Made by a program: the position numbers and the translations under genes. From Stutzerimonas stutzeri (lineage in GTDB: Bacteria > Pseudomonadota > Gammaproteobacteria > Pseudomonadales > Pseudomonadaceae), in the NCBI RefSeq assembly GCF_013522825.1, contig NZ_JAAMQZ010000018.1, forward strand, positions 1 through 64,000: DNA of 64,000 bases. The letters are read 5' to 3'. This document shows, piece by piece, positions 1 to 64,000 of the stretch (its first letter is position 1; every line of letters begins with the position of its first letter). The notes beneath the pieces were generated by a model. The model did no database searches. It had not been told where the DNA came from and worked only from the letters and a program-made list of their open reading frames with translations.

Positions 1-121
1 CCGGCGCTTGAAGGGGTTTCGGCGTATATTCTCTCGCTTCGAGAAGCTTGATGTGATGTTCATCGGATTCATCAACTTCGCGCTAATAGTTGACGGACTG
101 AAGATGTGTTAACACGCCCTA

Positions 122-140
122 GCCGAAGGCGTAATCCGAC
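122..140. repeat. Short dispersed repeat, copy 1
   Basis: The 19-mer GCCGAAGGCGTAATCCGAC is found here just beyond the 3' end of the Lon-family gene and again, identically, at 14525-14543 after apbC. A shorter relative (AAAGGCGTAATCCAA) occurs near 14625-14639. The copies are intergenic and close to gene ends. The remaining bases 1-146 show no gene. Confidence 0.6.
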
Positions 141-146
141 GATCTG

Positions 147-2522
147 TCAGAACAGTACCTTGATCACGTCGCTGAAACGCTTGGCGAAATGTACCGTCAG
201 GCCCTCTTTCAAATAATCGGGCAGCTCCTGAAAGTCGCCGCGATTCGAATCCGGAATGATCAGCTCGTACAGCTTCAGGCGTCGCGCGGCGATCACCTTC
301 TCGCGCAGGCCGCCGATGGCCAGCACCTGGCCGGTGAGGGTCAGCTCGCCGGTCATCGCCACGCCCTTCTTCGGCGCCTGGTTGCGCGCCAGCGAGAGCA
401 GGGCGCTGGCCATGCTGATACCGGCGCTGGGGCCGTCCTTGGGCGTCGCGCCTTCGGGCACGTGCATGTGGACGAAGGCCTGGTCGAAGAAAGCCGGGTC
501 ACCCTTGAACTCCTTCAGGTGCGCATTCACGTAGCTGTAGGCGATTTCGGCAGATTCCTTCATCACATCGCCGACCTTGCCGGTCAGCTTGAAGCCCCGG
601 TTGAGAGTATGGATGCGGGTCGCCTCGATCGGCAGTGTCGCGCCGCCCATGCTGTTCCAGGCCAGGCCGGTGACCACGCCGATCCCGCTGAGCAGCTGTT
701 CGGGATGCCAGAACGGCAGGCCCAGGTAGCCTTCGATGCTCTTGGGGCCGATCTTGATGGTGCTGTCCGGCTCGTCGAGCAGCTTGACCACCGCCTTGCG
801 CACCAGCTTGCCGAGCTGCTTGTCCAGTTGGCGCACGCCGGCTTCGCGGGCGTAACCCTCGATCAGCGTGCGCAGGGCCGCGTCGTTGATGGTCAGGCGA
901 TTCTTCGGCACGCCGGCCCGCTGCAGCTGGCGGGGCCAGAGATGGCGCTTGGCGATCTCCAGCTTTTCCTCGGTGATGTAACCGGACAGGCGCACGATTT
1001 CCATGCGGTCCAGCAACGGGTCGGGCACCGAATAGAGCGTGTTGGCGGTGCAGATGAACAGCACCTTGGACAGATCCAGGCGCAGATCGAGGTAGTGGTC
1101 GAGGAAGCCAGCGTTCTGCTCGGGGTCAAGGGTTTCCAGCAGCGCCGAGGCCGGGTCGCCCTGATGGCTGTTGCCGAGCTTGTCCACTTCGTCGAGCATG
1201 ATCACCGGGTTCATCACCTCGACTTCCTTCAGCGCCTGCACCAGCTTGCCGGGCAGGGCGCCGATGTAGGTGCGCCGGTGGCCCTTGATCTCCGCCTCGT
1301 CGCGCATGCCGCCGACGCTGAAACGATAGAACGGTCGCCCCAGGGATTCGGCGATGGATTTGCCGATGCTGGTCTTGCCGACACCGGGTGGCCCCACCAG
1401 CAGCACGATGGAGCCGGAAATCTCGCCCCGGAAGGCGCCGACGGCGAGGAATTCGATGATGCGACTCTTGATGTCGTCGAGCCCCGCATGGTGCTTGTTG
1501 AGCACCTTGCGCGCATGGGCAAGGTCGAGCTTGTCCTCACCATAGACGCCCCAGGGCATCGAGGTGGCCCAGTCCAGGTAATTGCGTGTGACGGCATATT
1601 CGGGCGAGCCGGTTTCCAGCACCGAGAGCTTGGTCAGCTCGTCGTCGATGCGCTTCTGCGCTGCGGGCGGCACCACCTTGCCTTCCAGTCGCGAGCGGAA
1701 TTCGTCGGCATCGGCGCTGCGGTCATCCTTGGTGATACCCAGTTCCTGCTGGATGATCTTCAGCTGCTCCTTGAGGAAGAATTCGCGCTGGCGCTCGCCG
1801 ATCTTGCGATTGACCTCGCCGGTCAGCTCCTTCTGCAGCTTGGCGACCTCGACTTCCTTGCGCAGCAGCGGCAGCACCTTCTCCATGCGCTTGAGCACCG
1901 GCACGCTGTCGAGCACCTCCTGCAATTCATTGCCAGGCGCGGTGGTCAGCGCTGCGGCGAAATCGGTCAGTGGTGAGGGCTCGTTGGGGCTGAAGCGGTT
2001 GAGATAGTTCTTCAGCTCCTCGCTGTACAGGGGGTTGAGCGGCAGCAGCTCCTTGATCGCGTTGATCAGCGCCATGCCATAGGCCTTGACCTCGTCGCGC
2101 GGGTCTTCGTCGCTTTGCGGGTAGTCCACTTCCGCGAGGTACGGCGGCTTGCGCCGCAGCCAGCCGCGGATACGCACGCGCGCCATGCCCTGGGCCACGA
2201 ACTGCAGCTTGCCGCCTTCACGCGAGGCGTGGTGTACGCGCACCATGGTGCCGTGCTCGGGCAGGCTGTCGGGATCGAAGCTGGCCGCATCCTGCGCCGG
2301 GTTGTCCATGAAGAACAGCGCCAGGCGCTGGTGCGGCGTCTTGCCGACGAGCTCCAGCGTCTGCGCCCAGGGCTCTTCATTGACGATGACCGGCAGCACC
2401 TGGGCGGGGAAGAAGGGGCGATTGTGGATCGGGATGATATAGAGCTTGTCCGGCAGGTTCTGGTCCGGCAGCACCAGGCCGGTGGCGTTCTGCTCGAAGT
2501 CCTGATTGGTCTCGTCGTTCAT
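147..2522 (-). CDS. asrA: Lon-family ATP-dependent protease, probably the second (AsrA-type) copy
   Basis: This is a cytoplasmic AAA+ serine protease with an N-terminal substrate-binding region, an ATPase module and a C-terminal Ser-Lys protease domain. Walker A GPPGVGKT lies at residues 377-384. The catalytic dyad is Ser699 in DGPSAG and Lys742 in LREKV, the same 43-residue spacing as in E. coli Lon. Its 791 residues are normal for the family. The ATG at 2522 (MNDETNQ) is preferred; an in-frame ATG at 2579 would add 19 unconserved-looking residues. The nearby putP and ZnuD-like genes resemble the P. aeruginosa PA0779-PA0783 area, and clpX and hupB, the usual neighbours of housekeeping lon, are not adjacent on the visible side. 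I therefore infer the AsrA-like paralogue, associated with heat-shock and aminoglycoside stress responses. The Lon assignment is certain; the paralogue assignment rests on synteny. Confidence 0.9.
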   Translation of the reverse strand: MNDETNQDFEQNATGLVLPDQNLPDKLYIIPIHNRPFFPAQVLPVIVNEEPWAQTLELVGKTPHQRLALFFMDNPAQDAASFDPDSLPEHGTMVRVHHASREGGKLQFVAQGMARVRIRGWLRRKPPYLAEVDYPQSDEDPRDEVKAYGMALINAIKELLPLNPLYSEELKNYLNRFSPNEPSPLTDFAAALTTAPGNELQEVLDSVPVLKRMEKVLPLLRKEVEVAKLQKELTGEVNRKIGERQREFFLKEQLKIIQQELGITKDDRSADADEFRSRLEGKVVPPAAQKRIDDELTKLSVLETGSPEYAVTRNYLDWATSMPWGVYGEDKLDLAHARKVLNKHHAGLDDIKSRIIEFLAVGAFRGEISGSIVLLVGPPGVGKTSIGKSIAESLGRPFYRFSVGGMRDEAEIKGHRRTYIGALPGKLVQALKEVEVMNPVIMLDEVDKLGNSHQGDPASALLETLDPEQNAGFLDHYLDLRLDLSKVLFICTANTLYSVPDPLLDRMEIVRLSGYITEEKLEIAKRHLWPRQLQRAGVPKNRLTINDAALRTLIEGYAREAGVRQLDKQLGKLVRKAVVKLLDEPDSTIKIGPKSIEGYLGLPFWHPEQLLSGIGVVTGLAWNSMGGATLPIEATRIHTLNRGFKLTGKVGDVMKESAEIAYSYVNAHLKEFKGDPAFFDQAFVHMHVPEGATPKDGPSAGISMASALLSLARNQAPKKGVAMTGELTLTGQVLAIGGLREKVIAARRLKLYELIIPDSNRGDFQELPDYLKEGLTVHFAKRFSDVIKVLF

Positions 2523-2646
2523 GCGGCACCCAATGTCGATACATGACCTGTTAGATAGGTCTTGTGCGAATGATTTCAATCTCGCTCGATCGGTTGCCGC
2601 TCTATTGATGATTTCCTACCCCGGACTAAGCAGGAGTCACGGTCTG

Positions 2647-2871
2647 TCAGTCGTCAGTGATGAGGTTTTCTCGTTCATCCCTGGCGCCGGCTGCAATCAG
2701 GTGCTCGGCCTGGTCTTCGGGCAGGTGCACGCTGACGCTGTCGATATGCGCGACTGACATGCGTGCCTGCGGGTCGGTACTGATCCGGACATCCATGATC
2801 GCGCTGCGATGAGTGATGCCGTCGCGTGTGGTGGAGCAGGTGCCGGTGGCGGTGTCGATGCTGACTGTCAT
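2647..2871 (-). CDS. Small conserved hypothetical protein, DUF3203-like
   Basis: This 74-residue acidic protein (MTVSIDTATGTC..., ending LITDD) resembles from memory the short Pseudomonas-specific DUF3203 family, whose function is unknown. There is no signal peptide, membrane segment or metal motif; two Cys residues are absent of any CxxC arrangement. The start is well supported: AGGAGG lies six bases before the ATG at 2871, whereas the upstream in-frame start at 2928 has no comparable site. It is monocistronic-looking, between the Lon-type gene on the same strand and putP on the other strand. Confidence 0.65.
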   Translation of the reverse strand: MTVSIDTATGTCSTTRDGITHRSAIMDVRISTDPQARMSVAHIDSVSVHLPEDQAEHLIAAGARDERENLITDD

Positions 2872-3013
2872 GGATGGCCTCCTGATGGCGCACGAAGCCG
2901 CGTGCGAATACACGCGACCGATACCCATCCGACCTTTTTCGGCTCGATCCGTTGCCAGGATGATGGCTCACGAGTTGTCGGCGGGAAAACGGTCGAGGCG
3001 CTATGCTTTGCAG

Positions 3014-3050
3014 CAGGCCGCTGAAAACGCAGGTGGTTTTCAGCGACCTG
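3014..3050. repeat. 15-bp inverted repeat (hairpin) in the putP upstream region
   Basis: CAGGCCGCTGAAAAC (3014-3028) and GTTTTCAGCGACCTG (3036-3050) pair with one mismatch around a 7-base loop. It lies 84 bases before putP and has no U-tract, so it is not a standard terminator. The termini resemble the ends of the larger repeat at 16648-16800 (GCAGGC...GTTGAAAA), so it may be a trimmed member of that family. Confidence 0.55.
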
Positions 3051-3133
3051 CCAACCCGATCATTCGTTGCCAGGGTCTTGCCCGCATTTGGCCAGTGGAT
3101 GCGTGATGCAGGGCAACATGAGGAAAACCCAAC

Positions 3134-4618
3134 ATGAACATGAGCAACCCAACCCTGATCACCTTCGTGATCTATATTGCGGCGATGATCCTCATTGGCT
3201 TCATTGCCTACCGCGCCACCAAGAATTTCGACGACTACATCCTCGGTGGTCGCAGCCTCGGCAGTTTCGTCACGGCATTGTCGGCGGGCGCCTCGGACAT
3301 GAGCGGCTGGCTGCTGATGGGCCTGCCCGGCGCCATTTTCGTTGCGGGTCTCTCGGAAAGCTGGATTGCCATCGGGCTGATCGCCGGCGCCTGGCTCAAC
3401 TGGCTGTTCGTCGCTGGCCGTCTGCGTGTACATACCGAGCACAACCATAACGCGCTGACCCTGCCGGATTACTTCACCCATCGTTTCGAGGACAACAGCC
3501 GCCTGCTGCGCATCTTCTCGGCGCTGGTGATCCTGGTGTTCTTCACCATCTACTGCGCCTCGGGCGTGGTGGCCGGTGCGCGACTGTTCGAGTCGACCTT
3601 CGGCATGGACTACGGTACGGCGCTTTGGGTTGGTGCCGCCGCAACCATCCTCTACGTGTTCATCGGTGGCTTCCTGGCGGTCAGCTGGACTGACACCGTA
3701 CAGGCGACGCTGATGATCTTCGCGTTGCTGGTCACGCCACTGTTCGTGATTCTCGCGCTGGGTGACATGGGCACCACCATGGCCACCATCGAGGCGCAGA
3801 ACCCGGCCAACTTCGACATGTTCCGCGGCCTGTCCTTCGTCGCGATCATCTCGCTGTTGGCCTGGGGCCTGGGCTACTTCGGCCAGCCGCATATCCTGGT
3901 GCGCTTCATGGCGGCCGACTCGGTCAAGACCATTCCCAACGCACGCCGTATCGGCATGACCTGGATGATCCTCACCCTGGCTGGCGCGGTTGCGGTTGGC
4001 TTTTTCGGCATCGCCTATTTCGCCGATCATCCCGAACTGGCCGGGCCGGTCAGGGACAACGGCGAGCGGGTCTTCATGGAACTGGTGAAAATCCTCTTCA
4101 ATCCCTGGGTCGCCGGTATCATCCTGTCGGGCGTTCTTGCCGCCGTGATGAGCACGCTCAGCGCCCAGCTGCTGGTGAGCTCCAGCGCTCTGACGCAGGA
4201 CTTCTACAAAGCCTTTCTGCGCAAGAGTGCCTCGCAGGGTGAGCTGGTCTGGGTGGGCCGTGGCATGGTGTTGTTGATTGCGCTGATTGCCATCAGTATC
4301 GCCTCCAACCCCGAAAGCAAGGTGTTGGGGCTGGTTTCCTACGCCTGGGCCGGCTTCGGCGCTGCCTTCGGGCCGGTGGTGCTGATCTCGCTGCTGTGGA
4401 AGCGCATGACCCGCAACGGTGCGCTGGTCGGCATGCTGGTCGGGGCCGTTACCGTGGTGGTCTGGAAGGAGTTCATCGGCCTGGGCCTGTACGAAATCAT
4501 CCCCGGCTTCCTGCTCGCCAGCATCGCCATCTACGTCGTCAGCCTGGTGGACAAGGAGCCTGCCGCCTCCATCCAGCAACGCTTCGAGACGGCGGACGCG
4601 GAGTATCGAGCGGGTTGA
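3134..4618 (+). CDS. putP: Sodium/proline symporter
   Basis: PutP is an inner-membrane transporter of the sodium:solute symporter (SSS) family that imports L-proline with Na+. The 494-residue product is hydrophobic throughout, with the pattern of about 13 membrane helices. Conserved family features include the early segment GGRSLGSFVTALSAGASDMS, the GWLLMGLPG stretch after it, and the helix containing SSSALTQDFYK. The length equals that of well-studied PutP proteins. The start ATG at 3134 has GAGG about nine bases upstream; a second ATG at 3140 is also possible. putA, which usually adjoins putP in Pseudomonas, is not next to it here, so proline degradation must be encoded elsewhere. Confidence 0.93.
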   Translation: MNMSNPTLITFVIYIAAMILIGFIAYRATKNFDDYILGGRSLGSFVTALSAGASDMSGWLLMGLPGAIFVAGLSESWIAIGLIAGAWLNWLFVAGRLRVHTEHNHNALTLPDYFTHRFEDNSRLLRIFSALVILVFFTIYCASGVVAGARLFESTFGMDYGTALWVGAAATILYVFIGGFLAVSWTDTVQATLMIFALLVTPLFVILALGDMGTTMATIEAQNPANFDMFRGLSFVAIISLLAWGLGYFGQPHILVRFMAADSVKTIPNARRIGMTWMILTLAGAVAVGFFGIAYFADHPELAGPVRDNGERVFMELVKILFNPWVAGIILSGVLAAVMSTLSAQLLVSSSALTQDFYKAFLRKSASQGELVWVGRGMVLLIALIAISIASNPESKVLGLVSYAWAGFGAAFGPVVLISLLWKRMTRNGALVGMLVGAVTVVVWKEFIGLGLYEIIPGFLLASIAIYVVSLVDKEPAASIQQRFETADAEYRAG

Positions 4619-4738
4619 TCACCGACACCTGCCGCTGCGAACGGGTCTTTTAGCGTTCCGGCTGGGGTTCAGGCAAGGCTCTGACGGGTCTTGCTTGCTC
4701 CTTACTCAAACTTTCCGCGACCTTGTTCTGATGACTCC

Positions 4739-4761
4739 CATGCTCCAGCGTGAGGAGCATG
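4739..4761. terminator. Possible hairpin terminator after putP
   Basis: CATGCTCC (4739-4746) and GGAGCATG (4754-4761) form a perfect 8-bp stem with a 7-base loop, 120 bases after the putP stop. The following bases (AATCTTGCTT) are only weakly T-rich. It may end putP transcripts before the Zur-controlled gene, but a rho-independent role is uncertain. Confidence 0.35.
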
Positions 4762-4783
4762 AATCTTGCTTAAAGCCCTTAAT

Positions 4784-4798
4784 TGTTATGATATAACA
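4784..4798. promoter_or_regulatory. Zur-box-like palindrome
   Basis: TGTTATGATATAACA is a perfect inverted repeat (TGTTAT, GAT, ATAACA). It matches 14 of 15 positions of the gammaproteobacterial zinc-uptake-regulator core TGTTATANTATAACA, as I remember it. It lies 65 bases before the ATG of the ZnuD-like receptor, where a Zur repressor could cover the promoter. I infer derepression under zinc starvation. Confidence 0.75.
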
Positions 4799-4863
4799 TG
4801 GTAGATTCTTCGCCGCCTGTCTGACTGCCAAGCAGGGCGGTCGTTATTTCCTTGGAGAATCCC

Positions 4864-6900
4864 ATGAAACTGAAGCGTCATCCTCTGGCCTGGGCTGTCA
4901 GCCTGGCTCTGGTTCCGGCTGCCTGGGCCGCCGATCCGGTCGAACTTGATTCCGTGGTCGTCAGTGCCAGTGCTCTTGGCCGGCAAAGTCACGAAATGAC
5001 GATGCCTGCGGCGGTCATAGAAGGAAGCGAGCTGGTGATGCGCCGGGAGGCAACGCTGGGGGAAACGCTGCAGGGGCTGCCGGGAGTGCATTCCAGCAGT
5101 TTTGGTGCCGGTGCTGCGCGACCGGTCATTCGTGGCCTCGATGGCGCACGAGTGAAGGTGCTGAGCGATGGTGTGGAGTTGCTCGACGCATCGACCATCA
5201 GCCCGGATCATGCGGTAGTCAGCGAACCGTTGCTGGCCGAGCGTATCGAGGTGTTGAAGGGGCCGGCGAGCCTGCTGTATGGCGGCGGCGCCATTGGCGG
5301 TGTGGTCAATGTGATCGATCGCAAGGTGCCGACCCGAGTGCCTGAGAAGGGCTATGAGGGTGAGCTGGAATTGCGTGCCAACAGCGTCGCCAATGAGGGG
5401 GCCGGTGTCTTCGGCATCACCGCCGGTAGCGGCAACTTCGCGGTGCGTGCCGAGGGCGCCAAGCGTCAGGCCGACGAGTACGAGATTCCCGGCTCGCCGA
5501 GCAGGCAGCCAGGTTCCTACAACGACACCGATAGTTTCACCCTTGGCGCCAGTTTCATCGGTGCGCGCGGTTATCTCGGCGCGGCCTACACCGAGCAGAA
5601 CAATCGCTACGGGCTGCTGGCCCATGAGCACGCCGACTGCCATACCCATGGCAGCGACTGGCACTGTGGCGGTCATGGGCACGGCCATGACCATGGCCAT
5701 GATGACCACGAGCATGAGCATGACCACGAACATGGCAGTGTGCCTTATGTCGATATGCAGCAGAAGCGCTGGGATCTGCGTGGCGAGCTGAGTGATCCGC
5801 TACCCGGTTTCGAACTGGCGCGCCTGCGTGTGGGGCACAGCAACTATCAGCATAAGGAAATCGAAGGCGGTGAGGTCGGCACCCGTTTCGATAATGACGC
5901 CACTGATGCGCGTCTGGAACTGACTCATCAACCATTGTTCGGCTGGCGCGGGGTGCTGGGTGCGCAAACCCTGCGCCGCGATTTCGAGGCCTCAGGTGAG
6001 GAGGCCTACGTTCCGCCGACATTGACCCGCAACCATGGCCTGTTCCTGCTGGAGGAATACACTGCCGGGGCATGGCGCTACGAAATCGGCCTGCGCCATG
6101 AATGGCAGGATATCGATGCCGATGGCCAGCGCGACACCGATCACAGCGGCACCTCGGTTTCTGCCGGTGCAGTCTGGACCTTCGCACCGCAATACTCGCT
6201 GGGCTTCTCGCTGTCACGCTCCCAGCGCCTGCCCACCGCTGAAGAACTCTATGCCTACGGTCCCCATGCGGCGACCCGCACCGTCGAGCTGGGCAATGTC
6301 GAACTGGACGAGGAAACCTCGCACAATGCTGAACTGACCTTGCGCAAGTTCGCCGGGCGCACCACCTTCAGCTTCAGCCTGTTCCGCAATCAGGTGGATG
6401 ACTTCATCTTCGCCGCCGATACCGGGCACGACATCGGCGGTGGCTACCGTGAAATCGAGTATCGCCAGCAGGATGCCGTACTCACCGGAGCGGAAGGTGA
6501 AATACGCTTCCAGGCGAGCGACGCCACTGCGTTTACCCTGTTCGGTGACCATGTGCGCGGCAAACTGCGCGATGGTGGCGGCGATCTGCCGCGTATTCCG
6601 GCAGACCGGCTGGGCGTGCGCCTCGACCAGAGCTTTACGCCCGCGCTCAATGGGCAGCTGGAGTTCTACCGTGTACAGCGCCAGGACCAGCTGGCCGATT
6701 ATGAAACCGAAACCGGCGGCTACAACATGCTCGGTGCGGGTTTGAGCTATGCCGGTTCGCTGAAGCAGAGCGACTACCTGGTCTATCTCAAGGGCAACAA
6801 CCTGCTGGACGAAAAGGCTCGCCAGCACACGTCCTTTATCAAGGATGAGGTGTTGCTGCCTGGTCGCAATCTGACCCTTGGGGTGCGCCTGGCGTTCTAA
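4864..6900 (+). CDS. znuD: TonB-dependent outer-membrane receptor, ZnuD-like zinc receptor
   Basis: This predicted outer-membrane TonB-dependent receptor (678 residues) has a signal peptide (MKLKRHPLAWAVSLALVPAAWA, cut before ADP), a plug domain (VVVSASAL... GPASLLYGGGAIGGVVNVID) and a beta-barrel ending in LGVRLAF with a terminal aromatic residue. A loop at about residues 250-292 is packed with His, Asp and Glu plus two Cys, as in ZnuD-type receptors that bind zinc at the surface. The ATG at 4864 follows GGAG by seven bases. The Zur-box-like palindrome upstream and the resemblance to PA0781 support zinc acquisition across the outer membrane. Heme or another metal cannot be excluded. Confidence 0.85.
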   Translation: MKLKRHPLAWAVSLALVPAAWAADPVELDSVVVSASALGRQSHEMTMPAAVIEGSELVMRREATLGETLQGLPGVHSSSFGAGAARPVIRGLDGARVKVLSDGVELLDASTISPDHAVVSEPLLAERIEVLKGPASLLYGGGAIGGVVNVIDRKVPTRVPEKGYEGELELRANSVANEGAGVFGITAGSGNFAVRAEGAKRQADEYEIPGSPSRQPGSYNDTDSFTLGASFIGARGYLGAAYTEQNNRYGLLAHEHADCHTHGSDWHCGGHGHGHDHGHDDHEHEHDHEHGSVPYVDMQQKRWDLRGELSDPLPGFELARLRVGHSNYQHKEIEGGEVGTRFDNDATDARLELTHQPLFGWRGVLGAQTLRRDFEASGEEAYVPPTLTRNHGLFLLEEYTAGAWRYEIGLRHEWQDIDADGQRDTDHSGTSVSAGAVWTFAPQYSLGFSLSRSQRLPTAEELYAYGPHAATRTVELGNVELDEETSHNAELTLRKFAGRTTFSFSLFRNQVDDFIFAADTGHDIGGGYREIEYRQQDAVLTGAEGEIRFQASDATAFTLFGDHVRGKLRDGGGDLPRIPADRLGVRLDQSFTPALNGQLEFYRVQRQDQLADYETETGGYNMLGAGLSYAGSLKQSDYLVYLKGNNLLDEKARQHTSFIKDEVLLPGRNLTLGVRLAF

Positions 6901-6917
6901 GCGTTTTCAGCGGCCAG

Positions 6918-7730
6918 TTACGCCGGCACGCCGACAATCACGCTGGACGCCTTGAAGATGGCCGTAACGGTCTTGCCTTCCTCCAGGTCCAGCGCGCGGC
7001 TGCTTTCGTTGGTGATGATCGCGGCCAGCGTGGCGCCGCCCGGCAGATCCAGTATCACCTCGGTGTTCACCGCACCGGGGTGGACTCGCGCAACGCTGCC
7101 GGTCAGGCGGTTGCGCGCCGAGAAGCGTGCGCCGCCCACATCGCTCATGAGAATGACCGATGACGACTTGATCAGCGCCAGGGCCTCGGCGCCGGGCTGC
7201 AGGCCGAGTTCCGTGGTGCTTTCATGGGTGACGATGGCCACGAGCTTCTGGCCGCCGGGAATCTCCAGCTCGATTTCATCATTGACCGCCCCGGTTTTCA
7301 CCTGGACCACCTTGCCGCGAAACTGATTGCGTGCGCTGGTTTTCATACTCATCCTGCGGATCAGAAGATAGTCATCGGCAATGCCAGTGGCTTGCCGGCT
7401 CAGTTGCTCGACGAAGCGCAGGTGTTCGCGCTCGATCAGGCGAAAGTTCTCCACCAGTTGCTCGCCGCGCCGGGTCAGGCGCGTGCCGCCACCACCCTTG
7501 CCGCCGGCGACGCGCTCCATCAAGGGTTCACCGGCCAGGTTGTTCATGGCATCGATGGCATCCCAGGCGGCCTTGTAGCTCATTTTGATTGCCTTGGCGG
7601 CCTGGGTGATGGAACCGCATTCGGCGATCTTGGCGAGCAGGGCGATACGCTGTTCGCCTCCGAGCTTTTCCCCGGCGACGGTCAGCCAGACTGAACCTTG
7701 CAGCTCAATCGCGCGATCTTTTGTATCCAT
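6918..7730 (-). CDS. modE: Molybdate-responsive regulator ModE
   Basis: ModE is a cytoplasmic molybdate sensor that represses molybdate uptake genes. The N-terminal winged helix-turn-helix (about residues 20-90, with GSITQAAKAIKMSYKAAWDA as the recognition region) is followed by two tandem TOBE/Mop molybdate-binding domains (about 122-190 and 198-268, each starting ARNxxxGxVxxVxxGAVNxE). Two starts, 7736 (MLMDTKD) and 7730 (MDTKD), are possible; I chose 7730 because GTGGA sits at a better spacing. It lies 45 bases after modC on the same strand and probably belongs to the modABC transcript. A ModE-like palindrome precedes modA, which implies autoregulation of the operon. Confidence 0.9.
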   Translation of the reverse strand: MDTKDRAIELQGSVWLTVAGEKLGGEQRIALLAKIAECGSITQAAKAIKMSYKAAWDAIDAMNNLAGEPLMERVAGGKGGGGTRLTRRGEQLVENFRLIEREHLRFVEQLSRQATGIADDYLLIRRMSMKTSARNQFRGKVVQVKTGAVNDEIELEIPGGQKLVAIVTHESTTELGLQPGAEALALIKSSSVILMSDVGGARFSARNRLTGSVARVHPGAVNTEVILDLPGGATLAAIITNESSRALDLEEGKTVTAIFKASSVIVGVPA

Positions 7731-7775
7731 GAGCATTCCACGGTCGTTGTGTGGTGTGCCGGAAGCATAAGGGAT

Positions 7776-8465
7776 TCAAGCCGGGAGGGGTGAAGCTTCG
7801 GGCATGTCGAGGGTTCCATCGCGCAGATGCAGTACCTGATCGCCGAACACCTCGGCGTCCTCCTGATCGTGGGTGATCAGCAGCATGGGTACCTGCAGGC
7901 GCCGCTGCAACTCATCGAGTTCCCGGCGCATATGGCTGCGCAGCGCGGAGTCCAGGGCCGAGAAGGGTTCGTCCAGCAGCAATGCTTTCGGTTTCGCCAC
8001 CAATGCCCTGGCCAGTGCGGTGCGCTGGCGCTGGCCTCCGGACAGTTCTTCGGGCAACTGGTCGGCGACCGGCTGCAGATGGAAGGTTTCCAGCCAATGC
8101 TCGACCGTCTCGTGATACCGGTCCGAGCGTGGATTGAGCAGGCCGTGAGTGAGGCCGAAAGCGATGTTCTGTCGCACGCTCAGGTGTGGGAACAGCGCGT
8201 AGTCCTGAAACAGGTAGGCCATTTTGCGCTGCTGTGGCGCAAGATCGATCTTCGCCGCCGCATCGAACAGGGGCGTGCCGTCCAGGCGGATATGTCCGTG
8301 ATCTGGACGCATCAATCCGGCGATGGCTTTGAGCAGCAGGCTCTTGCCCGAGCCGGACGGCCCGAGCACGACCAGCCGCTGGCTGCTTGTCTGGAAGCCC
8401 AGTTGTAGCTGGAAGACGCGCTTGCCGGAGCGAAGGGTCTTGCTGATGTCGATGTCGAACAGCAC
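7776..8465 (-). CDS. modC: Molybdate ABC transporter ATPase ModC, short form
   Basis: This is the ATP-binding subunit energising molybdate import. Walker A GPSGSGKS is at residues 35-42, followed by the Q-loop LFQDYALF, signature LSGGQRQR, Walker B LLLDEPFSALD and H-loop ITHDQ. The protein is only 229 residues, whereas typical ModC proteins have about 350-360 with a C-terminal TOBE/Mop regulatory domain. That domain is absent here, and the stop is followed by 45 bases and then modE, with no sign of a frameshifted remnant in that gap. It follows modB by 11 bases. The short form should still be a complete nucleotide-binding domain. Confidence 0.9.
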   Translation of the reverse strand: MLFDIDISKTLRSGKRVFQLQLGFQTSSQRLVVLGPSGSGKSLLLKAIAGLMRPDHGHIRLDGTPLFDAAAKIDLAPQQRKMAYLFQDYALFPHLSVRQNIAFGLTHGLLNPRSDRYHETVEHWLETFHLQPVADQLPEELSGGQRQRTALARALVAKPKALLLDEPFSALDSALRSHMRRELDELQRRLQVPMLLITHDQEDAEVFGDQVLHLRDGTLDMPEASPLPA

Positions 8466-8476
8466 GGGTAGCTCCG

Positions 8477-9148
8477 TCAGCGATTGGCGATACGTCCGGG
8501 CGCCAGGCGTCCGGCGATCAGTAGCACGGTCACGCAGACCAGCGAGGTAATCAGCACCAGGGTGTTGGCCACGTCATCCTGACCGGCCTGGACCGCCTCG
8601 TATACGGCGATCGACAGGGTCTGCGTCTTGCCGGGAATGCTGCCCGCCACCATCAGGGTGGCGCCGAATTCGCCCAGCGCACGGGCGAAGGCCAGCAGCA
8701 CGCCCGCCAGGATGCCGCGCCAGGCCAGCGGCAACGTCACCCGAAAGAAGATTGCCAGCTCCGAGATGCCAAGCACCCGCGCGGCGTTTTCCAGCTGCCC
8801 GTCCACACCCTCGAATGCCGCCCGCGCGGGTTTGAATACCAGTGGAAAGGCGACGATGGCGGCGGCGATCACGGCGCCCTGCCAGGTGAAGATCAGGTTG
8901 ATGCCGAAACTGTCCTGCAACCAGGCACCAAAGGTACTGCGCCGTCCCAGCAGCACCAGCAGGTAATAACCCAGCACGGTGGGCGGCAGCACCATCGGCA
9001 GGGTCAGCAGGGTGTCGAGCAGGTCGCGACCGGGAAAGCGCAGACGCGCCAGCAGAAATCCCGTGGCGGTCCCCAGCACCAGAGTGATCGCCGTGGCAAA
9101 GCCGGCGACCTTGAGCGAGAGGGCAAGTGCTGTCCAGGCCGATTCCAT
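8477..9148 (-). CDS. modB: Molybdate ABC transporter permease ModB
   Basis: ModB is the inner-membrane permease of the molybdate importer. The 223 residues contain about five hydrophobic helices and the ABC-permease cytoplasmic loop [20 protein letters not shown], which carries the EAA-type motif that docks on ModC. Length is typical. It starts 18 bases after the modA stop and ends 11 bases before modC, consistent with one transcript running modA, modB, modC, modE. Confidence 0.94.
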
Positions 9149-9166
9149 GTTCTTCTCAGGCCGAGT

Positions 9167-9919
9167 TCAGGGTTTCAGAAAACCATGCCGGGCAAGAATT
9201 TCCTGTCCGGCGGGTGACTGCACATGGGCGATGAAGCGTTTGCCTTCCTCGGCATTGGCGCTGTCGCCGAGCTGGGCAATCGGGTAGCTGATCGCTACAT
9301 CCAGTGGTACGGCGAAGGCAACCTTCACCTTGTCTTTCATGATGTGGGCGTCGGTGGCATAGACGAATGCCGCCTCGACCTCGCCTCGGGCTACGTAATC
9401 CAGCGATTGGCGTACGTTCTGGGTATTGATCGCCTTGGCCTGCATGGCTTCCCAGAGATTGGCCGCTTCCAGGGCGCGTTGGCTGTATCGGCCCACGGGG
9501 ACGCTGGCCGGATTACCAATGGCGACCCGTTCGACGGCGGGTTGCTGCAGGTCGGCCAGCTGCTCAAGCTGGATCCGGCTGTCGTTGGGCACGATCAGCA
9601 CCAGCGCATTTTGCGCAAAATCCTCACGGGTTCCGGCTGCAAGCAGGTTCTGCTCGGCTGCCATGTCCATCGTCTCCTGATCGGCGGAAGCGAACACGTC
9701 TACCGGCGCGCCCTTGGCCATCTGTTGCAACAGTGCTCCGGAAGCAGCGAAATTCAGCAATACCTTGGCGTCTGGATATTCGGCTTCGTAATTGCGGGCG
9801 ATTTCCTGAAAGGCATTGGTCAGGCTGGAGGCGGCTGAAACCGTCACTTCGCCTGCCTGGGCCAGGCCACAGGAAAACGCCAGGGCAATACCGACTCGTT
9901 TGACCCATGAAATACGCAT
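9167..9919 (-). CDS. modA: Periplasmic molybdate-binding protein ModA
   Basis: ModA is the periplasmic substrate-binding protein that delivers molybdate or tungstate to ModB-ModC. The ATG at 9919 (MRISWVKRVG) is preceded by GGAGA at good spacing and starts a Sec signal peptide that probably ends at LAQAGE. The mature protein begins EVTVSAASSLTNAFQEIA, the conserved ModA start where the SAASSL serines bind the oxyanion. The length of 250 residues is normal. It is the first gene of the operon. The nearby xanthine dehydrogenase genes encode a molybdenum enzyme that would depend on this uptake. Confidence 0.93.
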   Translation of the reverse strand: MRISWVKRVGIALAFSCGLAQAGEVTVSAASSLTNAFQEIARNYEAEYPDAKVLLNFAASGALLQQMAKGAPVDVFASADQETMDMAAEQNLLAAGTREDFAQNALVLIVPNDSRIQLEQLADLQQPAVERVAIGNPASVPVGRYSQRALEAANLWEAMQAKAINTQNVRQSLDYVARGEVEAAFVYATDAHIMKDKVKVAFAVPLDVAISYPIAQLGDSANAEEGKRFIAHVQSPAGQEILARHGFLKP

Positions 9920-9946
9920 GACTTTCTCCGGTGCATGATGATTTGA

Positions 9947-9972
9947 GCGCCATATAAGCACTTGTATAGCGC
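9947..9972. promoter_or_regulatory. ModE-box-like palindrome upstream of modA
   Basis: A 26-bp imperfect inverted repeat starts GCGCCATATAAG and ends CTTGTATAGCGC; 10 of 13 half-site positions pair. Its layout, with CNATATA-type arms around a short centre, resembles ModE operators. It lies 28 bases before the modA ATG. Molybdate-bound ModE, encoded in the same operon, is the likely ligand. Confidence 0.6.
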
Positions 9973-10116
9973 CTAAGGAAATAGCCTACGAAGAAAATGA
10001 CTGGAATCGGGGGCATCGCATGGATGTGGTGACTTGAGCCGGTTAAGTGCTCGCAGGACAAGTCCAGTTGCCCGATATCAAGCGCGACGCTGTGGCGTTG
10101 GCATGCTGCGGAAACG

Positions 10117-10140
10117 AAAAAGCCCTGTAAAAACAGGGCC
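10117..10140 (-). terminator. Rho-independent terminator of the tRNA-Gly gene
   Basis: Read on the minus strand, GGCCCTGT, a TTTT loop and ACAGGGC form a 7-bp GC-rich stem followed by TTTTT. It begins 16 bases beyond the encoded CCA end of the tRNA gene. Confidence 0.85.
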
Positions 10141-10155
10141 TTAGCTTTTCGATTC

Positions 10156-10229
10156 TGGAGCGGGCGATGGGAATCGAACCCACGGCTCTAGCTTGGGAAG
10201 CTAGGGTATTACCATTATACGACGCCCGC
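10156..10229 (-). tRNA. tRNA-Gly (anticodon CCC)
   Basis: The 74-base gene folds as a cloverleaf: acceptor stem GCGGGCG/CGCCCGC, D arm GTAT...ATAC, anticodon stem CTAGC/GCTAG with loop TTCCCAA (anticodon CCC, reading GGG), and T arm with GGTTCGATTCC. CCA is encoded. It resembles E. coli glyU. A terminator follows directly, so it is transcribed alone. Confidence 0.95.
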
Positions 10230-10294
10230 GCAGGGAGCTTTGTACCAGAAGGCTGGCTGAAATTGAAGCGGTTTCAGATTTCGCCGCGAAAGGC

Positions 10295-10987
10295 TCAGAT
10301 TAGAGCGATTTCTTCCGCTGTCAGGTGCCGATATTGGCCGGGCTGGAGTTGCGGGTCCAATGTCAGCGGGCCCATGCGCTCGCGGTGCAGGCGGGTGACC
10401 TTGTTGTTGAAGTGGCCGAACATGCGTTTGACCTGATGGTAGCGACCTTCATGCAGCGTCAGACGGGCCTGGCGCGGGCCGAGCAGTTCGAGTTCGGCGG
10501 GGCGGGTGGTGAGGTTCTCGAAGCGGAAGTAGAGACCTTGGGCGAAGCGTTCGATGCAGATGGGATCGATCGGGTCTTCGGTTTCCACCCGGTAGGTCTT
10601 GCCCAGCAGGCTCTCGGGCTGGGTCAGGCGGCGGGACCAGAGGCCGTCGTTGGTGATGATCAGCAGCCCGGTGGTGTTGAAGTCCAGGCGACCGGCAATA
10701 TGCAGTTCGGCCTTGTCCGGCTCGTCGAGCAGGTCGAGAACCGTCGGGTGCTGCGGGTCGGAGGTGGCGCTGACGCAACCGGTCGGTTTGTGCAACATGA
10801 AGAAGCGCGCGGCCTTGCCTGCCTGTAGCGTCTGGCCGTCAAGCGACACATGATCGAACACTCGGATATCGCAGGTGCCGTCGCGTACCGCCTGGCCATT
10901 CACTTGCACCTGTCCCGACGCCAGCAACAGGCGGGCTTGCCGATGGCTGCAGTGGGGCTGGTTGGCGAGGAAGCGGTCGAGGCGCAT
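10295..10987 (-). CDS. rsuA: 16S rRNA pseudouridine synthase RsuA
   Basis: RsuA converts uridine 516 of 16S rRNA to pseudouridine. The 230-residue protein has an N-terminal S4 RNA-binding domain (about 1-50) and a catalytic domain in which Asp102 sits in GRLDFNTTG, the same position as in E. coli RsuA. The conserved KTYRVE and GRYHQVKRMF motifs are also present. Its ATG shares one base with the stop codon of the upstream Cys-rich gene (TGATG), suggesting translational coupling in a metG-containing transcript. Confidence 0.93.
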   Translation of the reverse strand: MRLDRFLANQPHCSHRQARLLLASGQVQVNGQAVRDGTCDIRVFDHVSLDGQTLQAGKAARFFMLHKPTGCVSATSDPQHPTVLDLLDEPDKAELHIAGRLDFNTTGLLIITNDGLWSRRLTQPESLLGKTYRVETEDPIDPICIERFAQGLYFRFENLTTRPAELELLGPRQARLTLHEGRYHQVKRMFGHFNNKVTRLHRERMGPLTLDPQLQPGQYRHLTAEEIALI

Positions 10988-11199
10988 CAGCTATCGGAAG
11001 ATGACTCGCCGCGGGCGCAGCGCGCACAGAGACAGGTCTTGTTCCGTGCCTCGCTGGGAATCCGTTGGCGAGCATCCGGCGCGATGATGGCGCTGAAGCA
11101 CCAGCAGGGCTGCTCGGCGCCCTGCGGTTCGCACTGGCCGCACTGGTTGGGCTGCCCGCACAGCGGGCAGCAAGTGGGGGCGCAGGCCTGGACTGTCAC
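10987..11199 (-). CDS. Cysteine-rich CWC-type small protein
   Basis: This 70-residue protein has 13 cysteines arranged as CCPLCG, CGQC, PCWCF and CLCARC, the hallmark of the Cys_rich_CWC family of unknown function. I infer metal binding, probably zinc, from the CxxC pairs. It starts with GTG at 11199, overlapping the metG stop by four bases (GTGA), and its own stop overlaps the rsuA start by one base. Both overlaps argue that it is really translated and coupled to its neighbours. A link to translation or RNA modification is only suggested by the context. Confidence 0.82.
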
Positions 11200-13235
11200 T
11201 TCACCCGCTGACCGGGCTTGGCCCCGCTGTCGGGGCTGAGCAGGTAAATGTCCTCACCGCCGGGGCCGGCGGCCAGCACCATGCCTTCGGATACACCGAA
11301 CTTCATCTTGCGCGCCGCGAGGTTGGCCACGTACAGGGTCAGGCGGCCTTCAAGCTTGCTCGGGTCCGGGTAGGCGCTCTTGATGCCGGAGAAGACGTTG
11401 CGCTTGGCATCGCCGATGTCCAGGGTCAGGCGCAGCAGCTTGTCGGCGCCTTCGACGAACTCGCACTTCTCGATCAGAGCGATGCGCAGATCGACGGCGG
11501 CGAACTGGTCGAAGGTGATCTCGGCAGCCAGCGGATCTTTCTCCAGCTCGCCATTACCTGTCGGCACAGTGCTTTCGCTGGCGGCCAGGTCTTCCTTGGA
11601 AGCTTCCACCATGGCTTCGATCTTCGCCGGTTCAATACGGGTCAGCAGCGGGTTGAAGGCGTTCAGCTGATGATTGGCGAGTAGCGTCTGGTGATCGTCC
11701 CAGGCCAACGGCGCGACGTTGAGGAAGCGTTCGGCATCGGTGGCCAGGTTCGGCAGCACCGGCTTGAGAAAGATCACCAACTGGCGGAACAGGTTGATGC
11801 CGGTGGCGCAGATCGCCTGGACCTCGGCCTGCTTGCCTTCCTGCTTGTTCAGTGCCCAGGGCGCCTTGTCGGCGATCCAGGCATTGGCGCGGTCGGCCAG
11901 GGCCATGATCTCGCGCATGGCGCGGGCGAAGTCGCGGCTCTCATAAGCTTCGGCGATCGACGGCGCGGCGCTGCGGAAGGCGTCGGTCAGCTCCGGCGCG
12001 GCGTTATCGGCGACCAGCATTCCGGCGTTGCCCTTGTGGATGAAACCGGCACAGCGGCTGGCAATATTGACCACCTTGCCGACCAGATCCGAGTTGACCT
12101 TCTGCACGAAGTCTTCGAGGTTCAGGTCAAGGTCATCGACGCCACGCCCGAGCTTGGCTGCGTAGTAGTAGCGCAGGTACTCGGGGTTCAGGTGGTCGAG
12201 GTAGGTGCGGGCCTTGATGAAGGTGCCGCGCGACTTGGACATCTTCTGCCCGTTCACCGTCAGGTAGCCGTGCACGTTGACGGCGGTCGGCTTGCGGAAG
12301 CCCGCGCCTTCGAGCATCGCCGGCCAGAACAGGGTGTGGAAATTGATGATGTCCTTGCCGATGAAATGGTACAGCTCGGCGCTGGAGTCCTTGTTCCAGA
12401 AGGCGTCGAAGTCCAGTTCCGGGCGGCGCGCGCAGAGGTTCTTGAAGCTGGCCATGTAGCCGATCGGCGCATCGAGCCAGACATAGAAGTACTTGCCCGG
12501 CTCGTCGGGAATCTCGAAGCCGAAATAGGGCGCATCGCGGGAGATGTCCCATTCGTGCAAGCCGCTGTCGAGCCATTCGGCGATCTTGTTCGCCACCGAA
12601 TCCTGCAGGGTACCGCTGCGGGTCCACTCCTTGAGCATGGCCTCGAACTCGGGCAGCTTGAAGAAGAAGTGCTTGGAGTCGCGCAGCACCGGTGTCGCAC
12701 CGGAGATGGCCGAGCGCGGGTCTTTCAGGTCGGTGGGCTCGTAGGTCGCGCCGCATTTCTCGCAGTTGTCGCCGTACTGGTCTTCGGCGGCGCATTTCGG
12801 GCAGGTGCCCTTGATGAAGCGGTCGGCGAGGAACATGCCCTTCTCGGGGTCGAAATACTGGGTCACCGAACGGGTGGCGATATGCCCGGCATCGCGCAGC
12901 TTGCCGTAGACCAGCTCCGACAGCTCGCGGTTTTCCTCGGAATGGGTGGAGTGGAAGTTGTCGAAATCCACCAGGAAATCGGCGAAGTCGGCACTGTGTT
13001 CGGCCTGGACGTTGGCGATCAGCTGTTCCGGAGTGATGCCTTCTTTCTCCGCGCGCAGCATGATCGCCGAGCCGTGGGCATCGTCGGCGCAGACGTAGAT
13101 GCACTGGTTGCCGCGCAGCTTCTGGAAGCGTACCCACATGTCCGTCTGGATGTACTCCAGCATGTGGCCAAGGTGGATCGAACCGTTGGCGTAGGGCAGG
13201 GCGCTGGTAACGAGGATCTGACGAGCTTCGGACAT
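11196..13235 (-). CDS. metG: Methionyl-tRNA synthetase
   Basis: MetG charges initiator and elongator tRNA-Met with methionine. The 679-residue protein has the class I motifs HLGH (residues 21-24) and KMSKS (about 331-335), a zinc knuckle with Cys145, Cys148, Cys158 and Cys161 at the same positions as E. coli MetG, and a C-terminal tRNA-binding (Trbp111-like) domain beginning near [14 protein letters not shown] that serves dimerisation. The ATG at 13235 ([10 protein letters not shown]) is supported by family alignment; an ATG at 13271 would add 12 residues. It is divergent from apbC and heads the metG, Cys-rich gene, rsuA series. Confidence 0.96.
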
Positions 13236-13401
13236 GGAAATGGCTGCACCGGTAGAACGAGAAGTCCGCAACTATAAAGGAAGCGACCGCATGCAGGCCA
13301 CCGCCGGGCAGTGAGGACGGGATGTCGCAAGGGCGCGCGCCGGCGTTGTCGCTGCTGTTAATATGGCCTCCTGTTTTACTCGGTCTTTCCTTGGAGTAGT
13401 C

Positions 13402-14496
13402 ATGTCCGTCACCCGTGAAGCTGTGGAAGCGGTACTGCGTCAGTACACCGACCCCCATTTGAACCAGGATCCGGTCAGCGCCGGATGCGTGCGTTCGATC
13501 GAGATACAGGGCGAGCGCGTCAGCGTGCAGCTCGAACTCGGCTACGCGGCCGGACTGTTTCGCAGTGGCTGGGCACAGACGCTGGCCATGGCCATCGAGC
13601 AGCTCGACGGCGTGAGCCGCGCGGACGTACAGGTCGATTGCGTGATCAAGCCGCACAAGGCGCAGGACCAGGTGCCGGCGCTGGCCAACGTGAAGAACAT
13701 CATCGCGGTGGCGTCCGGCAAGGGCGGGGTGGGCAAGTCCACCACGGCGGCCAACCTGGCGCTGGCACTGGCCCGTGAGGGCGCGCGGGTCGGCGTGCTG
13801 GACGCCGATATCTATGGGCCGAGCCAGGGCATCATGTTCGGTATTCCCGAGGGGACCAAACCGGAGATTCGCGACCAGAAATGGTTCCTGCCGCTGGAGG
13901 CGCATGGCGTGCAACTGATGTCCATGGCGTTTCTCTCCGACGACAAGACGCCGATGATCTGGCGCGGCCCGATGGTGTCCGGCGCGCTGCTGCAACTGAT
14001 CACCCAGACCGCCTGGAAGGATCTCGACTACCTGGTGGTGGACATGCCGCCCGGAACCGGTGACATCCAGCTGACCCTGGCGCAGAAGGTGCCGGTGACC
14101 GGCTCGGTGATCGTCACCACGCCGCAGGACCTGGCGCTGCTGGACGCCAAGAAGGGCGTCGAGATGTTCCGCAAGGTGAATATTCCGGTGCTGGGCGTGG
14201 TGGAGAACATGGCCGTGCACATCTGCTCCAACTGCGGCCATGCCGAGCACCTGTTTGGCGAAGGAGGCGGCGAGCGACTGGCGGATGAGTACAACGTCGA
14301 TCTGCTGGCGTCGCTGCCGCTGTCCATGGCCATCCGCAGCCAGGCCGATGCGGGCAAGCCGACGACCATCGCCGACCCGGAAAGCCAGATCGCCATGATC
14401 TACCAGGAAGTGGCTCGTACCGTCGGGGCGCGCATCTCGCAGAGTGGGCAGATCATCGCCCAGTCGATGCCGAACATCGTGGTGACCGACGACTGA
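13402..14496 (+). CDS. apbC: Iron-sulfur cluster carrier ApbC/Mrp
   Basis: This P-loop ATPase of the Mrp/NBP35 family transfers Fe-S clusters to apoproteins. An N-terminal MIP18-like domain (about 1-85) precedes the deviant Walker A GKGGVGKST (107-115). A CxxC pair (CSNCGH, about residue 275) would bind the bridging cluster between two subunits. The ATG at 13402 follows GGAG by six bases; the upstream in-frame start at 13363 lacks such a site. The protein has 364 residues, typical for the family. It is divergent from metG, the order seen in P. aeruginosa. Confidence 0.94.
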   Translation: MSVTREAVEAVLRQYTDPHLNQDPVSAGCVRSIEIQGERVSVQLELGYAAGLFRSGWAQTLAMAIEQLDGVSRADVQVDCVIKPHKAQDQVPALANVKNIIAVASGKGGVGKSTTAANLALALAREGARVGVLDADIYGPSQGIMFGIPEGTKPEIRDQKWFLPLEAHGVQLMSMAFLSDDKTPMIWRGPMVSGALLQLITQTAWKDLDYLVVDMPPGTGDIQLTLAQKVPVTGSVIVTTPQDLALLDAKKGVEMFRKVNIPVLGVVENMAVHICSNCGHAEHLFGEGGGERLADEYNVDLLASLPLSMAIRSQADAGKPTTIADPESQIAMIYQEVARTVGARISQSGQIIAQSMPNIVVTDD

Positions 14497-14524
14497 TCGG
14501 TTTCAGGGCGGCGTGGGTCGGGTT

Positions 14525-14543
14525 GGCCGAAGGCGTAATCCGA
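14525..14543. repeat. Short dispersed repeat, copy 2, within a repeat-rich spacer
   Basis: The same 19-mer as at 122-140. It lies in a 14515-14640 spacer that also has GGGTCGGGTTGGCC near its left end and GACCCGACCTAC near its right end, so the whole spacer looks like an imperfect inverted element of about 110 bases. No gene is seen in it. Confidence 0.6.
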
Positions 14544-14651
14544 CAACCCCCAGGCACAGCCCCGCGCTCGTGGCGTAACCTTGGCGCCGCTTGTCGGGTC
14601 GATAAAGCGTGACCCGACCTACAAAGGCGTAATCCAATATTTTGCAGCTAC

Positions 14652-14680
14652 AAAAAAGCCCCGCCGAAGCGGGGCTTTTT
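14652..14680. terminator. Bidirectional terminator between apbC and the cold-shock gene
   Basis: GCCCCGC, loop CGAA, GCGGGGC, flanked by six A on the left and five T on the right. It can stop apbC transcription from the left and cold-shock gene transcription from the right. Confidence 0.85.
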
Positions 14681-14695
14681 CAGAGAAGACTCAGG

Positions 14696-14905
14696 TTAGA
14701 TAACCTGAACTTCCTCAGCTTGCATGCCTTTCTGGCCGCGGGTAGCGACGAAGGAGACTTGCTGGCCTTCTTTCAGGCTCTTGAAGCCGTCACCCTGGAT
14801 GGCACGGAAGTGAACGAAGAGGTCGTCACCGGATTGCGGAGTGATGAAGCCGAAGCCTTTTTCATCGTTGAACCACTTAACGGTACCGGTTTGGCGATTG
14901 GACAT
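14696..14905 (-). CDS. CspA-family cold-shock protein
   Basis: This 69-residue single cold-shock domain binds single-stranded nucleic acid and can act as an RNA chaperone. The RNP1 motif KGFGFI and RNP2 motif DLFVHF are intact, and the start [13 protein letters not shown] is typical of Pseudomonas CapB/CspA proteins. AGGAGA lies eight bases before the ATG at 14905. About 320 bases without a gene precede it, leaving room for the long 5' leader that regulates many cold-shock mRNAs. Which paralogue it is, and whether it is cold-induced, cannot be read here. Confidence 0.93.
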
Positions 14906-15227
14906 TTGAAATGTCTCCTTGAACAAGGTGTAGAGATTGTTTGAACGGGCAAATACCCCGAACGGTGACTGTGTGCAAGGAGTTAAAGGAGTCGTAGCAA
15001 TGATCGGATCGAAATCTAAACATGTAGCGATTCACGGTGACACATGCATCAGCAGCCAACGCAAGATACCGTATTTGCGTAGCAATGCGAGCATTATTTT
15101 CAGTTTCTGCCAGGCGCCCGGTGGAAGCGGTATACGGTCCCAGGCTGCGGGCTTGGAGAAGGCTGCACAGGGCCGGTAATATGCACCTCTTTTTTATTGA
15201 CCAACCAGCACAATCAGGACGCCTGCC
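14906..15227. other. 322-base intergenic region, cold-shock gene leader and dcd promoter
   Basis: No gene is supported. The left part would be the 5' leader of the cold-shock gene on the minus strand, and the right part must hold the dcd promoter. I see no clear operator or riboswitch, though bases 14985-15110 are less GC-rich than the neighbours. Confidence 0.5.
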
Positions 15228-15794
15228 ATGAGCATCAAATCGGACAAGTGGATTCGCCGGATGGCCCTGGAGCAGGGCATGATCGAGCCCTTCGTCGAGC
15301 GCCAGGTGCGCAACGAGGGCAATGAACGCCTGATTTCCTACGGTGTATCCAGCTATGGCTACGATGTGCGTTGCGCCGATGAATTCAAGGTGTTTACCAA
15401 CATCAATTCGGCGACGGTCGATCCGAAGAATTTCGACGAGAAAAGCTTCGTCGACATCAAGAGCGACGTTTGCATCATCCCTCCGAACTCCTTCGCTCTG
15501 GCCCGCACGGTCGAGTACTTCCGCATTCCGCGCAACGTGCTGACCATCTGCCTGGGCAAGAGCACCTATGCCCGCTGCGGCATCATCGTCAATGTCACGC
15601 CGCTGGAGCCGGAGTGGGAAGGCCACGTGACGCTGGAGTTCTCCAACACCACCACGCTGCCGGCGAAGATCTACGCCAACGAGGGCGTGGCGCAGATGCT
15701 GTTCCTCGAATCCGACGAGGAATGTGAAGTGTCTTATCGCGATCGGGGCGGCAAGTACCAGGGCCAGCGTGGCGTGACATTGCCCAAGGCCTGA
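15228..15794 (+). CDS. dcd: dCTP deaminase
   Basis: Dcd deaminates dCTP to dUTP, the main route to dUMP and thymidylate in Gram-negative bacteria. The 188-residue protein has the Dcd/dUTPase fold with conserved [13 protein letters not shown] start, [10 protein letters not shown] and [14 protein letters not shown], which contains the catalytic Glu region. Length is the family norm. The ATG at 15228 has AGGA ten bases upstream. It follows apbC in the same order as in P. aeruginosa, with the cold-shock gene inserted between them on the other strand. Confidence 0.95.
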
Positions 15795-15818
15795 TTTTCT
15801 CTGCGATCTGATCGCTGT

Positions 15819-15855
15819 CGATGCGGGTGGCTGCCGAAGGGCGCCACCCGCATCG
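15819..15855. terminator. Strong hairpin between convergent dcd and dehydrogenase genes
   Basis: CGATGCGGGTGGC (15819-15831) pairs perfectly with GCCACCCGCATCG (15843-15855) around an 11-base loop. It lies between convergent genes and probably ends both transcripts, although neither side has a long U-tract. Confidence 0.6.
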
Positions 15856-15873
15856 TCGTTTCAGGGTGCTGCT

Positions 15874-16557
15874 TTACCAGGGCAGCGCTTGGCCCTGATA
15901 GTCGATGAAGCGATGCCCGCCCTGGCCAGCGGAACGGGTGACCTGCTCGACCATCCCCCGGCAGCTGGTTTCCACATCCAGTGGCGCCTGGTCGCCGCCC
16001 ATCTCGGTTCTTACCCAGCCCGGATGCATGGAAAGCACTGTCAGGCCGCTGTCTTCGCCGAGGCTGGCGATAAAGTTGCGCGTCAGATGATTGAGCGCCG
16101 CCTTGCTGGCGCCGTACAGTGGCATGCCCATTCCGGGGCCGAGTTCGATGCTGCCCATGATCGAGCTCATGAAGGCGATCACGCCGCTCCGTGACTCCAT
16201 CAGTGGCAGCAGGCGCTCGGCCAGGCGAATCGGCGCTACGGCGTTGGTCATGAAGAGTGCGCCGAGGTCTTCCAGGTTCACGTCACTGGCCGAAGCGTTG
16301 CGTGGGCCGGAAATGCCGGCGTTGACGAAGAGCAGATCCAGTTGCGTACCGGCCAGACGCTGGGCCAGCGCATCGACGCTTGCGGTATCGTCGATGTCCA
16401 GTGTTTCGATACGAACATCGCTCAGGGCGCGGAGTGCGTCGGCGCGTTGCGGGTCACGGACCGTGGCGATCACCTGCCAGCCTTCGGCGTGCAGTTGTTT
16501 GACCAGCCCGAGGCCAAGGCCGCGAGAGGCGCCAATGACGAGTGCGGTTTTGGGCAT
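15874..16557 (-). CDS. Short-chain dehydrogenase/reductase
   Basis: This NAD(P)-dependent classical SDR has 227 residues. The cofactor motif GASRGLGLG is near residue 8, NAGISG near 82, and the catalytic set includes Ser of MSSIMGS and YGASKAA (YxxxK). The ATG at 16557 (MPKTALVIG) puts the Rossmann strand at the usual distance; the 24 residues possible upstream look unlike the family. It is convergent with dcd and stands alone. The substrate cannot be inferred. It resembles CsgA/C-factor-like SDRs. Confidence 0.85.
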   Translation of the reverse strand: MPKTALVIGASRGLGLGLVKQLHAEGWQVIATVRDPQRADALRALSDVRIETLDIDDTASVDALAQRLAGTQLDLLFVNAGISGPRNASASDVNLEDLGALFMTNAVAPIRLAERLLPLMESRSGVIAFMSSIMGSIELGPGMGMPLYGASKAALNHLTRNFIASLGEDSGLTVLSMHPGWVRTEMGGDQAPLDVETSCRGMVEQVTRSAGQGGHRFIDYQGQALPW

Positions 16558-16647
16558 GACAGCAGACTCCGTACGGGTTCCAGAAACGAAGAATGCCCGG
16601 CTCATGAGGAGGCGGGCATTCTGGTGCATGCATCACGAGGGATGGCC

Positions 16648-16800
16648 GGCAGGCTGTTGAAAAACTACCTGCGTTGGCAATACGGCGTTAAAAACAGGCT
16701 CGGAATGCTCATTTAGACCACTAAACTCCGCTTCCTCGCCTGTTTTTGCCTTGTCTTGCCTGCCTCGGCTACATTTTTCAACGGCCTGCCAGACTACCCG
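16648..16800. repeat. 153-bp imperfect palindromic repeat element downstream of sodB
   Basis: The ends are GGCAGGC-TGTTGAAAAA and TTTTTCAAC-GGCCTGCC, so the element can fold on itself. The centre holds TTTAG-ACCA-CTAAA, flanked by AATGCTCA and CTCCGCTT. A related element at 30441-30579 keeps AATGCTCA and CTCCGCTT but has TTTAC-ATAA-GTAAA in the middle, a paired base change. I recall similar elements scattered in Pseudomonas genomes. It may also serve as the sodB transcript end. Confidence 0.7.
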
Positions 16801-16816
16801 TGGCAGGCATGGTGGC

Positions 16817-17398
16817 TCAGCCGGCGAAGTTCTTCGCGACGAAGTCCCAGTTGACGACGTTCCAGAACGCCTCGACGAACTTCGGACGGGCGTTGCGGTA
16901 GTCGATGTAGTAGGCGTGTTCCCAGACGTCGCAGGTCAGCAGGGGCTTGTCACCGGCGGTCATCGGGTTGCCGGCGCCGATGGTGCTGGCCAGGCCGACG
17001 CTGCCGTCGGACTTCTTCACCAGCCAGGCCCAGCCGGAGCCGAAGGTGCCGATGGCGGTCTTGGTGAATTCTTCCTTGAACTTGTCAAAGTCACCGAAGG
17101 CGGCGTTGATGGCATCAGCCAGGGCGCCGGTCGGCTGGCCACCGGCGTTCGGTGCCATGCAGTTCCAGAAGAAGGTGTGGTTCCAGACCTGAGCGGCGTT
17201 GTTGAAGATGCCGCCGGATGAGGTCTTGATGATGGTTTCCAGGTCCTTGCCTTCGAACTCGGTGCCTGGGACCAGGTTGTTCAGGTTGGTCACGTAAGCC
17301 TGGTGGTGCTTGCCGTGGTGGTACTCGAACGTCTCGGCGGAAATGTGCGGTTCGAGGGCATTCTTTTCAAACGGAAGCGGCGGCAATTCGAAAGCCAT
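16817..17398 (-). CDS. sodB: Iron superoxide dismutase
   Basis: SodB dismutates superoxide in the cytoplasm. The metal ligands His27, His74, Asp157 and His161 are all present ([23 protein letters not shown]). The sequence AFELPPLPF at the N-terminus and 193 residues fit the Fe-type enzymes of Pseudomonas. CAGGAG lies about eight bases before the ATG. The 360-base region upstream contains no gene and must carry its promoter. The repeat element at 16648-16800 follows the stop. Confidence 0.96.
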
Positions 17399-17758
17399 GA
17401 TGTATCTCCTGATCAGTGTCGAGAATGCATGCGCTCAGATTGGAGGACGACAGTCCGCGCTGATGGCCAGCGCGCGGCAAAACGGCAAAAAACTGTAAGG
17501 CTCGCCGTCCGTCGGAGTTGTCTTTCCCTTCGCTGGCTCCATGCGTGGGTAATCTTTTGGCCGTTCACGGGCGACCGGGTAGCGGGCTGAAGTATTTCAC
17601 TGCATGCCCGCGAATCAAGGATCATAGCACCCACCCTGCGGCAAAACCACGCGGCAACCGTGTGGGAAAGCTTGCGCCAGAGCCTTTTTAATCCATGAGA
17701 TGCGTAAGGGCATGCGAGTGTGCCCTCTGCGTGGACCACGGGAAAAGCCTGCCGTTCC
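17399..17758. other. 360-base intergenic region between sodB and argO
   Basis: It holds the sodB promoter on the minus strand and the 3' flank of argO. Short open frames on both strands have no family resemblance and no ribosome-binding sites worth noting. I see no convincing Fur or other operator. Confidence 0.45.
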
Positions 17759-18361
17759 TCAGGCGCTGAGGACCAGTTGCGTGGCGATGGCGAACATCAT
17801 GCCGGCGACGCCGAGGTCGATCAGGCGCCAGGTCAGTGGGCGCGCCAGCCAGGGGGCCAGCCAGGCGCCGCCGAGTGCCAGAAGCAGGAACCACAGCGTC
17901 GATGCGCTGGCCGCGCCCAAGGTGTAGGCGCCGGGTTCGGGCTGCTGGGCGCCGACCGAACCGATCAGCAGGACGGTGTCGAGATAGACATGCGGGTTGA
18001 GCAGCGTGACGGCCAGCGCCGCGAGCAGCACGCTGCGCCGTGAGCGTGGGCTGCGTTGCGCCTCCTCGCGCAGTGCCTGCGGACGCGCGGCACGGCGCAG
18101 GGCGACGATGCCATAGAAGGTCAGAAAGATTACGCCCCCCCAGCGGGTGACTGCCAGCAGCAGGGGATTGGCCGCCAGTACCGCAGCCAGGCCGAACACG
18201 CCGACCGCCACCAATAGAATGTCGCAAAGAATGCACAGCGCCGCGACCGGCAGATGGTGTTCGCGGCGCAGGCTCTGGGCGAGGACGAAGGCATTCTGTG
18301 CGCCGATGGCGATGATCAGGCCCGCCGCCACCAGCAATCCGTTGAAGTAACTCTGCCACAT
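17759..18361 (-). CDS. argO: LysE/ArgO-family amino-acid exporter
   Basis: This 200-residue inner-membrane protein of the LysE superfamily exports arginine, or lysine, from the cell. Six hydrophobic helices are visible. The N-terminal IAIGAQNAFVLAQSLRREH and the LLNPHVYLDTVLLIGSVG segment are family signatures. It is divergent from an ArgP-like LysR gene with 97 bases between the starts, the usual arrangement in which ArgP activates argO in response to basic amino acids. Confidence 0.9.
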   Translation of the reverse strand: MWQSYFNGLLVAAGLIIAIGAQNAFVLAQSLRREHHLPVAALCILCDILLVAVGVFGLAAVLAANPLLLAVTRWGGVIFLTFYGIVALRRAARPQALREEAQRSPRSRRSVLLAALAVTLLNPHVYLDTVLLIGSVGAQQPEPGAYTLGAASASTLWFLLLALGGAWLAPWLARPLTWRLIDLGVAGMMFAIATQLVLSA

Positions 18362-18458
18362 GGCCTCTCACCTGTTCGCGCCGAAGGAAGGCTCGCAGTT
18401 TCGGAGGTTCAGGCGTATAAGAAAAACGAAATTTGGTAATGCCGCATAAGGAAAATCG

Positions 18459-19346
18459 ATGTTCGATTACAAGTTGCTGGCGGCCCTGGCGGCTGTGGTC
18501 GAGCAGGCCGGCTTCGACCGGGCGGCCCAGACGCTGGGCTTGTCGCAATCGGCTGTATCCCAGCGGATCAAGCTGCTGGAGGCACGGCTGGGGCAGCCGG
18601 TCCTGCTGCGTGCGAGCCCGCCGCAACCGACCGAAGTGGGCCGGCGACTGCTCAACCATGTGCAGCAGGTGCGATTACTGGAGCGTGACCTGCAGGCGCG
18701 GGTGCCGGGAATGGATGCCAACCGACTGCCCGAGCGGCTGCGTATCGCGCTCAATGCGGATAGCCTTGCCACTTGGTGGGCGCCGGCGGTGGCGCCGTTC
18801 TGTGCCACGCATGGAGTGGTGCTCGATCATGTGCTGGAAGATCAGGAGGTGGGCCTCAAGCGCATGCGGGCCGGTGAGGTGGCCGCTTGTGTGTGTGCCG
18901 TGGAGCGGCCTCTGGCAGGGGCTCGCAGCGAGTTTCTCGGGGCGATGCGTTATCGCGCTCTCGCCAGCCCGACCTTTATGGCGCGGCATCTGGATGGCGA
19001 TGTGTCGGTCGAGGCACTGCTGCGCGCGCCGGCAATCGTCTTCGGCCCGGATGATCTGCTGCAGCACCGCTACCTGGCTTCGCTCGGCCTGAATGGGGCC
19101 TTCAGCCACCACCTGTGTCCCTCATCCGAAGGCTTTGTGCGTCTGCTGCAAAGCGATCTCGGCTGGGGGCTGGTGCCCGAGTTGCAGGTGCGCACTGAAC
19201 TGGCAAGTGGAACGCTGGTCGATGTGTCTCACGGCCCGCCCATCGATGTACCGCTTTACTGGCATCACTGGCGTAATGGCGGCGAGTTGCTTGCCGAGCT
19301 GACCCGGCAGCTCACCCGTTCGGCGCATCGGTGGCTGATTGCTTGA
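18459..19346 (+). CDS. argP: LysR-type regulator ArgP (IciA)
   Basis: This 295-residue LysR-type activator has an N-terminal winged helix (about 1-60, FDRAAQTLGLSQSAVSQRIKLLEARLG) and a C-terminal effector domain. MFDYKLLAALAAVVEQAGF is characteristic of ArgP/IciA. It probably binds the intergenic region shared with argO and switches exporter expression with arginine and lysine as effectors, as for E. coli ArgP. The effector specificity in this organism is inferred. Confidence 0.9.
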   Translation: MFDYKLLAALAAVVEQAGFDRAAQTLGLSQSAVSQRIKLLEARLGQPVLLRASPPQPTEVGRRLLNHVQQVRLLERDLQARVPGMDANRLPERLRIALNADSLATWWAPAVAPFCATHGVVLDHVLEDQEVGLKRMRAGEVAACVCAVERPLAGARSEFLGAMRYRALASPTFMARHLDGDVSVEALLRAPAIVFGPDDLLQHRYLASLGLNGAFSHHLCPSSEGFVRLLQSDLGWGLVPELQVRTELASGTLVDVSHGPPIDVPLYWHHWRNGGELLAELTRQLTRSAHRWLIA

Positions 19347-19354
19347 GGGATGGT

Positions 19355-19663
19355 TCAGTTGATGATCCGCTGGCCGCGATAGATGCGTATCGAGGCCTGC
19401 CGAACTTCGTCAGCCGGTGAGGCCGAGATGGGGGGTACAGGTAAAGGCTGGTCCCTGTAGGTAGCCAATTGCTTGCCGAGGTCGCGTGTCAGTTCGTCGC
19501 TGGAGCAGAGGCAGGCTGCCAGCATGGCCGAGATGGCATCAGGCTGACTGAGGCGGATATCGAGATGCTGTTCTTCGCGCAGCCGGCGGCGCAGCATTCG
19601 CATGCAATCGAGTACAGCCTTGTTGAACTCCATGTCGATCCGCTCCTCTGAGGCGTTGTTCAT
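19355..19663 (-). CDS. Hypothetical protein
   Basis: I do not recognise this protein of up to 102 residues. It begins with an amphipathic, arginine-rich helix (MRMLRRRLREEQHLDIRLSQ), has two adjacent-region cysteines (CLCSSDE) and no signal peptide. It ends eight bases from the argP stop, convergently. The start is unsure: 19663 gives MNNASEERID, while an internal ATG at 19633 (MEFNKAV) has GAGGAG somewhat upstream. Codon use looks like the surrounding genes, so it is probably real. Confidence 0.55.
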   Translation of the reverse strand: MNNASEERIDMEFNKAVLDCMRMLRRRLREEQHLDIRLSQPDAISAMLAACLCSSDELTRDLGKQLATYRDQPLPVPPISASPADEVRQASIRIYRGQRIIN

Positions 19664-19923
19664 GGTCCGACATCCCTGTCGGAGGAGCCATCCAGGCGGC
19701 CATGAGCTTCAAAGCAACAGCCGTACCAATCATGCGTACTGGCCTGCCAGGCCCCGCCATGGCTGGTGTGGGAAGAGTGCCGCACTTCAGGCGCAGGGTT
19801 GCATGCTGCACCTCCGAGGATCAGATGTCGCGAACATGCCTGGTCCTGGTGCGCCCTGAAGCGGTATCGCTGAAATCGTTATACTGCGCGCTGTTTTTCG
19901 CTACGCGCCATCGAAGGTATCCC

Positions 19924-20823
19924 ATGCGCAACGATGCTCACGACGAACTGGACCATATTCCCAGCCTGACCGCCGATCGGAAAAGGCCTTATCCGGAGCC
20001 GGAGTTCGAGCCCCTGCACAGGCCAGGCGACAGCGGCCTGGATCATGACCGTGCGCGCAAGAAGCGGCGCAGCACCAATGCCGCGCCGTTATGGATCCTG
20101 ATTCTGATGCTCTGCGGCGCGTTGCTGGCACTGGGCTGGTGGGGCAAGGGACAGATCGAGCGCCTGGAGGCGCAACTGGTGGCCACTCAGGAGAGCTTTG
20201 CGCGTATCAGTGAAGATGCGGCGGGGCGGCTACAGGATATTTCCGGAAAGATGGTGGCGACCGAATCCAGCGTCACCACCGAAGGCGAGGCCTTGAAGCT
20301 GCGTATCAAGCAGCTTGAGAAGCAGGCCATCGAGCTGCTGGAGCAACAGCGCGCCATCACCACGCAGCAGCAGAGCCTGGTGGGCAGGCAGGGCAATCAG
20401 GATCAGCGGCTGGAAGAGCAGGCCGGGCGTGTCGAGGCTGTGGCGACCGAGATACGCAAGCAGCAGGCTGCAACGGCCACCTTCACGCAGAGTCTGGAAG
20501 GACTGAACAGCGAGCACGCCAAGTTGAATGCCGAAGTGAGCGGCCTGAAAGGTTCGCTCGACGGTCTGGGCAAGGTTTCCGCTCGTATCGATAGCATCGA
20601 CAAGGAGATCGCCGGCCTGAAGCGTCAAAGTGACCCCGCTCAGGCCATCAGCCGTCTGGAGCAGGAAGTGCTGATCCTGCGTAGCGAAGTGGATAACCGT
20701 CCCGCCGCCACTCCCGGCGTGAAAACCGCCGAGTTCGACTCATATCGGGCGCAGATGACGCGCAGCTTCAATACCCTGCAAAGCCAGATTGCCAATCTGC
20801 AGGAACAGATCGACCGCCGTTAG
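19924..20823 (+). CDS. Membrane-anchored coiled-coil protein of unknown function
   Basis: The 299-residue protein has a charged cytoplasmic N-terminus (about 1-57, ending RARKKRRSTN), one membrane helix (about 58-78, LWILILMLCGALLALGWWG) and a long periplasmic heptad-rich region with many Gln, Glu and Lys residues to the C-terminus. The architecture is that of a single-pass anchored coiled coil, but no enzyme motif is seen. GAAGG lies eight bases before the ATG. Similar conserved hypotheticals occur in Pseudomonas; a structural or scaffolding role is only a guess. Confidence 0.75.
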   Translation: MRNDAHDELDHIPSLTADRKRPYPEPEFEPLHRPGDSGLDHDRARKKRRSTNAAPLWILILMLCGALLALGWWGKGQIERLEAQLVATQESFARISEDAAGRLQDISGKMVATESSVTTEGEALKLRIKQLEKQAIELLEQQRAITTQQQSLVGRQGNQDQRLEEQAGRVEAVATEIRKQQAATATFTQSLEGLNSEHAKLNAEVSGLKGSLDGLGKVSARIDSIDKEIAGLKRQSDPAQAISRLEQEVLILRSEVDNRPAATPGVKTAEFDSYRAQMTRSFNTLQSQIANLQEQIDRR

Positions 20824-21075
20824 GGTGAAATTATTGGTTACAAATTATCAGGGTCTGATGCTTTTGAAACGGACGCAGCAGCCGTTAGCCCTGGCTCAAG
20901 CGCTATTTGATACAAGGTATCTGGAGCCGTTTTTCGGCGAATGCTGGGCGAACAGAGATGGGACGGATGGTTGCGCTCAGTCAAAAATGAACTGGTATCA
21001 AGGTGCTACCATCCGGCGCGACTGACACAAGCACGTGGAAAGTCCGCTTACCAGCCAGTTCGGGTGACAATAAAA

Positions 21076-22317
21076 ATGCCGTCGCTGATTGATCTTCTTT
21101 TAAGCCGCCTGGCTACATTGCTGCCCAGTGAGCTCAAGCCCAACGAGCTGAAGCAACTGCTGATCCCGCATCGCCATTCGATGCTGCTGACACAGCGCCG
21201 CGCGACGCTGATCGTCAATCGCGTCCGTCTGTTCGCCTTTCTCTTCGCGGTGCTGACACCGGTATGGGGCATCATCGATCTGATGGTGTTCAGCTATCCG
21301 CTGTGGCTGGGGCTGGCGGCGTTTCGCCTGCTTGCCTGCGGGGCTTTTGCCTGCCTGCTGCTGTTCTATCGGCCCAGCGGCAACCTGTTCGATGCCTACC
21401 GGGCGATCGCCATTCTGTTCGCTATACCCACGGTGTTCTATATCGCTTCGCATACCCTTTTGGGCGGCTATCAGTTGACTCAGATTTCCGCGATGGTGGC
21501 CACGGGTTATGCGTTTCTGCCCTTCGTACTGATGGCCGGCCTGGCGATATTTCCGCTCACCCTGGTGGAAAACCTGGTACTGGCCTGCATTCTACTGCTG
21601 GCCCAGGCCCTAGCGGGATATCTGAGCTGGTCGACCTTGAACTGGCCTTCGTTCGCTGGCGCCTTCTGGCTGTTGATCCTCATTGCCGGGGTTACCGCCC
21701 TGGCGAGTCTGAGCCAGCTGGCATTCATGATCGCGCTGGTGCGTCAGGCCATCCGTGATCCGCTGACAGGTGTTTTCTCGCGCGGCAGCGGCCAGGAAAT
21801 CATGCGGCTGCAGTGGGATACCGCGCGGCGTCACGGGAGCGGCCTGGCTGTGGCTTTCGTCGATCTGGATCATTTCAAGTCGATCAACGATACCTTCGGC
21901 CACGATGCAGGCGATCAGGCATTGCGTGATTGCACCCGGCATATCCTGACCAACCTGCGCAGCACTGACAGCCTGGTGCGCTGGGGCGGGGAAGAGTTCG
22001 TGGTGATCATGCCTGATACCGATATGGAACAGGCACGCCTGGCGCTCGGTCGGATGGTTCAGAAAGGCTTTGGGGCGCGTCCTGATGGTCTGCTGCTTAC
22101 AGCCAGCATCGGTCTTGCCGAGCGCTGTGCCGACCAGGCCGAAAGCGGACAGCAATTGCTGGAATTGGCCGACAAACGCATGTATCTGGCCAAAGCGGGC
22201 GGTCGCAATCGGCTCTGTAGCGAAGCGGATGATGAACTCGACCCAAGCGCAACAAAAGAAAAGATATCGGGATATGCGACTCTGGTTGGCCGCGATCGAT
22301 CCAAACTATCTGTCTGA
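21076..22317 (+). CDS. Membrane diguanylate cyclase
   Basis: This 413-residue protein probably makes cyclic di-GMP. About six hydrophobic segments fill residues 50-230. A C-terminal GGDEF domain follows (DPLTGVFSRGSGQE... DLDHFKSINDTFGHDAGD). The active-site motif is GGEEF, an active variant, and RSTD five residues before it is a product-inhibition I-site. The membrane part could sense a signal, but no named sensor domain is evident. The ATG at 21076 (MPSLIDLLL) is preferred; an open extension upstream to 20941 looks unrelated. The ribosome-binding site is weak. Confidence 0.85.
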   Translation: MPSLIDLLLSRLATLLPSELKPNELKQLLIPHRHSMLLTQRRATLIVNRVRLFAFLFAVLTPVWGIIDLMVFSYPLWLGLAAFRLLACGAFACLLLFYRPSGNLFDAYRAIAILFAIPTVFYIASHTLLGGYQLTQISAMVATGYAFLPFVLMAGLAIFPLTLVENLVLACILLLAQALAGYLSWSTLNWPSFAGAFWLLILIAGVTALASLSQLAFMIALVRQAIRDPLTGVFSRGSGQEIMRLQWDTARRHGSGLAVAFVDLDHFKSINDTFGHDAGDQALRDCTRHILTNLRSTDSLVRWGGEEFVVIMPDTDMEQARLALGRMVQKGFGARPDGLLLTASIGLAERCADQAESGQQLLELADKRMYLAKAGGRNRLCSEADDELDPSATKEKISGYATLVGRDRSKLSV

Positions 22318-22472
22318 AAGTTACTTGAACAGTAACGGGCCTGTAATTACTTGGAAATCTTCGTTTTTCTGATAGCACTTTTGACAAAGTGTAAGAATTA
22401 CAGGAAGAGTTAAGGCCTGATGGAAATTAATGCCTATATGCATCATTGGTAAAGTTTGCGTTGAGGTAAATG

Positions 22473-22504
22473 AAAAGAGGGCAAGGATGTAAATCCTTGC
22501 CCTC
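22473..22504 (-). terminator. Rho-independent terminator of the KGG-repeat gene
   Basis: On the minus strand GAGGGCAAGGAT and ATCCTTGCCCTC form a perfect 12-bp stem with a 4-base loop, followed by TTTTC. It starts 13 bases after the stop of the KGG-repeat gene. Confidence 0.9.
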
Positions 22505-22517
22505 TTCACAAGTCGCA

Positions 22518-22694
22518 TCAGCTATTGCTGTTGCGACCACCGCCGTGGCTGTTCTGGCCGCCTTTGCGACCGGCTTCGGAGGCTTTTTCGCGATCATTGG
22601 CGAAGTTGCCGCCGCTGTTCTGGCCGCCTTTCTTGCCTGCTTCGGAAGCCTTCTCGCGGTCGTTTGCAAAGTTGCCGGGATTTTTGTTTGTCAT
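22518..22694 (-). CDS. KGG-repeat stress-type small protein
   Basis: This 58-residue, very hydrophilic protein has two near-identical 20-residue units, each NFANDREKASEAG(K/R)KGGQNS, with the KGG motif of the con-10/GsiB-like family linked to stress and desiccation tolerance. The duplication is visible in the DNA as a tandem repeat of roughly 63 bases. AGGAG lies eight bases before the ATG at 22694; the ATG at 22700 would be too close to it. It is monocistronic with its own terminator. The function is inferred from family resemblance. Confidence 0.88.
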   Translation of the reverse strand: MTNKNPGNFANDREKASEAGKKGGQNSGGNFANDREKASEAGRKGGQNSHGGGRNSNS

Positions 22695-22947
22695 CTTCAT
22701 TTCTCCTGAAAGGGGATAGAGACTCTTGCGGGCTGCACGACTTCATCAGCCTTCAGGGTTTAAGAACCGGGCGGCTGGCAGGAGTTTCCCATTAGAACAA
22801 ACGGCAGACGAATGGTTGTCAGTAGCAACAGTAAGTATATGGCGAAATGACGGCTCAGCGAAACGGTAGTTGATATGAGAAAGAGTTATTGCGGTAATAA
22901 CTTTTTTATATGAAGAAACGCGAGCCTGCGCCCAGGCTCGCGCCGGT

Positions 22948-24126
22948 TCATTGCAGCGCCGAAGCGGGGCCGAAGAACTCGTGGCGTAATTGTTGCTCTG
23001 GTACGCCGAGGGTTTGCAGTTGCCGACGGATTGCTGCCATAAAGGGTTTGGGGCCAAGGAAATAAGCGTCCAGGTCCCGGTTGTCCGGCAGCCAGGTGTC
23101 CAGACGTTCGGCTGTCATCAGACCAACGGCATCCGGCTGGGTGTCTTCACCTTCGTGCTCGTCGTAGCAATAGAAACGTTTGAGCTGGGCATGACGCTCG
23201 GCCAGCCCATCTACCCATTCGCGAAACGCATGCGCGCCAGCATTGCGCGCGCAGTGGATGAAGTGCACCGGACGTGAGGTTTGCAGTGCTTCTTCGAGCA
23301 TTGCCAGGGTCGGCGTGATACCTACGCCACCGCTGATCAGTACCAATGGCTTGTCGCTCGGCTCCAGGATGAAATCCCCCGCAGGCGCGAAGAGATCCAG
23401 GCCGGCACCTTCGGCCATGGCATGCAGCGTATTGGAGGCCAGGCCGCCGTCCTCGCGCTTGACGCTGATGCGGTACTCGCGGCCATTGCTGGCGGCGGAC
23501 AGCGAGTAGTTACGCCGTACCTCTTCGCCCTCGATGATCAGGCGCAGGCCGATGTACTGACCGGGTTTGTGGACCAGCACCGGGCCGCCGTCTTCGGGTT
23601 GCAGGTAGAAGGAGGTGATCTCGTCGCTTTCGACCACTTTGCGAGCAATCCGGAAACGACGCGCGCCGCGCCAGCCGCCGGGGGCGTCGGCAGTGGTGCT
23701 GTAGATCCGCTCTTCGGTTCCGATGAGGATATCGGCCAATTGCTGGTAGGCCGCAGCCCAGGCGGTGATTACCTCATCGGTGGCGATATCGCTGCCGAGT
23801 ACTTCGCGGATGGCGCGCAGCAGGCAGGAGCCGACGATGGGGTAATGCTCCGGCAGTACCTGCAGGGCCACATGCTTGTTGACGATCTGCGATACCAGCC
23901 CGCCGAGCTGCTCCAGCCGGTCGATATGCTTGGCGTACATCAGCACGCCATTGGCCAGCGCGCGTGGTTGATCGCCGCTGGCCTGGTGGGCCTGGTTGAA
24001 GAGTGGGCGCACCTCGGGGTGCTCGGCCAGCATCAAGCGATAGAAATGAGTGGTCAGGGCTTCGCCACCGCTTTCAAGCAGGGGGACGGTGGCTTTGATC
24101 AGGGCACGTTGTTCAGCGCAAAGCAT
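22948..24126 (-). CDS. hmp: Flavohaemoglobin, nitric oxide dioxygenase
   Basis: Hmp oxidises nitric oxide to nitrate with O2 and NAD(P)H. The 392-residue protein has a globin domain (1 to about 140) with Tyr29, Gln53, proximal His85 and Tyr95 at the E. coli positions, an FAD-binding domain (about 150-255, RRNYSLSAASNG) and an NAD(P) domain (GGVGITPTLAMLE). The start MLCAEQRALI is standard. An FNR/ANR-type box lies about 110 bases upstream. The NorR/FhpR-type regulator gene that accompanies fhp in P. aeruginosa is not adjacent. Confidence 0.94.
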   Translation of the reverse strand: MLCAEQRALIKATVPLLESGGEALTTHFYRLMLAEHPEVRPLFNQAHQASGDQPRALANGVLMYAKHIDRLEQLGGLVSQIVNKHVALQVLPEHYPIVGSCLLRAIREVLGSDIATDEVITAWAAAYQQLADILIGTEERIYSTTADAPGGWRGARRFRIARKVVESDEITSFYLQPEDGGPVLVHKPGQYIGLRLIIEGEEVRRNYSLSAASNGREYRISVKREDGGLASNTLHAMAEGAGLDLFAPAGDFILEPSDKPLVLISGGVGITPTLAMLEEALQTSRPVHFIHCARNAGAHAFREWVDGLAERHAQLKRFYCYDEHEGEDTQPDAVGLMTAERLDTWLPDNRDLDAYFLGPKPFMAAIRRQLQTLGVPEQQLRHEFFGPASALQ

Positions 24127-24228
24127 GGATTACTCCGTTCGTTATAGGGCCGTCTCTATACGGCTCGCACCATGGCGAGCCTTCGGACAGGCTGCTGTAT
24201 GTCTTTCAATAATCGTTCCAGCCTGTAA

Positions 24229-24242
24229 TTGATCAGAATCAA
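24229..24242. promoter_or_regulatory. FNR/ANR/DNR-type binding site
   Basis: TTGATCAGAATCAA is a perfect TTGAT-N4-ATCAA palindrome, the consensus for FNR-family regulators such as ANR and DNR in Pseudomonas. Its centre is about 109 bases before the hmp ATG on one side and 170 before the DUF2188 gene on the other. I infer oxygen- or NO-dependent control of hmp. Confidence 0.75.
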
Positions 24243-24405
24243 GGGCGTACAGAAAGGACTGGGTAGATATAACCCTGTCTTTTGGGGTTTTAATGACTGT
24301 CTGGGGTGATAATTACCGTGGCATTCACTCCATCGGCAACAAGCAGCGAACCACGATGGCGTTGGCCACTCCAAGGCGTATCGTTGATTCAGCTTGGAGA
24401 GCAGC

Positions 24406-24630
24406 ATGGAGAACTATCACATCACTCACGAAGATGATCGCTGGGTATTGCGTGAGGAAGGCGACAAGCGCGCCCTGATCGAGACCCTGACCAGGGAAGA
24501 CATCCTCAATGAGACTCGTGATTACATGAAACTGCGTACCGCTTCGGTGAAAGTCCACAACGAGAGCGGTGAAGTGGAGGAAGAGCGCTGCTACCCGCGT
24601 GATCAGGATCCGCGGGAGACCAAGGGCTAA
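24406..24630 (+). CDS. DUF2188-like small protein
   Basis: This 74-residue acidic protein (MENYHITHEDDRWVLREEGD) resembles the short DUF2188 family, in which a HxxxxxDGWxVK-like strand is followed by a helix and a basic strand. Its function is unknown. GGAGA lies five bases before the ATG at 24406. Its stop overlaps the end of the convergent urea transporter gene by a few bases. It shares an upstream region with hmp, so co-regulation through the FNR-type box is possible. Confidence 0.75.
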   Translation: MENYHITHEDDRWVLREEGDKRALIETLTREDILNETRDYMKLRTASVKVHNESGEVEEERCYPRDQDPRETKG

Positions 24631-25499
24631 ACGCGCTTACTTCGATACCAGCGACTCCCCAGTGCTGCCAGCCAGCAAGCCAGGATGAACGGCATGGTCA
24701 GCGGCGGCAGGCCCAGCCGGTCGAATCCTGCCCTGAGCAGCACCGCCGCGATGATCGCCAGCAGGGGCGCCACCCACGCACGATGGACCTGGCTGGCCGC
24801 CAGTGCAGCGAGTGCCGGGTTGTAGCCGGCCAGCCCGGCCAGCACCTGTTGTTCCGGAGCGCCTATCGCCAATCCCATGAGCATTCCGGCGAATGAGCCG
24901 CAGAGCATCCAGGCCGCGGCCCTGCGATCGGCCAGCCATACGGCCACCAGCAACAGCAACCCGGCCAGCGGTTGGCTGAGGAAGATGACCTGGCCGATGC
25001 CGGATGCGACGGCGAAGAGCAGTCCTTGACCGTTCAGTATCAGCGGCGCATCGAGCCGCGCCTGGGTGACCAGATCGAGCGCCCCGGCCAGCGCAAGCCA
25101 GCCGAAAAGCACGAAGGGCAGGGTGAAGCCGGGCAGCCAGTTGCGTTCGCGCATGGCGGCCATCAGGCGCACCTGCAGCAGATTGGTCACCACCGAGCCG
25201 AGCGCGATCAGCCCCAGCGTGAGTGTCGACAACCCCAGCAGCAGAACGAACAGCAAGCCCAGCAGCGCCGCGTTGTAGCCGTAGAGGCCGATAGCGATAT
25301 CGGACTTGCGGTAACCCAGTGCGACGGCGCTGAAGGTTCCCACCAACGCGCCGGCCATGGCCCCGATCATCAGGCCGGGGCCATGCAGGGTGATCGCCAG
25401 CAGGATCAGCAACCCGCAGCCGGGATGTGTCTGCAGGAATATCTGGCTGAAGCCGTTCAGAACGGCAAGGGTGCAACGCGATGGGCTGAGAGTGGGCAT
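24627..25499 (-). CDS. Urea transporter (UT family)
   Basis: This inner-membrane channel-like protein of about 290 residues belongs to the UT/Yut family, which lets urea cross the membrane. It has two homologous hydrophobic halves, each beginning with a stretch like GFSQIFLQTHPGCGLLILLAI and GIGQVIFLSQPLAGLLLLVAV, and each containing a GYNxAL segment (GYNAALLG and GYNPALAAL). The ATG at 25499 (MPTLSPSRC) is the best of several starts, though no strong ribosome-binding site is seen. It lies next to the glyoxylate genes and within reach of the purine genes, whose AllA step releases urea. Confidence 0.85.
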   Translation of the reverse strand: MPTLSPSRCTLAVLNGFSQIFLQTHPGCGLLILLAITLHGPGLMIGAMAGALVGTFSAVALGYRKSDIAIGLYGYNAALLGLLFVLLLGLSTLTLGLIALGSVVTNLLQVRLMAAMRERNWLPGFTLPFVLFGWLALAGALDLVTQARLDAPLILNGQGLLFAVASGIGQVIFLSQPLAGLLLLVAVWLADRRAAAWMLCGSFAGMLMGLAIGAPEQQVLAGLAGYNPALAALAASQVHRAWVAPLLAIIAAVLLRAGFDRLGLPPLTMPFILACWLAALGSRWYRSKRV

Positions 25500-25638
25500 T
25501 TGCGGCTGTGGCAGGAGGTTAGGTGCTGCGTTGCAGGAAGAGGATCGCTCGGGTAAACGAGGAACGGCGAGCCGAAGCTCGCCGTCTGGATGGTCGCAGC
25601 CGCCGTGGTCGTGCCGGCTAGCGTTCCTGTTGTGGTCC

Positions 25639-27054
<1,416 letters not shown>

Positions 27055-27105
27055 GGCAGGTTCCGTTGGCAGTTATCGTTATGGGATACGCGCGCTGGGG
27101 CCGTT

Positions 27106-28377
27106 TCAGGCGGACGGTGGCAGCACCAGAATCGCGCGGAAGTCGTTGACGTTGGTGCGTGTCGGGCCGGTCATCAGCAGCGCGTCGAGCGCCTGGAAAT
27201 AGCCATAGCCGTTGTTGTTGGCCAGTTCGCCGGCGGCGTTGAGACCGAGGGCTTCGGCGCGGGCGAAACTGTCCGGCGTCATCAGGGCGCCGGCATTGTC
27301 TTCCGAGCCGTCGATGCCATCGGTGTCGCCGGCCAGGGCATAGACGCCGGGCAGGCCCTTGAGATTTTCAGTCAGGCTCAGCAGGAATTCGGCGTTGCGC
27401 CCGCCGCGGCCTTCGCCACGAACCGTCACCGTGGTTTCGCCGCCGGAGAGGATCACGCAGGGCGCCGGGAGCGGCTGGCCATGCAGCAGCACCTGACGGG
27501 CGATGCCGGCATGGACCTTGGCCACTTCCCGCGACTCGCCTTCCAGGTCGCCAAGGATCAGCGCCGGGACGCCAGCGGCGCGGGCCTTGACCGCCGCCGC
27601 TTCCAGCGACTGCTGGGGCCTGGCGATCAGCTGGAAATGGCTGCGCGACAGGCAGGGGTCGTCCGCCTTCACGGTTTCCGAGCGCGGGTCTTCCAGCCAC
27701 TGGCGTACGTTGGCCGGGATCTCGATGTCGTAGCGAGTGAGGATTTCCAAGGCTTCGGCGCTGGTGGTGGGGTCCGCCACGGTCGGGCCGGAGGCGATCA
27801 CCGTGGCCTCGTCGCCGGGTACGTCGGAAATCGCGTAGGTATAGACGCTGGCCGGCCAGCAGGCCTTGGCCAGGCGGCCACCCTTGATCGCCGAAAGGTG
27901 CTTGCGCACGCAGTTCATCTCGCCGATATGGGCGCCGGAGCGCAGCAGCGCCTTGTTGATCGCCTGTTTATCCGCGAGGCTGATGCCCTCGGCGGGTAGG
28001 GCCAGCAAGGATGAGCCACCTCCAGACAGCAGAAAGATCACCCGGTCGCTCTCTTCGAGGTTGCTGACCATTTCCAGTACGCGGCGGGCGACGCGCTCAC
28101 CGGCGTCATCCGGCACCGGGTGCGCGGCCTCCACCACTTCGATCTTGCGGCAGTCGGCGCCGTGACCGTAGCGGGTGACTACCAGACCGGAAATCTCGCC
28201 TTCCCAGGCTGCTTCGATGGCCTCGGCCATGGCCGCTGCGGCCTTGCCGGCGCCGATGACGATGGCCCGTCCAGTGCGGTCGGCGGGTAGATGATCGGCC
28301 AGTACCTGGCGGGGGTGGGCGGCATCGATGGCGGCGCTGAACAGCTCGCGCAGCAGGGCTTGGGGATCGCGGTTCAT
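27106..28377 (-). CDS. ttuD: Glycerate kinase, MOFRL/GckA type (often named TtuD)
   Basis: The 423-residue protein belongs to the DUF4147/MOFRL family. Many databases call it hydroxypyruvate reductase TtuD, but the characterised activity of this fold is phosphorylation of D-glycerate, usually to 2-phosphoglycerate. Motifs include IVIGAGKAAAAMAEA near the N-terminus, LLSGGGSSLL, and in the MOFRL domain SGGETTVTVRGEGRGGRN and DGIDGSEDNAGA. It lies between glxR, which makes glycerate, and pyruvate kinase, so a kinase role fits. A 324-base gap with an inverted repeat separates it from glxR. Confidence 0.9.
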   Translation of the reverse strand: MNRDPQALLRELFSAAIDAAHPRQVLADHLPADRTGRAIVIGAGKAAAAMAEAIEAAWEGEISGLVVTRYGHGADCRKIEVVEAAHPVPDDAGERVARRVLEMVSNLEESDRVIFLLSGGGSSLLALPAEGISLADKQAINKALLRSGAHIGEMNCVRKHLSAIKGGRLAKACWPASVYTYAISDVPGDEATVIASGPTVADPTTSAEALEILTRYDIEIPANVRQWLEDPRSETVKADDPCLSRSHFQLIARPQQSLEAAAVKARAAGVPALILGDLEGESREVAKVHAGIARQVLLHGQPLPAPCVILSGGETTVTVRGEGRGGRNAEFLLSLTENLKGLPGVYALAGDTDGIDGSEDNAGALMTPDSFARAEALGLNAAGELANNNGYGYFQALDALLMTGPTRTNVNDFRAILVLPPSA

Positions 28378-28405
28378 GTGTGGCTCCTTGTATGAGGAAT
28401 GGCGC

Positions 28406-28455
28406 CGATTTCAGACCTTAGCTCTCGTGGATGCAAGCGCTAAGGTATGAAATCG
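28406..28455. promoter_or_regulatory. 17-bp inverted repeat in the glxR-ttuD spacer
   Basis: CGATTTCAGACCTTAGC (28406-28422) pairs with GCTAAGGTATGAAATCG (28439-28455) with one mismatch and a 16-base centre. It sits 29 bases before the glycerate kinase ATG inside a 324-base spacer (28378-28701). The rest of the spacer has a second weaker inverted repeat, AACCCACC at about 28633 with GGTGGGTT at about 28663, and no gene. It could be an operator or an attenuating hairpin that sets the ttuD-pyk level apart from gcl-hyi-glxR. Confidence 0.5.
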
Positions 28456-28701
28456 ACCCGCCCGGCAATCGGGCCGTGACTCCTTCTGCCGGACGAATCG
28501 AAAGGGTGCCGCCCGAGGGCGACGGTTGAAACACTGGATATGCAGAGCCCAGGTCGTGGGGGACGTGATGATTCCGGCCCTGCGTATCCGTGGTTCAACT
28601 CTCGTGGCGCCGCTGTGCGAAAGTTCGCGTTAACCCACCACCCGGGTTCTGTCTGTCCTGAAGGTGGGTTTGCTAATTCTGCTCAGCGGGCCGGAGCTTT
28701 T

Positions 28702-29592
28702 TTACTTCTTGCGGATCGAGAAGTTGGACATGTGTTCCAGCCCCTTGATCAGCGCCGAGTGGTCCCAGCCGCTGCCGCCGATCGACGCACAGGTGCTGAA
28801 TACCTGTTGCGCGTTGGCGGTGTTGGGCAGGTTCAGGCCCAGTTCGCGCGCACCGGCCAGCGCCAGGTTGAGATCCTTCTGGTGCAGGTTGATGCGGAAG
28901 CCCGGATCGAAGGTGCCCTTGATCATGCGCTCACCGTGCACTTCGAGGATCTTCGAGCCAGCGAAGCCGCCCATCAGCGCCTCGCGTACCTTGGCCGGGT
29001 CGGCGCCGTTCCTGGCAGCGAACAGCAGGGCTTCGGCCACCGCCTGGATGTTCAGCGCGACGATGATCTGGTTGGCCACCTTGGCGGTCTGGCCGTCGCC
29101 ATTGCCGCCGACGCGGGTGATGTTCTTGCCCATGGCCTCGAACAGCGGCAGGGCGCGGGCGAAGCTTTCCTCGCTGCCGCCGACCATGATCGACAGGCTG
29201 CCGGCCTTGGCGCCGACTTCACCGCCGGAGACCGGAGCGTCGAGGTACTGTGCGCCGGTGGCGTTGATCTTCTCGGCGAACTGCTTGGTGGCGGTGGGGG
29301 AGATCGAGCTCATGTCGATCACGATCTTGTTCGCCCCGACGCCTTCGGCGATGCCGTTCTCGCGGAACAGCACGTCTTCGACCTGTGGCGTATCCGGCAC
29401 CATGACGATGATGAATTCGGCTTCTTGAGCCACTTCCTTGGGGTTGGCCAGGGCGACGGCGCCGCCTTCCAGCAGTGCGGCTGGAGCCTTGTCGTGGTGC
29501 TCGGACAGGAAGATGTCGTGACCGGCTTTCTGCAGGTTCTGAGCCATGGGCAGGCCCATGATGCCGGTGCCGATGAATCCGATTTTAGCCAT
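28702..29592 (-). CDS. glxR: 2-hydroxy-3-oxopropionate (tartronate semialdehyde) reductase
   Basis: GlxR reduces tartronate semialdehyde to D-glycerate with NAD(P)H. The 296-residue beta-hydroxyacid dehydrogenase has GFIGTGIMGLPM (residues 5-16) for cofactor binding, the substrate motif DAPVSGGEVGAKAG, and the catalytic Lys in GQTAKVANQ. It follows hyi by 24 bases and belongs to the glyoxylate carboligase operon. Length and motifs are standard for the family. Confidence 0.94.
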   Translation of the reverse strand: MAKIGFIGTGIMGLPMAQNLQKAGHDIFLSEHHDKAPAALLEGGAVALANPKEVAQEAEFIIVMVPDTPQVEDVLFRENGIAEGVGANKIVIDMSSISPTATKQFAEKINATGAQYLDAPVSGGEVGAKAGSLSIMVGGSEESFARALPLFEAMGKNITRVGGNGDGQTAKVANQIIVALNIQAVAEALLFAARNGADPAKVREALMGGFAGSKILEVHGERMIKGTFDPGFRINLHQKDLNLALAGARELGLNLPNTANAQQVFSTCASIGGSGWDHSALIKGLEHMSNFSIRKK

Positions 29593-29616
29593 GATTTTTT
29601 CTCCTTCTGATTCGGT

Positions 29617-30399
<783 letters not shown>

Positions 30400-30440
30400 G
30401 GGTATCTCCTTGTGATCTGTAGGGATCATTTCGGACAGGT

Positions 30441-30579
30441 TTGAAGCTACTGCGCTTGGCTATGCTGCGTTGGAACCGAACTCGGGTGCGAGCCCAGTCA
30501 AAATGCTCATTTACATAAGTAAACTCCGCTTTTTCGTTCGCTTCCGCCTTGCCTAGCCTGCGCTCGTAACGCTTCCAAT
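30441..30579. repeat. Imperfect palindromic repeat element, second family member
   Basis: This roughly 139-base stretch shares AATGCTCATTTA...TAAACTCCGCTT with the element at 16648-16800 and again can fold on itself (TTGAAGC...GCTTCCAA ends). The central stem here is TTTAC-ATAA-GTAAA against TTTAG-ACCA-CTAAA in the other copy. It lies in the 340-base spacer (30400-30739) between gcl and hyi, which has no gene. Confidence 0.6.
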
Positions 30580-30597
30580 CCCGCCCGTCGGTGTTGT

Positions 30598-30723
30598 GGT
30601 GGATGTGCTGTGCGACATCCACCCTACGGGGTGCTGCGGTGTTGCGTTGCGGTGGATATGCTTCGCGATGTCCACCCTACTTTCACTTCGTAGGGTGGAC
30701 GACCGCGAAGCGTCGTCCACGCG
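30598..30723. repeat. Cluster of three GTAGGGTGGA-type REP palindromes
   Basis: Three units follow each other: GGTGGATGTGCTGTGCGACATCCACCCTAC, GGTGGATATGCTTCGCGATGTCCACCCTAC (both inverted) and GTAGGGTGGACGACCGCGAAGCGTCGTCCACGCG, each described here by its ends GTAGGGTGGA and TCCAC. The arms differ but stay complementary within each unit. Similar units lie at 33575-33606 and 58233-58320. They sit inside the gcl-hyi spacer. Confidence 0.75.
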
Positions 30724-30739
30724 TTTGGTTACGGTTGCC

Positions 30740-32521
<1,782 letters not shown>

Positions 32522-32542
32522 GGATCATTCCTCCTACGTTTA

Positions 32543-32639
32543 ATTCGATAGTTTTTATACGTGGCCCAAGGATGCAGGGCTGGAATGAAAGGGGGAATTG
32601 GTCGAAACTTCAGTTCTGTCGATATCAGGAGTATCGAAT
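32543..32639. promoter_or_regulatory. Possible LysR control region between gcl and the divergent regulator
   Basis: ATTCGATA (32543-32550) is repeated in inverted form as TATCGAAT (32632-32639), the second copy overlapping the start codon of the LysR gene. GTCGATATC (32619 region) is a third related motif. The layout suggests binding by the adjacent LysR protein, but the spacing is wider than a single LysR box. Confidence 0.35.
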
Positions 32640-33546
32640 GGATCGTTATACAGCCGTACATAGCTTCGTTTTAGTCGCTGAGGCCGGCAGTTTTGCCGCC
32701 GCCGCATTGAAGGAAGGCGTGACGCCCGTGGTGATGGGCCGCCGTCTCGATGCGCTGGAGCGCCACCTGGGCGTCAAGCTGATGCACCGCTCCACCCGTG
32801 GCCTGGCGCTGACCGACCTGGGTGAACAGTACCTGGAACGTGCGCGCGCTTTGCTCAAGGATTTCGACGAGGCTGATGCCAGCATCGCCAAGGACCGCAC
32901 CTCGGTGCGCGGCCACCTGGTGATCTCGGCGCCGGCGGCATTCGGTCGCAAGCATATCGGCCCGCACGCGCCGGCCTTCCAGGCGCGCTTCCCGGACCTG
33001 CAGCTGTCGTTCAACTTCACCGACAGCGTGGTCGATCTGGTGCGCCACGGCTACGACATGGGCATCCGCATCGGCGAGGTCACCGACCCCAACTATGTGG
33101 CGGTCAAGCTGTTTCCCAATCGCCGGGTGGTCTGCGGTGCGCCGGACTACTTCGAGCGCCAGGGCGTACCGCGCGAGCTGGAGGACCTGGCGCGGCACAA
33201 CTGCCTGGCCTTCAACCTGCAGGGCGGGCAACAGCGTGGCTGGACCTTCCTGCGCGACGGCAAGCAGGTGGCGGTGCGGGTGGACGGCAACCTCGACTGC
33301 AACGACGGCGAGCTGCTGTTCGACTGGGTCAAGCAGGGCCTGGGCATCGGCTGGCGCTCGACCTGGGAAATCCAGGCCGAACTCAAGCGCGGCGAACTGG
33401 TGACCGTGCTCGACGAGTATGCACTGCCGGCCTACGACATCCAGGCCGTCTACCCGCAGCAACGCTACCTGCCGGCCAAGGTGCGCTTCTTCATCGATTA
33501 CCTGAAGGCGATCTACAACGCGCCCGGTTACTGGGAAACCCGCTGA
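32638..33546 (+). CDS. LysR-type regulator beside the gcl operon
   Basis: This 302-residue LysR-type regulator has an N-terminal winged helix (MDRYTAVHSFVLVAEAGSFA..., about 1-60) and a CrgA-like effector domain. The ATG at 32638 follows CAGGAG by seven bases. It is divergent from gcl, so it most likely controls the glyoxylate operon, with glyoxylate or a related metabolite as effector; that is inferred from position only. The first half of the helix-turn-helix (AAAALKEGVTPVVMGRRLDALE) has Val-Val-Met where many LysR proteins have Ser-Ala-Val-Ser, a common CrgA-like variant. Confidence 0.88.
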   Translation: MDRYTAVHSFVLVAEAGSFAAAALKEGVTPVVMGRRLDALERHLGVKLMHRSTRGLALTDLGEQYLERARALLKDFDEADASIAKDRTSVRGHLVISAPAAFGRKHIGPHAPAFQARFPDLQLSFNFTDSVVDLVRHGYDMGIRIGEVTDPNYVAVKLFPNRRVVCGAPDYFERQGVPRELEDLARHNCLAFNLQGGQQRGWTFLRDGKQVAVRVDGNLDCNDGELLFDWVKQGLGIGWRSTWEIQAELKRGELVTVLDEYALPAYDIQAVYPQQRYLPAKVRFFIDYLKAIYNAPGYWETR

Positions 33547-33574
33547 GCCGAACCACGTCGCGTGGTTGCTGGTC

Positions 33575-33606
33575 GTAGGGTGGATGTCGCGTAGCACATC
33601 CACGCG
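33575..33606. repeat. GTAGGGTGGAT-type REP palindrome
   Basis: A single unit begins GTAGGGTGGATGTCGC and ends GCACATCCACGCG; the arms GTGGATGT and ACATCCAC pair. It lies between the LysR gene and the exonuclease III gene. Confidence 0.7.
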
Positions 33607-33649
33607 CGGTGGCTACCGAAAAAACGCAGCCTTCGCCATGAGGTGCATC

Positions 33650-34483
33650 GTGGATCGTCTGAAAATCGCCACCTTCAACATCAACGGCATCCGCGCGCGG
33701 CGGACCAACCTGCTCGAATGGCTGCAGCGTGAGCAACCTGATGTGGTCTGCCTGCAGGAGTTGAAGGCGCAGGACGCGGACTTTCCCATCGACGACATCC
33801 GTGCCGCCGGCTACGGCGCGATCTGGCATGGGCAGAAATCCTGGAATGGCGTGGCGATCCTGTCGCGGGGCGACGATCCGCTGGAGATCCGTCGCGGCCT
33901 GCCGGGCGATCCCGACGACAGCCACAGCCGTTACCTGGAAGCGGCGGCCCATGGCGTCATCGTCGCCAGCCTCTACCTGCCCAACGGCAACCCGCAGCCG
34001 GGGCCGAAATTCGACTACAAGCTGGCCTGGTTCGAGCGACTGATCGAACATGCCGAAGGGCTGCTCGCCAGCGGCCATCCGGTGGTGCTGGCCGGTGACT
34101 ACAATGTGGTGCCCACCGACGAGGACATCTACAACCCGCGTTCCTGGACCAGGGATGCGCTGTTGCAGCCGGAAAGCCGCGAGTGCTACCAGCGCCTGCT
34201 TGCCCAGGGCTGGACCGATGCCCTGCGCGCCAGATACCCGGACGAGCGCATCTATACCTTCTGGGACTATTTCCGTCAGCACTGGCAGAAGAATTCCGGC
34301 CTGCGCATCGATCACCTGCTGCTCAGCAAGGACCTGGCGCCCCGCCTGAAAGAGGCGGGCGTGGATCGCTGGGTTCGCGATCAGGAACACGCCAGCGACC
34401 ATGCGCCGACCTGGATCGAACTGGCTGCCGACGAGCCCCGAAAACAGCCGGCCAAGCGCCGGTCGTCGTCAAAAGCAAGCTAA
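33650..34483 (+). CDS. xthA: Exodeoxyribonuclease III family protein
   Basis: This Mg-dependent AP endonuclease/3'-5' exonuclease is used in base-excision repair. Conserved motifs are LKIATFNINGIRAR, CLQELKAQD (metal-binding Glu), GDYNVVPTDED and the C-terminal SDHAP with catalytic His. The 277-residue protein ends in a basic tail (RKQPAKRRSSSKAS), longer than E. coli Xth. I chose GTG 33650 because GAGG lies seven bases before it and the product starts MDRLKIATFN; ATG 33638 is an alternative. It seems monocistronic. Confidence 0.92.
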   Translation: MDRLKIATFNINGIRARRTNLLEWLQREQPDVVCLQELKAQDADFPIDDIRAAGYGAIWHGQKSWNGVAILSRGDDPLEIRRGLPGDPDDSHSRYLEAAAHGVIVASLYLPNGNPQPGPKFDYKLAWFERLIEHAEGLLASGHPVVLAGDYNVVPTDEDIYNPRSWTRDALLQPESRECYQRLLAQGWTDALRARYPDERIYTFWDYFRQHWQKNSGLRIDHLLLSKDLAPRLKEAGVDRWVRDQEHASDHAPTWIELAADEPRKQPAKRRSSSKAS

Positions 34484-34575
34484 GGCAAAAGGGGCGCTAG
34501 GCTCAGGATAGGGCTGTGCTTCCCAAGCTGCAGAACGCCTTGATTTCCGATGGAAGATGGCGAGGGGTGCTCATC

Positions 34576-35811
34576 ATGAACCGCTATTCCGATGTGCTTG
34601 CCGACAGCGAGCTGCCGTTGATGGTCGACGAGTTTGAGCGTGCCAATCTATCCATCGGCGAAATGCTTGCCGAGGCGCTGGACTCGGTTCGCCGCCATCT
34701 GCGAATGGAGGTGGCCTTCATCGGCGAATTTCGGGACGGCAGGCGCGTGTTTCGCCATATCGAAGGGCAATATCATTCGATGGCGCTGGCCCTCGGCGAG
34801 GGCAGTCTGCTGGAGGAAAGCTACTGCCAGCGAATCGTCGATGGTCGCTTGCCGGAGCTGATCCGCAATACCGCCGAATTTAAGGAGGCGCTGGCATTGC
34901 CGGCGACCCGGGCGTTGCCGGTCGGCGCCTACATGAGCGTACCGATTCGCTTCAGCGACGGTTCGCTCTACGGGACCTTCTGCTGTTTCAGTACGCACCC
35001 CGACGACACTCTGAGCGAGGCCGACCTGGAAACCTTGCGCCTGTTTGCCCGTTTCGCCGGGAGAGTGCTCGAGCGCCACGCGCTCAGCGAACAGCAGCGC
35101 AATGAAAGGATTGATCGCATCAAGGCTGTAATAGCCAAGCGTGATTGCTGGATGGTCTACCAACCGATATTCCACCTGGTACACAACACCATCATCGGTT
35201 ACGAAGCGCTGGCCCGGTTTCGTCCCGAGCCCTATCGCTCACCGGACCTCTGGATCGAGGAAGCAGGCGAGGTCGGGCTACGCCCGCAACTGGAAATCAT
35301 GCTGCTGGAAACGGCCCTCGAAGCGCTGCCGTTGATTCCCGATGATATGTACCTGTCCCTCAACGTCTGTCCGGACGCACTTTTGGATGGCACGGTGGTA
35401 AAGCTGCTCTCCAGGCAGCCACTGCAGCGTCTGATGCTGGAAGTCACGGAGCACACCTCCATTGTCGACTACGCGTTGATCGCCGCGATTCTCGAACCGC
35501 TACGTCAAGAGGGGTTGCGGCTGGCGGTCGACGATGCGGGTGCCGGCTATGCCAGCTTTCGCCACATCCTCAAGCTAAAGCCTGATGTCATCAAGCTCGA
35601 CCGGAGCCTGATCAGCAACGTCGATAGCGACAACGATACCTGCGCACTGGCTGCGGCGCTGATCCGCTTCGCCGAGCAGACCGGTAGCAAGATCATTGCC
35701 GAAGGTGTCGAAACGGATGCGGAACTGGCGACCCTGCGCAGCCTGCAGGTGACCAAGGCGCAGGGCTTTCTGCTTGGAATGCCGCAACCGCTGGAAGAGG
35801 CGGCTGACTGA
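34576..35811 (+). CDS. GAF-EAL cyclic di-GMP phosphodiesterase
   Basis: This 411-residue cytoplasmic protein probably hydrolyses cyclic di-GMP. An N-terminal GAF domain (about 20-170) could sense a small ligand. The EAL domain (about 185-405) keeps the catalytic residues: YEALARF, LNVCP, EVTEHT, VDDAGAGYASF, LKPDVIKLDRSL and AEGVET. The ATG at 34576 (MNRYSDV) is preceded by GAGGGG; an open stretch to 34516 lacks support. It has no membrane segment. It is convergent with the efflux operon. Confidence 0.88.
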   Translation: MNRYSDVLADSELPLMVDEFERANLSIGEMLAEALDSVRRHLRMEVAFIGEFRDGRRVFRHIEGQYHSMALALGEGSLLEESYCQRIVDGRLPELIRNTAEFKEALALPATRALPVGAYMSVPIRFSDGSLYGTFCCFSTHPDDTLSEADLETLRLFARFAGRVLERHALSEQQRNERIDRIKAVIAKRDCWMVYQPIFHLVHNTIIGYEALARFRPEPYRSPDLWIEEAGEVGLRPQLEIMLLETALEALPLIPDDMYLSLNVCPDALLDGTVVKLLSRQPLQRLMLEVTEHTSIVDYALIAAILEPLRQEGLRLAVDDAGAGYASFRHILKLKPDVIKLDRSLISNVDSDNDTCALAAALIRFAEQTGSKIIAEGVETDAELATLRSLQVTKAQGFLLGMPQPLEEAAD

Positions 35812-35873
35812 ACCGCTGAAATGTCTGATCACTTTGCCGGTGAGCCTATCGTCGCATCAGCCGGGCTGAGCCG

Positions 35874-37265
35874 TCAGCGCTCGGCACCGGCCTGCCAGCC
35901 ACCGCCGAGCACCTGATAGAGGTTGATCAGTGCATTGAGCTGGCTTTCGCGTAGCTGTACGGCGGTCAGCTCGGTATTGAACAGGTTGCGCTGGGCGTCG
36001 AGGGTTTCCAGGTACGACGAATAGCCCGCACGATAACGATCCTCAGCGAAGGTCCGTGACCGTTCGAGCACAGCGCGGCGAGCCTCGGCGCGTTCGATCT
36101 GCTGCCGCAGATTGCTTATCGCAGACAGGCTGTTCTCCACCTCGGCGAACGCTTCCAGTGCAGTCGCGCGATAGGCGAAGGCCGCCTGATTGCGTTGCGC
36201 GACGGCGATGTTAAGGCCCGCTTCCAGGCGTCCGGCGTCGAAGATCGGTGCCAGCACGCTGGCACCGATATCCCAGACACGAACCGGGTCGTAATCCAGG
36301 GAATTGACGAACAGCTGGCCAAGGCTGGCCGAGACCTGCACCTGAGGCAGAAACCGGTCGCGCTGGGCTTGCAGGTTGAGGTCGCTGGCCGCCAGTAGCA
36401 GTTCGGCCTGATGAATATCCGGCCTTCGCCGCAGCAGCTGCGAAGGCAGAGCGCCGGGCACCGCAGGCGGTTCGATGGCGAGCAGTCCGGCGCCGCGCCG
36501 TACCGCGCCAGGCAGCGCCCCGGTGAGCAGGCGCAAGGCATGTTCCTGTTCGCGAATCGCCTGCCGCAGTTGGGGCAGCAACTGCGCCGCGGCTTCGTAC
36601 TCGGACTGCGCCTGGGTCAGCTCCAGTTGCGAGGTGTAGCCAAGGCTGGCGCGGTCTTCGGCGACCCGCAGCGCCTGCTGTCGCGACTCGACGGTTTCCT
36701 GAGTCACGTACAGCTGCTGGTCCAGCGACAGCAGCGAGACATAGGCTCGTGCCGTGGTGCCGGTCACGGCCAGGCGCACCGCGTCGCGTTCGGCCTCGCT
36801 GGCCCGGTACTGCAATTGTGCGGCTTCGCGCAGACGCCTTAGCCGACCCCAGATATCCAGCTCGTAAGATACTTGCAGCGAGGGCTGCACCGCCGTGGTG
36901 TGGGCGATGCCGAGCACGCTGAGTTCGCGCGCGCGTTGCACCCCCAGCACCGCGTCGAGATTCGGCAGCAGCGAGGCGTGGGACAGGCGGATCTGTTCGC
37001 GTACCTGTTCGACACGCGAAGCAGCGATCAGCACGTCGGTGTTATGCGCCAGCGCGGCTTCGATCAATGTCGTCAACTGCGGATCGCCAAACGCCTGCCA
37101 CCAGGTGACGGAGATTTCGCTCGTCCGCGCCGCCTCGTCGCGCCATTGCATGGGCGGGGTGAACGCGGCATCTGGCGGTATCGGCTGTCGTGCTGGCATG
37201 CAGCCCGCCAACGTGAGCAGCAGCAGGCTCGAAAGCAATTCCGGAACGCGAACCTGACGATTCAT
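35874..37265 (-). CDS. Outer-membrane efflux lipoprotein (NodT/OprM type)
   Basis: The 463-residue TolC-like outer-membrane channel has a lipoprotein signal ending in the lipobox LAGC. Two OEP repeats are visible (WWQAFGDPQLTTLIEAAL and LLRRRPDIHQAELLLAASDLNL). It would form the exit duct of a tripartite pump. Its start overlaps the stop of the HlyD-type gene by four bases (ATGA), so the three genes from 40074 to 35874 form one translationally coupled operon. Confidence 0.92.
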   Translation of the reverse strand: MNRQVRVPELLSSLLLLTLAGCMPARQPIPPDAAFTPPMQWRDEAARTSEISVTWWQAFGDPQLTTLIEAALAHNTDVLIAASRVEQVREQIRLSHASLLPNLDAVLGVQRARELSVLGIAHTTAVQPSLQVSYELDIWGRLRRLREAAQLQYRASEAERDAVRLAVTGTTARAYVSLLSLDQQLYVTQETVESRQQALRVAEDRASLGYTSQLELTQAQSEYEAAAQLLPQLRQAIREQEHALRLLTGALPGAVRRGAGLLAIEPPAVPGALPSQLLRRRPDIHQAELLLAASDLNLQAQRDRFLPQVQVSASLGQLFVNSLDYDPVRVWDIGASVLAPIFDAGRLEAGLNIAVAQRNQAAFAYRATALEAFAEVENSLSAISNLRQQIERAEARRAVLERSRTFAEDRYRAGYSSYLETLDAQRNLFNTELTAVQLRESQLNALINLYQVLGGGWQAGAER

Positions 37266-38446
37266 TGCCCTTTGCCCGCCGCGGTTTCAGTGGCCTCGGC
37301 GTCGCTGCTGGTATCCACATGGGTGACCACCGATAGCCCAGGTCGCAGACGCTGGCTCAGTGGCTGGTCCGGATCGATGGAAATGCGCACCGGTATCCGT
37401 TGCACCACCTTGGTGAAGTTGCCGGTGGCGTTGTCCGGGCGCAGCACGCTGAACTCCGAGCCGGTGGCTGGCGCCAGGCGCTGGACACGTCCGGTCAGGC
37501 GGGCGCCGTCCAGCGCGTCGATTTCGATGGTCACCGGCTGGCCGGGGCGCATGGCGAAGGTCTGCGTTTCCTTATAATTGGCGATGACCCAAAGCTGCTC
37601 CGGTACCAGATAGAGCAACTGCGAGCCGGCCGAAACGTATTGACCCTGGCGTACCGTGACCTCGCTGACCTGGCCGTCGCGCGGCGCCTCGATGACCGTG
37701 TTGTCCAGATCGATCCAGGCCCGTTTCAATGTTGCCTCGGCGATTTCCACCTGCGCCTGCAAGCCGCCACGCGACACATCGCTGGCCTTGAGGGTCTGCT
37801 CGGCAATCGCGATGGCGGCGCGGGCCTGTTTCACGTTCGCCGTCGCTGCGCGGGCACTGGCGCGGGTCTGGTCACGCTCGCGAATCGAGACCGAGCCGCG
37901 TTCGGCCAGCTCGTTGACGCGCTTTTCGTCGGCCAGCGCGCGCTGCCGTTCGGCTTCGGCGGCGGACAACTCGGCGCGGCGTGACTCCAGCGTGGCGCGG
38001 TTGGAGGCCAGGGTCTGTTCGAGATTTTCCAGCCCGAAACGCTGCGCGGCCAGCTCGGCACGGCGCTGCTCGACCAGCTGGCGATACTGTCGGTCGTCGA
38101 TGCGCACCAGCGGTTGGCCGCGCGCGACTTGCTCGAAATCCTGCACCAGCACCTCGGTGACGTAGCCGTTGACCTGCGGCGCCAGCACGGTGATCTGTCC
38201 GCGCACGTAGGCGTTTTCGGTGACTGCCACCCGGTCGCTGAACGGCCAAAGCTGCCAGGCGTAAAGGATCGCCAGGACGCCGGCCAGCGCGACCAGCATC
38301 ATCAGAATGACCGAGCGGCGGCTCGGCTTGATCGTCTTCGGCGGATCGTCCGGTGCCGGGCCTGCGTCCGTCGCAGCGGCAGAGGGCTGTGGCGGCTGAG
38401 CCGTTTGCAAGGTTTCGTCGTCTGCGGGTTGCCTGGTTTCGCTCAT
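37262..38446 (-). CDS. Membrane-fusion protein of an EmrA-type efflux pump
   Basis: This 394-residue periplasmic adaptor of the HlyD/EmrA family has one N-terminal membrane helix (about residues 45-67, SVILMMLVALAGVLAILYAW), a lipoyl-like half (ENAYVRGQITVLAPQVNGYV), a long coiled coil (about 125-215) and the second half (IEAPRDGQVSEVTVRQGQYV). It bridges the MFS pump and the outer-membrane channel. Both ends overlap neighbours by four bases. Confidence 0.92.
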   Translation of the reverse strand: MSETRQPADDETLQTAQPPQPSAAATDAGPAPDDPPKTIKPSRRSVILMMLVALAGVLAILYAWQLWPFSDRVAVTENAYVRGQITVLAPQVNGYVTEVLVQDFEQVARGQPLVRIDDRQYRQLVEQRRAELAAQRFGLENLEQTLASNRATLESRRAELSAAEAERQRALADEKRVNELAERGSVSIRERDQTRASARAATANVKQARAAIAIAEQTLKASDVSRGGLQAQVEIAEATLKRAWIDLDNTVIEAPRDGQVSEVTVRQGQYVSAGSQLLYLVPEQLWVIANYKETQTFAMRPGQPVTIEIDALDGARLTGRVQRLAPATGSEFSVLRPDNATGNFTKVVQRIPVRISIDPDQPLSQRLRPGLSVVTHVDTSSDAEATETAAGKGQ

Positions 38447-40074
38447 GGAGACGGTGCGTTCCTCTTTTGCCGCGCAAGGCGCAGGGTGTGATAGAGCGTC
38501 CAGCCGAACACGCCGATGGAAAGCATGCTGATCAGCCGGAATACATCGTCGAAGGCCAGCACGTTGGCTTCGCGGGTGGCGGTCTGGCTCAGCTGCGCCG
38601 CGCTCTGCGCCTGGCGCAACTGCGGGTCGCTCTGACGCGGGATGAGCGCCTGACTCTGCAGTTGCAGCCGCTGCGCAATACGCGGATCGCCCGGCACCAC
38701 CTGCTCGGTCAGGTGACTGGAATGGTATTTCTCACGCACCACCTGATAGGTACCGAACAAGGCCGGCGCCGCCAGCCCGCCGAGGCTTTGGGTCATGGTG
38801 AACAGCACGATGAAGCTGACCAGGTAATTCGGCCCGTTGCGCAGCGCCTTGCCGATGCCGGTGATCAGCAGCGGGCCGAGAAACATGCCGCTGGCGAAGG
38901 CCAGCAGGCCCTGGCTGAGAAACATGTCGTGCGGGCGGGTCAGGTTGGTGGCGTCGATGTCGAGAAAGCTGGCGATTGCGATCAGCATGATCGACAGCAG
39001 GATTTGTGGCAGGGCTGTGCTCGGGCTGAACGTCATGGCGCTGCCGGCAATACCCATGCTCAGCCCGAGCAGGATCACTGCGTACAACGGCTGTAACTGT
39101 TCGGTACCCATGCCCAGCGCCTGCAGCAGCCCGACCGCGCCGTAGGTCTGCTCCGACAGCAGCAGGCGTAGGGCAAGTGCGCCGAAAGCGAAGCGCAGCA
39201 TTTCCGCCGTGCCCAGCCAGCGCGTGTGCAGCAACGGGTTGCGTCGGTGATGTTCGATCATGAACGCCATGCAGAGCAGCAGCAGAGCGGCTATCAGCGC
39301 GTAGCCGAGCCAGGGTTGTTCGGTCCACCAGAGTATGCGTCCCTGGGCCAGCACCGCGGCAATCAGCGCCAGAGCCGGGGCGAGCAGGGCGAAGGTGAGG
39401 AAGTCCAGAGGCTCGAAGACCTTGATGCGTTCGCCCAGGGGCAGCTTGAGTACTACCACTGCGGCCAGCGAACACAGCGCCAGGCCGCTCTCGAACACGT
39501 AGAGGCGGTGCCATTCGCCCATATCCAATAATGCCGGCGACATCAGCCAGGCCAGCGGCGTGCCCAGCTGGGAAATTCCGAAACCGAGAATCACCCCCTT
39601 GGGCAGGTCCGCTTTGCGGAACGCCTGCAGCATGTAAAACAGGCCCAGGGAGGAGGTTGTAGCCGCTGCCAGACCGCTGGCGGCACGCACGAAGATCGCC
39701 ATCTCCAACCCTTCGACGAAGACATGAGCGATGCTCAGCGTTGCATAGAGCGTCAGGCCGATCTCGGCGAAGCGACGCAGGCCGTACTGCTGGCGGAACT
39801 TGATCATCAGCAGGTTGGCGGAGACGTTGACCATGAAGTAGGCCGCCGGCAGCCAGGCGGCTTGCGATGGCGTCAGGCCCAGGTCGCCCTGGATGCTCGG
39901 CAGGTTGGCGATGAACAGCGCGTTGCCCAGACCGCCGGTCAGCCCGACGAGCACCGCGACACAGGCGTAGGCGATACGCATCGGCATCGGATGCAGCAAT
40001 ATCGCCGGCGAACCGGGCATGGAGGGGCGTTCGTGAGGTTCCCAGCGTGGAACGGGGGCAAGGTATTCCGGCAT
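38443..40074 (-). CDS. MFS drug-efflux transporter of the DHA2/EmrB type
   Basis: The protein has up to 543 residues and about 14 hydrophobic helices, as in the EmrB group of proton-driven multidrug exporters. A typical first helix region (YACVAVLVGLTGGLGNALF) follows a 30-residue N-terminal tail. The start is uncertain: 40074 (MPEYL) is first, and 40020 (MPGSPA) is possible. It is the first gene of the efflux operon. No dedicated regulator gene adjoins it. Substrates cannot be told from sequence. Confidence 0.88.
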   Translation of the reverse strand: MPEYLAPVPRWEPHERPSMPGSPAILLHPMPMRIAYACVAVLVGLTGGLGNALFIANLPSIQGDLGLTPSQAAWLPAAYFMVNVSANLLMIKFRQQYGLRRFAEIGLTLYATLSIAHVFVEGLEMAIFVRAASGLAAATTSSLGLFYMLQAFRKADLPKGVILGFGISQLGTPLAWLMSPALLDMGEWHRLYVFESGLALCSLAAVVVLKLPLGERIKVFEPLDFLTFALLAPALALIAAVLAQGRILWWTEQPWLGYALIAALLLLCMAFMIEHHRRNPLLHTRWLGTAEMLRFAFGALALRLLLSEQTYGAVGLLQALGMGTEQLQPLYAVILLGLSMGIAGSAMTFSPSTALPQILLSIMLIAIASFLDIDATNLTRPHDMFLSQGLLAFASGMFLGPLLITGIGKALRNGPNYLVSFIVLFTMTQSLGGLAAPALFGTYQVVREKYHSSHLTEQVVPGDPRIAQRLQLQSQALIPRQSDPQLRQAQSAAQLSQTATREANVLAFDDVFRLISMLSIGVFGWTLYHTLRLARQKRNAPSP

Positions 40075-40296
40075 GTTTCGCAGGCTCGACGGCGATGACC
40101 CGGCGCTATGGGCGCTGCTGCCGAGTCGGCAGACATTGTTGGGACAGTCGCGAGCGCGAAACGGTTGGTCGAAGTTGCGTCGGCGGGCAAATCATCGGTC
40201 GGACCGGCTGAACCTTTGCCGAAGCGGGGCAGTCGATTTAACAGGTTGGCCGTGCTGCTTCCGGCCGTTCTTGGCAAGCTCTAAGAGGACTGTTCA

Positions 40297-40749
40297 ATGG
40301 ATACCCAAGACACCATTTCCGTACTCAACGATCTCATCGAAACCAGCAAGGACGGCGAAAAAGGTTTTCGCGAATGCGCCGAAGATCTCAAGCGCGCCGA
40401 TCTCAAGACCACCATGATGCAGCGTGCCCAGGATTGCGCCACGGCGGCGGCCGAGCTGCAGCAGCTGGTTCGCTCCCTGGGTGGCGATCCGGAAACCAGC
40501 GGGAGCGTGGCCGGCGACCTGCACCGGCGCTGGGTCGATTTGAAATCCATGGTGACCGGCAAGGATGACGAGGCCATTCTCAACGAATGCGAACGCGGCG
40601 AAGACGTGGCGATGAAGAGCTACCGCAAGGCGCTCGACAAGGATCTGCCAGCCGAGATTCGCGTCGTCGTCCAGCGTCAGTTCCAGGGCGTTCAGCGCAA
40701 CCATGATCAGGTCAAGGCGCTGCGTGACGCGGAGCGCGCCCGCAGCTGA
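40297..40749 (+). CDS. PA2169-family four-helix-bundle protein (DUF2383)
   Basis: This 150-residue ferritin-like protein begins MDTQDTISVLNDLIETSKDGEKGFREC and resembles the DUF2383/PA2169 family found in Pseudomonas stress regulons. Possible metal ligands are Glu residues in EKGFREC, ERGED and His in QRNHDQVKALRD. It is predicted to be all-helical, with no signal peptide. It is monocistronic with a strong terminator. The function is unknown; general stress is a family-based guess. Confidence 0.88.
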   Translation: MDTQDTISVLNDLIETSKDGEKGFRECAEDLKRADLKTTMMQRAQDCATAAAELQQLVRSLGGDPETSGSVAGDLHRRWVDLKSMVTGKDDEAILNECERGEDVAMKSYRKALDKDLPAEIRVVVQRQFQGVQRNHDQVKALRDAERARS

Positions 40750-40770
40750 CCGGCGCCTGGTTTAAAGAAA

Positions 40771-40799
40771 AACGCCAGCGTGATGCTGGCGTTTTTTTT
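40771..40799 (+). terminator. Rho-independent terminator of the DUF2383 gene
   Basis: AACGCCAGC and GCTGGCGTT form a 9-bp stem with loop GTGAT, running into an uninterrupted T-tract to 40799. It starts 21 bases after the stop codon. Confidence 0.92.
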
Positions 40800-40874
40800 G
40801 GAGCCTCGAAGGGTGTCGCTTTTTACATCCACAGGACTGTAGCCGAATTCATTCGACCGGGTTTGCACCAGGCC

Positions 40875-41486
40875 CTACGGCTCCTGCACTTCACAGCCCT
40901 TGATCACCATGCGGATGATGGTCTCGGCGGCGGCCTCGTAGTCGGCATCCTCCAGCTTGGCTTTGCCCGTCACGACCGATATCTGCCAGTCGAAGTCGGC
41001 GTAGGTCTGGGTCGCCGCCCAGATGCTGAACAGCAGGTGGTTGGGGTCTACCTTGGCCATCAAGCCCTGATCGATCCAGCTCTGGATACAGGCGATGTTA
41101 TGCGCGGCCTGGGCGTTGAGCTGCTCGGTGCGCTCGGCGGACAGGTGCGGCGCGCCGTGCATGATCTCGCTGGCGAAGACTTTCGAGGCGCCGGCATGCT
41201 CGCGCGAGATGCGGATCTTGGTGCGGATGTAGGCGCGCAGTACTTCAGCGGGATGGCCGGGCTGATTGAACGGTGCAGAGGCTTCGAGCAAGGGCTCGAC
41301 GATGCTTTCCAGCACTTCGCGATAGAGGTTTTCCTTGCTCTTGAAATAGTAATAGACGTTGGGCTTGGGCAAGCCTGCGCGGTCGGCGATATCGCTGGTC
41401 TTGCAGGCGGCGAAGCCCTTTTCGGCGAACTCTTCGCTGGCGGCGCGCAGGATCAGCTCTTTGTTGCGCTCACGGATGCTGGACAT
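40875..41486 (-). CDS. TetR-family regulator, RutR-like
   Basis: This 203-residue repressor has an N-terminal TetR helix-turn-helix (about 8-55, TSDIADRAGLPKPNVYYYFKSKENLY) and a ligand-binding domain that resembles the RutR/YcdC group (LNAQAAHNIACIQSWIDQGLMAKVDP). RutR senses pyrimidines, so a nucleobase-related ligand is plausible at the edge of this purine island, but that is inference. The ATG at 41486 (MSSIRERNKE) fits the family; 19 upstream residues do not. It is divergent from an orphan binding-protein gene, and a TTGTATACAC site lies between them. Confidence 0.88.
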   Translation of the reverse strand: MSSIRERNKELILRAASEEFAEKGFAACKTSDIADRAGLPKPNVYYYFKSKENLYREVLESIVEPLLEASAPFNQPGHPAEVLRAYIRTKIRISREHAGASKVFASEIMHGAPHLSAERTEQLNAQAAHNIACIQSWIDQGLMAKVDPNHLLFSIWAATQTYADFDWQISVVTGKAKLEDADYEAAAETIIRMVIKGCEVQEP

Positions 41487-41606
41487 TGGGCCTATTCGAT
41501 TCGCTACGAGGAGGCCGGCTGGCCTGGCGCAGAATGCTAGCACCGGCCTCCGACTTCTCTCAAGCCAAGCTATGAAAGCTGCCCGATCGATAGATTGCGT
41601 GCTTGT

Positions 41607-41616
41607 TTGTATACAC
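41607..41616. promoter_or_regulatory. GntR-type operator, near match (TTGTATACAC)
   Basis: Nine of ten bases match TTGTATACAA, the palindrome found before several purine genes. It lies between the divergent TetR and binding-protein genes, 156 bases before the latter's ATG. Confidence 0.5.
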
Positions 41617-41771
41617 TTTATGTGGCGTTCTGATACTGTTTTTTGCGGCCCTGTCTGTCGGCGCGCCCGGTCAGTGGCGACTGCAGCCGATCAGGCCATG
41701 GCGGAGGCAATCGTGCTTTGTCTCGTCGTGCGGGCCTCACAACAAGAACAATGAGTCAACAAGGAGTCACC

Positions 41772-42590
41772 ATGAAGCACATGCTCGCCGCTGCAGCGCT
41801 CATGTTCGCTGCTCATGCGGTCGCCGAATCGACCTATGTCGTCGGCGTCGAAGACGCTCGATTCATGCCGCACTACAGCCTGGACGCCCAGGGCCAGTAT
41901 CAGGGCTTCGCGCGTGAACTGCTCGATGCCTTCGCCGAAGAAAGCGGCGTGCGGCTGATCTATCAGCCATTGCAGGTCGACGAACTACTGCCGGCGCTGC
42001 TCGACGGGAGTGTCGACTTCAAGTACCCGGACAACCCCTCCTGGTCCATCTCCAACAAGAGCGGCCATGGCGTGCATTACAGCCAGGCGGCGGTGGCCTA
42101 TGTCGACGGCGTCATGGTCGCGCCGCGGCGCGTGGGTCTGGGTGTCGAACAGCTGAAACGGCTGGCGGTGGTCGATGGCTGGACGCCCAAGGGTTACGAG
42201 GCACGGATCGATACCGATCAGGTGCTGCTCGTCGGCAGCAGCGACCTGCCGCGGATGATCCGCCAGGCGATGCTCAAGGACACCGATGGGGCCTACTACA
42301 ACGTCGTGGTAGCGATGCACTATCTGAACAACGTCCGTACCAAACCCGGTGCGCTGGTCTTCGACCCGAAGCTGCCGCACACCCGGGGTGCCTACCATCT
42401 CTCCAGCGTGCGGCATCCGGAGCTGATCCGGCGCTTCGACCGCTTTCTCGACGAACGTCGCGAAGACGTCGCCGAGCTCAAGGCCAGGCACCAGGTGGAG
42501 GTCAACCTCGACTCGGAATACATCGGCATGGAGCAATGGAAGGTCGACTTCCTGGAGCGGCAGAAGGCCAGGAATGCGGCGGGTGGCTGA
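41772..42590 (+). CDS. Orphan periplasmic solute-binding protein, family 3 type
   Basis: The 272-residue protein has a signal peptide (MKHMLAAAALMFAAHAVA, cut before EST) and a family 3 (PBPb/HisJ-like) ligand-binding fold (VGVEDARFMPHYSLDAQGQY, GFARELLDAFAEESGVRL). No ABC permease or ATPase gene is nearby, so it may feed a distant transporter or present a ligand to a receptor. AAGGAG lies six bases before the ATG at 41772. The TTGTATACAC site upstream suggests it belongs to the purine regulon; its ligand is unknown. Confidence 0.82.
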   Translation: MKHMLAAAALMFAAHAVAESTYVVGVEDARFMPHYSLDAQGQYQGFARELLDAFAEESGVRLIYQPLQVDELLPALLDGSVDFKYPDNPSWSISNKSGHGVHYSQAAVAYVDGVMVAPRRVGLGVEQLKRLAVVDGWTPKGYEARIDTDQVLLVGSSDLPRMIRQAMLKDTDGAYYNVVVAMHYLNNVRTKPGALVFDPKLPHTRGAYHLSSVRHPELIRRFDRFLDERREDVAELKARHQVEVNLDSEYIGMEQWKVDFLERQKARNAAGG

Positions 42591-42604
42591 TCGCCGAGCT
42601 TCGC

Positions 42605-43054
42605 TCAGCCGCGCCGAATCAGCCAGACGCCAGCGAAGATCAGCAATATGCCGCCGACCTTGCCAAGGCTGATCGACGCCTGGCGATAGCCGGCCCAGCC
42701 GTAATGATCGAGCAGCAGTGCCATCAGCAACTGCCCGGCCAGCAACAGCGCCATGAACAGCGAGGCGCCCACCCGCGGTGCGGCGAAGGCTGCCGTGGCG
42801 ATGAGGAAGACGCCGAGCAAGCCGCTGCTCCAGTGCCACCAGGTAATCCCGCGCAGGCCTTGCAGGGTCGGCAGATCACGCTGGGCCAGCACGATGACGA
42901 GCAGCGCCAGCGTGCCGACCGCAAAGGACACCAGCGCGGCATTCATCACGCTGGACAGCTGGCGCGCAACTTCGCCGTTCATCCCGGCTTGCAGCGGCAG
43001 CATCGCCCCGGCAATCAAGGGCAAGGCGAGCAACCACCAGGCAACCGTGGGCAT
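42605..43054 (-). CDS. DMT-superfamily membrane protein, DUF606/YdcZ type
   Basis: This 149-residue inner-membrane protein has five hydrophobic helices, typical of the DUF606 (YdcZ) group of small drug/metabolite transporters. The start MPTVAWWLLALPLIAGAMLPLQAGMN is characteristic, with conserved Gln and Asn in the first helix. Such proteins may work as pairs, but only one copy is here. A TTGTACACAA palindrome lies 100 bases upstream, which may place it under the same GntR control as the purine genes. Substrate unknown. Confidence 0.85.
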   Translation of the reverse strand: MPTVAWWLLALPLIAGAMLPLQAGMNGEVARQLSSVMNAALVSFAVGTLALLVIVLAQRDLPTLQGLRGITWWHWSSGLLGVFLIATAAFAAPRVGASLFMALLLAGQLLMALLLDHYGWAGYRQASISLGKVGGILLIFAGVWLIRRG

Positions 43055-43153
43055 GGAATTCCTCCGAGAGAGTGCTTTGGAAGTGAAAGAGGGGGCGGCA
43101 GTGGTGCAACCTGAGGTGGAAACGTCGGAACTGCGACCGCTGAATCGATAAAG

Positions 43154-43163
43154 TTGTACACAA
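43154..43163. promoter_or_regulatory. GntR-type operator (TTGTACACAA)
   Basis: This site fits TTGT-N2-ACAA with both half-sites perfect. It lies 100 bases before the DUF606 gene on the minus strand and about 270 before the chemoreceptor. Confidence 0.6.
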
Positions 43164-43327
43164 GATACTGACGATAATTGCCCGGAGCAATGACTATCTC
43201 AATGCCGGCGGCTACCTTCCTGCAAAGCTACCGCTTCAGCGAGATAGGCTTTCAGAGCGGATGAACCGGCGATCCGGGACCGCGCATGGAGTCGTTGCAT
43301 TATTCGTTTCGTTCGGATGACTGACAT

Positions 43328-43354
43328 TAAGGATCTGGCTGTCAGTGCCGATAA
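43328..43354 (+). promoter_or_regulatory. Sigma-28 (FliA) type promoter of the chemoreceptor gene
   Basis: TAAG at 43328-43331, then 15 bases, then GCCGATAA at 43347-43354. The FliA consensus is TAAA-N15-GCCGATAA, so the -10 element is perfect and the -35 core matches three of four bases. It faces the chemoreceptor gene, 70 bases before its ATG, and predicts expression with the flagellar and chemotaxis regulon. Confidence 0.75.
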
Positions 43355-43373
43355 CAATCAAGCGACGTTAATG

Positions 43374-43383
43374 TTGTATACAA
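43374..43383. promoter_or_regulatory. GntR-type operator (TTGTATACAA) before the chemoreceptor
   Basis: A perfect palindrome. It is 20 bases downstream of the FliA-type -10 element, so near +18 if transcription starts about seven bases after it. A bound repressor there would block elongation. Confidence 0.65.
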
Positions 43384-43423
43384 TCTAATGGATGCTAATA
43401 AAAACCAGAACGAGGACTACGCC

Positions 43424-45355
43424 ATGCGCTTCATGCAACGCAGTATCCAGTGGCAACTGATCGTCAGCATGGGCGCGGCCCTGTTGACCAGCATGCTGAT
43501 CGTCATTGTGGTGTATTCCTCGGCGGTCAATCGCCTGGCTGAGCGCTATCTCATCGGTGAAGCGCTACCAGCCAATATCACCGCGATCCGCAACGATATC
43601 GAGCGCACCCTGACGGAGCCGGTCACGGCTACCTCCGGTATCGCCACCAATACGCTGGTTCACGACTGGTTGCAGCATGGTGAGAGCGCCGCACAGGCGG
43701 CGGCGATGACCCGTTACCTGGAGGGTGTAAAAACGCAACAGGGCGCGCTGACGACCTCCATCGCTGTGCTCGGGAGCGGTCACTACTACTCGGAAGCCGG
43801 GCTGACCCGGACCCTGGATCGTAGCAATCCGGCCGAACGCTGGTTCTATAGTCTGATCGAGGGCAGTGCAGATCGTCGTGTCGATATCGACATCGACAAG
43901 GCCACGCGGCAGCTGACGCTGTTCATCAATCAGCGTATCAAGGTCGACGGCAAGGTGCTGGGGGTCGTTGGGTTGGGCTACAGCCTCGATCGCATGTCCA
44001 AGCTGATCAGCGGCTTTCGTTTCGGTGAGCGCGGCGAGGTCTACCTCGTCGGTGGCGATGGTCGGGTCAAGGTCCATTCCAGAAGCGATTACAATGACAG
44101 CGCCGATCTCGCTCAGCTCATGGGGCGTGATGCCGCGGATCGGCTGTTGGGCGGTGAACGGCAAACGGTCGAGTTCGAGCGCGACGGTGAGCATTTCCTG
44201 GCCATGGCGCAGCCGCTGGAAAGTCTTGGCTGGACGCTCGTCAGCGAGGTGCCGGAAGTGCAGATTTTCGGTGATGCACGGCGGACCATGTGGATTACCA
44301 GCCTGATCGGCACCTGCATCACGCTGTTCTTTCTCGCGCTGGTGGTGCTGCTGGCACGCGGGCTGGTCAAGCCGATTCGTCAGGTCACCAGTGCGCTGGT
44401 GGAGATCGGTGGCGGTGGCGGCGATCTGACGCGGCGTCTGGACGAGAGCCGGGCCGATGAACTGGGCGACCTTGCACGTGGTTTCAACCGCTTCATCGGC
44501 AGCCTGCGTGAGCTGATCGGCGATGTGCTGCGTACCAGCGAGCAATTGCGTAGCGCAGTGGGGCAGGTGTCGCACGTGGTCGACAATACGGCGGGGCGTG
44601 CCGGGCGCCAGCACGAGATGACCGACATGGTCGCCACGGCGGTGCATGAGATGGGTTTGACCGTGCAGGAAATCGCCCGCAACGCCAGCAACGCGGCGCA
44701 GGCCTCGCAAGGCGCCCGCAGCGAAGCCATGCAGGCGCGTACGGTTGTGGGTGAATCCATTGCACATATCGAGAGTATGTCCAGCGAGATCGGCCAGGCA
44801 GCGGATGCAGTGACCGACCTTGCCCGGCAGGTCGCGACCATCGACAAGGTGCTGGCGGTGATTCGAGGTATTTCCGAGCAGACCAACCTGCTGGCGCTCA
44901 ATGCCGCCATCGAAGCGGCCCGGGCTGGTGAAATGGGCCGTGGATTCGCTGTGGTCGCCGACGAGGTGCGCACCCTGGCCAGCCGGACCCAGGCCTCGAC
45001 CGATGAGATCCAACAGATGATTCAGGGCCTCAATAAAGGCGCCGATAACGCCGTCAGTTCGATGCACGCCAGCCAGGCGGCGACGGGCACTGGCGTGCAG
45101 GCCAGCCAGCGTACCGGGCAATCGCTGGCCACCATCACCGAGCAGGTCGAGGCGATCAGTGACATGAACACCCAGGTGGCGGCGGCGACCGAGGAGCAGA
45201 GCAGCGTAACCGAGGAAATCACTCAGAACGTTCAGGGTATCGCGGATCTGGCTCAGGCGACGGCAAGCGAGGTGCAAAGCTGTCTGGAGGATTGCCGCGC
45301 GCTCAGCCGCCTGGCCGATGATCTGACCCGGCAGATGGGTAGCTTCAAGCTCTAG
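43424..45355 (+). CDS. Methyl-accepting chemotaxis protein with a dCache-like sensor
   Basis: This 643-residue chemoreceptor has a first membrane helix (about 10-32), a periplasmic domain of about 255 residues resembling dCache ([43 protein letters not shown]), a second helix (about 288-312), HAMP, and a signalling domain whose hairpin tip contains [19 protein letters not shown]. It has no C-terminal CheR-binding pentapeptide. The ATG at 43424 (MRFMQRS) has GAGG nine bases upstream; 43388 is less likely. A FliA-type promoter and a TTGTATACAA operator precede it. Purine sensing, as for P. putida McpH, is inferred from location. Confidence 0.9.
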
Positions 45356-45623
45356 CGAGCCTGTGGGTCCTTGCTGGTGATCGGTGACGCTATTGTGGCC
45401 GGATCGCCAGCGAGCTGACTCTTGCAGCGGCGGCGCTGGTACGTGGCCGTAGGGGCGGGATTGTCCGAGACCTGGCGGGCTTCGGTGCATGTGATGCGTG
45501 GAGCGCAGCCTGCGTCGAGGCGGTGCCCGATACTGGAAGCAGTCTTTGCTTCACAGCTACAACCTGTCGGCTTGGTTGCAGGGAGGCTTCGCAAACGAAG
45601 CTCTGGCACGGGTGGCCGCAAAT
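45356..45623. other. Intergenic region after the chemoreceptor gene
   Basis: Together with the terminator and 3' flank up to 45688 this makes a 333-base gap. Several short open frames on both strands have no recognisable family and overlap each other. I see no gene here. Confidence 0.4.
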
Positions 45624-45649
45624 AAAAAAGGTGGCGCAAGCGCCACCTT
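45624..45649 (-). terminator. Rho-independent terminator of the Tsx-like porin gene
   Basis: On the minus strand AAGGTGGCGC, loop TT, GCGCCACC followed by TTTTTT. It starts 40 bases beyond the porin stop. Confidence 0.88.
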
Positions 45650-45688
45650 CCAACAACCTGCACCGTCTGCCCGGCGCTGTCGATTCGC

Positions 45689-46480
45689 TTAAAAGTGCGC
45701 CTTGACGATCGCACTGAAGGTGTTCTGATCGGTCTTGAACGGCAGGGAGCCGTCTTCCAGGCCGTATTTGTCGGACCAGTAATCGTATTCGATACCCACG
45801 TAGAGCTTGCCCGGGGTCATGTCCAGCGCCTTGCCCAGGTCGTACTTGACCTGTGGGTTGATGTGCAGGTTCTTCGACACGAAATCACCCCGGCTCTTGG
45901 AGCCCGCATCGTTGACCACCCAGTCGATGTAACCGTCGAAGAGAATGTCGGATTTGCCCACCGGAATGGTAATCGCCCAGGTCGGCGTGACCTGCCACTG
46001 GCCGGAAGGCTTGCCGGTGCTGCCGTCCGGTTTGCGGTAATAGAAGTTAAAGGCCAGGCGATCGAAGCCGGGCGCATCCAGATCGAAGCCTGGGCCAAGA
46101 AGGTAGATCTGATTGCCACCCTCGCCGCGCTCATAGGTAGCCGCAACCAGCACATCCTTGACCGGACCGAACGACATGTCCGCCCCCGAAATCTTGCCGA
46201 GCGACAGGCGCGGGGCGAACTCGCCGTAATAGGTATGGCCTTCGCCGCCGGACAGGCCGTTGTACCACTTGTTATCGACAAACAGGAACATGTCGCCCCA
46301 GCTCCAGCCGCTGGCGTGCTCGAAAGTGATGGTCTGTTGGATGGCCCCGGCATCGACCTTGAAATCCTTGCCGTAAAGGTAGGTCAGGCTGTTGTTCTGC
46401 CAGTGCATTTCGGCGAAGGCCGGTGCGGCGAGCAGACTGCCGGCCAGGGCGAGGGAGAGCGGAGCGAGTTTGAAGTTCAT
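45689..46480 (-). CDS. Tsx-like nucleoside-specific outer-membrane channel
   Basis: This 263-residue predicted outer-membrane barrel of the Channel_Tsx family has a signal peptide (MNFKLAPLSLALAGSLLAAPAFA, cut before EMHW) and a C-terminal aromatic residue (SAIVKAHF). Family features include the start WQNNSLTYLYGKDFKVD and repeated alternating aromatic strands. Tsx proteins pass nucleosides, so this one may admit purine nucleosides, bases or urate. Two GntR-type sites lie 290-340 bases upstream. It has its own terminator and is separated from puuD by 484 bases. Confidence 0.82.
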   Translation of the reverse strand: MNFKLAPLSLALAGSLLAAPAFAEMHWQNNSLTYLYGKDFKVDAGAIQQTITFEHASGWSWGDMFLFVDNKWYNGLSGGEGHTYYGEFAPRLSLGKISGADMSFGPVKDVLVAATYERGEGGNQIYLLGPGFDLDAPGFDRLAFNFYYRKPDGSTGKPSGQWQVTPTWAITIPVGKSDILFDGYIDWVVNDAGSKSRGDFVSKNLHINPQVKYDLGKALDMTPGKLYVGIEYDYWSDKYGLEDGSLPFKTDQNTFSAIVKAHF

Positions 46481-46812
46481 CTGGATACCCTTGGTTTTTT
46501 ATTGTGGTTTGACGGTAATTTCAGCGCGCAGTCACATGCCGCGTTGAAAGGGGGCGGGATCAGGCTGATCGGACAATGGGCTCGTTCGAGGCGCAGACAT
46601 CGGCTCGCTGGAAGCCCGGTCTTGTTGTCGCTGATGACGTGGGAGCCATGAGACTCCTGAATTCGCTTGCGCACATGGTTCAGCCTGCCTGGTATTTATT
46701 GTTCGGTCATGGGCTTCAGGACTGCAGTCTGATCCGTCCGGATGTTGTCCGGGCGGTCAGCTATTTTGACTATAGCAATTGTAGACACATTGCAAAACAA
46801 ATAATTTTATTA
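46481..46812. other. Upstream region of the Tsx-like porin gene
   Basis: No gene is supported. The stretch 46740-46825 is strikingly AT-rich compared with its surroundings and carries a weak GntR-type site, TTGTAGACAC at 46779-46788 (eight of ten bases matching TTGTATACAA). It probably holds the porin promoter and a long leader. Confidence 0.45.
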
Positions 46813-46822
46813 TTGTGCACAA
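46813..46822. promoter_or_regulatory. GntR-type operator (TTGTGCACAA) upstream of the Tsx-like porin
   Basis: A perfect TTGT-N2-ACAA palindrome, identical to the site at 57365-57374 before gntR. It is 333 bases from the porin ATG, which is far, so a distant promoter and long leader would be needed. Confidence 0.55.
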
Positions 46823-46867
46823 TTTTTGGAGCTGGTGATCAGCCAGGAGCTGCCAGCCGATAACAGA

Positions 46868-46888
46868 CAGCCCGCACGTGGCGGGCTG
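46868..46888 (-). terminator. Possible terminator of the puuE-puuD operon
   Basis: CAGCCCGC and GCGGGCTG form a perfect 8-bp stem with a 5-base loop, 77 bases beyond the puuD stop. The following minus-strand bases (TCTGTTAT) are only moderately T-rich. Confidence 0.5.
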
Positions 46889-46964
46889 CAGTTCGTAGCA
46901 TGGAAACCGCGAAGCGCTTTCGGTGCTGCTGGCGGATCGCGGGGCTGCCAGCGCAGGTCAGGCC

Positions 46965-48200
46965 TCAGTTGATCTGCGCCCCCTGTGCGATCCAGTTGGC
47001 CAGCAGGTCACGCTCTTCCTGGGTCATCTGGGTGATGTTGCCCAGCGGCATGATCTGACTGGCAATGGTCTGTGCATGGATCTTGGCGGCCATCTGCTGG
47101 ATCTGTTCGGGGGTATCGAACATCACCCCAGCCGGCGCTGCGCTGAACAGTGGGCTGGTGGGGGTTGCCGAATGGCAGACGGTGCAACGCTCTTCAATGA
47201 CGCTGCTGACCTTGTTGAACTCGTTGTGGTCTGTCGCGCCGCTCTTTTGCTCGCTGATGCTCGCCTGCTCCGGAGTGGTCGGTGCCAGGTTCTGCGGAAC
47301 GGGCTGGCGGTTCGGCGAGAGCACGAAGGCCAGGCACACCATGCCGACCGCTGCCGCTGGCAGTGCCCAGGCGAAGCGGTTGCTGTCGTGGCGAGTGTTG
47401 AAGTAGTGACGGACCAGTACCGACAGCGCACCGAGTGCCGCCAGGATCAGCCAGTTGTACTCACTGCCGTAGGTGCTCGGGAAGTGGTTGCTGATCATGA
47501 TGAACAGCACCGGCAGGGTGAAGTAGTTGTTGTGGCGCGAGCGCAGCAGGCCCTTGGCCGGCAGCAGCGGGTCTGGCGTGCGGTTCTGCTCGATGGCCGC
47601 CACCAGCGCGCGCTGGGCCGGCATGATGATGCGGAACACGTTGCCGACCATGATGGTGCCGATCAGTGCGCCGGTATGGATGTAGGCGGCGCGACCGCTG
47701 AAGATCTGCGAATAGCCCCAGCAGGCGGCGATCACCAGCACGAACAGGACCAGGCCGAGCAGCGCCGGCGTCTTGCCCAGTGGCGAGTCACAGAGCAGGT
47801 CGTAGATGAACCAGCCGACGATCAGCGAGCCGAAACCGATGGCCACTGCTGCGGCGGGAGAGAGGCCGCTGCCTGGCAGGACCAGGTAGAGACTGGGGTT
47901 GAGGTAGTAGACCACCATCAGCAGGGCGACGCCCGACAGCCAGGTGGTATAGGCCTCCCATTTGAACCAGTGCAGGTTCTCCGGCATCTGCGGCGGGGCC
48001 AGCTTGTACTTTTCCAGGTGGTAGATACCGCCGCCGTGAATCGCCCAGAGGTCGCCCGACAGGCCTTCTCGGGGGTTGGCGCGGTTGAGGTTGTTTTCCA
48101 GCCAGACGAAGTAGAACGAGGCACCGATCCAGGCGATGCCGACGATCATGTGAATCCAGCGAATACCCAGGTTCAGCCATTCGGTGAGATGTGCGTCCAC
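46965..48200 (-). CDS. puuD: Membrane-bound cytochrome c urate oxidase PuuD
   Basis: PuuD oxidises urate to 5-hydroxyisourate at the inner membrane. The 411-residue protein has about eight hydrophobic helices forming the DUF989/Urate_ox_N domain (RWIHMIVGIAWIGASFYFVWLE, HWFKWEAYTTWLSG) and a C-terminal cytochrome c domain with the haem motif CTVCH (about residue 343) and a probable axial Met in IMPLGN. Electrons would go to the respiratory chain rather than to O2 directly, unlike soluble uricase. It is last in the puuE, uraD, allA, puuD series, 80 bases after allA. Confidence 0.92.
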   Translation of the reverse strand: MDAHLTEWLNLGIRWIHMIVGIAWIGASFYFVWLENNLNRANPREGLSGDLWAIHGGGIYHLEKYKLAPPQMPENLHWFKWEAYTTWLSGVALLMVVYYLNPSLYLVLPGSGLSPAAAVAIGFGSLIVGWFIYDLLCDSPLGKTPALLGLVLFVLVIAACWGYSQIFSGRAAYIHTGALIGTIMVGNVFRIIMPAQRALVAAIEQNRTPDPLLPAKGLLRSRHNNYFTLPVLFIMISNHFPSTYGSEYNWLILAALGALSVLVRHYFNTRHDSNRFAWALPAAAVGMVCLAFVLSPNRQPVPQNLAPTTPEQASISEQKSGATDHNEFNKVSSVIEERCTVCHSATPTSPLFSAAPAGVMFDTPEQIQQMAAKIHAQTIASQIMPLGNITQMTQEERDLLANWIAQGAQIN

Positions 48201-48280
48201 GATTATTTACCTCTTGCGCGGCCGGCGAACCGACCGTTGTTTCTTGTTATTCGACTCGTCGCGAGCGGCCAGTGCGGCGC

Positions 48281-48790
48281 TCACTCCGAGTCCCGGTGGG
48301 GGTCGAGGAACAGCTCATCCTCGCTGAAGAAATGCTCGTCGCAGTTGTTGCCAGAACCGCTGCGATCGACCACCAGGAATTCATCCCGCTTTTCGATCGT
48401 CAGCACCGGGTGGTGCCAGACGCCGCGGTGGTAGTTGACGCCCTGCCTGCCGTTGCTGCGGAAGGCACGGACATTACCCGGTACAGGTGCATCGCCAGCG
48501 GGCGCGACCACGACCAGAAAGGGGTTGCCGAGCAGCGGGATGAAAGCCTGGCTGCCCAGCGGATGACGTTCCAGCATCTGGATCACGCGCGGCATTTCCA
48601 GCATCTCGGCTGCGAAAATGCTGATGATCGCCTGGTCTTCAGGCTGCGCGGTCTCGACCGTCGCCAGCTTGTGGTAGCGGCGGGTGGAACCGTTGTTGAT
48701 CATGAAGAACTCGCTGCCTTCGGTCTCGATCACATCACCGAACGGGGCGAAGGCTTCCTTGGTCAACGGCTCTATCTTGAGTGTGCGCAT
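48281..48790 (-). CDS. allA: Ureidoglycolate lyase
   Basis: AllA splits ureidoglycolate into glyoxylate and urea. The 169-residue cupin-like protein begins MRTLKIEPLTKEAFAPFGDVIE and has family features FIPLLGNPFLVVVAP, YHRGVWHHPVLTI and DEFLVVDRSG. The ATG at 48790 fits the family; a long in-frame extension upstream is antisense-like noise over uraD. It lies 35 bases after uraD. In P. aeruginosa an allantoicase gene stands between these two, and there is no room for one here. Confidence 0.94.
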   Translation of the reverse strand: MRTLKIEPLTKEAFAPFGDVIETEGSEFFMINNGSTRRYHKLATVETAQPEDQAIISIFAAEMLEMPRVIQMLERHPLGSQAFIPLLGNPFLVVVAPAGDAPVPGNVRAFRSNGRQGVNYHRGVWHHPVLTIEKRDEFLVVDRSGSGNNCDEHFFSEDELFLDPHRDSE

Positions 48791-48825
48791 GGCTGGGGTC
48801 TCACTATCGTTATTCGAAGGCAGGC

Positions 48826-49341
48826 TTACATCGCCTGCAGGCGGAACAGGGCGATCTTGTTGATCTCGCTCACGGCACGGTCGAATTCCTGCTCGGGGGT
48901 GTTGTGCAGGCGCTCCTCGAACGCGGCGAGGATCTGGTGCCGATTGCTGCCCTTGACCGCCATGATGAAGATGAAGCCGAACCTGTCCTTGTAGGCTTCG
49001 TTGAGTTCGGTGAAGCGGGCGAACTCCTCGGCGGTGCATTCATGGATGCCGGCGCCGGCCTGTTCCGAGGTGCTGGAGGCGGTCAGCTCGCCGCGTACGG
49101 CGGCCTTGCCGGCGAGGTCCGGGTGGGCGTTGATCAGTGCCAGCTGGGTTTCGCGCGGGGCGTTCAGCAGAATCTCGGACATGCGCCGATGGAGCGTCTC
49201 GATGTCGTCGAGGCTTTCGTCGACGCCCTGGTCATAGGCCTGTTCGGCGACCCACGGCGAGTGCTCGTAGATGTCGGCGAAGGTGGCGACGAAGGCGTCG
49301 CGGTCGAGGCTGGACGGCGTGATCGTCTGGAAGCGGCTCAT
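48826..49341 (-). CDS. uraD: OHCU decarboxylase
   Basis: UraD decarboxylates 2-oxo-4-hydroxy-4-carboxy-5-ureidoimidazoline to S-allantoin. The 171-residue helical protein has the catalytic His in NAHPDLAG, the SEQAGAG segment and the C-terminal motif DRFGFIFIMAVKG. Its ATG overlaps the puuE stop by four bases (ATGA), showing translational coupling. It acts directly after the HIU hydrolase encoded divergently at 50622. Confidence 0.95.
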   Translation of the reverse strand: MSRFQTITPSSLDRDAFVATFADIYEHSPWVAEQAYDQGVDESLDDIETLHRRMSEILLNAPRETQLALINAHPDLAGKAAVRGELTASSTSEQAGAGIHECTAEEFARFTELNEAYKDRFGFIFIMAVKGSNRHQILAAFEERLHNTPEQEFDRAVSEINKIALFRLQAM

Positions 49342-50267
49342 TTCGCGCTCTCCTGGGTGAACGGGTGGGTGGCGTGCCAGTGGCGGGCGATATCGACGCG
49401 GCGGGCGAACCAGACCTGCTCATGGCTTTGTACGTATTCGATGAAGCGCTGCAGCGCGGCCATACGGGCGGGGCGGCCCAGCAGCCGGCAATGCATGCCG
49501 ATGGTGAGCATCTTCGGCGCTTCGGCGCCCTCGGCGTAGAGCACGTCGAAGGCGTCCTTGAGGTAGGTGTAGAAGTCGTCGCCGCTGTTGAAGCCCTGGA
49601 CCTGGGTGAAGCGCATATCGTTGGTGTCCAGGGTGTAGGGGATCACCAGGTGCGGCTGCTCCGGCGTGCTGGCCGGGTCCCAGTAGGGCAGGTCGTCGTC
49701 GTAGGTGTCGCAGTCGTAGAGGAAGCCACCTTCCTCGCGCACCAGCCGGCGCGTGTTCGGCCCGGTGCGGCCGGTGTACCAGCCCAGCGGGCGCTCGCCG
49801 GTGAGTTCGGTGAGGATGCGGATGGCCTCGAGCATGTGCTCGCGCTCCTGCTCCTCGTCCATGTACTGGTAGTCGATCCAGCGATAGCCGTGGCTGCAGA
49901 TCTCGTGGCCATCGGCGACCATCGCCTCGATCACCTGCGGATGGCGTTGTGCGGCCATCGCAACGGCGAAGATCGTCAGCGGGATGTCGTGCTTCTTGAA
50001 CAGCTTGAGCAGGCGCCAGACGCCGGCGCGGCTGCCATATTCGTAAAGCGATTCCATGCTCATGTGACGCACGCTCTGTAGCGGTTGTGCGGCCACCATC
50101 TCGGACAGAAAGGCTTCGGATTCCTTATCGCCGTGCAGTACGCAGCGCTCACCGCCTTCTTCGTAGTTCAGCACGAAAGACAGCGCGATGCGGGCGTTGC
50201 CAGGCCAGTGTGGATGGGGAGGGTTGCCGGCATAGCCGATGAGGTCACGAGGGTAGTCGGCGCTCAT
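49338..50267 (-). CDS. puuE: Cofactor-independent allantoinase PuuE
   Basis: PuuE hydrolyses allantoin to allantoate. The 309-residue protein belongs to the polysaccharide-deacetylase (NodB-like) fold: MSADYPRDLIGYAGNPPHPHWPGNARIALSFVLNYEEGGE at the start, IFAVAMAAQRHP, EICSHGYRWIDYQ, GWYTGRTGPNTRRL and TIGMHCRLLGRPARM. It is the first gene of the operon; a perfect TTGTATACAA palindrome lies 68 bases before its ATG. The unrelated dihydroorotase-type allantoinase (AllB) is not seen here. Confidence 0.95.
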   Translation of the reverse strand: MSADYPRDLIGYAGNPPHPHWPGNARIALSFVLNYEEGGERCVLHGDKESEAFLSEMVAAQPLQSVRHMSMESLYEYGSRAGVWRLLKLFKKHDIPLTIFAVAMAAQRHPQVIEAMVADGHEICSHGYRWIDYQYMDEEQEREHMLEAIRILTELTGERPLGWYTGRTGPNTRRLVREEGGFLYDCDTYDDDLPYWDPASTPEQPHLVIPYTLDTNDMRFTQVQGFNSGDDFYTYLKDAFDVLYAEGAEAPKMLTIGMHCRLLGRPARMAALQRFIEYVQSHEQVWFARRVDIARHWHATHPFTQESAK

Positions 50268-50334
50268 TTATTGTTTTTCCTTGGTGAGATGCGAGGTCGT
50301 CGGGGACGGGATGGCATGCGACCGTATGGGATTA

Positions 50335-50344
50335 TTGTATACAA
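50335..50344. promoter_or_regulatory. GntR-type operator (TTGTATACAA) before puuE
   Basis: A perfect palindrome in the 354-base region between divergent puuE and hiuH, 68 bases before the puuE ATG, where it would overlap or follow the promoter. Confidence 0.68.
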
Positions 50345-50493
50345 AAGCTTTTGAGGTTTGTAAATCAAAACCCTGAGAAAAAATGATGGATGGCGTTTCC
50401 GGGGGAGAAAGCGGTCCCGGAAACGCCCCTGTAAATGCGTAAAAGCCCGCGTACAGCGGATATTCTGGGCAGGCAAAAAAGACAGATCAAAAA

Positions 50494-50503
50494 CTGTGTA
50501 CAA
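50494..50503. promoter_or_regulatory. GntR-type operator, near match (CTGTGTACAA) before hiuH
   Basis: Eight of ten bases match TTGTATACAA, and the right half-site is perfect. It lies 119 bases before the hiuH ATG. The rest of the puuE-hiuH spacer shows no gene. Confidence 0.45.
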
Positions 50504-50621
50504 TTTTAATCGAAACTGTCTTTTATATGGTTGCGTGCATGCTATGCTCCTGCCAGACCCACAACATCGACAAGAGGAGGCAGGCGCCTGCAGAGGGACT
50601 TCGCTGCAACGCCGGAAATCT

Positions 50622-50975
50622 ATGGGACGTTTGACTACTCATGTGCTGGACGCCGCGCACGGCTGTCCGGGCAGCGACATCAAGATCGAACTTTATCGCG
50701 TCGAGGACGCCGGCCTGGAGCTGGTTGCCAGCCGGCAGACCAATGCCGACGGGCGCTGCGATGCGCCATTGCTGGAAGGCGACGAGTACCGCTCCGGCGT
50801 CTATCAGCTGCAATTCAGTGCTGGCGATTACTACCGCGCGCGCGGCGTGCAGCTGGCCGAGCCGGCCTTCCTCGACGTGGTGGTGCTGCGCTTCGGCATC
50901 AGCGCCGAGCAGGACCATTACCACGTGCCTCTGCTGATCTCTCCGTACAGCTACTCGACTTATCGCGGCAGCTGA
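50622..50975 (+). CDS. hiuH: 5-hydroxyisourate hydrolase (transthyretin-like)
   Basis: This 117-residue enzyme hydrolyses 5-hydroxyisourate, the PuuD product, to OHCU. The diagnostic C-terminal YRGS is present, as are the N-terminal RLTTHVLD with catalytic His, and YHVPLLISPYSYSTYRGS. The ATG at 50622 (MGRLTTHVLD) matches the family; 42 residues open upstream do not. There is no periplasmic signal peptide. It is divergent from puuE and monocistronic with its own terminator. Confidence 0.94.
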   Translation: MGRLTTHVLDAAHGCPGSDIKIELYRVEDAGLELVASRQTNADGRCDAPLLEGDEYRSGVYQLQFSAGDYYRARGVQLAEPAFLDVVVLRFGISAEQDHYHVPLLISPYSYSTYRGS

Positions 50976-51020
50976 CAACGACCCGAACCATGCTCTGATG
51001 GCTCCATTCGTGAGCCTGCC

Positions 51021-51047
51021 ACCCGCCCTCAAGGCGGGTGTTTTTTT
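51021..51047 (+). terminator. Rho-independent terminator of hiuH
   Basis: ACCCGCC, loop CTCAA, GGCGGGT followed by GTTTTTTT. It starts 45 bases after the hiuH stop. Confidence 0.92.
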
Positions 51048-51159
51048 ATCAGGAGTGCCTGGAGCATTTTTGCTTGCGGGCTCAGCGCCGGGGGCGCTGT
51101 CCGGGTGCGCAGGATGTCCTCACGAACTGCCGAACCACCTGGGTAGCCCGTGAGCTGAA

Positions 51160-51630
51160 CTATTCTGCGCCGGCTGCCTTATCGCCATGTGTACGGCGAG
51201 CCACGGCGCCGGTGCGTTTCACGCTGGCGCCAGGGGCGTCGTCCGGCTGCTGCAGCCCGTCCAGGATCGGGCAGTCCGGTCGCTCATCCCCCGCGCAGCA
51301 ACTGACCAGGGTTTTCAGCGTCTCCGCCATCTGTCGCATGTTATCCATGCGGCGCTCCAGTTCGGCGATATGCTCCTGGGCCAGGCGCTTGACGTCCGCG
51401 CTCTGACGCGACTTATCCTTCCACAGACCCAGCAGGTTGCCGATCTCGGCCACCGAGAAGCCGAGATCGCGGGCACGACGGATGAAGTGCAGACGGTGGA
51501 TGTCGGCCTGGGTGTAGGCGCGATAGCCCGAGTCGGTCCGGTCCGCCGGTGGCGTCAGGCCGATCTGCTCGTAGTAGCGGATCATCTTGGGTGAGACCCT
51601 GGATGCCTTGGATGCTTCACCGATGTTCAT
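51160..51630 (-). CDS. cueR: Copper-responsive MerR-family activator CueR
   Basis: CueR senses Cu(I) and activates copper-export promoters by DNA distortion. The 156-residue protein has the MerR helix-turn-helix (MNIGEASKASRVSPKMIRYYEQIGL), a long dimerisation helix and Cys112 and Cys120 in CCAGDERPDC, the same positions as in characterised CueR, with an extra Cys111. It extends about 20 residues beyond typical CueR with a basic tail. It lies 15 bases after copA and is probably co-transcribed. A MerR-type promoter precedes copA. Confidence 0.92.
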   Translation of the reverse strand: MNIGEASKASRVSPKMIRYYEQIGLTPPADRTDSGYRAYTQADIHRLHFIRRARDLGFSVAEIGNLLGLWKDKSRQSADVKRLAQEHIAELERRMDNMRQMAETLKTLVSCCAGDERPDCPILDGLQQPDDAPGASVKRTGAVARRTHGDKAAGAE

Positions 51631-51645
51631 GGCGATTCTCCTCGC

Positions 51646-54138
51646 TCAATGGGCGGTATCCGCTGCCAGCGGTGGCTGGAAACGCCGCAGCCGTAGCGCA
51701 TTGCCCAGGACGAACACACTGGACAGCGCCATCGCACCTGCCGCGAAGATGGGCGACAGCAGCAGTCCGTAGGCCGGGTATAGCACACCCGCGGCCAGTG
51801 GAATCAGCGCTGTGTTGTAGCCAAAGGCCCAGAACAGGTTCTGGCGGATGTTGCCGAGGGTGGCCTTGGACAGCGCGATGGCGTTGGGCACACCCTGCAG
51901 GTTGCCGGACATCAGCACCACGTCGGCGGATTCCACCGCCACGTCGGTGCCGGTGCCGATCGCCAGCCCCACGTCGGCTGCGGCCAGCGCCGGCGCGTCG
52001 TTGATGCCGTCGCCGACGAAGGCGATCTGGCCGTGAGCCGCTTTCAACCGGCGCACCGCTTCCACCTTGCCCTCGGGCAGCACTTCGGCCACGACCTCAT
52101 CGATGCCCAGTTGCCGGGCGATGGCCTGTGCCGTGTGCGCGTTGTCGCCGGTGATCATCGCCACCTTCAGGCCCAGCTGGTGCAGCGCGGCGATGGCGGC
52201 GGGGGTGCTGGGCTTGATCGGGTCGGCGACCGCGACGATGGCGGCCAGCCGGCCCTCGATGGCGGCATACAGCGGCGACTTGCCTTCGCCGCCCAGGCGT
52301 TTGGCCGTCCCGGCGAAGCCGCCAACGTCCAGGCCCAGTTCACGCATGAAGCGGTCAGCGCCGACTTCGACGCGCACGCCATCCACGTTGGCACGCACGC
52401 CCATGCCGGTGACCGACTCGAAACCGGTCATCAGCGGCAGCTCGATAGCCGTTTGCTCGGCAGCCTCGACGATGGCACGGGCGATCGGATGTTCCGAACG
52501 CGCTTCCACGGCGGCGACCTTGGCCAGCACTTGGTCGCGGTCGAAGCCTTCGGCGATCTCCAGGTCGGTCAGCACCGGGCGGCCTTCGGTCAGCGTGCCG
52601 GTCTTGTCCACGGCCACCACCCGAGCGTCCTTGAGCAGTTGCAGCGCCTCGCCCTTGCGGAACAGCACGCCCATTTCGGCGCCCCGGCCGGTGCCGACCA
52701 TGATCGAGGTCGGTGTCGCCAGCCCCATGGCGCAGGGGCAGGCGATGATGAGTACGGCTACCGCGTTGACCAGGGCAAAGGTCAGCGCTGGCGACGGTCC
52801 GAAGACCAGCCAGACCAGGAAGGTCAGCGCCGCCGCCAGCATGACCGCGGGCACGAACCACAGCGTCACCTTGTCCACCACGGCCTGGATCGGCAGCTTG
52901 GAGCCCTGGGCCTGTTCGACCAGCCGGATGATCTGCGCCAGCATGGTCTGCCCGCCCACGGCGGTGGCGCGCAGCGTCAGGGCGCCGTTCTGGTTGACGG
53001 TGCCGCCGACCAGCGTGCTGCCGGCGCGCTTCTCCACGGGAATCGGCTCGCCGGTGATCATCGACTCGTCGACGAAGCTGCCGCCCTCGGTCACTTCGCC
53101 ATCGACCGGCACCCGTTCGCCGGGGCGTACTTCAACGAGGTCGCCCAGGACTACCTCGGTGATCGGGATGTCCACGGTGCGGCCCTCGCGCACGACATGC
53201 GCCACCTTGGCCTGCAGCCCGACCAGGCGCTTGATGGCTTCGGAGGTGCGCCCCTTGGCGCGGGCCTCGAGGAAGCGCCCCAGCAGGATCAGCGCGACGA
53301 TGACAGCCGCCGCCTCGTAGTAGACGTTCACCGTACCGGCTGGCAGCAGGCCGGGAGCGAAGGTGGCGACCAGCGAATAGCCGAACGCGGCAGCGGTACC
53401 GACGGCGACCAGCGAGTTCATGTCCGGCGCCAGGCGTACCAGGGCGGGGAAGCCCTTCTGATAGAAACGCCGGCCGGGAATGACCAGTACCAACAGCGTC
53501 AGCGCGAACTGCAGATACCAGCTCTGCTGAAGGCCGATGGTCGCCATGACCCACTCGTGCATGCCGGGAATCATGTGCGAGCCCATTTCGAGCACGAACA
53601 CCGGCAGTGCCAGCAGCGTGGCCAGGATCAGGTCGCGCTTGAGTTCGACCCGTTCGGCGTCCTTCTTTTCCGCAGCCTGGTCGTCGGCCTGCGCGGCGCT
53701 ATCGACAGCGCGGGCCTCGTAGCCAACCTTGCCGACAGCGGCGAGCAGATCCTCCACGGCCACCACGCCACGCACCCTGGCCCGTTCGGTCGCCAGGTTC
53801 ACCGTGGCTTCCGCGACGCCGGGCACCGCCTTGAGTGCCCGCTCGACACGGCCCACGCAGGAGGCGCAGGTCATGCCCTCGATCGCCAGCTCGACGGTAT
53901 TGGCGGGCACGTCGTAGCCGACCTTTTCGACCGCCCGGACCAGCGCCATGCGATCGACGGGACCCGCCAGGCGAATGTCCGCTCGTTCGGTGGCCAGGTT
54001 GACGGATACACTGTCCACGCCTTCGATCCTGGCCAGGGCCGCTTCGACACGACCGACACAGCTGGCGCAGGTCATGCCTTCGATGGGCAGACTGATGGAT
54101 GTGGTGGCACGAACATCACTTGTGTTTGACGTGCTCAT
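51646..54138 (-). CDS. copA: Copper-exporting P1B-type ATPase CopA
   Basis: CopA pumps Cu(I) out of the cytoplasm. The 830-residue protein has two N-terminal metal-binding domains (each with GMTCASC), eight membrane helices, the ion-binding CPC motif in IACPCAMG, the phosphorylation motif DKTGTLTEG, the SEHP loop and [10 protein letters not shown]. The ATG at 54138 (MSTSNTSDV) fits; 57 upstream residues are spurious. It shares a divergent intergenic region with an ArsR-type gene. Expression should be induced by copper through the CueR-type promoter at 54174-54204. Confidence 0.95.
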
Positions 54139-54173
54139 GGTTCGTTCCCATTGGTTGTATTCGAGATGGCGAC

Positions 54174-54204
54174 AAGCTAGGCCTTGCCATCGTGGGAAGG
54201 TCAA
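54174..54204 (-). promoter_or_regulatory. CueR-type promoter of copA with 19-bp spacer
   Basis: On the minus strand the -35 element TTGACC (54204-54199) and -10 element TAGCTT (54179-54174) are separated by 19 bases, the unusually long spacer required for MerR-family activation. The spacer carries the dyad CCTTCCC...GGCAAGG, close to the CueR box CCTTGCC...GGCAAGG. It is 36 bases before the copA ATG. Confidence 0.85.
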
Positions 54205-54248
54205 GTACTGTGCGTTCTTTAACGGCGAAAGGGCAGGGCTTTCCAGAT

Positions 54249-54599
54249 ATGTCTTCCAACAAACGGGGTGACGCCCATGGTGAAAGTGTCGACCTGGCTT
54301 CCCTGTCACAGAATGATGTGACCATCCTTGCCGAGACCTTTCGCCTCCTGGGCGATCCCTCGCGCCTGAGGATCATGCTGCGCTGCATGCAGGGCTCCTC
54401 TCCGGTTGGCGACATCGCCGAGAGCCTGGATCTCTCGCAATCGCTGGTCAGTCACCATCTGCGACTGCTTCGCGGCGCCCGCCTGGTCAAGGGCGTGCGC
54501 CATGCCAAGCATATCTTCTACGAGGTCGACGACAGCCATGTGAGCCAGGTGCTGCTGGACATGGCCAGCCACATCGCCGAGGACCGTGGCGAAGAATAG
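54249..54599 (+). CDS. ArsR/SmtB-family metal sensor
   Basis: This 116-residue repressor has a winged helix (about 30-90, [28 protein letters not shown]). The last helix contains D-x-H-X10-H-x-x-E (DSH...HIAE), the alpha-5 zinc site of SmtB/CzrA-type sensors; the arsenic-type alpha-3 Cys pair is absent. The ATG at 54249 is favoured by family length. It is followed by a cation diffusion facilitator gene 105 bases on, with a SmtB-like operator between them, so it probably releases DNA when zinc (or cobalt) binds. Confidence 0.9.
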
Positions 54600-54642
54600 C
54601 CTGCAGCCAGTTCAAGAGGCGCAGGGTTGTTTTTTAAAAAAA

Positions 54643-54664
54643 CATATGAATATATGTTCATGTG
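54643..54664. promoter_or_regulatory. ArsR/SmtB-type operator before the CDF gene
   Basis: A 22-bp imperfect palindrome, CATATGAATA at one end and TGTTCATGTG at the other. The inner 16 bases pair in all but one mirrored position. The ATGAA...TTCAT arrangement is that of zinc-responsive SmtB-family operators. It is 41 bases before the CDF gene ATG. A second short inverted repeat, GGTTGC...GCAACC, follows at 54669-54687. Confidence 0.7.
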
Positions 54665-54704
54665 TTATGGTTGCTGCATATGCAACCGACTGTCCGAGGC
54701 TCAG

Positions 54705-55682
54705 ATGTCCCGCTCTCACTCGCATCATCATGGTCACCACGACCACACGCCGACCGTGACCAGCGCCAACGAGCGTAAGGTCCTCCTGTCCTTCTTCCTG
54801 ATCTTCACCTTCATGGTGGTGGAGGCGGTCGGCGGCGTGCTGTCCGGTTCGCTGGCACTGCTGGCCGACGCGGGCCACATGCTGACCGATGCGGCAGCGC
54901 TGGCCCTGGCCTATGCCGCCTTCCGCTTCGGTCGGCGCGCCGCTGACAGCAAGCGCACTTTCGGCTATCTGCGCTTCGAGGTCATTGCCGGTTTCCTGAA
55001 TGCCGTGACGCTGTTCGGCATCGTCGCTTGGATCGTCTATGAAGCGTGGCAGCGCCTGTCGGCACCCCCGGTGATCCTGGCCGGGCCGATGATGATCGTT
55101 GCCGTGCTCGGCTTGCTGGTGAACCTGCTGGTGCTGTGGATCATGACTCGCGGCGAGACCGACCACGTCAATGTGAAAGGCGCCATCCTGCACGTGATGG
55201 GTGATCTTCTGGGCTCGGTCGGTGCCATCGTCGCCGCGGCCGTCATCTACTTCACGGGCTGGGCGCCGATCGATCCCATCCTGTCGGTGGTCGTGGCGGT
55301 ACTGATCCTGCGCAGCGCCTGGAAACTGCTGGCCAAGTCGCTGCACATCCTGCTGGAAGGCGCACCCGAGGAGGCGTCGCCGGAAAAGGTGGCGCGTGGC
55401 CTGCTGGATTCCGTTGCAGGCCTGGCGGCTGTCAGCCATGTACATGTATGGCAACTCACTTCCGGGCGGACGATGGCCACGCTGCACGTACGCCCGCACC
55501 TGGACGAGGAAGCGAAGGCGGTGGTCAGGCTCGTCGAGCAGGCGCTACGGGAGCAGTTCGGCATCGAGCATGCCACCGTCGCGATCGACTGGAACTCGGA
55601 GGAGGGCGGGCCACATTGCAGCCTGCAACGGACTGCCGGGTGTCCCGGTCATGATCATTCGGCTGAAGGCCACAGGCATTGA
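54705..55682 (+). CDS. Cation diffusion facilitator, probable zinc exporter
   Basis: This 325-residue inner-membrane metal/proton antiporter of the CDF family is ZitB/DmeF-like. His-rich ends flank six membrane helices: SRSHSHHHGHHDH at the N-terminus and HDHSAEGHRH at the C-terminus. The transport site has His and Asp in DAGHMLTDA (helix 2) and HVMGDLLGS (helix 5), the HD-HD set usually linked with zinc. The ATG at 54705 fits the family. It follows the ArsR-type sensor gene and its putative operator. Cobalt or cadmium remain possible substrates. Confidence 0.9.
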   Translation: MSRSHSHHHGHHDHTPTVTSANERKVLLSFFLIFTFMVVEAVGGVLSGSLALLADAGHMLTDAAALALAYAAFRFGRRAADSKRTFGYLRFEVIAGFLNAVTLFGIVAWIVYEAWQRLSAPPVILAGPMMIVAVLGLLVNLLVLWIMTRGETDHVNVKGAILHVMGDLLGSVGAIVAAAVIYFTGWAPIDPILSVVVAVLILRSAWKLLAKSLHILLEGAPEEASPEKVARGLLDSVAGLAAVSHVHVWQLTSGRTMATLHVRPHLDEEAKAVVRLVEQALREQFGIEHATVAIDWNSEEGGPHCSLQRTAGCPGHDHSAEGHRH

Positions 55683-55700
55683 GCCTGTTTCCCTGTCCAA

Positions 55701-55740
55701 AAACGAAGCCCCCGACGCAAAGGCGTCGGGGGCTTCGTTT
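55701..55740. terminator. Bidirectional terminator between the CDF and purine-permease genes
   Basis: AACGAAGCCCCCGACGC pairs with GCGTCGGGGGCTTCGTT around a 4-base loop, a 17-bp stem, followed by T bases on the right and preceded by A bases on the left. It serves the two convergent genes. Confidence 0.9.
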
Positions 55741-55758
55741 GCCGGCTGCGCTTCCTGA

Positions 55759-57138
55759 TCAGAGGAAGGCGAACTTGGCGATGAACACGATGCACAGTAC
55801 GTAGAGGCTTACCGAAACCTTGCTGGCCTGGCCGGTCAGCAGCTTCAGCGTCGCGTAGGTCAGGAAGCCCAGGGCGATGCCGTTGGCGATGGAGAAGGTC
55901 AACGGCATCATCACCACGGTAACGATCGCCGGGATGGTGTCGGTGTGGTCCTTCCAGTCGATATGCGCCATGCCGCTCATCATCAGCATCGCGACGTAGA
56001 TCAACGCACCGGCGGTGGCGTAGGCGGGAATCATCCCGGCCAGCGGGGCGAAGAACATGGCGGCCAGGAACAGCAGACCGACGGTGATGGCGGTGAGCCC
56101 GGTGCGGCCACCGGCGGCCACGCCCGAGGCGCTCTCCACGTAGCTGGTGACCGGCGGGCAACCGACGAAGGCGCCGACGACACTGGAAGTACTGTCGGCC
56201 TTCAACGCGCGGGACAGGTTCTGGATCTTGCCATCCTCATCCACCAGGTTCGCCCGGTGCGCGACGCCCATCAGCGTGCCGGCGGTGTCGAACATGTTGA
56301 CGAACAGGAACGCCAGGATGACGCTGATCATCGCGATGTTGAAAGCCCCGGCAACGTCCATGGCCAGGAAGGTCGGCGCCAGGCTCGGCGGCATCGATAC
56401 CAGTCCGTTGTACTCGACCAGGCCCATGGCCAGGCCGACGCCGGTGACGGCGAGCATGCTGAACAGGATCGCACCGAACACGTTGCGATGACTGAGCACG
56501 GCGATCATCAGGAAACAGATTGCTGCCAGCAGGGCGTTGGGCTCGCTGAATGAGCCCATGGACAATAGTGTGGCAGGGTTGTCGACGACGATACCGGCGG
56601 TCTTCAGACCGATCAGCCCGAGGAACAGCCCGACCCCGGCGCCCATGGCGAAGCGCAGGCTCATTGGGATGCTGTTGAGCAGCCACTCGCGCAGCCGTGA
56701 CAGGCTCATGATCATGAACAGCACGCCCGAGAGGAACACCGCGCCCAGCGCGATTTCCCAGCTGTAGCCCATCTCGCCGACCACCGTGTAGGTGAAGAAG
56801 GCGTTCAGGCCCATGCCCGGCGCGAGGCCCACCGGCCAGTTCGCGTACAGACCCATGAGCATGCAGCCCAGCGCGGCCCCGACGCAGGTCGCGACGAAGG
56901 CTGCGCCGTGGTCGATACCGGCCTCGGCCATGATGTTGGGGTTGACGAAGATGATATAGGCCATGGTGACGAAGGTCGTCAGGCCGGCGAGCAGTTCCGT
57001 TTTGATGCTGGTGCGGTGTTCGCTGAGTTTGAAGAATCGATCGAGCAGCCCGGGTTTTTCCGGCTGCACGGCAAGGGTATGTGGTTCTTGCTTGGTGCTT
57101 TCCAAGGGGTATTCCTCATCGTTCTTGTTGTCGTTCAC
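55759..57138 (-). CDS. Purine permease of the NCS2 AzgA-like group
   Basis: This inner-membrane transporter of 459 residues resembles AdeP/GhxP, which import adenine, guanine or hypoxanthine with protons. About 12-14 hydrophobic helices, VGLAPGMGLNAFFTYTVVG, FVNMFDTAGTLMGVA and VTSYVESASGVAAGGRTGLTA are family signatures. Translation appears to start with GTG at 57138, although no good ribosome-binding site is seen. A perfect TTGTATACAA site lies 98 bases upstream, and the gntR gene is divergent. It corresponds to PA1519 by position. Confidence 0.92.
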   Translation of the reverse strand: MNDNKNDEEYPLESTKQEPHTLAVQPEKPGLLDRFFKLSEHRTSIKTELLAGLTTFVTMAYIIFVNPNIMAEAGIDHGAAFVATCVGAALGCMLMGLYANWPVGLAPGMGLNAFFTYTVVGEMGYSWEIALGAVFLSGVLFMIMSLSRLREWLLNSIPMSLRFAMGAGVGLFLGLIGLKTAGIVVDNPATLLSMGSFSEPNALLAAICFLMIAVLSHRNVFGAILFSMLAVTGVGLAMGLVEYNGLVSMPPSLAPTFLAMDVAGAFNIAMISVILAFLFVNMFDTAGTLMGVAHRANLVDEDGKIQNLSRALKADSTSSVVGAFVGCPPVTSYVESASGVAAGGRTGLTAITVGLLFLAAMFFAPLAGMIPAYATAGALIYVAMLMMSGMAHIDWKDHTDTIPAIVTVVMMPLTFSIANGIALGFLTYATLKLLTGQASKVSVSLYVLCIVFIAKFAFL

Positions 57139-57235
57139 CCAGAGTCGGGAAAACTCTCGAGGCAGGTGATGCTGAGGGGCTCATTCTGTCTCGTTTTTGA
57201 CTTCGAGGTCAGGAAGGCCTTGGGCGATTATGCTT

Positions 57236-57245
57236 TTGTATACAA
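57236..57245. promoter_or_regulatory. GntR-type operator (TTGTATACAA) before the purine permease
   Basis: A perfect palindrome in the 334-base region between the divergent permease and gntR genes, 98 bases before the permease start. Confidence 0.7.
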
Positions 57246-57364
57246 GAAAAGCAACCATGTTTTGTTCATACACTTTCTTTAACTGCGTCAATGCGACGCA
57301 TGACGTGCGCGGATCGAGCAATACCGGGAGCAAACGTGGCATTGATGGGGGGTTGATGTCTGGT

Positions 57365-57374
57365 TTGTGCACAA
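57365..57374. promoter_or_regulatory. GntR-type operator (TTGTGCACAA) before gntR
   Basis: A perfect TTGT-N2-ACAA palindrome 99 bases before the gntR ATG, suggesting autoregulation. The rest of the intergenic region (57139-57472) shows no gene. Confidence 0.65.
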
Positions 57375-57472
57375 TCCTGACGAATAAATTAGGTTCTATA
57401 ACCAATGGCTACTCCAGTCAGTGGCTGAAACGAAGTAAAGTTCGCTCTGCCGAAACCTCGATGCGAGCCATC

Positions 57473-58228
57473 ATGAACGAACAGCTGCAGCCTCTGAAAA
57501 AGCCGACCCGAAACGGCAAGGTGCGTACCGGGACACAGGACGACATCGTCTACGCCCATATCTTCGATGCGATTCTCGAGCAGCGCCTGGCGCCGGGCAC
57601 CAAACTCAGCGAAGAAGCGCTGGGGGAAATCTTCGGAGTGAGCCGCACCATCATCCGGCGTGCGCTGTCGCGGTTGGCTCATGAAGGGGTGGTGTTGTTA
57701 CGGCCCAACCGTGGCGCGGTGGTGGCCTGCCCGAGCGTCGAGGAGGCTCGGCAGATATTCTTCGCACGGCGCCTGGTGGAGCGGGCGATCACCGAGCTGG
57801 CGGTGCAGCACGCCAGCGACGAACAGCTCGCCGAACTGCGGCAGATGGTGATCGACGAACAGGCCTGCTTTGCCCGCGGCGACCGGGGCGCTGGCATTCG
57901 CCTGTCGGGCGAGTTCCACCTGAAACTGGCCGAGATGGCCAAGAACGCCCCCTTGGTGAGTTTCCAGCGCAGCCTGGTCTCCCAGACCTCGCTGATCATC
58001 GCCCAGTACGAAAGCGGCAACCGCTCTCATTGCTCCTATGACGAACACAACCAGCTGATCGACGCCATCGCCGCGCGCGACAGCGACAAGGCCGTGAGCC
58101 TGATGATGCATCACATGGATCATGTCGACAGCAAGCTCAACCTCGACGAAGACAGCGCCTCGGATGATTTGCACGCGGTGTTTTCGCACATCCTGGGGAA
58201 GGCGGGAAAGGCTGCGAAGAAGCGCTGA
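57473..58228 (+). CDS. GntR-family (FadR/FCD subgroup) regulator of purine catabolism
   Basis: This 251-residue regulator has an N-terminal winged helix (about 30-95, DIVYAHIFDAILEQRLAPGTKLSEEALGEIFGVSRTIIRRALSRL) and a helical FCD ligand domain with the metal/ligand residues Asp, His and His typical of the subgroup (SGEFHLKLAEM, YDEHNQLIDAI, MMHHMDH). ATG 57473 (MNEQLQPLKK) is preferred; 57461 is possible. Its place between the permease and guaD-xdh genes, and TTGTNNACAA sites before it and many purine genes, make it the likely local repressor. Urate or xanthine as effector is a guess. Confidence 0.9.
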   Translation: MNEQLQPLKKPTRNGKVRTGTQDDIVYAHIFDAILEQRLAPGTKLSEEALGEIFGVSRTIIRRALSRLAHEGVVLLRPNRGAVVACPSVEEARQIFFARRLVERAITELAVQHASDEQLAELRQMVIDEQACFARGDRGAGIRLSGEFHLKLAEMAKNAPLVSFQRSLVSQTSLIIAQYESGNRSHCSYDEHNQLIDAIAARDSDKAVSLMMHHMDHVDSKLNLDEDSASDDLHAVFSHILGKAGKAAKKR

Positions 58229-58232
58229 GGGC

Positions 58233-58320
58233 CGTAGGGTGGATGGCCGAAGCCATCCACGCCGATGCTGCCAGAGCGAAGCACGCCGGTGGAAAATCGC
58301 TTCGCGGGTTTTCCACCTTA
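58233..58320. repeat. Two REP-type palindromes between gntR and guaD
   Basis: The first unit is GTAGGGTGGATGGC...GCCATCCAC (58233-58260). The second is GGTGGAAAATCGC...TTTTCCACCTTA (58288-58320). Both are palindromes of the GTAGGGTGGA class seen at 30598 and 33575, and lie between convergent genes. Confidence 0.7.
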
Positions 58321-58330
58321 CGGAATGGCT

Positions 58331-59635
58331 TTACGCCTTGCGGTGCACCGAGACGCCGGCGGCGTAGGTTTCTTTCACGGCGCGGTCGTCGCCGAGGATC
58401 ATCAGGGCGAAGAGGCGCTCTTCCAGGCTGCGCGCCTGGCTCAGGCGGTACTCGATCAGTGGCGTGGCCTTGTAGTCAAGCACCACGAAATCCGCGTCCT
58501 TGCCCGGCTGCAGGCTGCCGATCCGGTCGTCCAGATAGAGCGCGCGGGCGCCGCCCAGGGTGGCCAGGTACAGCGATTTGAACGGGTCCAGCTTCTTGCC
58601 CTGCAGCTGCATCACCTTGTAGGCCTCGTTCAGCGATTGCAGCTGGGAGAAGCTGGTGCCGGCGCCAACGTCGGTACCCAGACCAACGCGCACGCCAAAG
58701 CCTTCCACCTTCTCCAGATCGAACAGGCCGCTGCCCAGGAACAGGTTGGAGGTGGGGCAGAAGGCCACCGCCGAGCCGGTTTCGCCGAGGCGCTGGCATT
58801 CGTCGTCGCACAGGTGCACGCCGTGGGCGAACACCGAGCGCGCGCCGATCAGGCCGTGGTGGTCGTAGACGTCCAGGTAGCCCTTGCGCTCGGGGAACAG
58901 CTCGCGCACCCATTCGATCTCCTTGCGGTTCTCGGAGAGGTGGGTATGCATGTAGAGGTCCGGGTATTCCTGGAACAGCTTGCCGGCCAGCGCCAGTTGC
59001 TCCGGCGTGCTGGTCGGGGCGAAGCGCGGGGTGACGGCGTAGTGCAGGCGGCCCTTGCCGTGCCAGCGCTCGATCAGCTCCTTGCTGTCGGCGTAGCCGG
59101 ATTCGGCGGTGTCGGTGAGGTAGTCCGGCGCATTGCGGTCCATCAGCACCTTGCCGGCGATCATCCGCAGGTCGAGCTTGTGCGCCTGCTCGAAGAAGGC
59201 ATCCACCGATTCCTTGTGCACGCTGCCGAACACCAGCGCGGTGGTGGTGCCGTTGCGCAGCAGTTCGCGCAGGAACACCTGGGCGACCTCGCCGGCATGG
59301 ACCTTGTCGGCGAAGGCGCGCTCGGTGGGGAAGGTGTAGGTGTCGAGCCAGTCGAGCAGCTGTTCGCCATAGGAGGCGATCATGCCGGTCTGCGGGTAGT
59401 GGATATGGGTGTCGATGAAGCCGGGGGTGATCAGCGCATCCTTGTACTCGATCACCTCGGTGCCGGCCGGCAGGGTGGACAGCAGGTCGGCGGCGTGGCC
59501 GTTGCGGACCACCTTGCCGTCTTCGACCACCAGCAGGCCGTCTTCGAAATACTCATGGGACGCCTCGATACCCACTTCGCGGGGGTCGGCGAGGCAGTGG
59601 AGCAGGGCGGCACGATAGGCTTTGATCTGGGACAT
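58331..59635 (-). CDS. guaD: Guanine deaminase
   Basis: GuaD hydrolyses guanine to xanthine and ammonia. The 434-residue amidohydrolase has the zinc-binding DTHIHYPQ (about residue 80), the MHTHLSEN strand, FAHGVHLCDDE and VGLGTDVGAGTS with the catalytic Asp. The ATG at 59635 (MSQIKAYRAA) fits; 14 upstream residues are unlikely. It is last in the xdhA, xdhB, xdhC, guaD series and feeds xanthine to the dehydrogenase. Confidence 0.94.
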   Translation of the reverse strand: MSQIKAYRAALLHCLADPREVGIEASHEYFEDGLLVVEDGKVVRNGHAADLLSTLPAGTEVIEYKDALITPGFIDTHIHYPQTGMIASYGEQLLDWLDTYTFPTERAFADKVHAGEVAQVFLRELLRNGTTTALVFGSVHKESVDAFFEQAHKLDLRMIAGKVLMDRNAPDYLTDTAESGYADSKELIERWHGKGRLHYAVTPRFAPTSTPEQLALAGKLFQEYPDLYMHTHLSENRKEIEWVRELFPERKGYLDVYDHHGLIGARSVFAHGVHLCDDECQRLGETGSAVAFCPTSNLFLGSGLFDLEKVEGFGVRVGLGTDVGAGTSFSQLQSLNEAYKVMQLQGKKLDPFKSLYLATLGGARALYLDDRIGSLQPGKDADFVVLDYKATPLIEYRLSQARSLEERLFALMILGDDRAVKETYAAGVSVHRKA

Positions 59636-59677
59636 GATGGTTCTCGGAATCGTTGTGTTGAGTGCTGCGGGCAACAT

Positions 59678-59758
59678 TGTGGGAGGCGCGCCCTCGTGCC
59701 GAAACGGGCCATCGGCTCGCCGAGGCTGAACGTTCGGCCCGAGGGCGGGCCTCCCACA
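59678..59758. repeat. Inverted REP pair between xdhC and guaD
   Basis: TGTGGGAGGCGCGCCCTCG at the left and CGAGGGCGGGCCTCCCACA at the right are inverted copies of a Pseudomonas GTGGGAGG-type REP, about 81 bases in total. It lies in the 140-base spacer between two genes that appear to be co-transcribed. Confidence 0.8.
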
Positions 59759-59775
59759 GAAGAATGGCGGCGCGA

Positions 59776-60636
59776 TTAGCCTGTTTGAGAACGGCGCGCG
59801 GCGGGCACCAGCATCGGTACAGGCTTTTCTCCGTCCGCACTTTTCTCACCGCCCCTCTCACCGAAATGCGCGTTGTAGATGGCGATCACCTCGCCGGCGA
59901 TGGACACCGCGATCTCCACCGGCAGCTTGCCCTTCACTTCGGCGATGCCCATCGGGCAGCGCATGCGTTGCACGGTTTCCGGCTGGAAGCCGCGGTCGCG
60001 CAGGCGGTGTTCGAACTTGGCGCGCTTGCTCTTCGAGCCGATCAGGCCGTAGTAGGTGAAATCGCCGCGCGAGAGGATCGCCGCGGTCAGCTCGAGATCC
60101 AGCTGGTGATTATGCGTCATGACGATGAAGTAGCTGCCGGCGGGCATGTTCTCCACTTCGTCGACCACCTCGTCGTTGACCACCTTTTCCACGCCAGCGG
60201 GGATCTGCGCGGGGAACTCGCTCTCGCGCGAGTCGATCCAGCGCACCTTGCACGGCAGGCTGGCCAGTAGCGGCACCAGCGCACGGCCGACGTGGCCGGC
60301 GCCGAACACGGCGATGTGCGCCTGCGGTTGGCCCATGGGTTCGAACAGCAGCACCGTGGCGCCACCGCAGCATTGGCCCAGGCTGGCGCCGAGGGAGAAG
60401 CGCTCCAGGCGGGTTTCACGTACGCGGTTTTCCAACATTTCGCGGGCGATGGCCTGTGCCTTGTATTCCAGGTGGCCGCCGCCGATGGTGTCGTACAGCC
60501 GCTCACGGCTGACCACCATCTTCGAGCCGGCATTGCGCGGCGTCGAGCCGCGCTCCTCGATGATGGTCACCAGCACGCAGGGTTCGCCTTGCTGCTGCAG
60601 CTCGGCGAGGGCGTTGATCCAGACCGTGTTGCTCAT
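59776..60636 (-). CDS. xdhC: Xanthine dehydrogenase accessory protein XdhC
   Basis: XdhC binds the molybdenum cofactor, promotes its sulfuration and inserts it into XdhB. The 286-residue protein has EERGSTPRNAGSKMVV near the N-terminus, QCCGGATVLLFEP and a Rossmann motif FGAGHVGRAL (about 112-121) and ends with GLIGSKSKRAKFEHRL and IAVSIAGEVIAIYN. The ATG at 60636 (MSNTVWINAL) is preceded by AAGGA. It follows xdhB by about 144 bases containing REP sequences. Confidence 0.94.
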   Translation of the reverse strand: MSNTVWINALAELQQQGEPCVLVTIIEERGSTPRNAGSKMVVSRERLYDTIGGGHLEYKAQAIAREMLENRVRETRLERFSLGASLGQCCGGATVLLFEPMGQPQAHIAVFGAGHVGRALVPLLASLPCKVRWIDSRESEFPAQIPAGVEKVVNDEVVDEVENMPAGSYFIVMTHNHQLDLELTAAILSRGDFTYYGLIGSKSKRAKFEHRLRDRGFQPETVQRMRCPMGIAEVKGKLPVEIAVSIAGEVIAIYNAHFGERGGEKSADGEKPVPMLVPAARRSQTG

Positions 60637-60677
60637 GGTTCTGTCCTTCGTTGTGCCTGAAGGCATGCGATTGCTCT

Positions 60678-60778
60678 TGTAGGAGCGAGCTTGCTCGCGA
60701 AAATGCGCTCGCCGACTGCTGAGGCGTTGCGTCAAAAAGCTTCGCGAACAATGACTAGGCGTCCCCCTCGCTCCTACA
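60678..60778. repeat. Inverted REP pair between xdhB and xdhC
   Basis: The left copy is TGTAGGAGCGAGCTTGCTCG, the classical REP of P. putida/fluorescens-type genomes; the right end is TCGCTCCTACA in inverted orientation. The pair, about 101 bases, fills nearly the whole xdhB-xdhC spacer. Confidence 0.85.
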
Positions 60779-60780
60779 GG

Positions 60781-63180
60781 TCAGTGCGCGGTTTCCACCA
60801 CGGGTTCGACTATGGGGGCTGCCTGTTGCTTCAGCTTGCGCATCTGCTCGACGCCCCAGAGCACCCGCTCCGGCGTTGCCGGCGCATCGATCTTCGGCTG
60901 CACCTTGTAGTCCGCGAGGCTCGCCACGGCGTCCTTGATCGCGCACCAGACCGAGATGCCGAGCATGAACGGCGGCTCGCCGACGGCCTTGGAATGGAAC
61001 ACCGTGTCCTCGGGATTCTTGCGGTTTTCCACCAGCTTGACCCGCAGGTCCAGCGGCATGTCGGCCACTGCCGGCACCTTGTAGCTGGCCGGGCCGCTGG
61101 TCATCAGCTTGCCCTTGTCGTTCCACACCAGCTCTTCCATGGTCAGCCAGCCCATGCCCTGGACGAAGCCGCCTTCCACCTGGCCGATATCGATGGCCGG
61201 GTTCAGCGAGGCGCCGACGTCGTGCAGGATGTCGCTGCGCAGCATCCGGTATTCGCCGGTCAGGGTGTCGACGATCACTTCCGAGCAGGCCGCGCCGTAG
61301 GCGAAGTAGTAGAAGGGCCGGCCGCGTGCCTGGTCGCGGTCGTAGTAGATCTTCGGCGTGCGGTAGAAACCGGTCGCGGACAGCGACACCTGGCCGAAAT
61401 AGGCCTGCTGGATCAGCTCCTCGAAGGCGACGAAGCGATCGCGGATGCGCACCTGGCCGTTCTTGAACTGGACGTCTTCCTCGGTGACGTTGTAGTGCCG
61501 CGCGGCGAATTCGACCAGACGCTGCTTGATCGTCTGCGCCGCGTTCTGCGCGGCCTTGCCGTTGAGGTCGGCGCCGCTGCTGGCTGCCGTCGGCGAGGTG
61601 TTGGGCACCTTGTCGGTGTTGGTGGCGGTGATCTGGATGCGCTCGATATCCACCTGGAACACCTCGGCCACCACCTGCGCGACCTTGATGTTCAGGCCCT
61701 GGCCCATTTCGGTGCCGCCGTGGTTCAGGTGAATGCTGCCGTCGGTGTAGACGTGCACCAGCGCGCCGGCCTGGTTGAGGAAGCTTGCCGTGAAGCTGAT
61801 GCCGAACTTCACCGGCGTCAGCGACAGGCCCTTCTTCAGGATCGGGCTGCTGGCGTTGAACGCACGGATTTCCTCGCGGCGCTTGGCGTATTCGCTGCTG
61901 GCCTCCAGTTCGGCGGTCATCTCGTCGAGCATGTTGTGCTCGACGGTCTGGTAGTAGGGCGTGACGTTGCGCTCGGTCTTGCCGTAGTAGTTGCGCTTGC
62001 GCACCTCCAGCGGGTCCTTGCCCAGCTCGCGCGAGACCGCATCCATGATCTCCTCGATGGCGACCATGCCCTGCGGACCGCCGAAGCCGCGGTAGGCGGT
62101 ATTCGACGCCATGTTGGTCTTGCAGCGATGACCGTGGATGGTGGCATCGCCCAGGTAATAGGCGTTGTCGGAGTGGAACATGGCGCGGTCGACGATGGAG
62201 CCCGACAGGTCCGGCGAGTAGCCGCAGTTGCCGGCCAGGTCGATCTGGATGCCGTGCAGCAGGCCGTCGTCGTCGAAGCCCACGTCGTATTCGACGTAGA
62301 AGGGGTGACGCTTGCCGGTCATGGTCATGTCTTCCATGCGCGGCAGGCGCATCTTGGTCGGGCGACCGGTCAGGTGGGCGATCACCGCACATATGCAGGC
62401 CGGGCCGGCGGCCTGGGTTTCCTTGCCGCCGAAGCCACCGCCCATGCGGCGCATGTCGATGACGATCTTGTTCATCGAAACGCCCAGCACCTCGGCCACC
62501 AGTTTCTGCACCTCGGTGGGGTTCTGCGTCGAGGTGTAGACGATCATGCCGCCGTCTTCGGTGGGCATCACCGAGGAAATCTGCGTCTCCAGGTAGAAGT
62601 GCTCCTGGCCGCCGATATGCAGCGTGCCCTGCAGGCGGCGCGGTGCGCTCGCCAGTGCGCCGGCGGAGTCGCCGCGCTTGTGGGTGTGGCTGTCGAGCAC
62701 GAAATGCTGCTTGCGCAGCGCCTCGACTACGTCGAGCACCGGCTCCAGGTCCTCGTATTCGATGATCGCGGCCATGGCGGCCTTGCGCGCGGTTTCCAGG
62801 CTGTCGGCGGCGACGGCGATTACCGGCTGGCCAATGTACTCGACCTTGCCGTCCGCCAGCAGCGGGTCGCCGGCGACCACCGGACCAATGTCCAGCTGAC
62901 CGGGCACGTCTTCGGCGGTGATGACGATGGCCACGCCCGGAACCTGATAGCAGGGCGAGGTATCGATGCTGACGATGCGGGCATGGGCGCGGTCGCTCAT
63001 GCGGGCATAGACGTGCAGTTGGTTGGGGAACTCCAGGCGGTCGTCGACGTATACCGCTTCACCGGAAACGTGCTTGTCCGCGCTGTCGTGTTTGACGCTG
63101 CGACCGACGCCAGTGACCAGGTCCTGCTTGAACAGGGCGGCGATTTCTTCCTGGCTTCGTACAAGGCTGTGGTTAGACAT
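60781..63180 (-). CDS. xdhB: Xanthine dehydrogenase molybdopterin-binding subunit
   Basis: XdhB is the large subunit that oxidises hypoxanthine and xanthine to urate at a molybdenum centre. The 799-residue protein has molybdopterin motifs GGGFGGKETQ, AYRGFGGPQGM and GTEMGQG, and near the C-terminus the catalytic Glu in KAVGEPPFMLG. It overlaps the xdhA stop by eight bases (63173-63180), implying coupling. Full length for the family. Confidence 0.96.
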   Translation of the reverse strand: MSNHSLVRSQEEIAALFKQDLVTGVGRSVKHDSADKHVSGEAVYVDDRLEFPNQLHVYARMSDRAHARIVSIDTSPCYQVPGVAIVITAEDVPGQLDIGPVVAGDPLLADGKVEYIGQPVIAVAADSLETARKAAMAAIIEYEDLEPVLDVVEALRKQHFVLDSHTHKRGDSAGALASAPRRLQGTLHIGGQEHFYLETQISSVMPTEDGGMIVYTSTQNPTEVQKLVAEVLGVSMNKIVIDMRRMGGGFGGKETQAAGPACICAVIAHLTGRPTKMRLPRMEDMTMTGKRHPFYVEYDVGFDDDGLLHGIQIDLAGNCGYSPDLSGSIVDRAMFHSDNAYYLGDATIHGHRCKTNMASNTAYRGFGGPQGMVAIEEIMDAVSRELGKDPLEVRKRNYYGKTERNVTPYYQTVEHNMLDEMTAELEASSEYAKRREEIRAFNASSPILKKGLSLTPVKFGISFTASFLNQAGALVHVYTDGSIHLNHGGTEMGQGLNIKVAQVVAEVFQVDIERIQITATNTDKVPNTSPTAASSGADLNGKAAQNAAQTIKQRLVEFAARHYNVTEEDVQFKNGQVRIRDRFVAFEELIQQAYFGQVSLSATGFYRTPKIYYDRDQARGRPFYYFAYGAACSEVIVDTLTGEYRMLRSDILHDVGASLNPAIDIGQVEGGFVQGMGWLTMEELVWNDKGKLMTSGPASYKVPAVADMPLDLRVKLVENRKNPEDTVFHSKAVGEPPFMLGISVWCAIKDAVASLADYKVQPKIDAPATPERVLWGVEQMRKLKQQAAPIVEPVVETAH

Positions 63181-64000
63181 AAGCGGTCACCCTCGTTTCG
63201 GTTTTCGGTGCGTGCTGTTCCAGGAAGCACTTGCGTAGCAGGTTCTGTGCAACCAGCAGGCGGTACTCGCGGCTGGCGCGGAAGTCGGTCAGAGGCGTGA
63301 AGTCCTGGGCCAGAGCCTCGCAGGCGCGTTCGGCCGTCTCCAGGGTGAAGGACGCGCCGATCAGCGCGCCCTCACAGGCCACCGCCCGCTTCGGAATCGC
63401 CGCCATGCCGCCGAAGGCGACGCGGGCATCGGCAATCACGCCGTTCTCGACGCTCAGATCGAAGGCCGCGCATACCGCGGAAATGTCGTCGTCCAGACGT
63501 TTGGACACCTTGTAGGCGCGGAATATCTGCTCCGGCCGGGCGCGCGGGACGAGAACCTTCTCGATGAATTCGCCGGGTTCGCGGGCGGTGACCTTGTAGT
63601 CGATGAAGTAATCCTGCAGCGGCAGGGTGCGGCTGCGTTCGCCCTTGCGCAGCACCACCTGGGCGCCAAGGGCGATCAGCAATGGCGGCGAGTCACCGAT
63701 GGGCGAGGCGTTGCCGATGTTGCCGCCCAGGGTGCCCTGGTTGCGGATCTGCAAGGATGCGAAGCGGTGCAGCAGCTCGCCGAAATCGGGGTATTCGGCA
63801 GCCAGCGCTTCGTAGCAGTCGGTCAGGGCGGTGGCCGCGCCAAGCTCGATGTGGCTGTCGCTGACTTCGACCTGCTTCATTTCGGCGATATGGCCGACAT
63901 AGATCATCACCGGCAGTTCGCGGTGGAACTGGGTGACTTCCAGCGCGAGATCGGTGCCGCCGGCCAGCAGGCGGGCGTCCGGGTTGGCGCTGTAGATCTC
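63173..64000 (-). CDS. xdhA: Xanthine dehydrogenase FAD/Fe-S subunit, partial
   Basis: This gene runs off the right edge of the window; 275 C-terminal residues are visible. They cover the FAD-binding domain, with ARLLAGGTDLALEVT near the edge, GGNIGNASPIGDSPP and the following FAD region, then the CO-dehydrogenase-flavoprotein C-terminal domain. The N-terminal 2Fe-2S domains would lie outside. XdhA passes electrons from XdhB to NAD+. It is the first visible gene of the xdhABC-guaD series, so the operon promoter is beyond the window. Confidence 0.95.
   Translation of the reverse strand, partial: EIYSANPDARLLAGGTDLALEVTQFHRELPVMIYVGHIAEMKQVEVSDSHIELGAATALTDCYEALAAEYPDFGELLHRFASLQIRNQGTLGGNIGNASPIGDSPPLLIALGAQVVLRKGERSRTLPLQDYFIDYKVTAREPGEFIEKVLVPRARPEQIFRAYKVSKRLDDDISAVCAAFDLSVENGVIADARVAFGGMAAIPKRAVACEGALIGASFTLETAERACEALAQDFTPLTDFRASREYRLLVAQNLLRKCFLEQHAPKTETRVTAYV

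Follow-up and report, generated by a model that had tools for sequence, protein, structure and literature searches.

The 64,000-nucleotide stretch of Stutzerimonas stutzeri DNA examined here (the window) carries genes for purine breakdown, a GntR-type regulator and a chemoreceptor, and a short palindrome recurs between them. This arrangement raises the question of whether one regulator unites these genes. We find that the ten-base palindrome very probably marks the seat of an UgmR-type purine-sensing repressor, which appears to govern both the purine-degrading enzymes and a receptor for swimming toward purines.

Distribution of the palindrome

The initial annotation listed six exact copies of TTGT-N2-ACAA (TTGTNNACAA), and all coordinates and sequences were confirmed: three read TTGTATACAA, two TTGTGCACAA and one TTGTACACAA. 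The window is 62.6% GC (about 62% had been assumed), and dinucleotide shuffles of it contain 0.33 copies on average and two at most, in agreement with the expected 0.3 per 64 kb. The six exact sites and three proposed near matches all lie between genes, as claimed, according to our gene calls, some of the sites being overlapped by purely mechanical ORFs.

The whole genome (4,998,235 bases, 5.0 Mb) holds 23 exact copies, six of them inside the window, so the motif is concentrated here and is not equally common elsewhere. The binomial probability of this concentration in 64 kb is 4e-7, a post hoc value for a window that was chosen for its cluster. All six window sites have an RY centre, as compared with two of the 17 outside, and six of the eight genomic matches to the consensus TTGTRYACAA are in the window. 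Eleven of the 17 outside copies lie within long gene-like ORFs; the other six are or may be intergenic, as judged from ORF lists (contig and position C29:80851, C50:23686, C56:4509, C58:40454, C67:16786 and C68:160377). The copy at C58:40454, which scores 15.4, is a candidate site beside a MATE gene.

Across the corresponding loci of 80 relatives, TTGT-N2-ACAA occurs 252 times versus 1 to 28 times for eight other 8-base palindromes, and three alternatives to the 2-nt spacing occur 0 to 10 times. The centres of 224 sites pooled from relatives are nearly all RY. Exact window sites score 19.0 to 25.2, and two of the near matches, at 41607 (18.7) and 50494 (18.1), score close to them and are matched in relatives by sites with one mismatch at most. 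These two were retained, but the third, at 46779, was dropped, as it scores 9.1 and has no counterpart scoring at least 11 in the seven relatives mapped. A further window site at 20834 (TTGGTTACAA, score 14.0) lies between unrelated ORFs and was left uncounted.

The cluster is real, but its proposed confinement to 41–58 kb does not hold. Paired operators spaced 32 to 33 bp apart accompany allE, the ureidoglycine aminohydrolase gene 4 kb past the window, in 11 of 11 cases, and in this genome they are located at C33:69027 and C33:69059, 5 kb past it. A genome search that included flanking positions and allowed one mismatch returned 28 places versus 10 for the control, with eight in the cluster and 20 elsewhere. 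Sixteen of these 20 were inspected, ORF starts being judged by eye, and the remaining four (C29:80850, C49:20492, C50:23685 and C67:16785) are exact copies of TTGTNNACAA. Only C57:18756 stood out among the 16, and it was the only one whose gene was scanned against families. It lies directly upstream of a gene for a PbuX-type nucleobase permease (497.7 bits), which is perhaps a further regulon member on another contig. Thus, the description of the regulon as local fits the cluster genes but not allE and perhaps not this permease.

The GntR regulator and its probable catabolic targets

The gene proposed to encode the binding protein (57473–58228, plus strand) specifies 251 amino acids that match the Pfam GntR (63.4 bits) and FCD (82.6 bits) models, both above cut-off. 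In the window and in relatives, it is flanked by a purine permease gene on one side and by guaD-xdhC-xdhB on the other. We take the order of PA1521–PA1524 in P. aeruginosa to match the latter side, and UgmR of that species presumably contains an FCD domain. Gene order, together with sites at gcl (see below), points to the protein being a probable orthologue of UgmR (PA1520). The inference in the initial annotation is largely right, although the FCD-type GntR protein is probably a known regulator rather than a new one.

In P. aeruginosa, UgmR is described as a GntR-family repressor of purine and glyoxylate genes that is relieved by uric acid (Xu et al. 2022, Environ Microbiol 24:3242, via PMC12694930), and its named targets are gcl and PA1513–PA1518 (PMC12694930). 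The two systems share the regulator family, an adjoining purine permease (PA1519, by locus number) and purine or allantoin genes as targets. Unlike those named targets, the Stutzerimonas sites also stand at the chemoreceptor, ydcZ, tetR/binding-protein, tsx and allE genes, and none is found at gcl.

The motif and the GntR/FCD gene occur together in all 80 relatives, as their proposed association would have it. Residues S57–L68 of the helix-turn-helix are identical in 79 to 80 of the 80 proteins, and the arginines of the recognition region in every one. An exact site lies within 300 bp upstream of gntR in 80/80 loci, represented here by TTGTGCACAA at 57365–57374, which suggests a putative autoregulation. 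The same intergenic region carries TTGTATACAA at 57236–57245 (66/66 loci), the operator of the NCS2-type purine permease gene (55759–57138, minus strand; Pfam Xan_ur_permease). FadR-subfamily motifs are reported to comprise TKGT/ACMA boxes with a 2-nt spacer, and one list of such regulators includes HpxS (Suvorova 2015, PMC4494728). The palindrome shares this layout and would thereby resemble the sites of HpxS and other 2-nt-spacer members.

Adjacent purine genes carry the operator wherever relatives' loci cover them, which bears out the claim that the motif unites them. An operator at the purine/allantoin catabolic operon, the published feature of the UgmR regulon, is present: TTGTATACAA at 50335–50344 precedes the puuE operon in 53/53 loci. 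This operon runs on the minus strand from allantoinase puuE (49338–50267; TIGR03212, 540.6 bits) through uraD, encoding OHCU decarboxylase (48826–49341; Pfam OHCU_decarbox, 177.2 bits), and the ureidoglycolate lyase gene allA (48281–48775; NF002949, 291.4 bits) to the urate oxidase-type puuD (46965–48200; Pfam Urate_ox_N, 433.7 bits). The divergent hydroxyisourate hydrolase gene hiuH (50622–50975, plus strand; TIGR02962, 132 bits) has a one-mismatch operator, CTGTGTACAA, at 50494–50503, and 55/55 loci have an exact site no more than 300 bp upstream of this gene, the puuE-side site being counted where it falls within that distance. In relatives' loci, no exact site was found upstream of puuD (0/51), guaD (0/74), xdhC (0/25), xdhB (0/67), uraD (0/53) or allA (0/12). 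A scan of the regions around the puuE/hiuH and permease/gntR sites found no sigma-70-like promoter.

The reported target gcl, at which the motif recurs in Pseudomonas, provides a link that does not depend on the cluster. Among 25 full-length gcl rows from 26 genomes with named loci (the partial L311 omitted; L286 is from Stutzerimonas), 20 carry an exact TTGTATACAA at −35 to −37, and this ties the motif to an UgmR-type regulator independently of the cluster. By contrast, none of 29 Stutzerimonas gcl promoters has an operator (29 of 30 rows; L223, with gcl at a contig edge, was excluded), so the regulon is a variant of the published one rather than the same regulon. For the window gcl, the best candidate within 32500–32800 scores −5.5 and was rejected; a LysR gene divergent from gcl takes the place of the operator. 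Two genomes that lack UgmR (G008 and G009, with 0 and 1 sites) were considered as natural deletions and set aside, because gcl and a close mcp are also absent from them and the effect of the regulator cannot be separated from gene loss.

The chemoreceptor promoter and neighbouring genes

The chemoreceptor gene mcp (43424–45355, plus strand) encodes a protein with dCache_1, HAMP and MCP signal domains, whose best PDB match and closest solved relative is McpH (8bmv, 256 bits). McpH is described as a dCache_1PU purine receptor of P. putida, and YRWFN is a listed variant of its purine motif (PMC11245519). YRWFN is present in 29 of 30 aligned rows, among them the window protein (Y121, R129, W140, F167 and N169), the exception being L133 with HRWFD. 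McpH has D at position 169, whereas the window receptor has N, as do most homologues (PMC11245519). By this five-residue motif, the window receptor is predicted to be a dCache_1PU purine chemoreceptor of the McpH type.

Upstream of mcp, at 43327–43353 on the plus strand, is a flagellar sigma-28-like promoter, TTAAG-N15-GCCGATA, the sole window match to T[ACT]AAG-N13-16-GCCGATA and a partial match to the FliA consensus, given as TAAAGTTT-N11-GCCGATAA (PMC7286023). The operator TTGTATACAA at 43374–43383 lies 20 bp downstream of GCCGATA and is conserved in relatives. An additional in-frame ATG occurs at 43388. Sigma-28-like boxes with at most one mismatch each are found in 26/29 Stutzerimonas orthologues versus 3.1% of shuffles, where the boxes are the best match within 200 bp and L128 and L129, scored on the wrong place, count as misses. 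Similar boxes are visible nearer the mcp start in both. When 25 of the 29 upstream regions were aligned (L129–L132 left out), 13 columns proved invariant at a mean column identity of 51%; these include the G, T and C at the core of the operator, and most of the rest fall in the sigma-28-like boxes or the start codon.

The site is not universal. A proximal site within one mismatch is absent from 10/29 Stutzerimonas mcp promoters (29 of 30 rows; L133, whose start is uncovered, was omitted). Among 26 genomes, 15 close receptors from other Pseudomonadaceae were identified, and 11 genomes lack a close one; 10/15 have a site within one mismatch, and the 5/15 that are P. putida-like keep a two-mismatch form only, unlike the exact operator of the window. 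Of the 15, only 5 show a clear sigma-28-like pair. The purine receptor described for P. aeruginosa is PctP, which has a 4HB domain and is unrelated to the McpH type (PMC10653921), and a link between repressor and chemoreceptor may therefore have been invisible in that species. Neither an UgmR-chemoreceptor link nor a Stutzerimonas purine regulon was found among the best-matching titles and abstract openings in literature searches.

Further operators lie at neighbouring genes. The exact site TTGTACACAA at 43154–43163 precedes ydcZ, a DMT_YdcZ (DUF606) membrane protein gene by Pfam (42605–43054, minus strand), and a site within one mismatch accompanies 5/5 ydcZ copies beside mcp versus 1/25 copies elsewhere. 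A sigma-70 scan of 43050–43430 gave two minus-strand matches versus 0.2 expected, and one such match ends at 43174, just upstream of this operator. The one-mismatch site TTGTATACAC at 41607–41616 occupies the divergent promoter between a RutR-like TetR regulator gene (40875–41486, minus strand; Pfam TetR_C_3; RutR model 170 bits, below the cut-off of 368) and a solute-binding-like protein gene (41772–42590, plus strand; Pfam SBP_bac_3).

Between puuD and tsx, a Tsx-like outer-membrane channel gene (45689–46480, minus strand; Pfam Channel_Tsx, 49.3 bits), the operator TTGTGCACAA at 46813–46822 is exact in 8/8 mapped clusters, the window included, and in three of these it precedes ncs2b-tsx. Only 4/21 tsx regions (row L129 excluded) have an exact site within 450 bp. 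The gene orders indicate that the tsx operator is the ancestral promoter site of an NCS2 permease gene and tsx, the permease having since been lost here. Thus, the site assigned to tsx is exact and conserved in place, but it was apparently inherited from a lost permease gene.

Candidate regulators and a model for the regulon

The best explanation of these observations is that the palindromes are operators of an UgmR-like GntR/FCD protein that represses the purine catabolic genes and mcp and is released by urate, and we assign this reading a probability of about 0.85. An origin in chance or in the composition of AT-rich intergenic DNA is scarcely credible. The sites do sit in AT-rich intergenic stretches, the genome has 17 further copies, and 28 genomes from the order's other families contain the motif about as often as its reversed control (8.1 versus 7.7). 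Such an origin is nevertheless contradicted by the shuffles and control palindromes, by an RY pattern that exceeds its reversed control 8 to 1 in this genome and 6.9 to 2.25 over 48 other genomes of the genus, and already by fixed promoter places conserved in 80/80 loci.

A division of labour, in which UgmR acts on puuE, hiuH, the permease, gntR and allE, and the RutR-like TetR protein (40875), or both regulators, act on tetR, ydcZ, mcp and tsx, is improbable, though less so than the other alternatives. Many Stutzerimonas clusters have tetR close to mcp, and a site within one mismatch is kept at the divergent tetR promoter in 19/25 distinct upstream regions (6/25 have none); others have suggested that the RutR-like PA1504 of P. 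aeruginosa may regulate the allantoin-inducible gcl cluster (PMC12694930). Against this, sites from both halves conform to a single pattern in the pooled set, and the 15 receptors from other Pseudomonadaceae have no tetR within flanks of about 1.5 kb, yet 10/15 still have the site. The E. coli RutR operator also differs in sequence from the motif. It is very unlikely that a different FCD-type GntR protein recognizes the sites, for example the one on contig 68, which has both domains, is 31% identical to the 57473 product and has TTGTTGACAA about 65–90 bp in front of its own gene. That gene's site has a TG centre, unlike the RY of all six window sites and nearly all pooled sites; its neighbour, which we take to resemble methylisocitrate lyase, would point to another pathway; and it is the 57473 gene that is accompanied by sites in 80/80 loci. 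Motifs of the FadR subfamily are, however, reported to resemble one another (PMC4494728).

Under the preferred reading, control by the UgmR-like protein, a dimer would bind the operators (consensus aTTGTRYACAAt) and most likely repress its own gene, the purine permease, puuE-uraD-allA-puuD and hiuH, as well as mcp, ydcZ, the tetR/binding-protein pair, tsx and allE. Uric acid formed by xanthine dehydrogenase would probably release it; repression and this ligand are taken from the reports on P. aeruginosa, whereas the motif, its clustering and conservation at promoters, the sigma-28-like boxes and the receptor's purine motif were observed directly. Repressor bound to the mcp operator, 20 bp past the sigma-28-like promoter, would block transcription, and from this position we infer a two-input control that would restrict receptor synthesis to motile cells holding urate.

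We also consider it reasonably likely that, in Pseudomonadaceae that have an McpH-type receptor, one urate-responsive repressor regulates purine breakdown as well as the amount of this receptor for purine taxis. In Stutzerimonas, where the operator lies just past the sigma-28-like promoter, the cell's motile state and the presence of substrate would be the inputs of an AND gate. The edges of such a regulon would turn over fast, with gcl outside it in Stutzerimonas and operators present there at allE, ydcZ and the tetR/binding-protein pair, and operators may outlive the genes they once served, as at tsx after the loss of ncs2b.

The core of the regulon, repression of purine genes by UgmR in P. 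aeruginosa, is already known. Added here are the mcp operator with its sigma-28-like promoter, the allE pair, the absence of the site from gcl in Stutzerimonas and the origin of the tsx operator. These findings would extend a repressor known from one species to a regulon that spans the genus and has a precisely defined operator, predict catabolic control over purine chemotaxis through a sigma-28-like promoter, and offer a clear case of regulon rewiring.

The TTGT-N2-ACAA palindrome and its probable regulator

Six exact TTGTNNACAA palindromes and additional near matches had been proposed in the initial annotation to bind a GntR/FCD protein that unites purine-catabolism genes, and both the observation and the regulon inference hold. 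The exact sites lie at 43154, 43374, 46813, 50335, 57236, and 57365, as had been described. The chance expectation of about 0.3 copies was reproduced by shuffling the window (0.33 expected versus 6 seen), and one-mismatch matches number 23 against 9.15 expected. The near match at 46779 is unsupported as an operator. Genome-wide (123 contigs, 4,998,235 bases) there are 23 exact copies, six of them in the window; judged from ORF lists, the other 17 comprise 11 inside long gene-like ORFs and 6 that are intergenic or possibly so, including C68:160377 and C58:40454, which are taken up below.

The sequence TTGTRYACAA occurs eight times in the source genome versus once for the reversed pattern; averages across 48 other Stutzerimonas genomes are 6.9 versus 2.25. 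This excess is absent in 28 genomes from other families of the order (8.1 versus 7.7). When one mismatch and A/T flanks are specified, the source genome carries 28 places versus 10 for the control; the cluster accounts for eight of the 28, of which one is at allE and the other seven are in the window. The consensus from 224 unique contexts of exact sites in relatives is aTTGTRYACAAt, wherein the core is fixed by the collection of exact matches and the center and flanks are free to vary; little information lies outside the flanking A/T.

To define the core regulon, we used 80 relatives with 5.3 to 20.8 kb around gntR each (1.56 Mb in total). Exact sites are found within 300 bp upstream of gntR (80/80), the permease gene (66/66), puuE (53/53), and hiuH (55/55), where gntR/permease and puuE/hiuH form two divergent intergenic regions, such that paired counts are not independent. 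No exact sites were found at the operon-internal genes puuD (0/51), guaD (0/74), xdhC (0/25), xdhB (0/67), uraD (0/53), or allA (0/12), for which one-mismatch matches number 2, 2, 1, 1, 1, and 0, respectively. In the same DNA, TTGT..ACAA occurs 252 times versus 1 to 28 times for eight other palindromes of equal length. Each divergent region in the window has two sites, 129 to 220 bp apart, and a search for sigma-70-like promoters around the puuE/hiuH and permease/gntR sites found none.

The protein encoded at 57473 to 58228 (+ strand), which carries GntR and FCD domains, is a probable orthologue of UgmR (PA1520) of P. aeruginosa. It is 96% identical in its closest named relatives, which are Stutzerimonas (Pseudomonas) stutzeri strains, and its recognition region SRTIIRRALSRL is unchanged in all but one of the 80 orthologues. 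UgmR is described as belonging to the GntR family and repressing both gcl and PA1513-PA1518; uric acid, but not allantoin, is reported to relieve this repression (PMC12694930). The permease gene at 55759 is the positional counterpart of PA1519, for which growth data are described as supporting guanine and hypoxanthine uptake (PMC11633122). Because the motif is also found at Pseudomonadaceae gcl genes, a reported UgmR target, it is independently tied to UgmR. The core regulon is the Stutzerimonas version of this known system.

Two genomes that lack UgmR also lack targets. In one genome (G044:C1:2305140-2305861), the gntR orthologue is in two pieces with an internal stop, and the genome retains nine TTGTRYACAA sites. 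Residues 145 to 149 in the FCD domain of the 57473 protein read S-G-E-F-H, whereas in two aligned solved FCD relatives this His has an Asp close by. Given this difference and the identity of S145, H149, H192, H213, and H214 in 80/80 orthologues, the protein may have a metal or ligand pocket unlike that of typical FCD proteins.

Probable additional members and the absence of gcl

Sites also accompany genes beyond this core. The gene for AllE, (S)-ureidoglycine aminohydrolase (C33:68085-68921, 4 kb past the window end; family match 552.6 bits), is preceded by two sites 32 to 33 bp apart, each within one mismatch, in 11/11 orthologues including its own. For the tetR/binding-protein region, 19 of 25 distinct upstream sequences carry a site with at most one mismatch, and six of these have tandem sites spaced 22 to 23 bp apart. 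For ydcZ, such a site is present in 5/5 copies beside the chemoreceptor gene mcp versus 1/25 elsewhere (Fisher 4e-5); the only sigma-70-like promoters detected lie near ydcZ, on the minus strand.

For tsx, only 4/21 regions have an exact site at a distance of 450 bp or less. When the window cluster was mapped alongside those of seven relatives, the site in three loci (L351-L353) was seen to precede ncs2b, an NCS2 permease gene of the xanthine-permease family, with tsx as the next gene. In the window and L346-L349, ncs2b is missing at this place and the operator is left about 330 to 440 bp from tsx, indicating that its position reflects loss of the intervening ncs2b. Some relatives have a different NCS2 permease on the puuD side of this site. 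A PbuX-type xanthine permease gene on contig 57 (L354 1558-3173) has ATGTATACAA 77 bp upstream and is a possible unlinked member.

Other occurrences include TTGTTGACAA at C68:160377 (L021 3378), upstream of a second GntR/FCD regulator gene, where the motif frame is alike but the center differs from that of the window sites. At C58:40454 (L016 4455), TTGTATACAA lies 17 bp upstream of what we take to be a MATE transporter gene, adjoined presumably by a pdxB-like gene. A metal-handling block at 51160 to 55682, between hiuH and the permease gene inside the purine cluster, encodes a MerR-type regulator, a copper-type ATPase, an ArsR-family regulator, and a cation-efflux protein; of the seven mapped relatives, G023 (L349/L350) alone shows it at this place under the blast threshold applied.

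In 20 of the 25 genomes reached via named Pseudomonadaceae loci, gcl is preceded by an exact TTGTATACAA at -35 to -37 and, farther upstream at -153 to -186, by another copy with at most one mismatch. Sites are missing from the other five, namely Stutzerimonas kunmingensis 7850S, P. borbori, P. tumuqii, Pseudomonas sp. MMS21-TM103, and P. composti. Although gcl is a published target of P. aeruginosa UgmR, it is without a site in Stutzerimonas, where 0/29 gcl promoters have one scoring at least 7 against the motif built from relatives' sites. In the window, gcl (30740-32521) is instead flanked by a divergent LysR gene (the pair spans 30740-33546). The site-less gcl genes of P. borbori, P. tumuqii, and Pseudomonas sp. 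MMS21-TM103 are 88 to 89% identical to it; the other 21 full-length genes are 78 to 81% identical, with an operator in all but P. composti. Thus, judging from these promoter sequences, Stutzerimonas has retained the regulator, and gcl is beyond its reach. One Stutzerimonas genome (G014) has a UgmR orthologue 89% identical, five TTGTRYACAA sites, and no true gcl match.

A putative purine chemoreceptor gene with a sigma-28-like promoter

The receptor encoded by mcp (43424-45355, + strand) has McpH as its closest solved structure (256 bits). Its five published purine-motif positions read YRWFN, as in 29/30 rows with the window protein counted. YRWFN is among the published variants, and N is the commoner residue at the last position; the same source describes McpH D169N as binding adenine 80-fold more weakly (PMC11245519). 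The operator starts 50 bp upstream of 43424. Counting that of the window, 19/29 Stutzerimonas receptor genes carry a site with no more than one mismatch between -38 and -61; the other 10 promoters miss this threshold. In an alignment of 25 of the 29 upstream regions, G, T, and C of the operator core are invariant. Of 15 McpH-type genes in other Pseudomonadaceae, six have an exact site, four a one-mismatch site, and five only the two-mismatch GTGTATACAC; these last five receptors and that of locus L330 are of the YRWFD type. No tetR, ydcZ, tsx, or queried purine genes were found in the ~1.5 kb flanks of the 15.

In this alignment of mcp upstream regions, invariant or nearly invariant columns spell TNAAG and GCCGATA, which agree in spacing and partly in sequence with the FliA (sigma-28) consensus TAAAGTTT-N11-GCCGATAA (PMC7286023), given identically for Salmonella (PMC4866697). 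Both boxes are present within one mismatch in 26/29 Stutzerimonas receptors versus 3.1% of shuffled regions, and the pair is clear in only 5/15 receptors outside the genus. The pair at 43327 to 43353 is the sole one in the window. In the window, 20 bp separate GCCGATA from the start of the operator, which would thus lie just past the transcription start. With this arrangement, transcription of the receptor gene seems to depend on the flagellar sigma factor and to be restrained by the purine repressor.

Proposed control by urate

Most likely, dimeric UgmR would occupy the operators and repress, by analogy with P. aeruginosa. Guanine deaminase and xanthine dehydrogenase would convert imported purines to urate, which would probably derepress the genes for the urate-to-ureidoglycolate steps together with those for the importer and the receptor. 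Because guaD and xdhC/xdhB lack an exact operator, they could remain available to make the first urate. Cooperative binding or looping would be possible given the two sites per divergent region and, in relatives, the tandem pairs spaced by 22 and 32 bp. Counting against this overall picture are the 10/29 mcp promoters that miss the threshold, the few tsx regions with a close exact site, the site-less gcl promoters, the low share of clear sigma-28-like pairs outside the genus, the negative sigma-70 scans at the core sites, and the joint loss of UgmR and targets in two genomes. New here are the proposed extension of this system to purine chemotaxis via a sigma-28-like promoter, its probable extension to allE, and the lack of an operator at gcl in Stutzerimonas.
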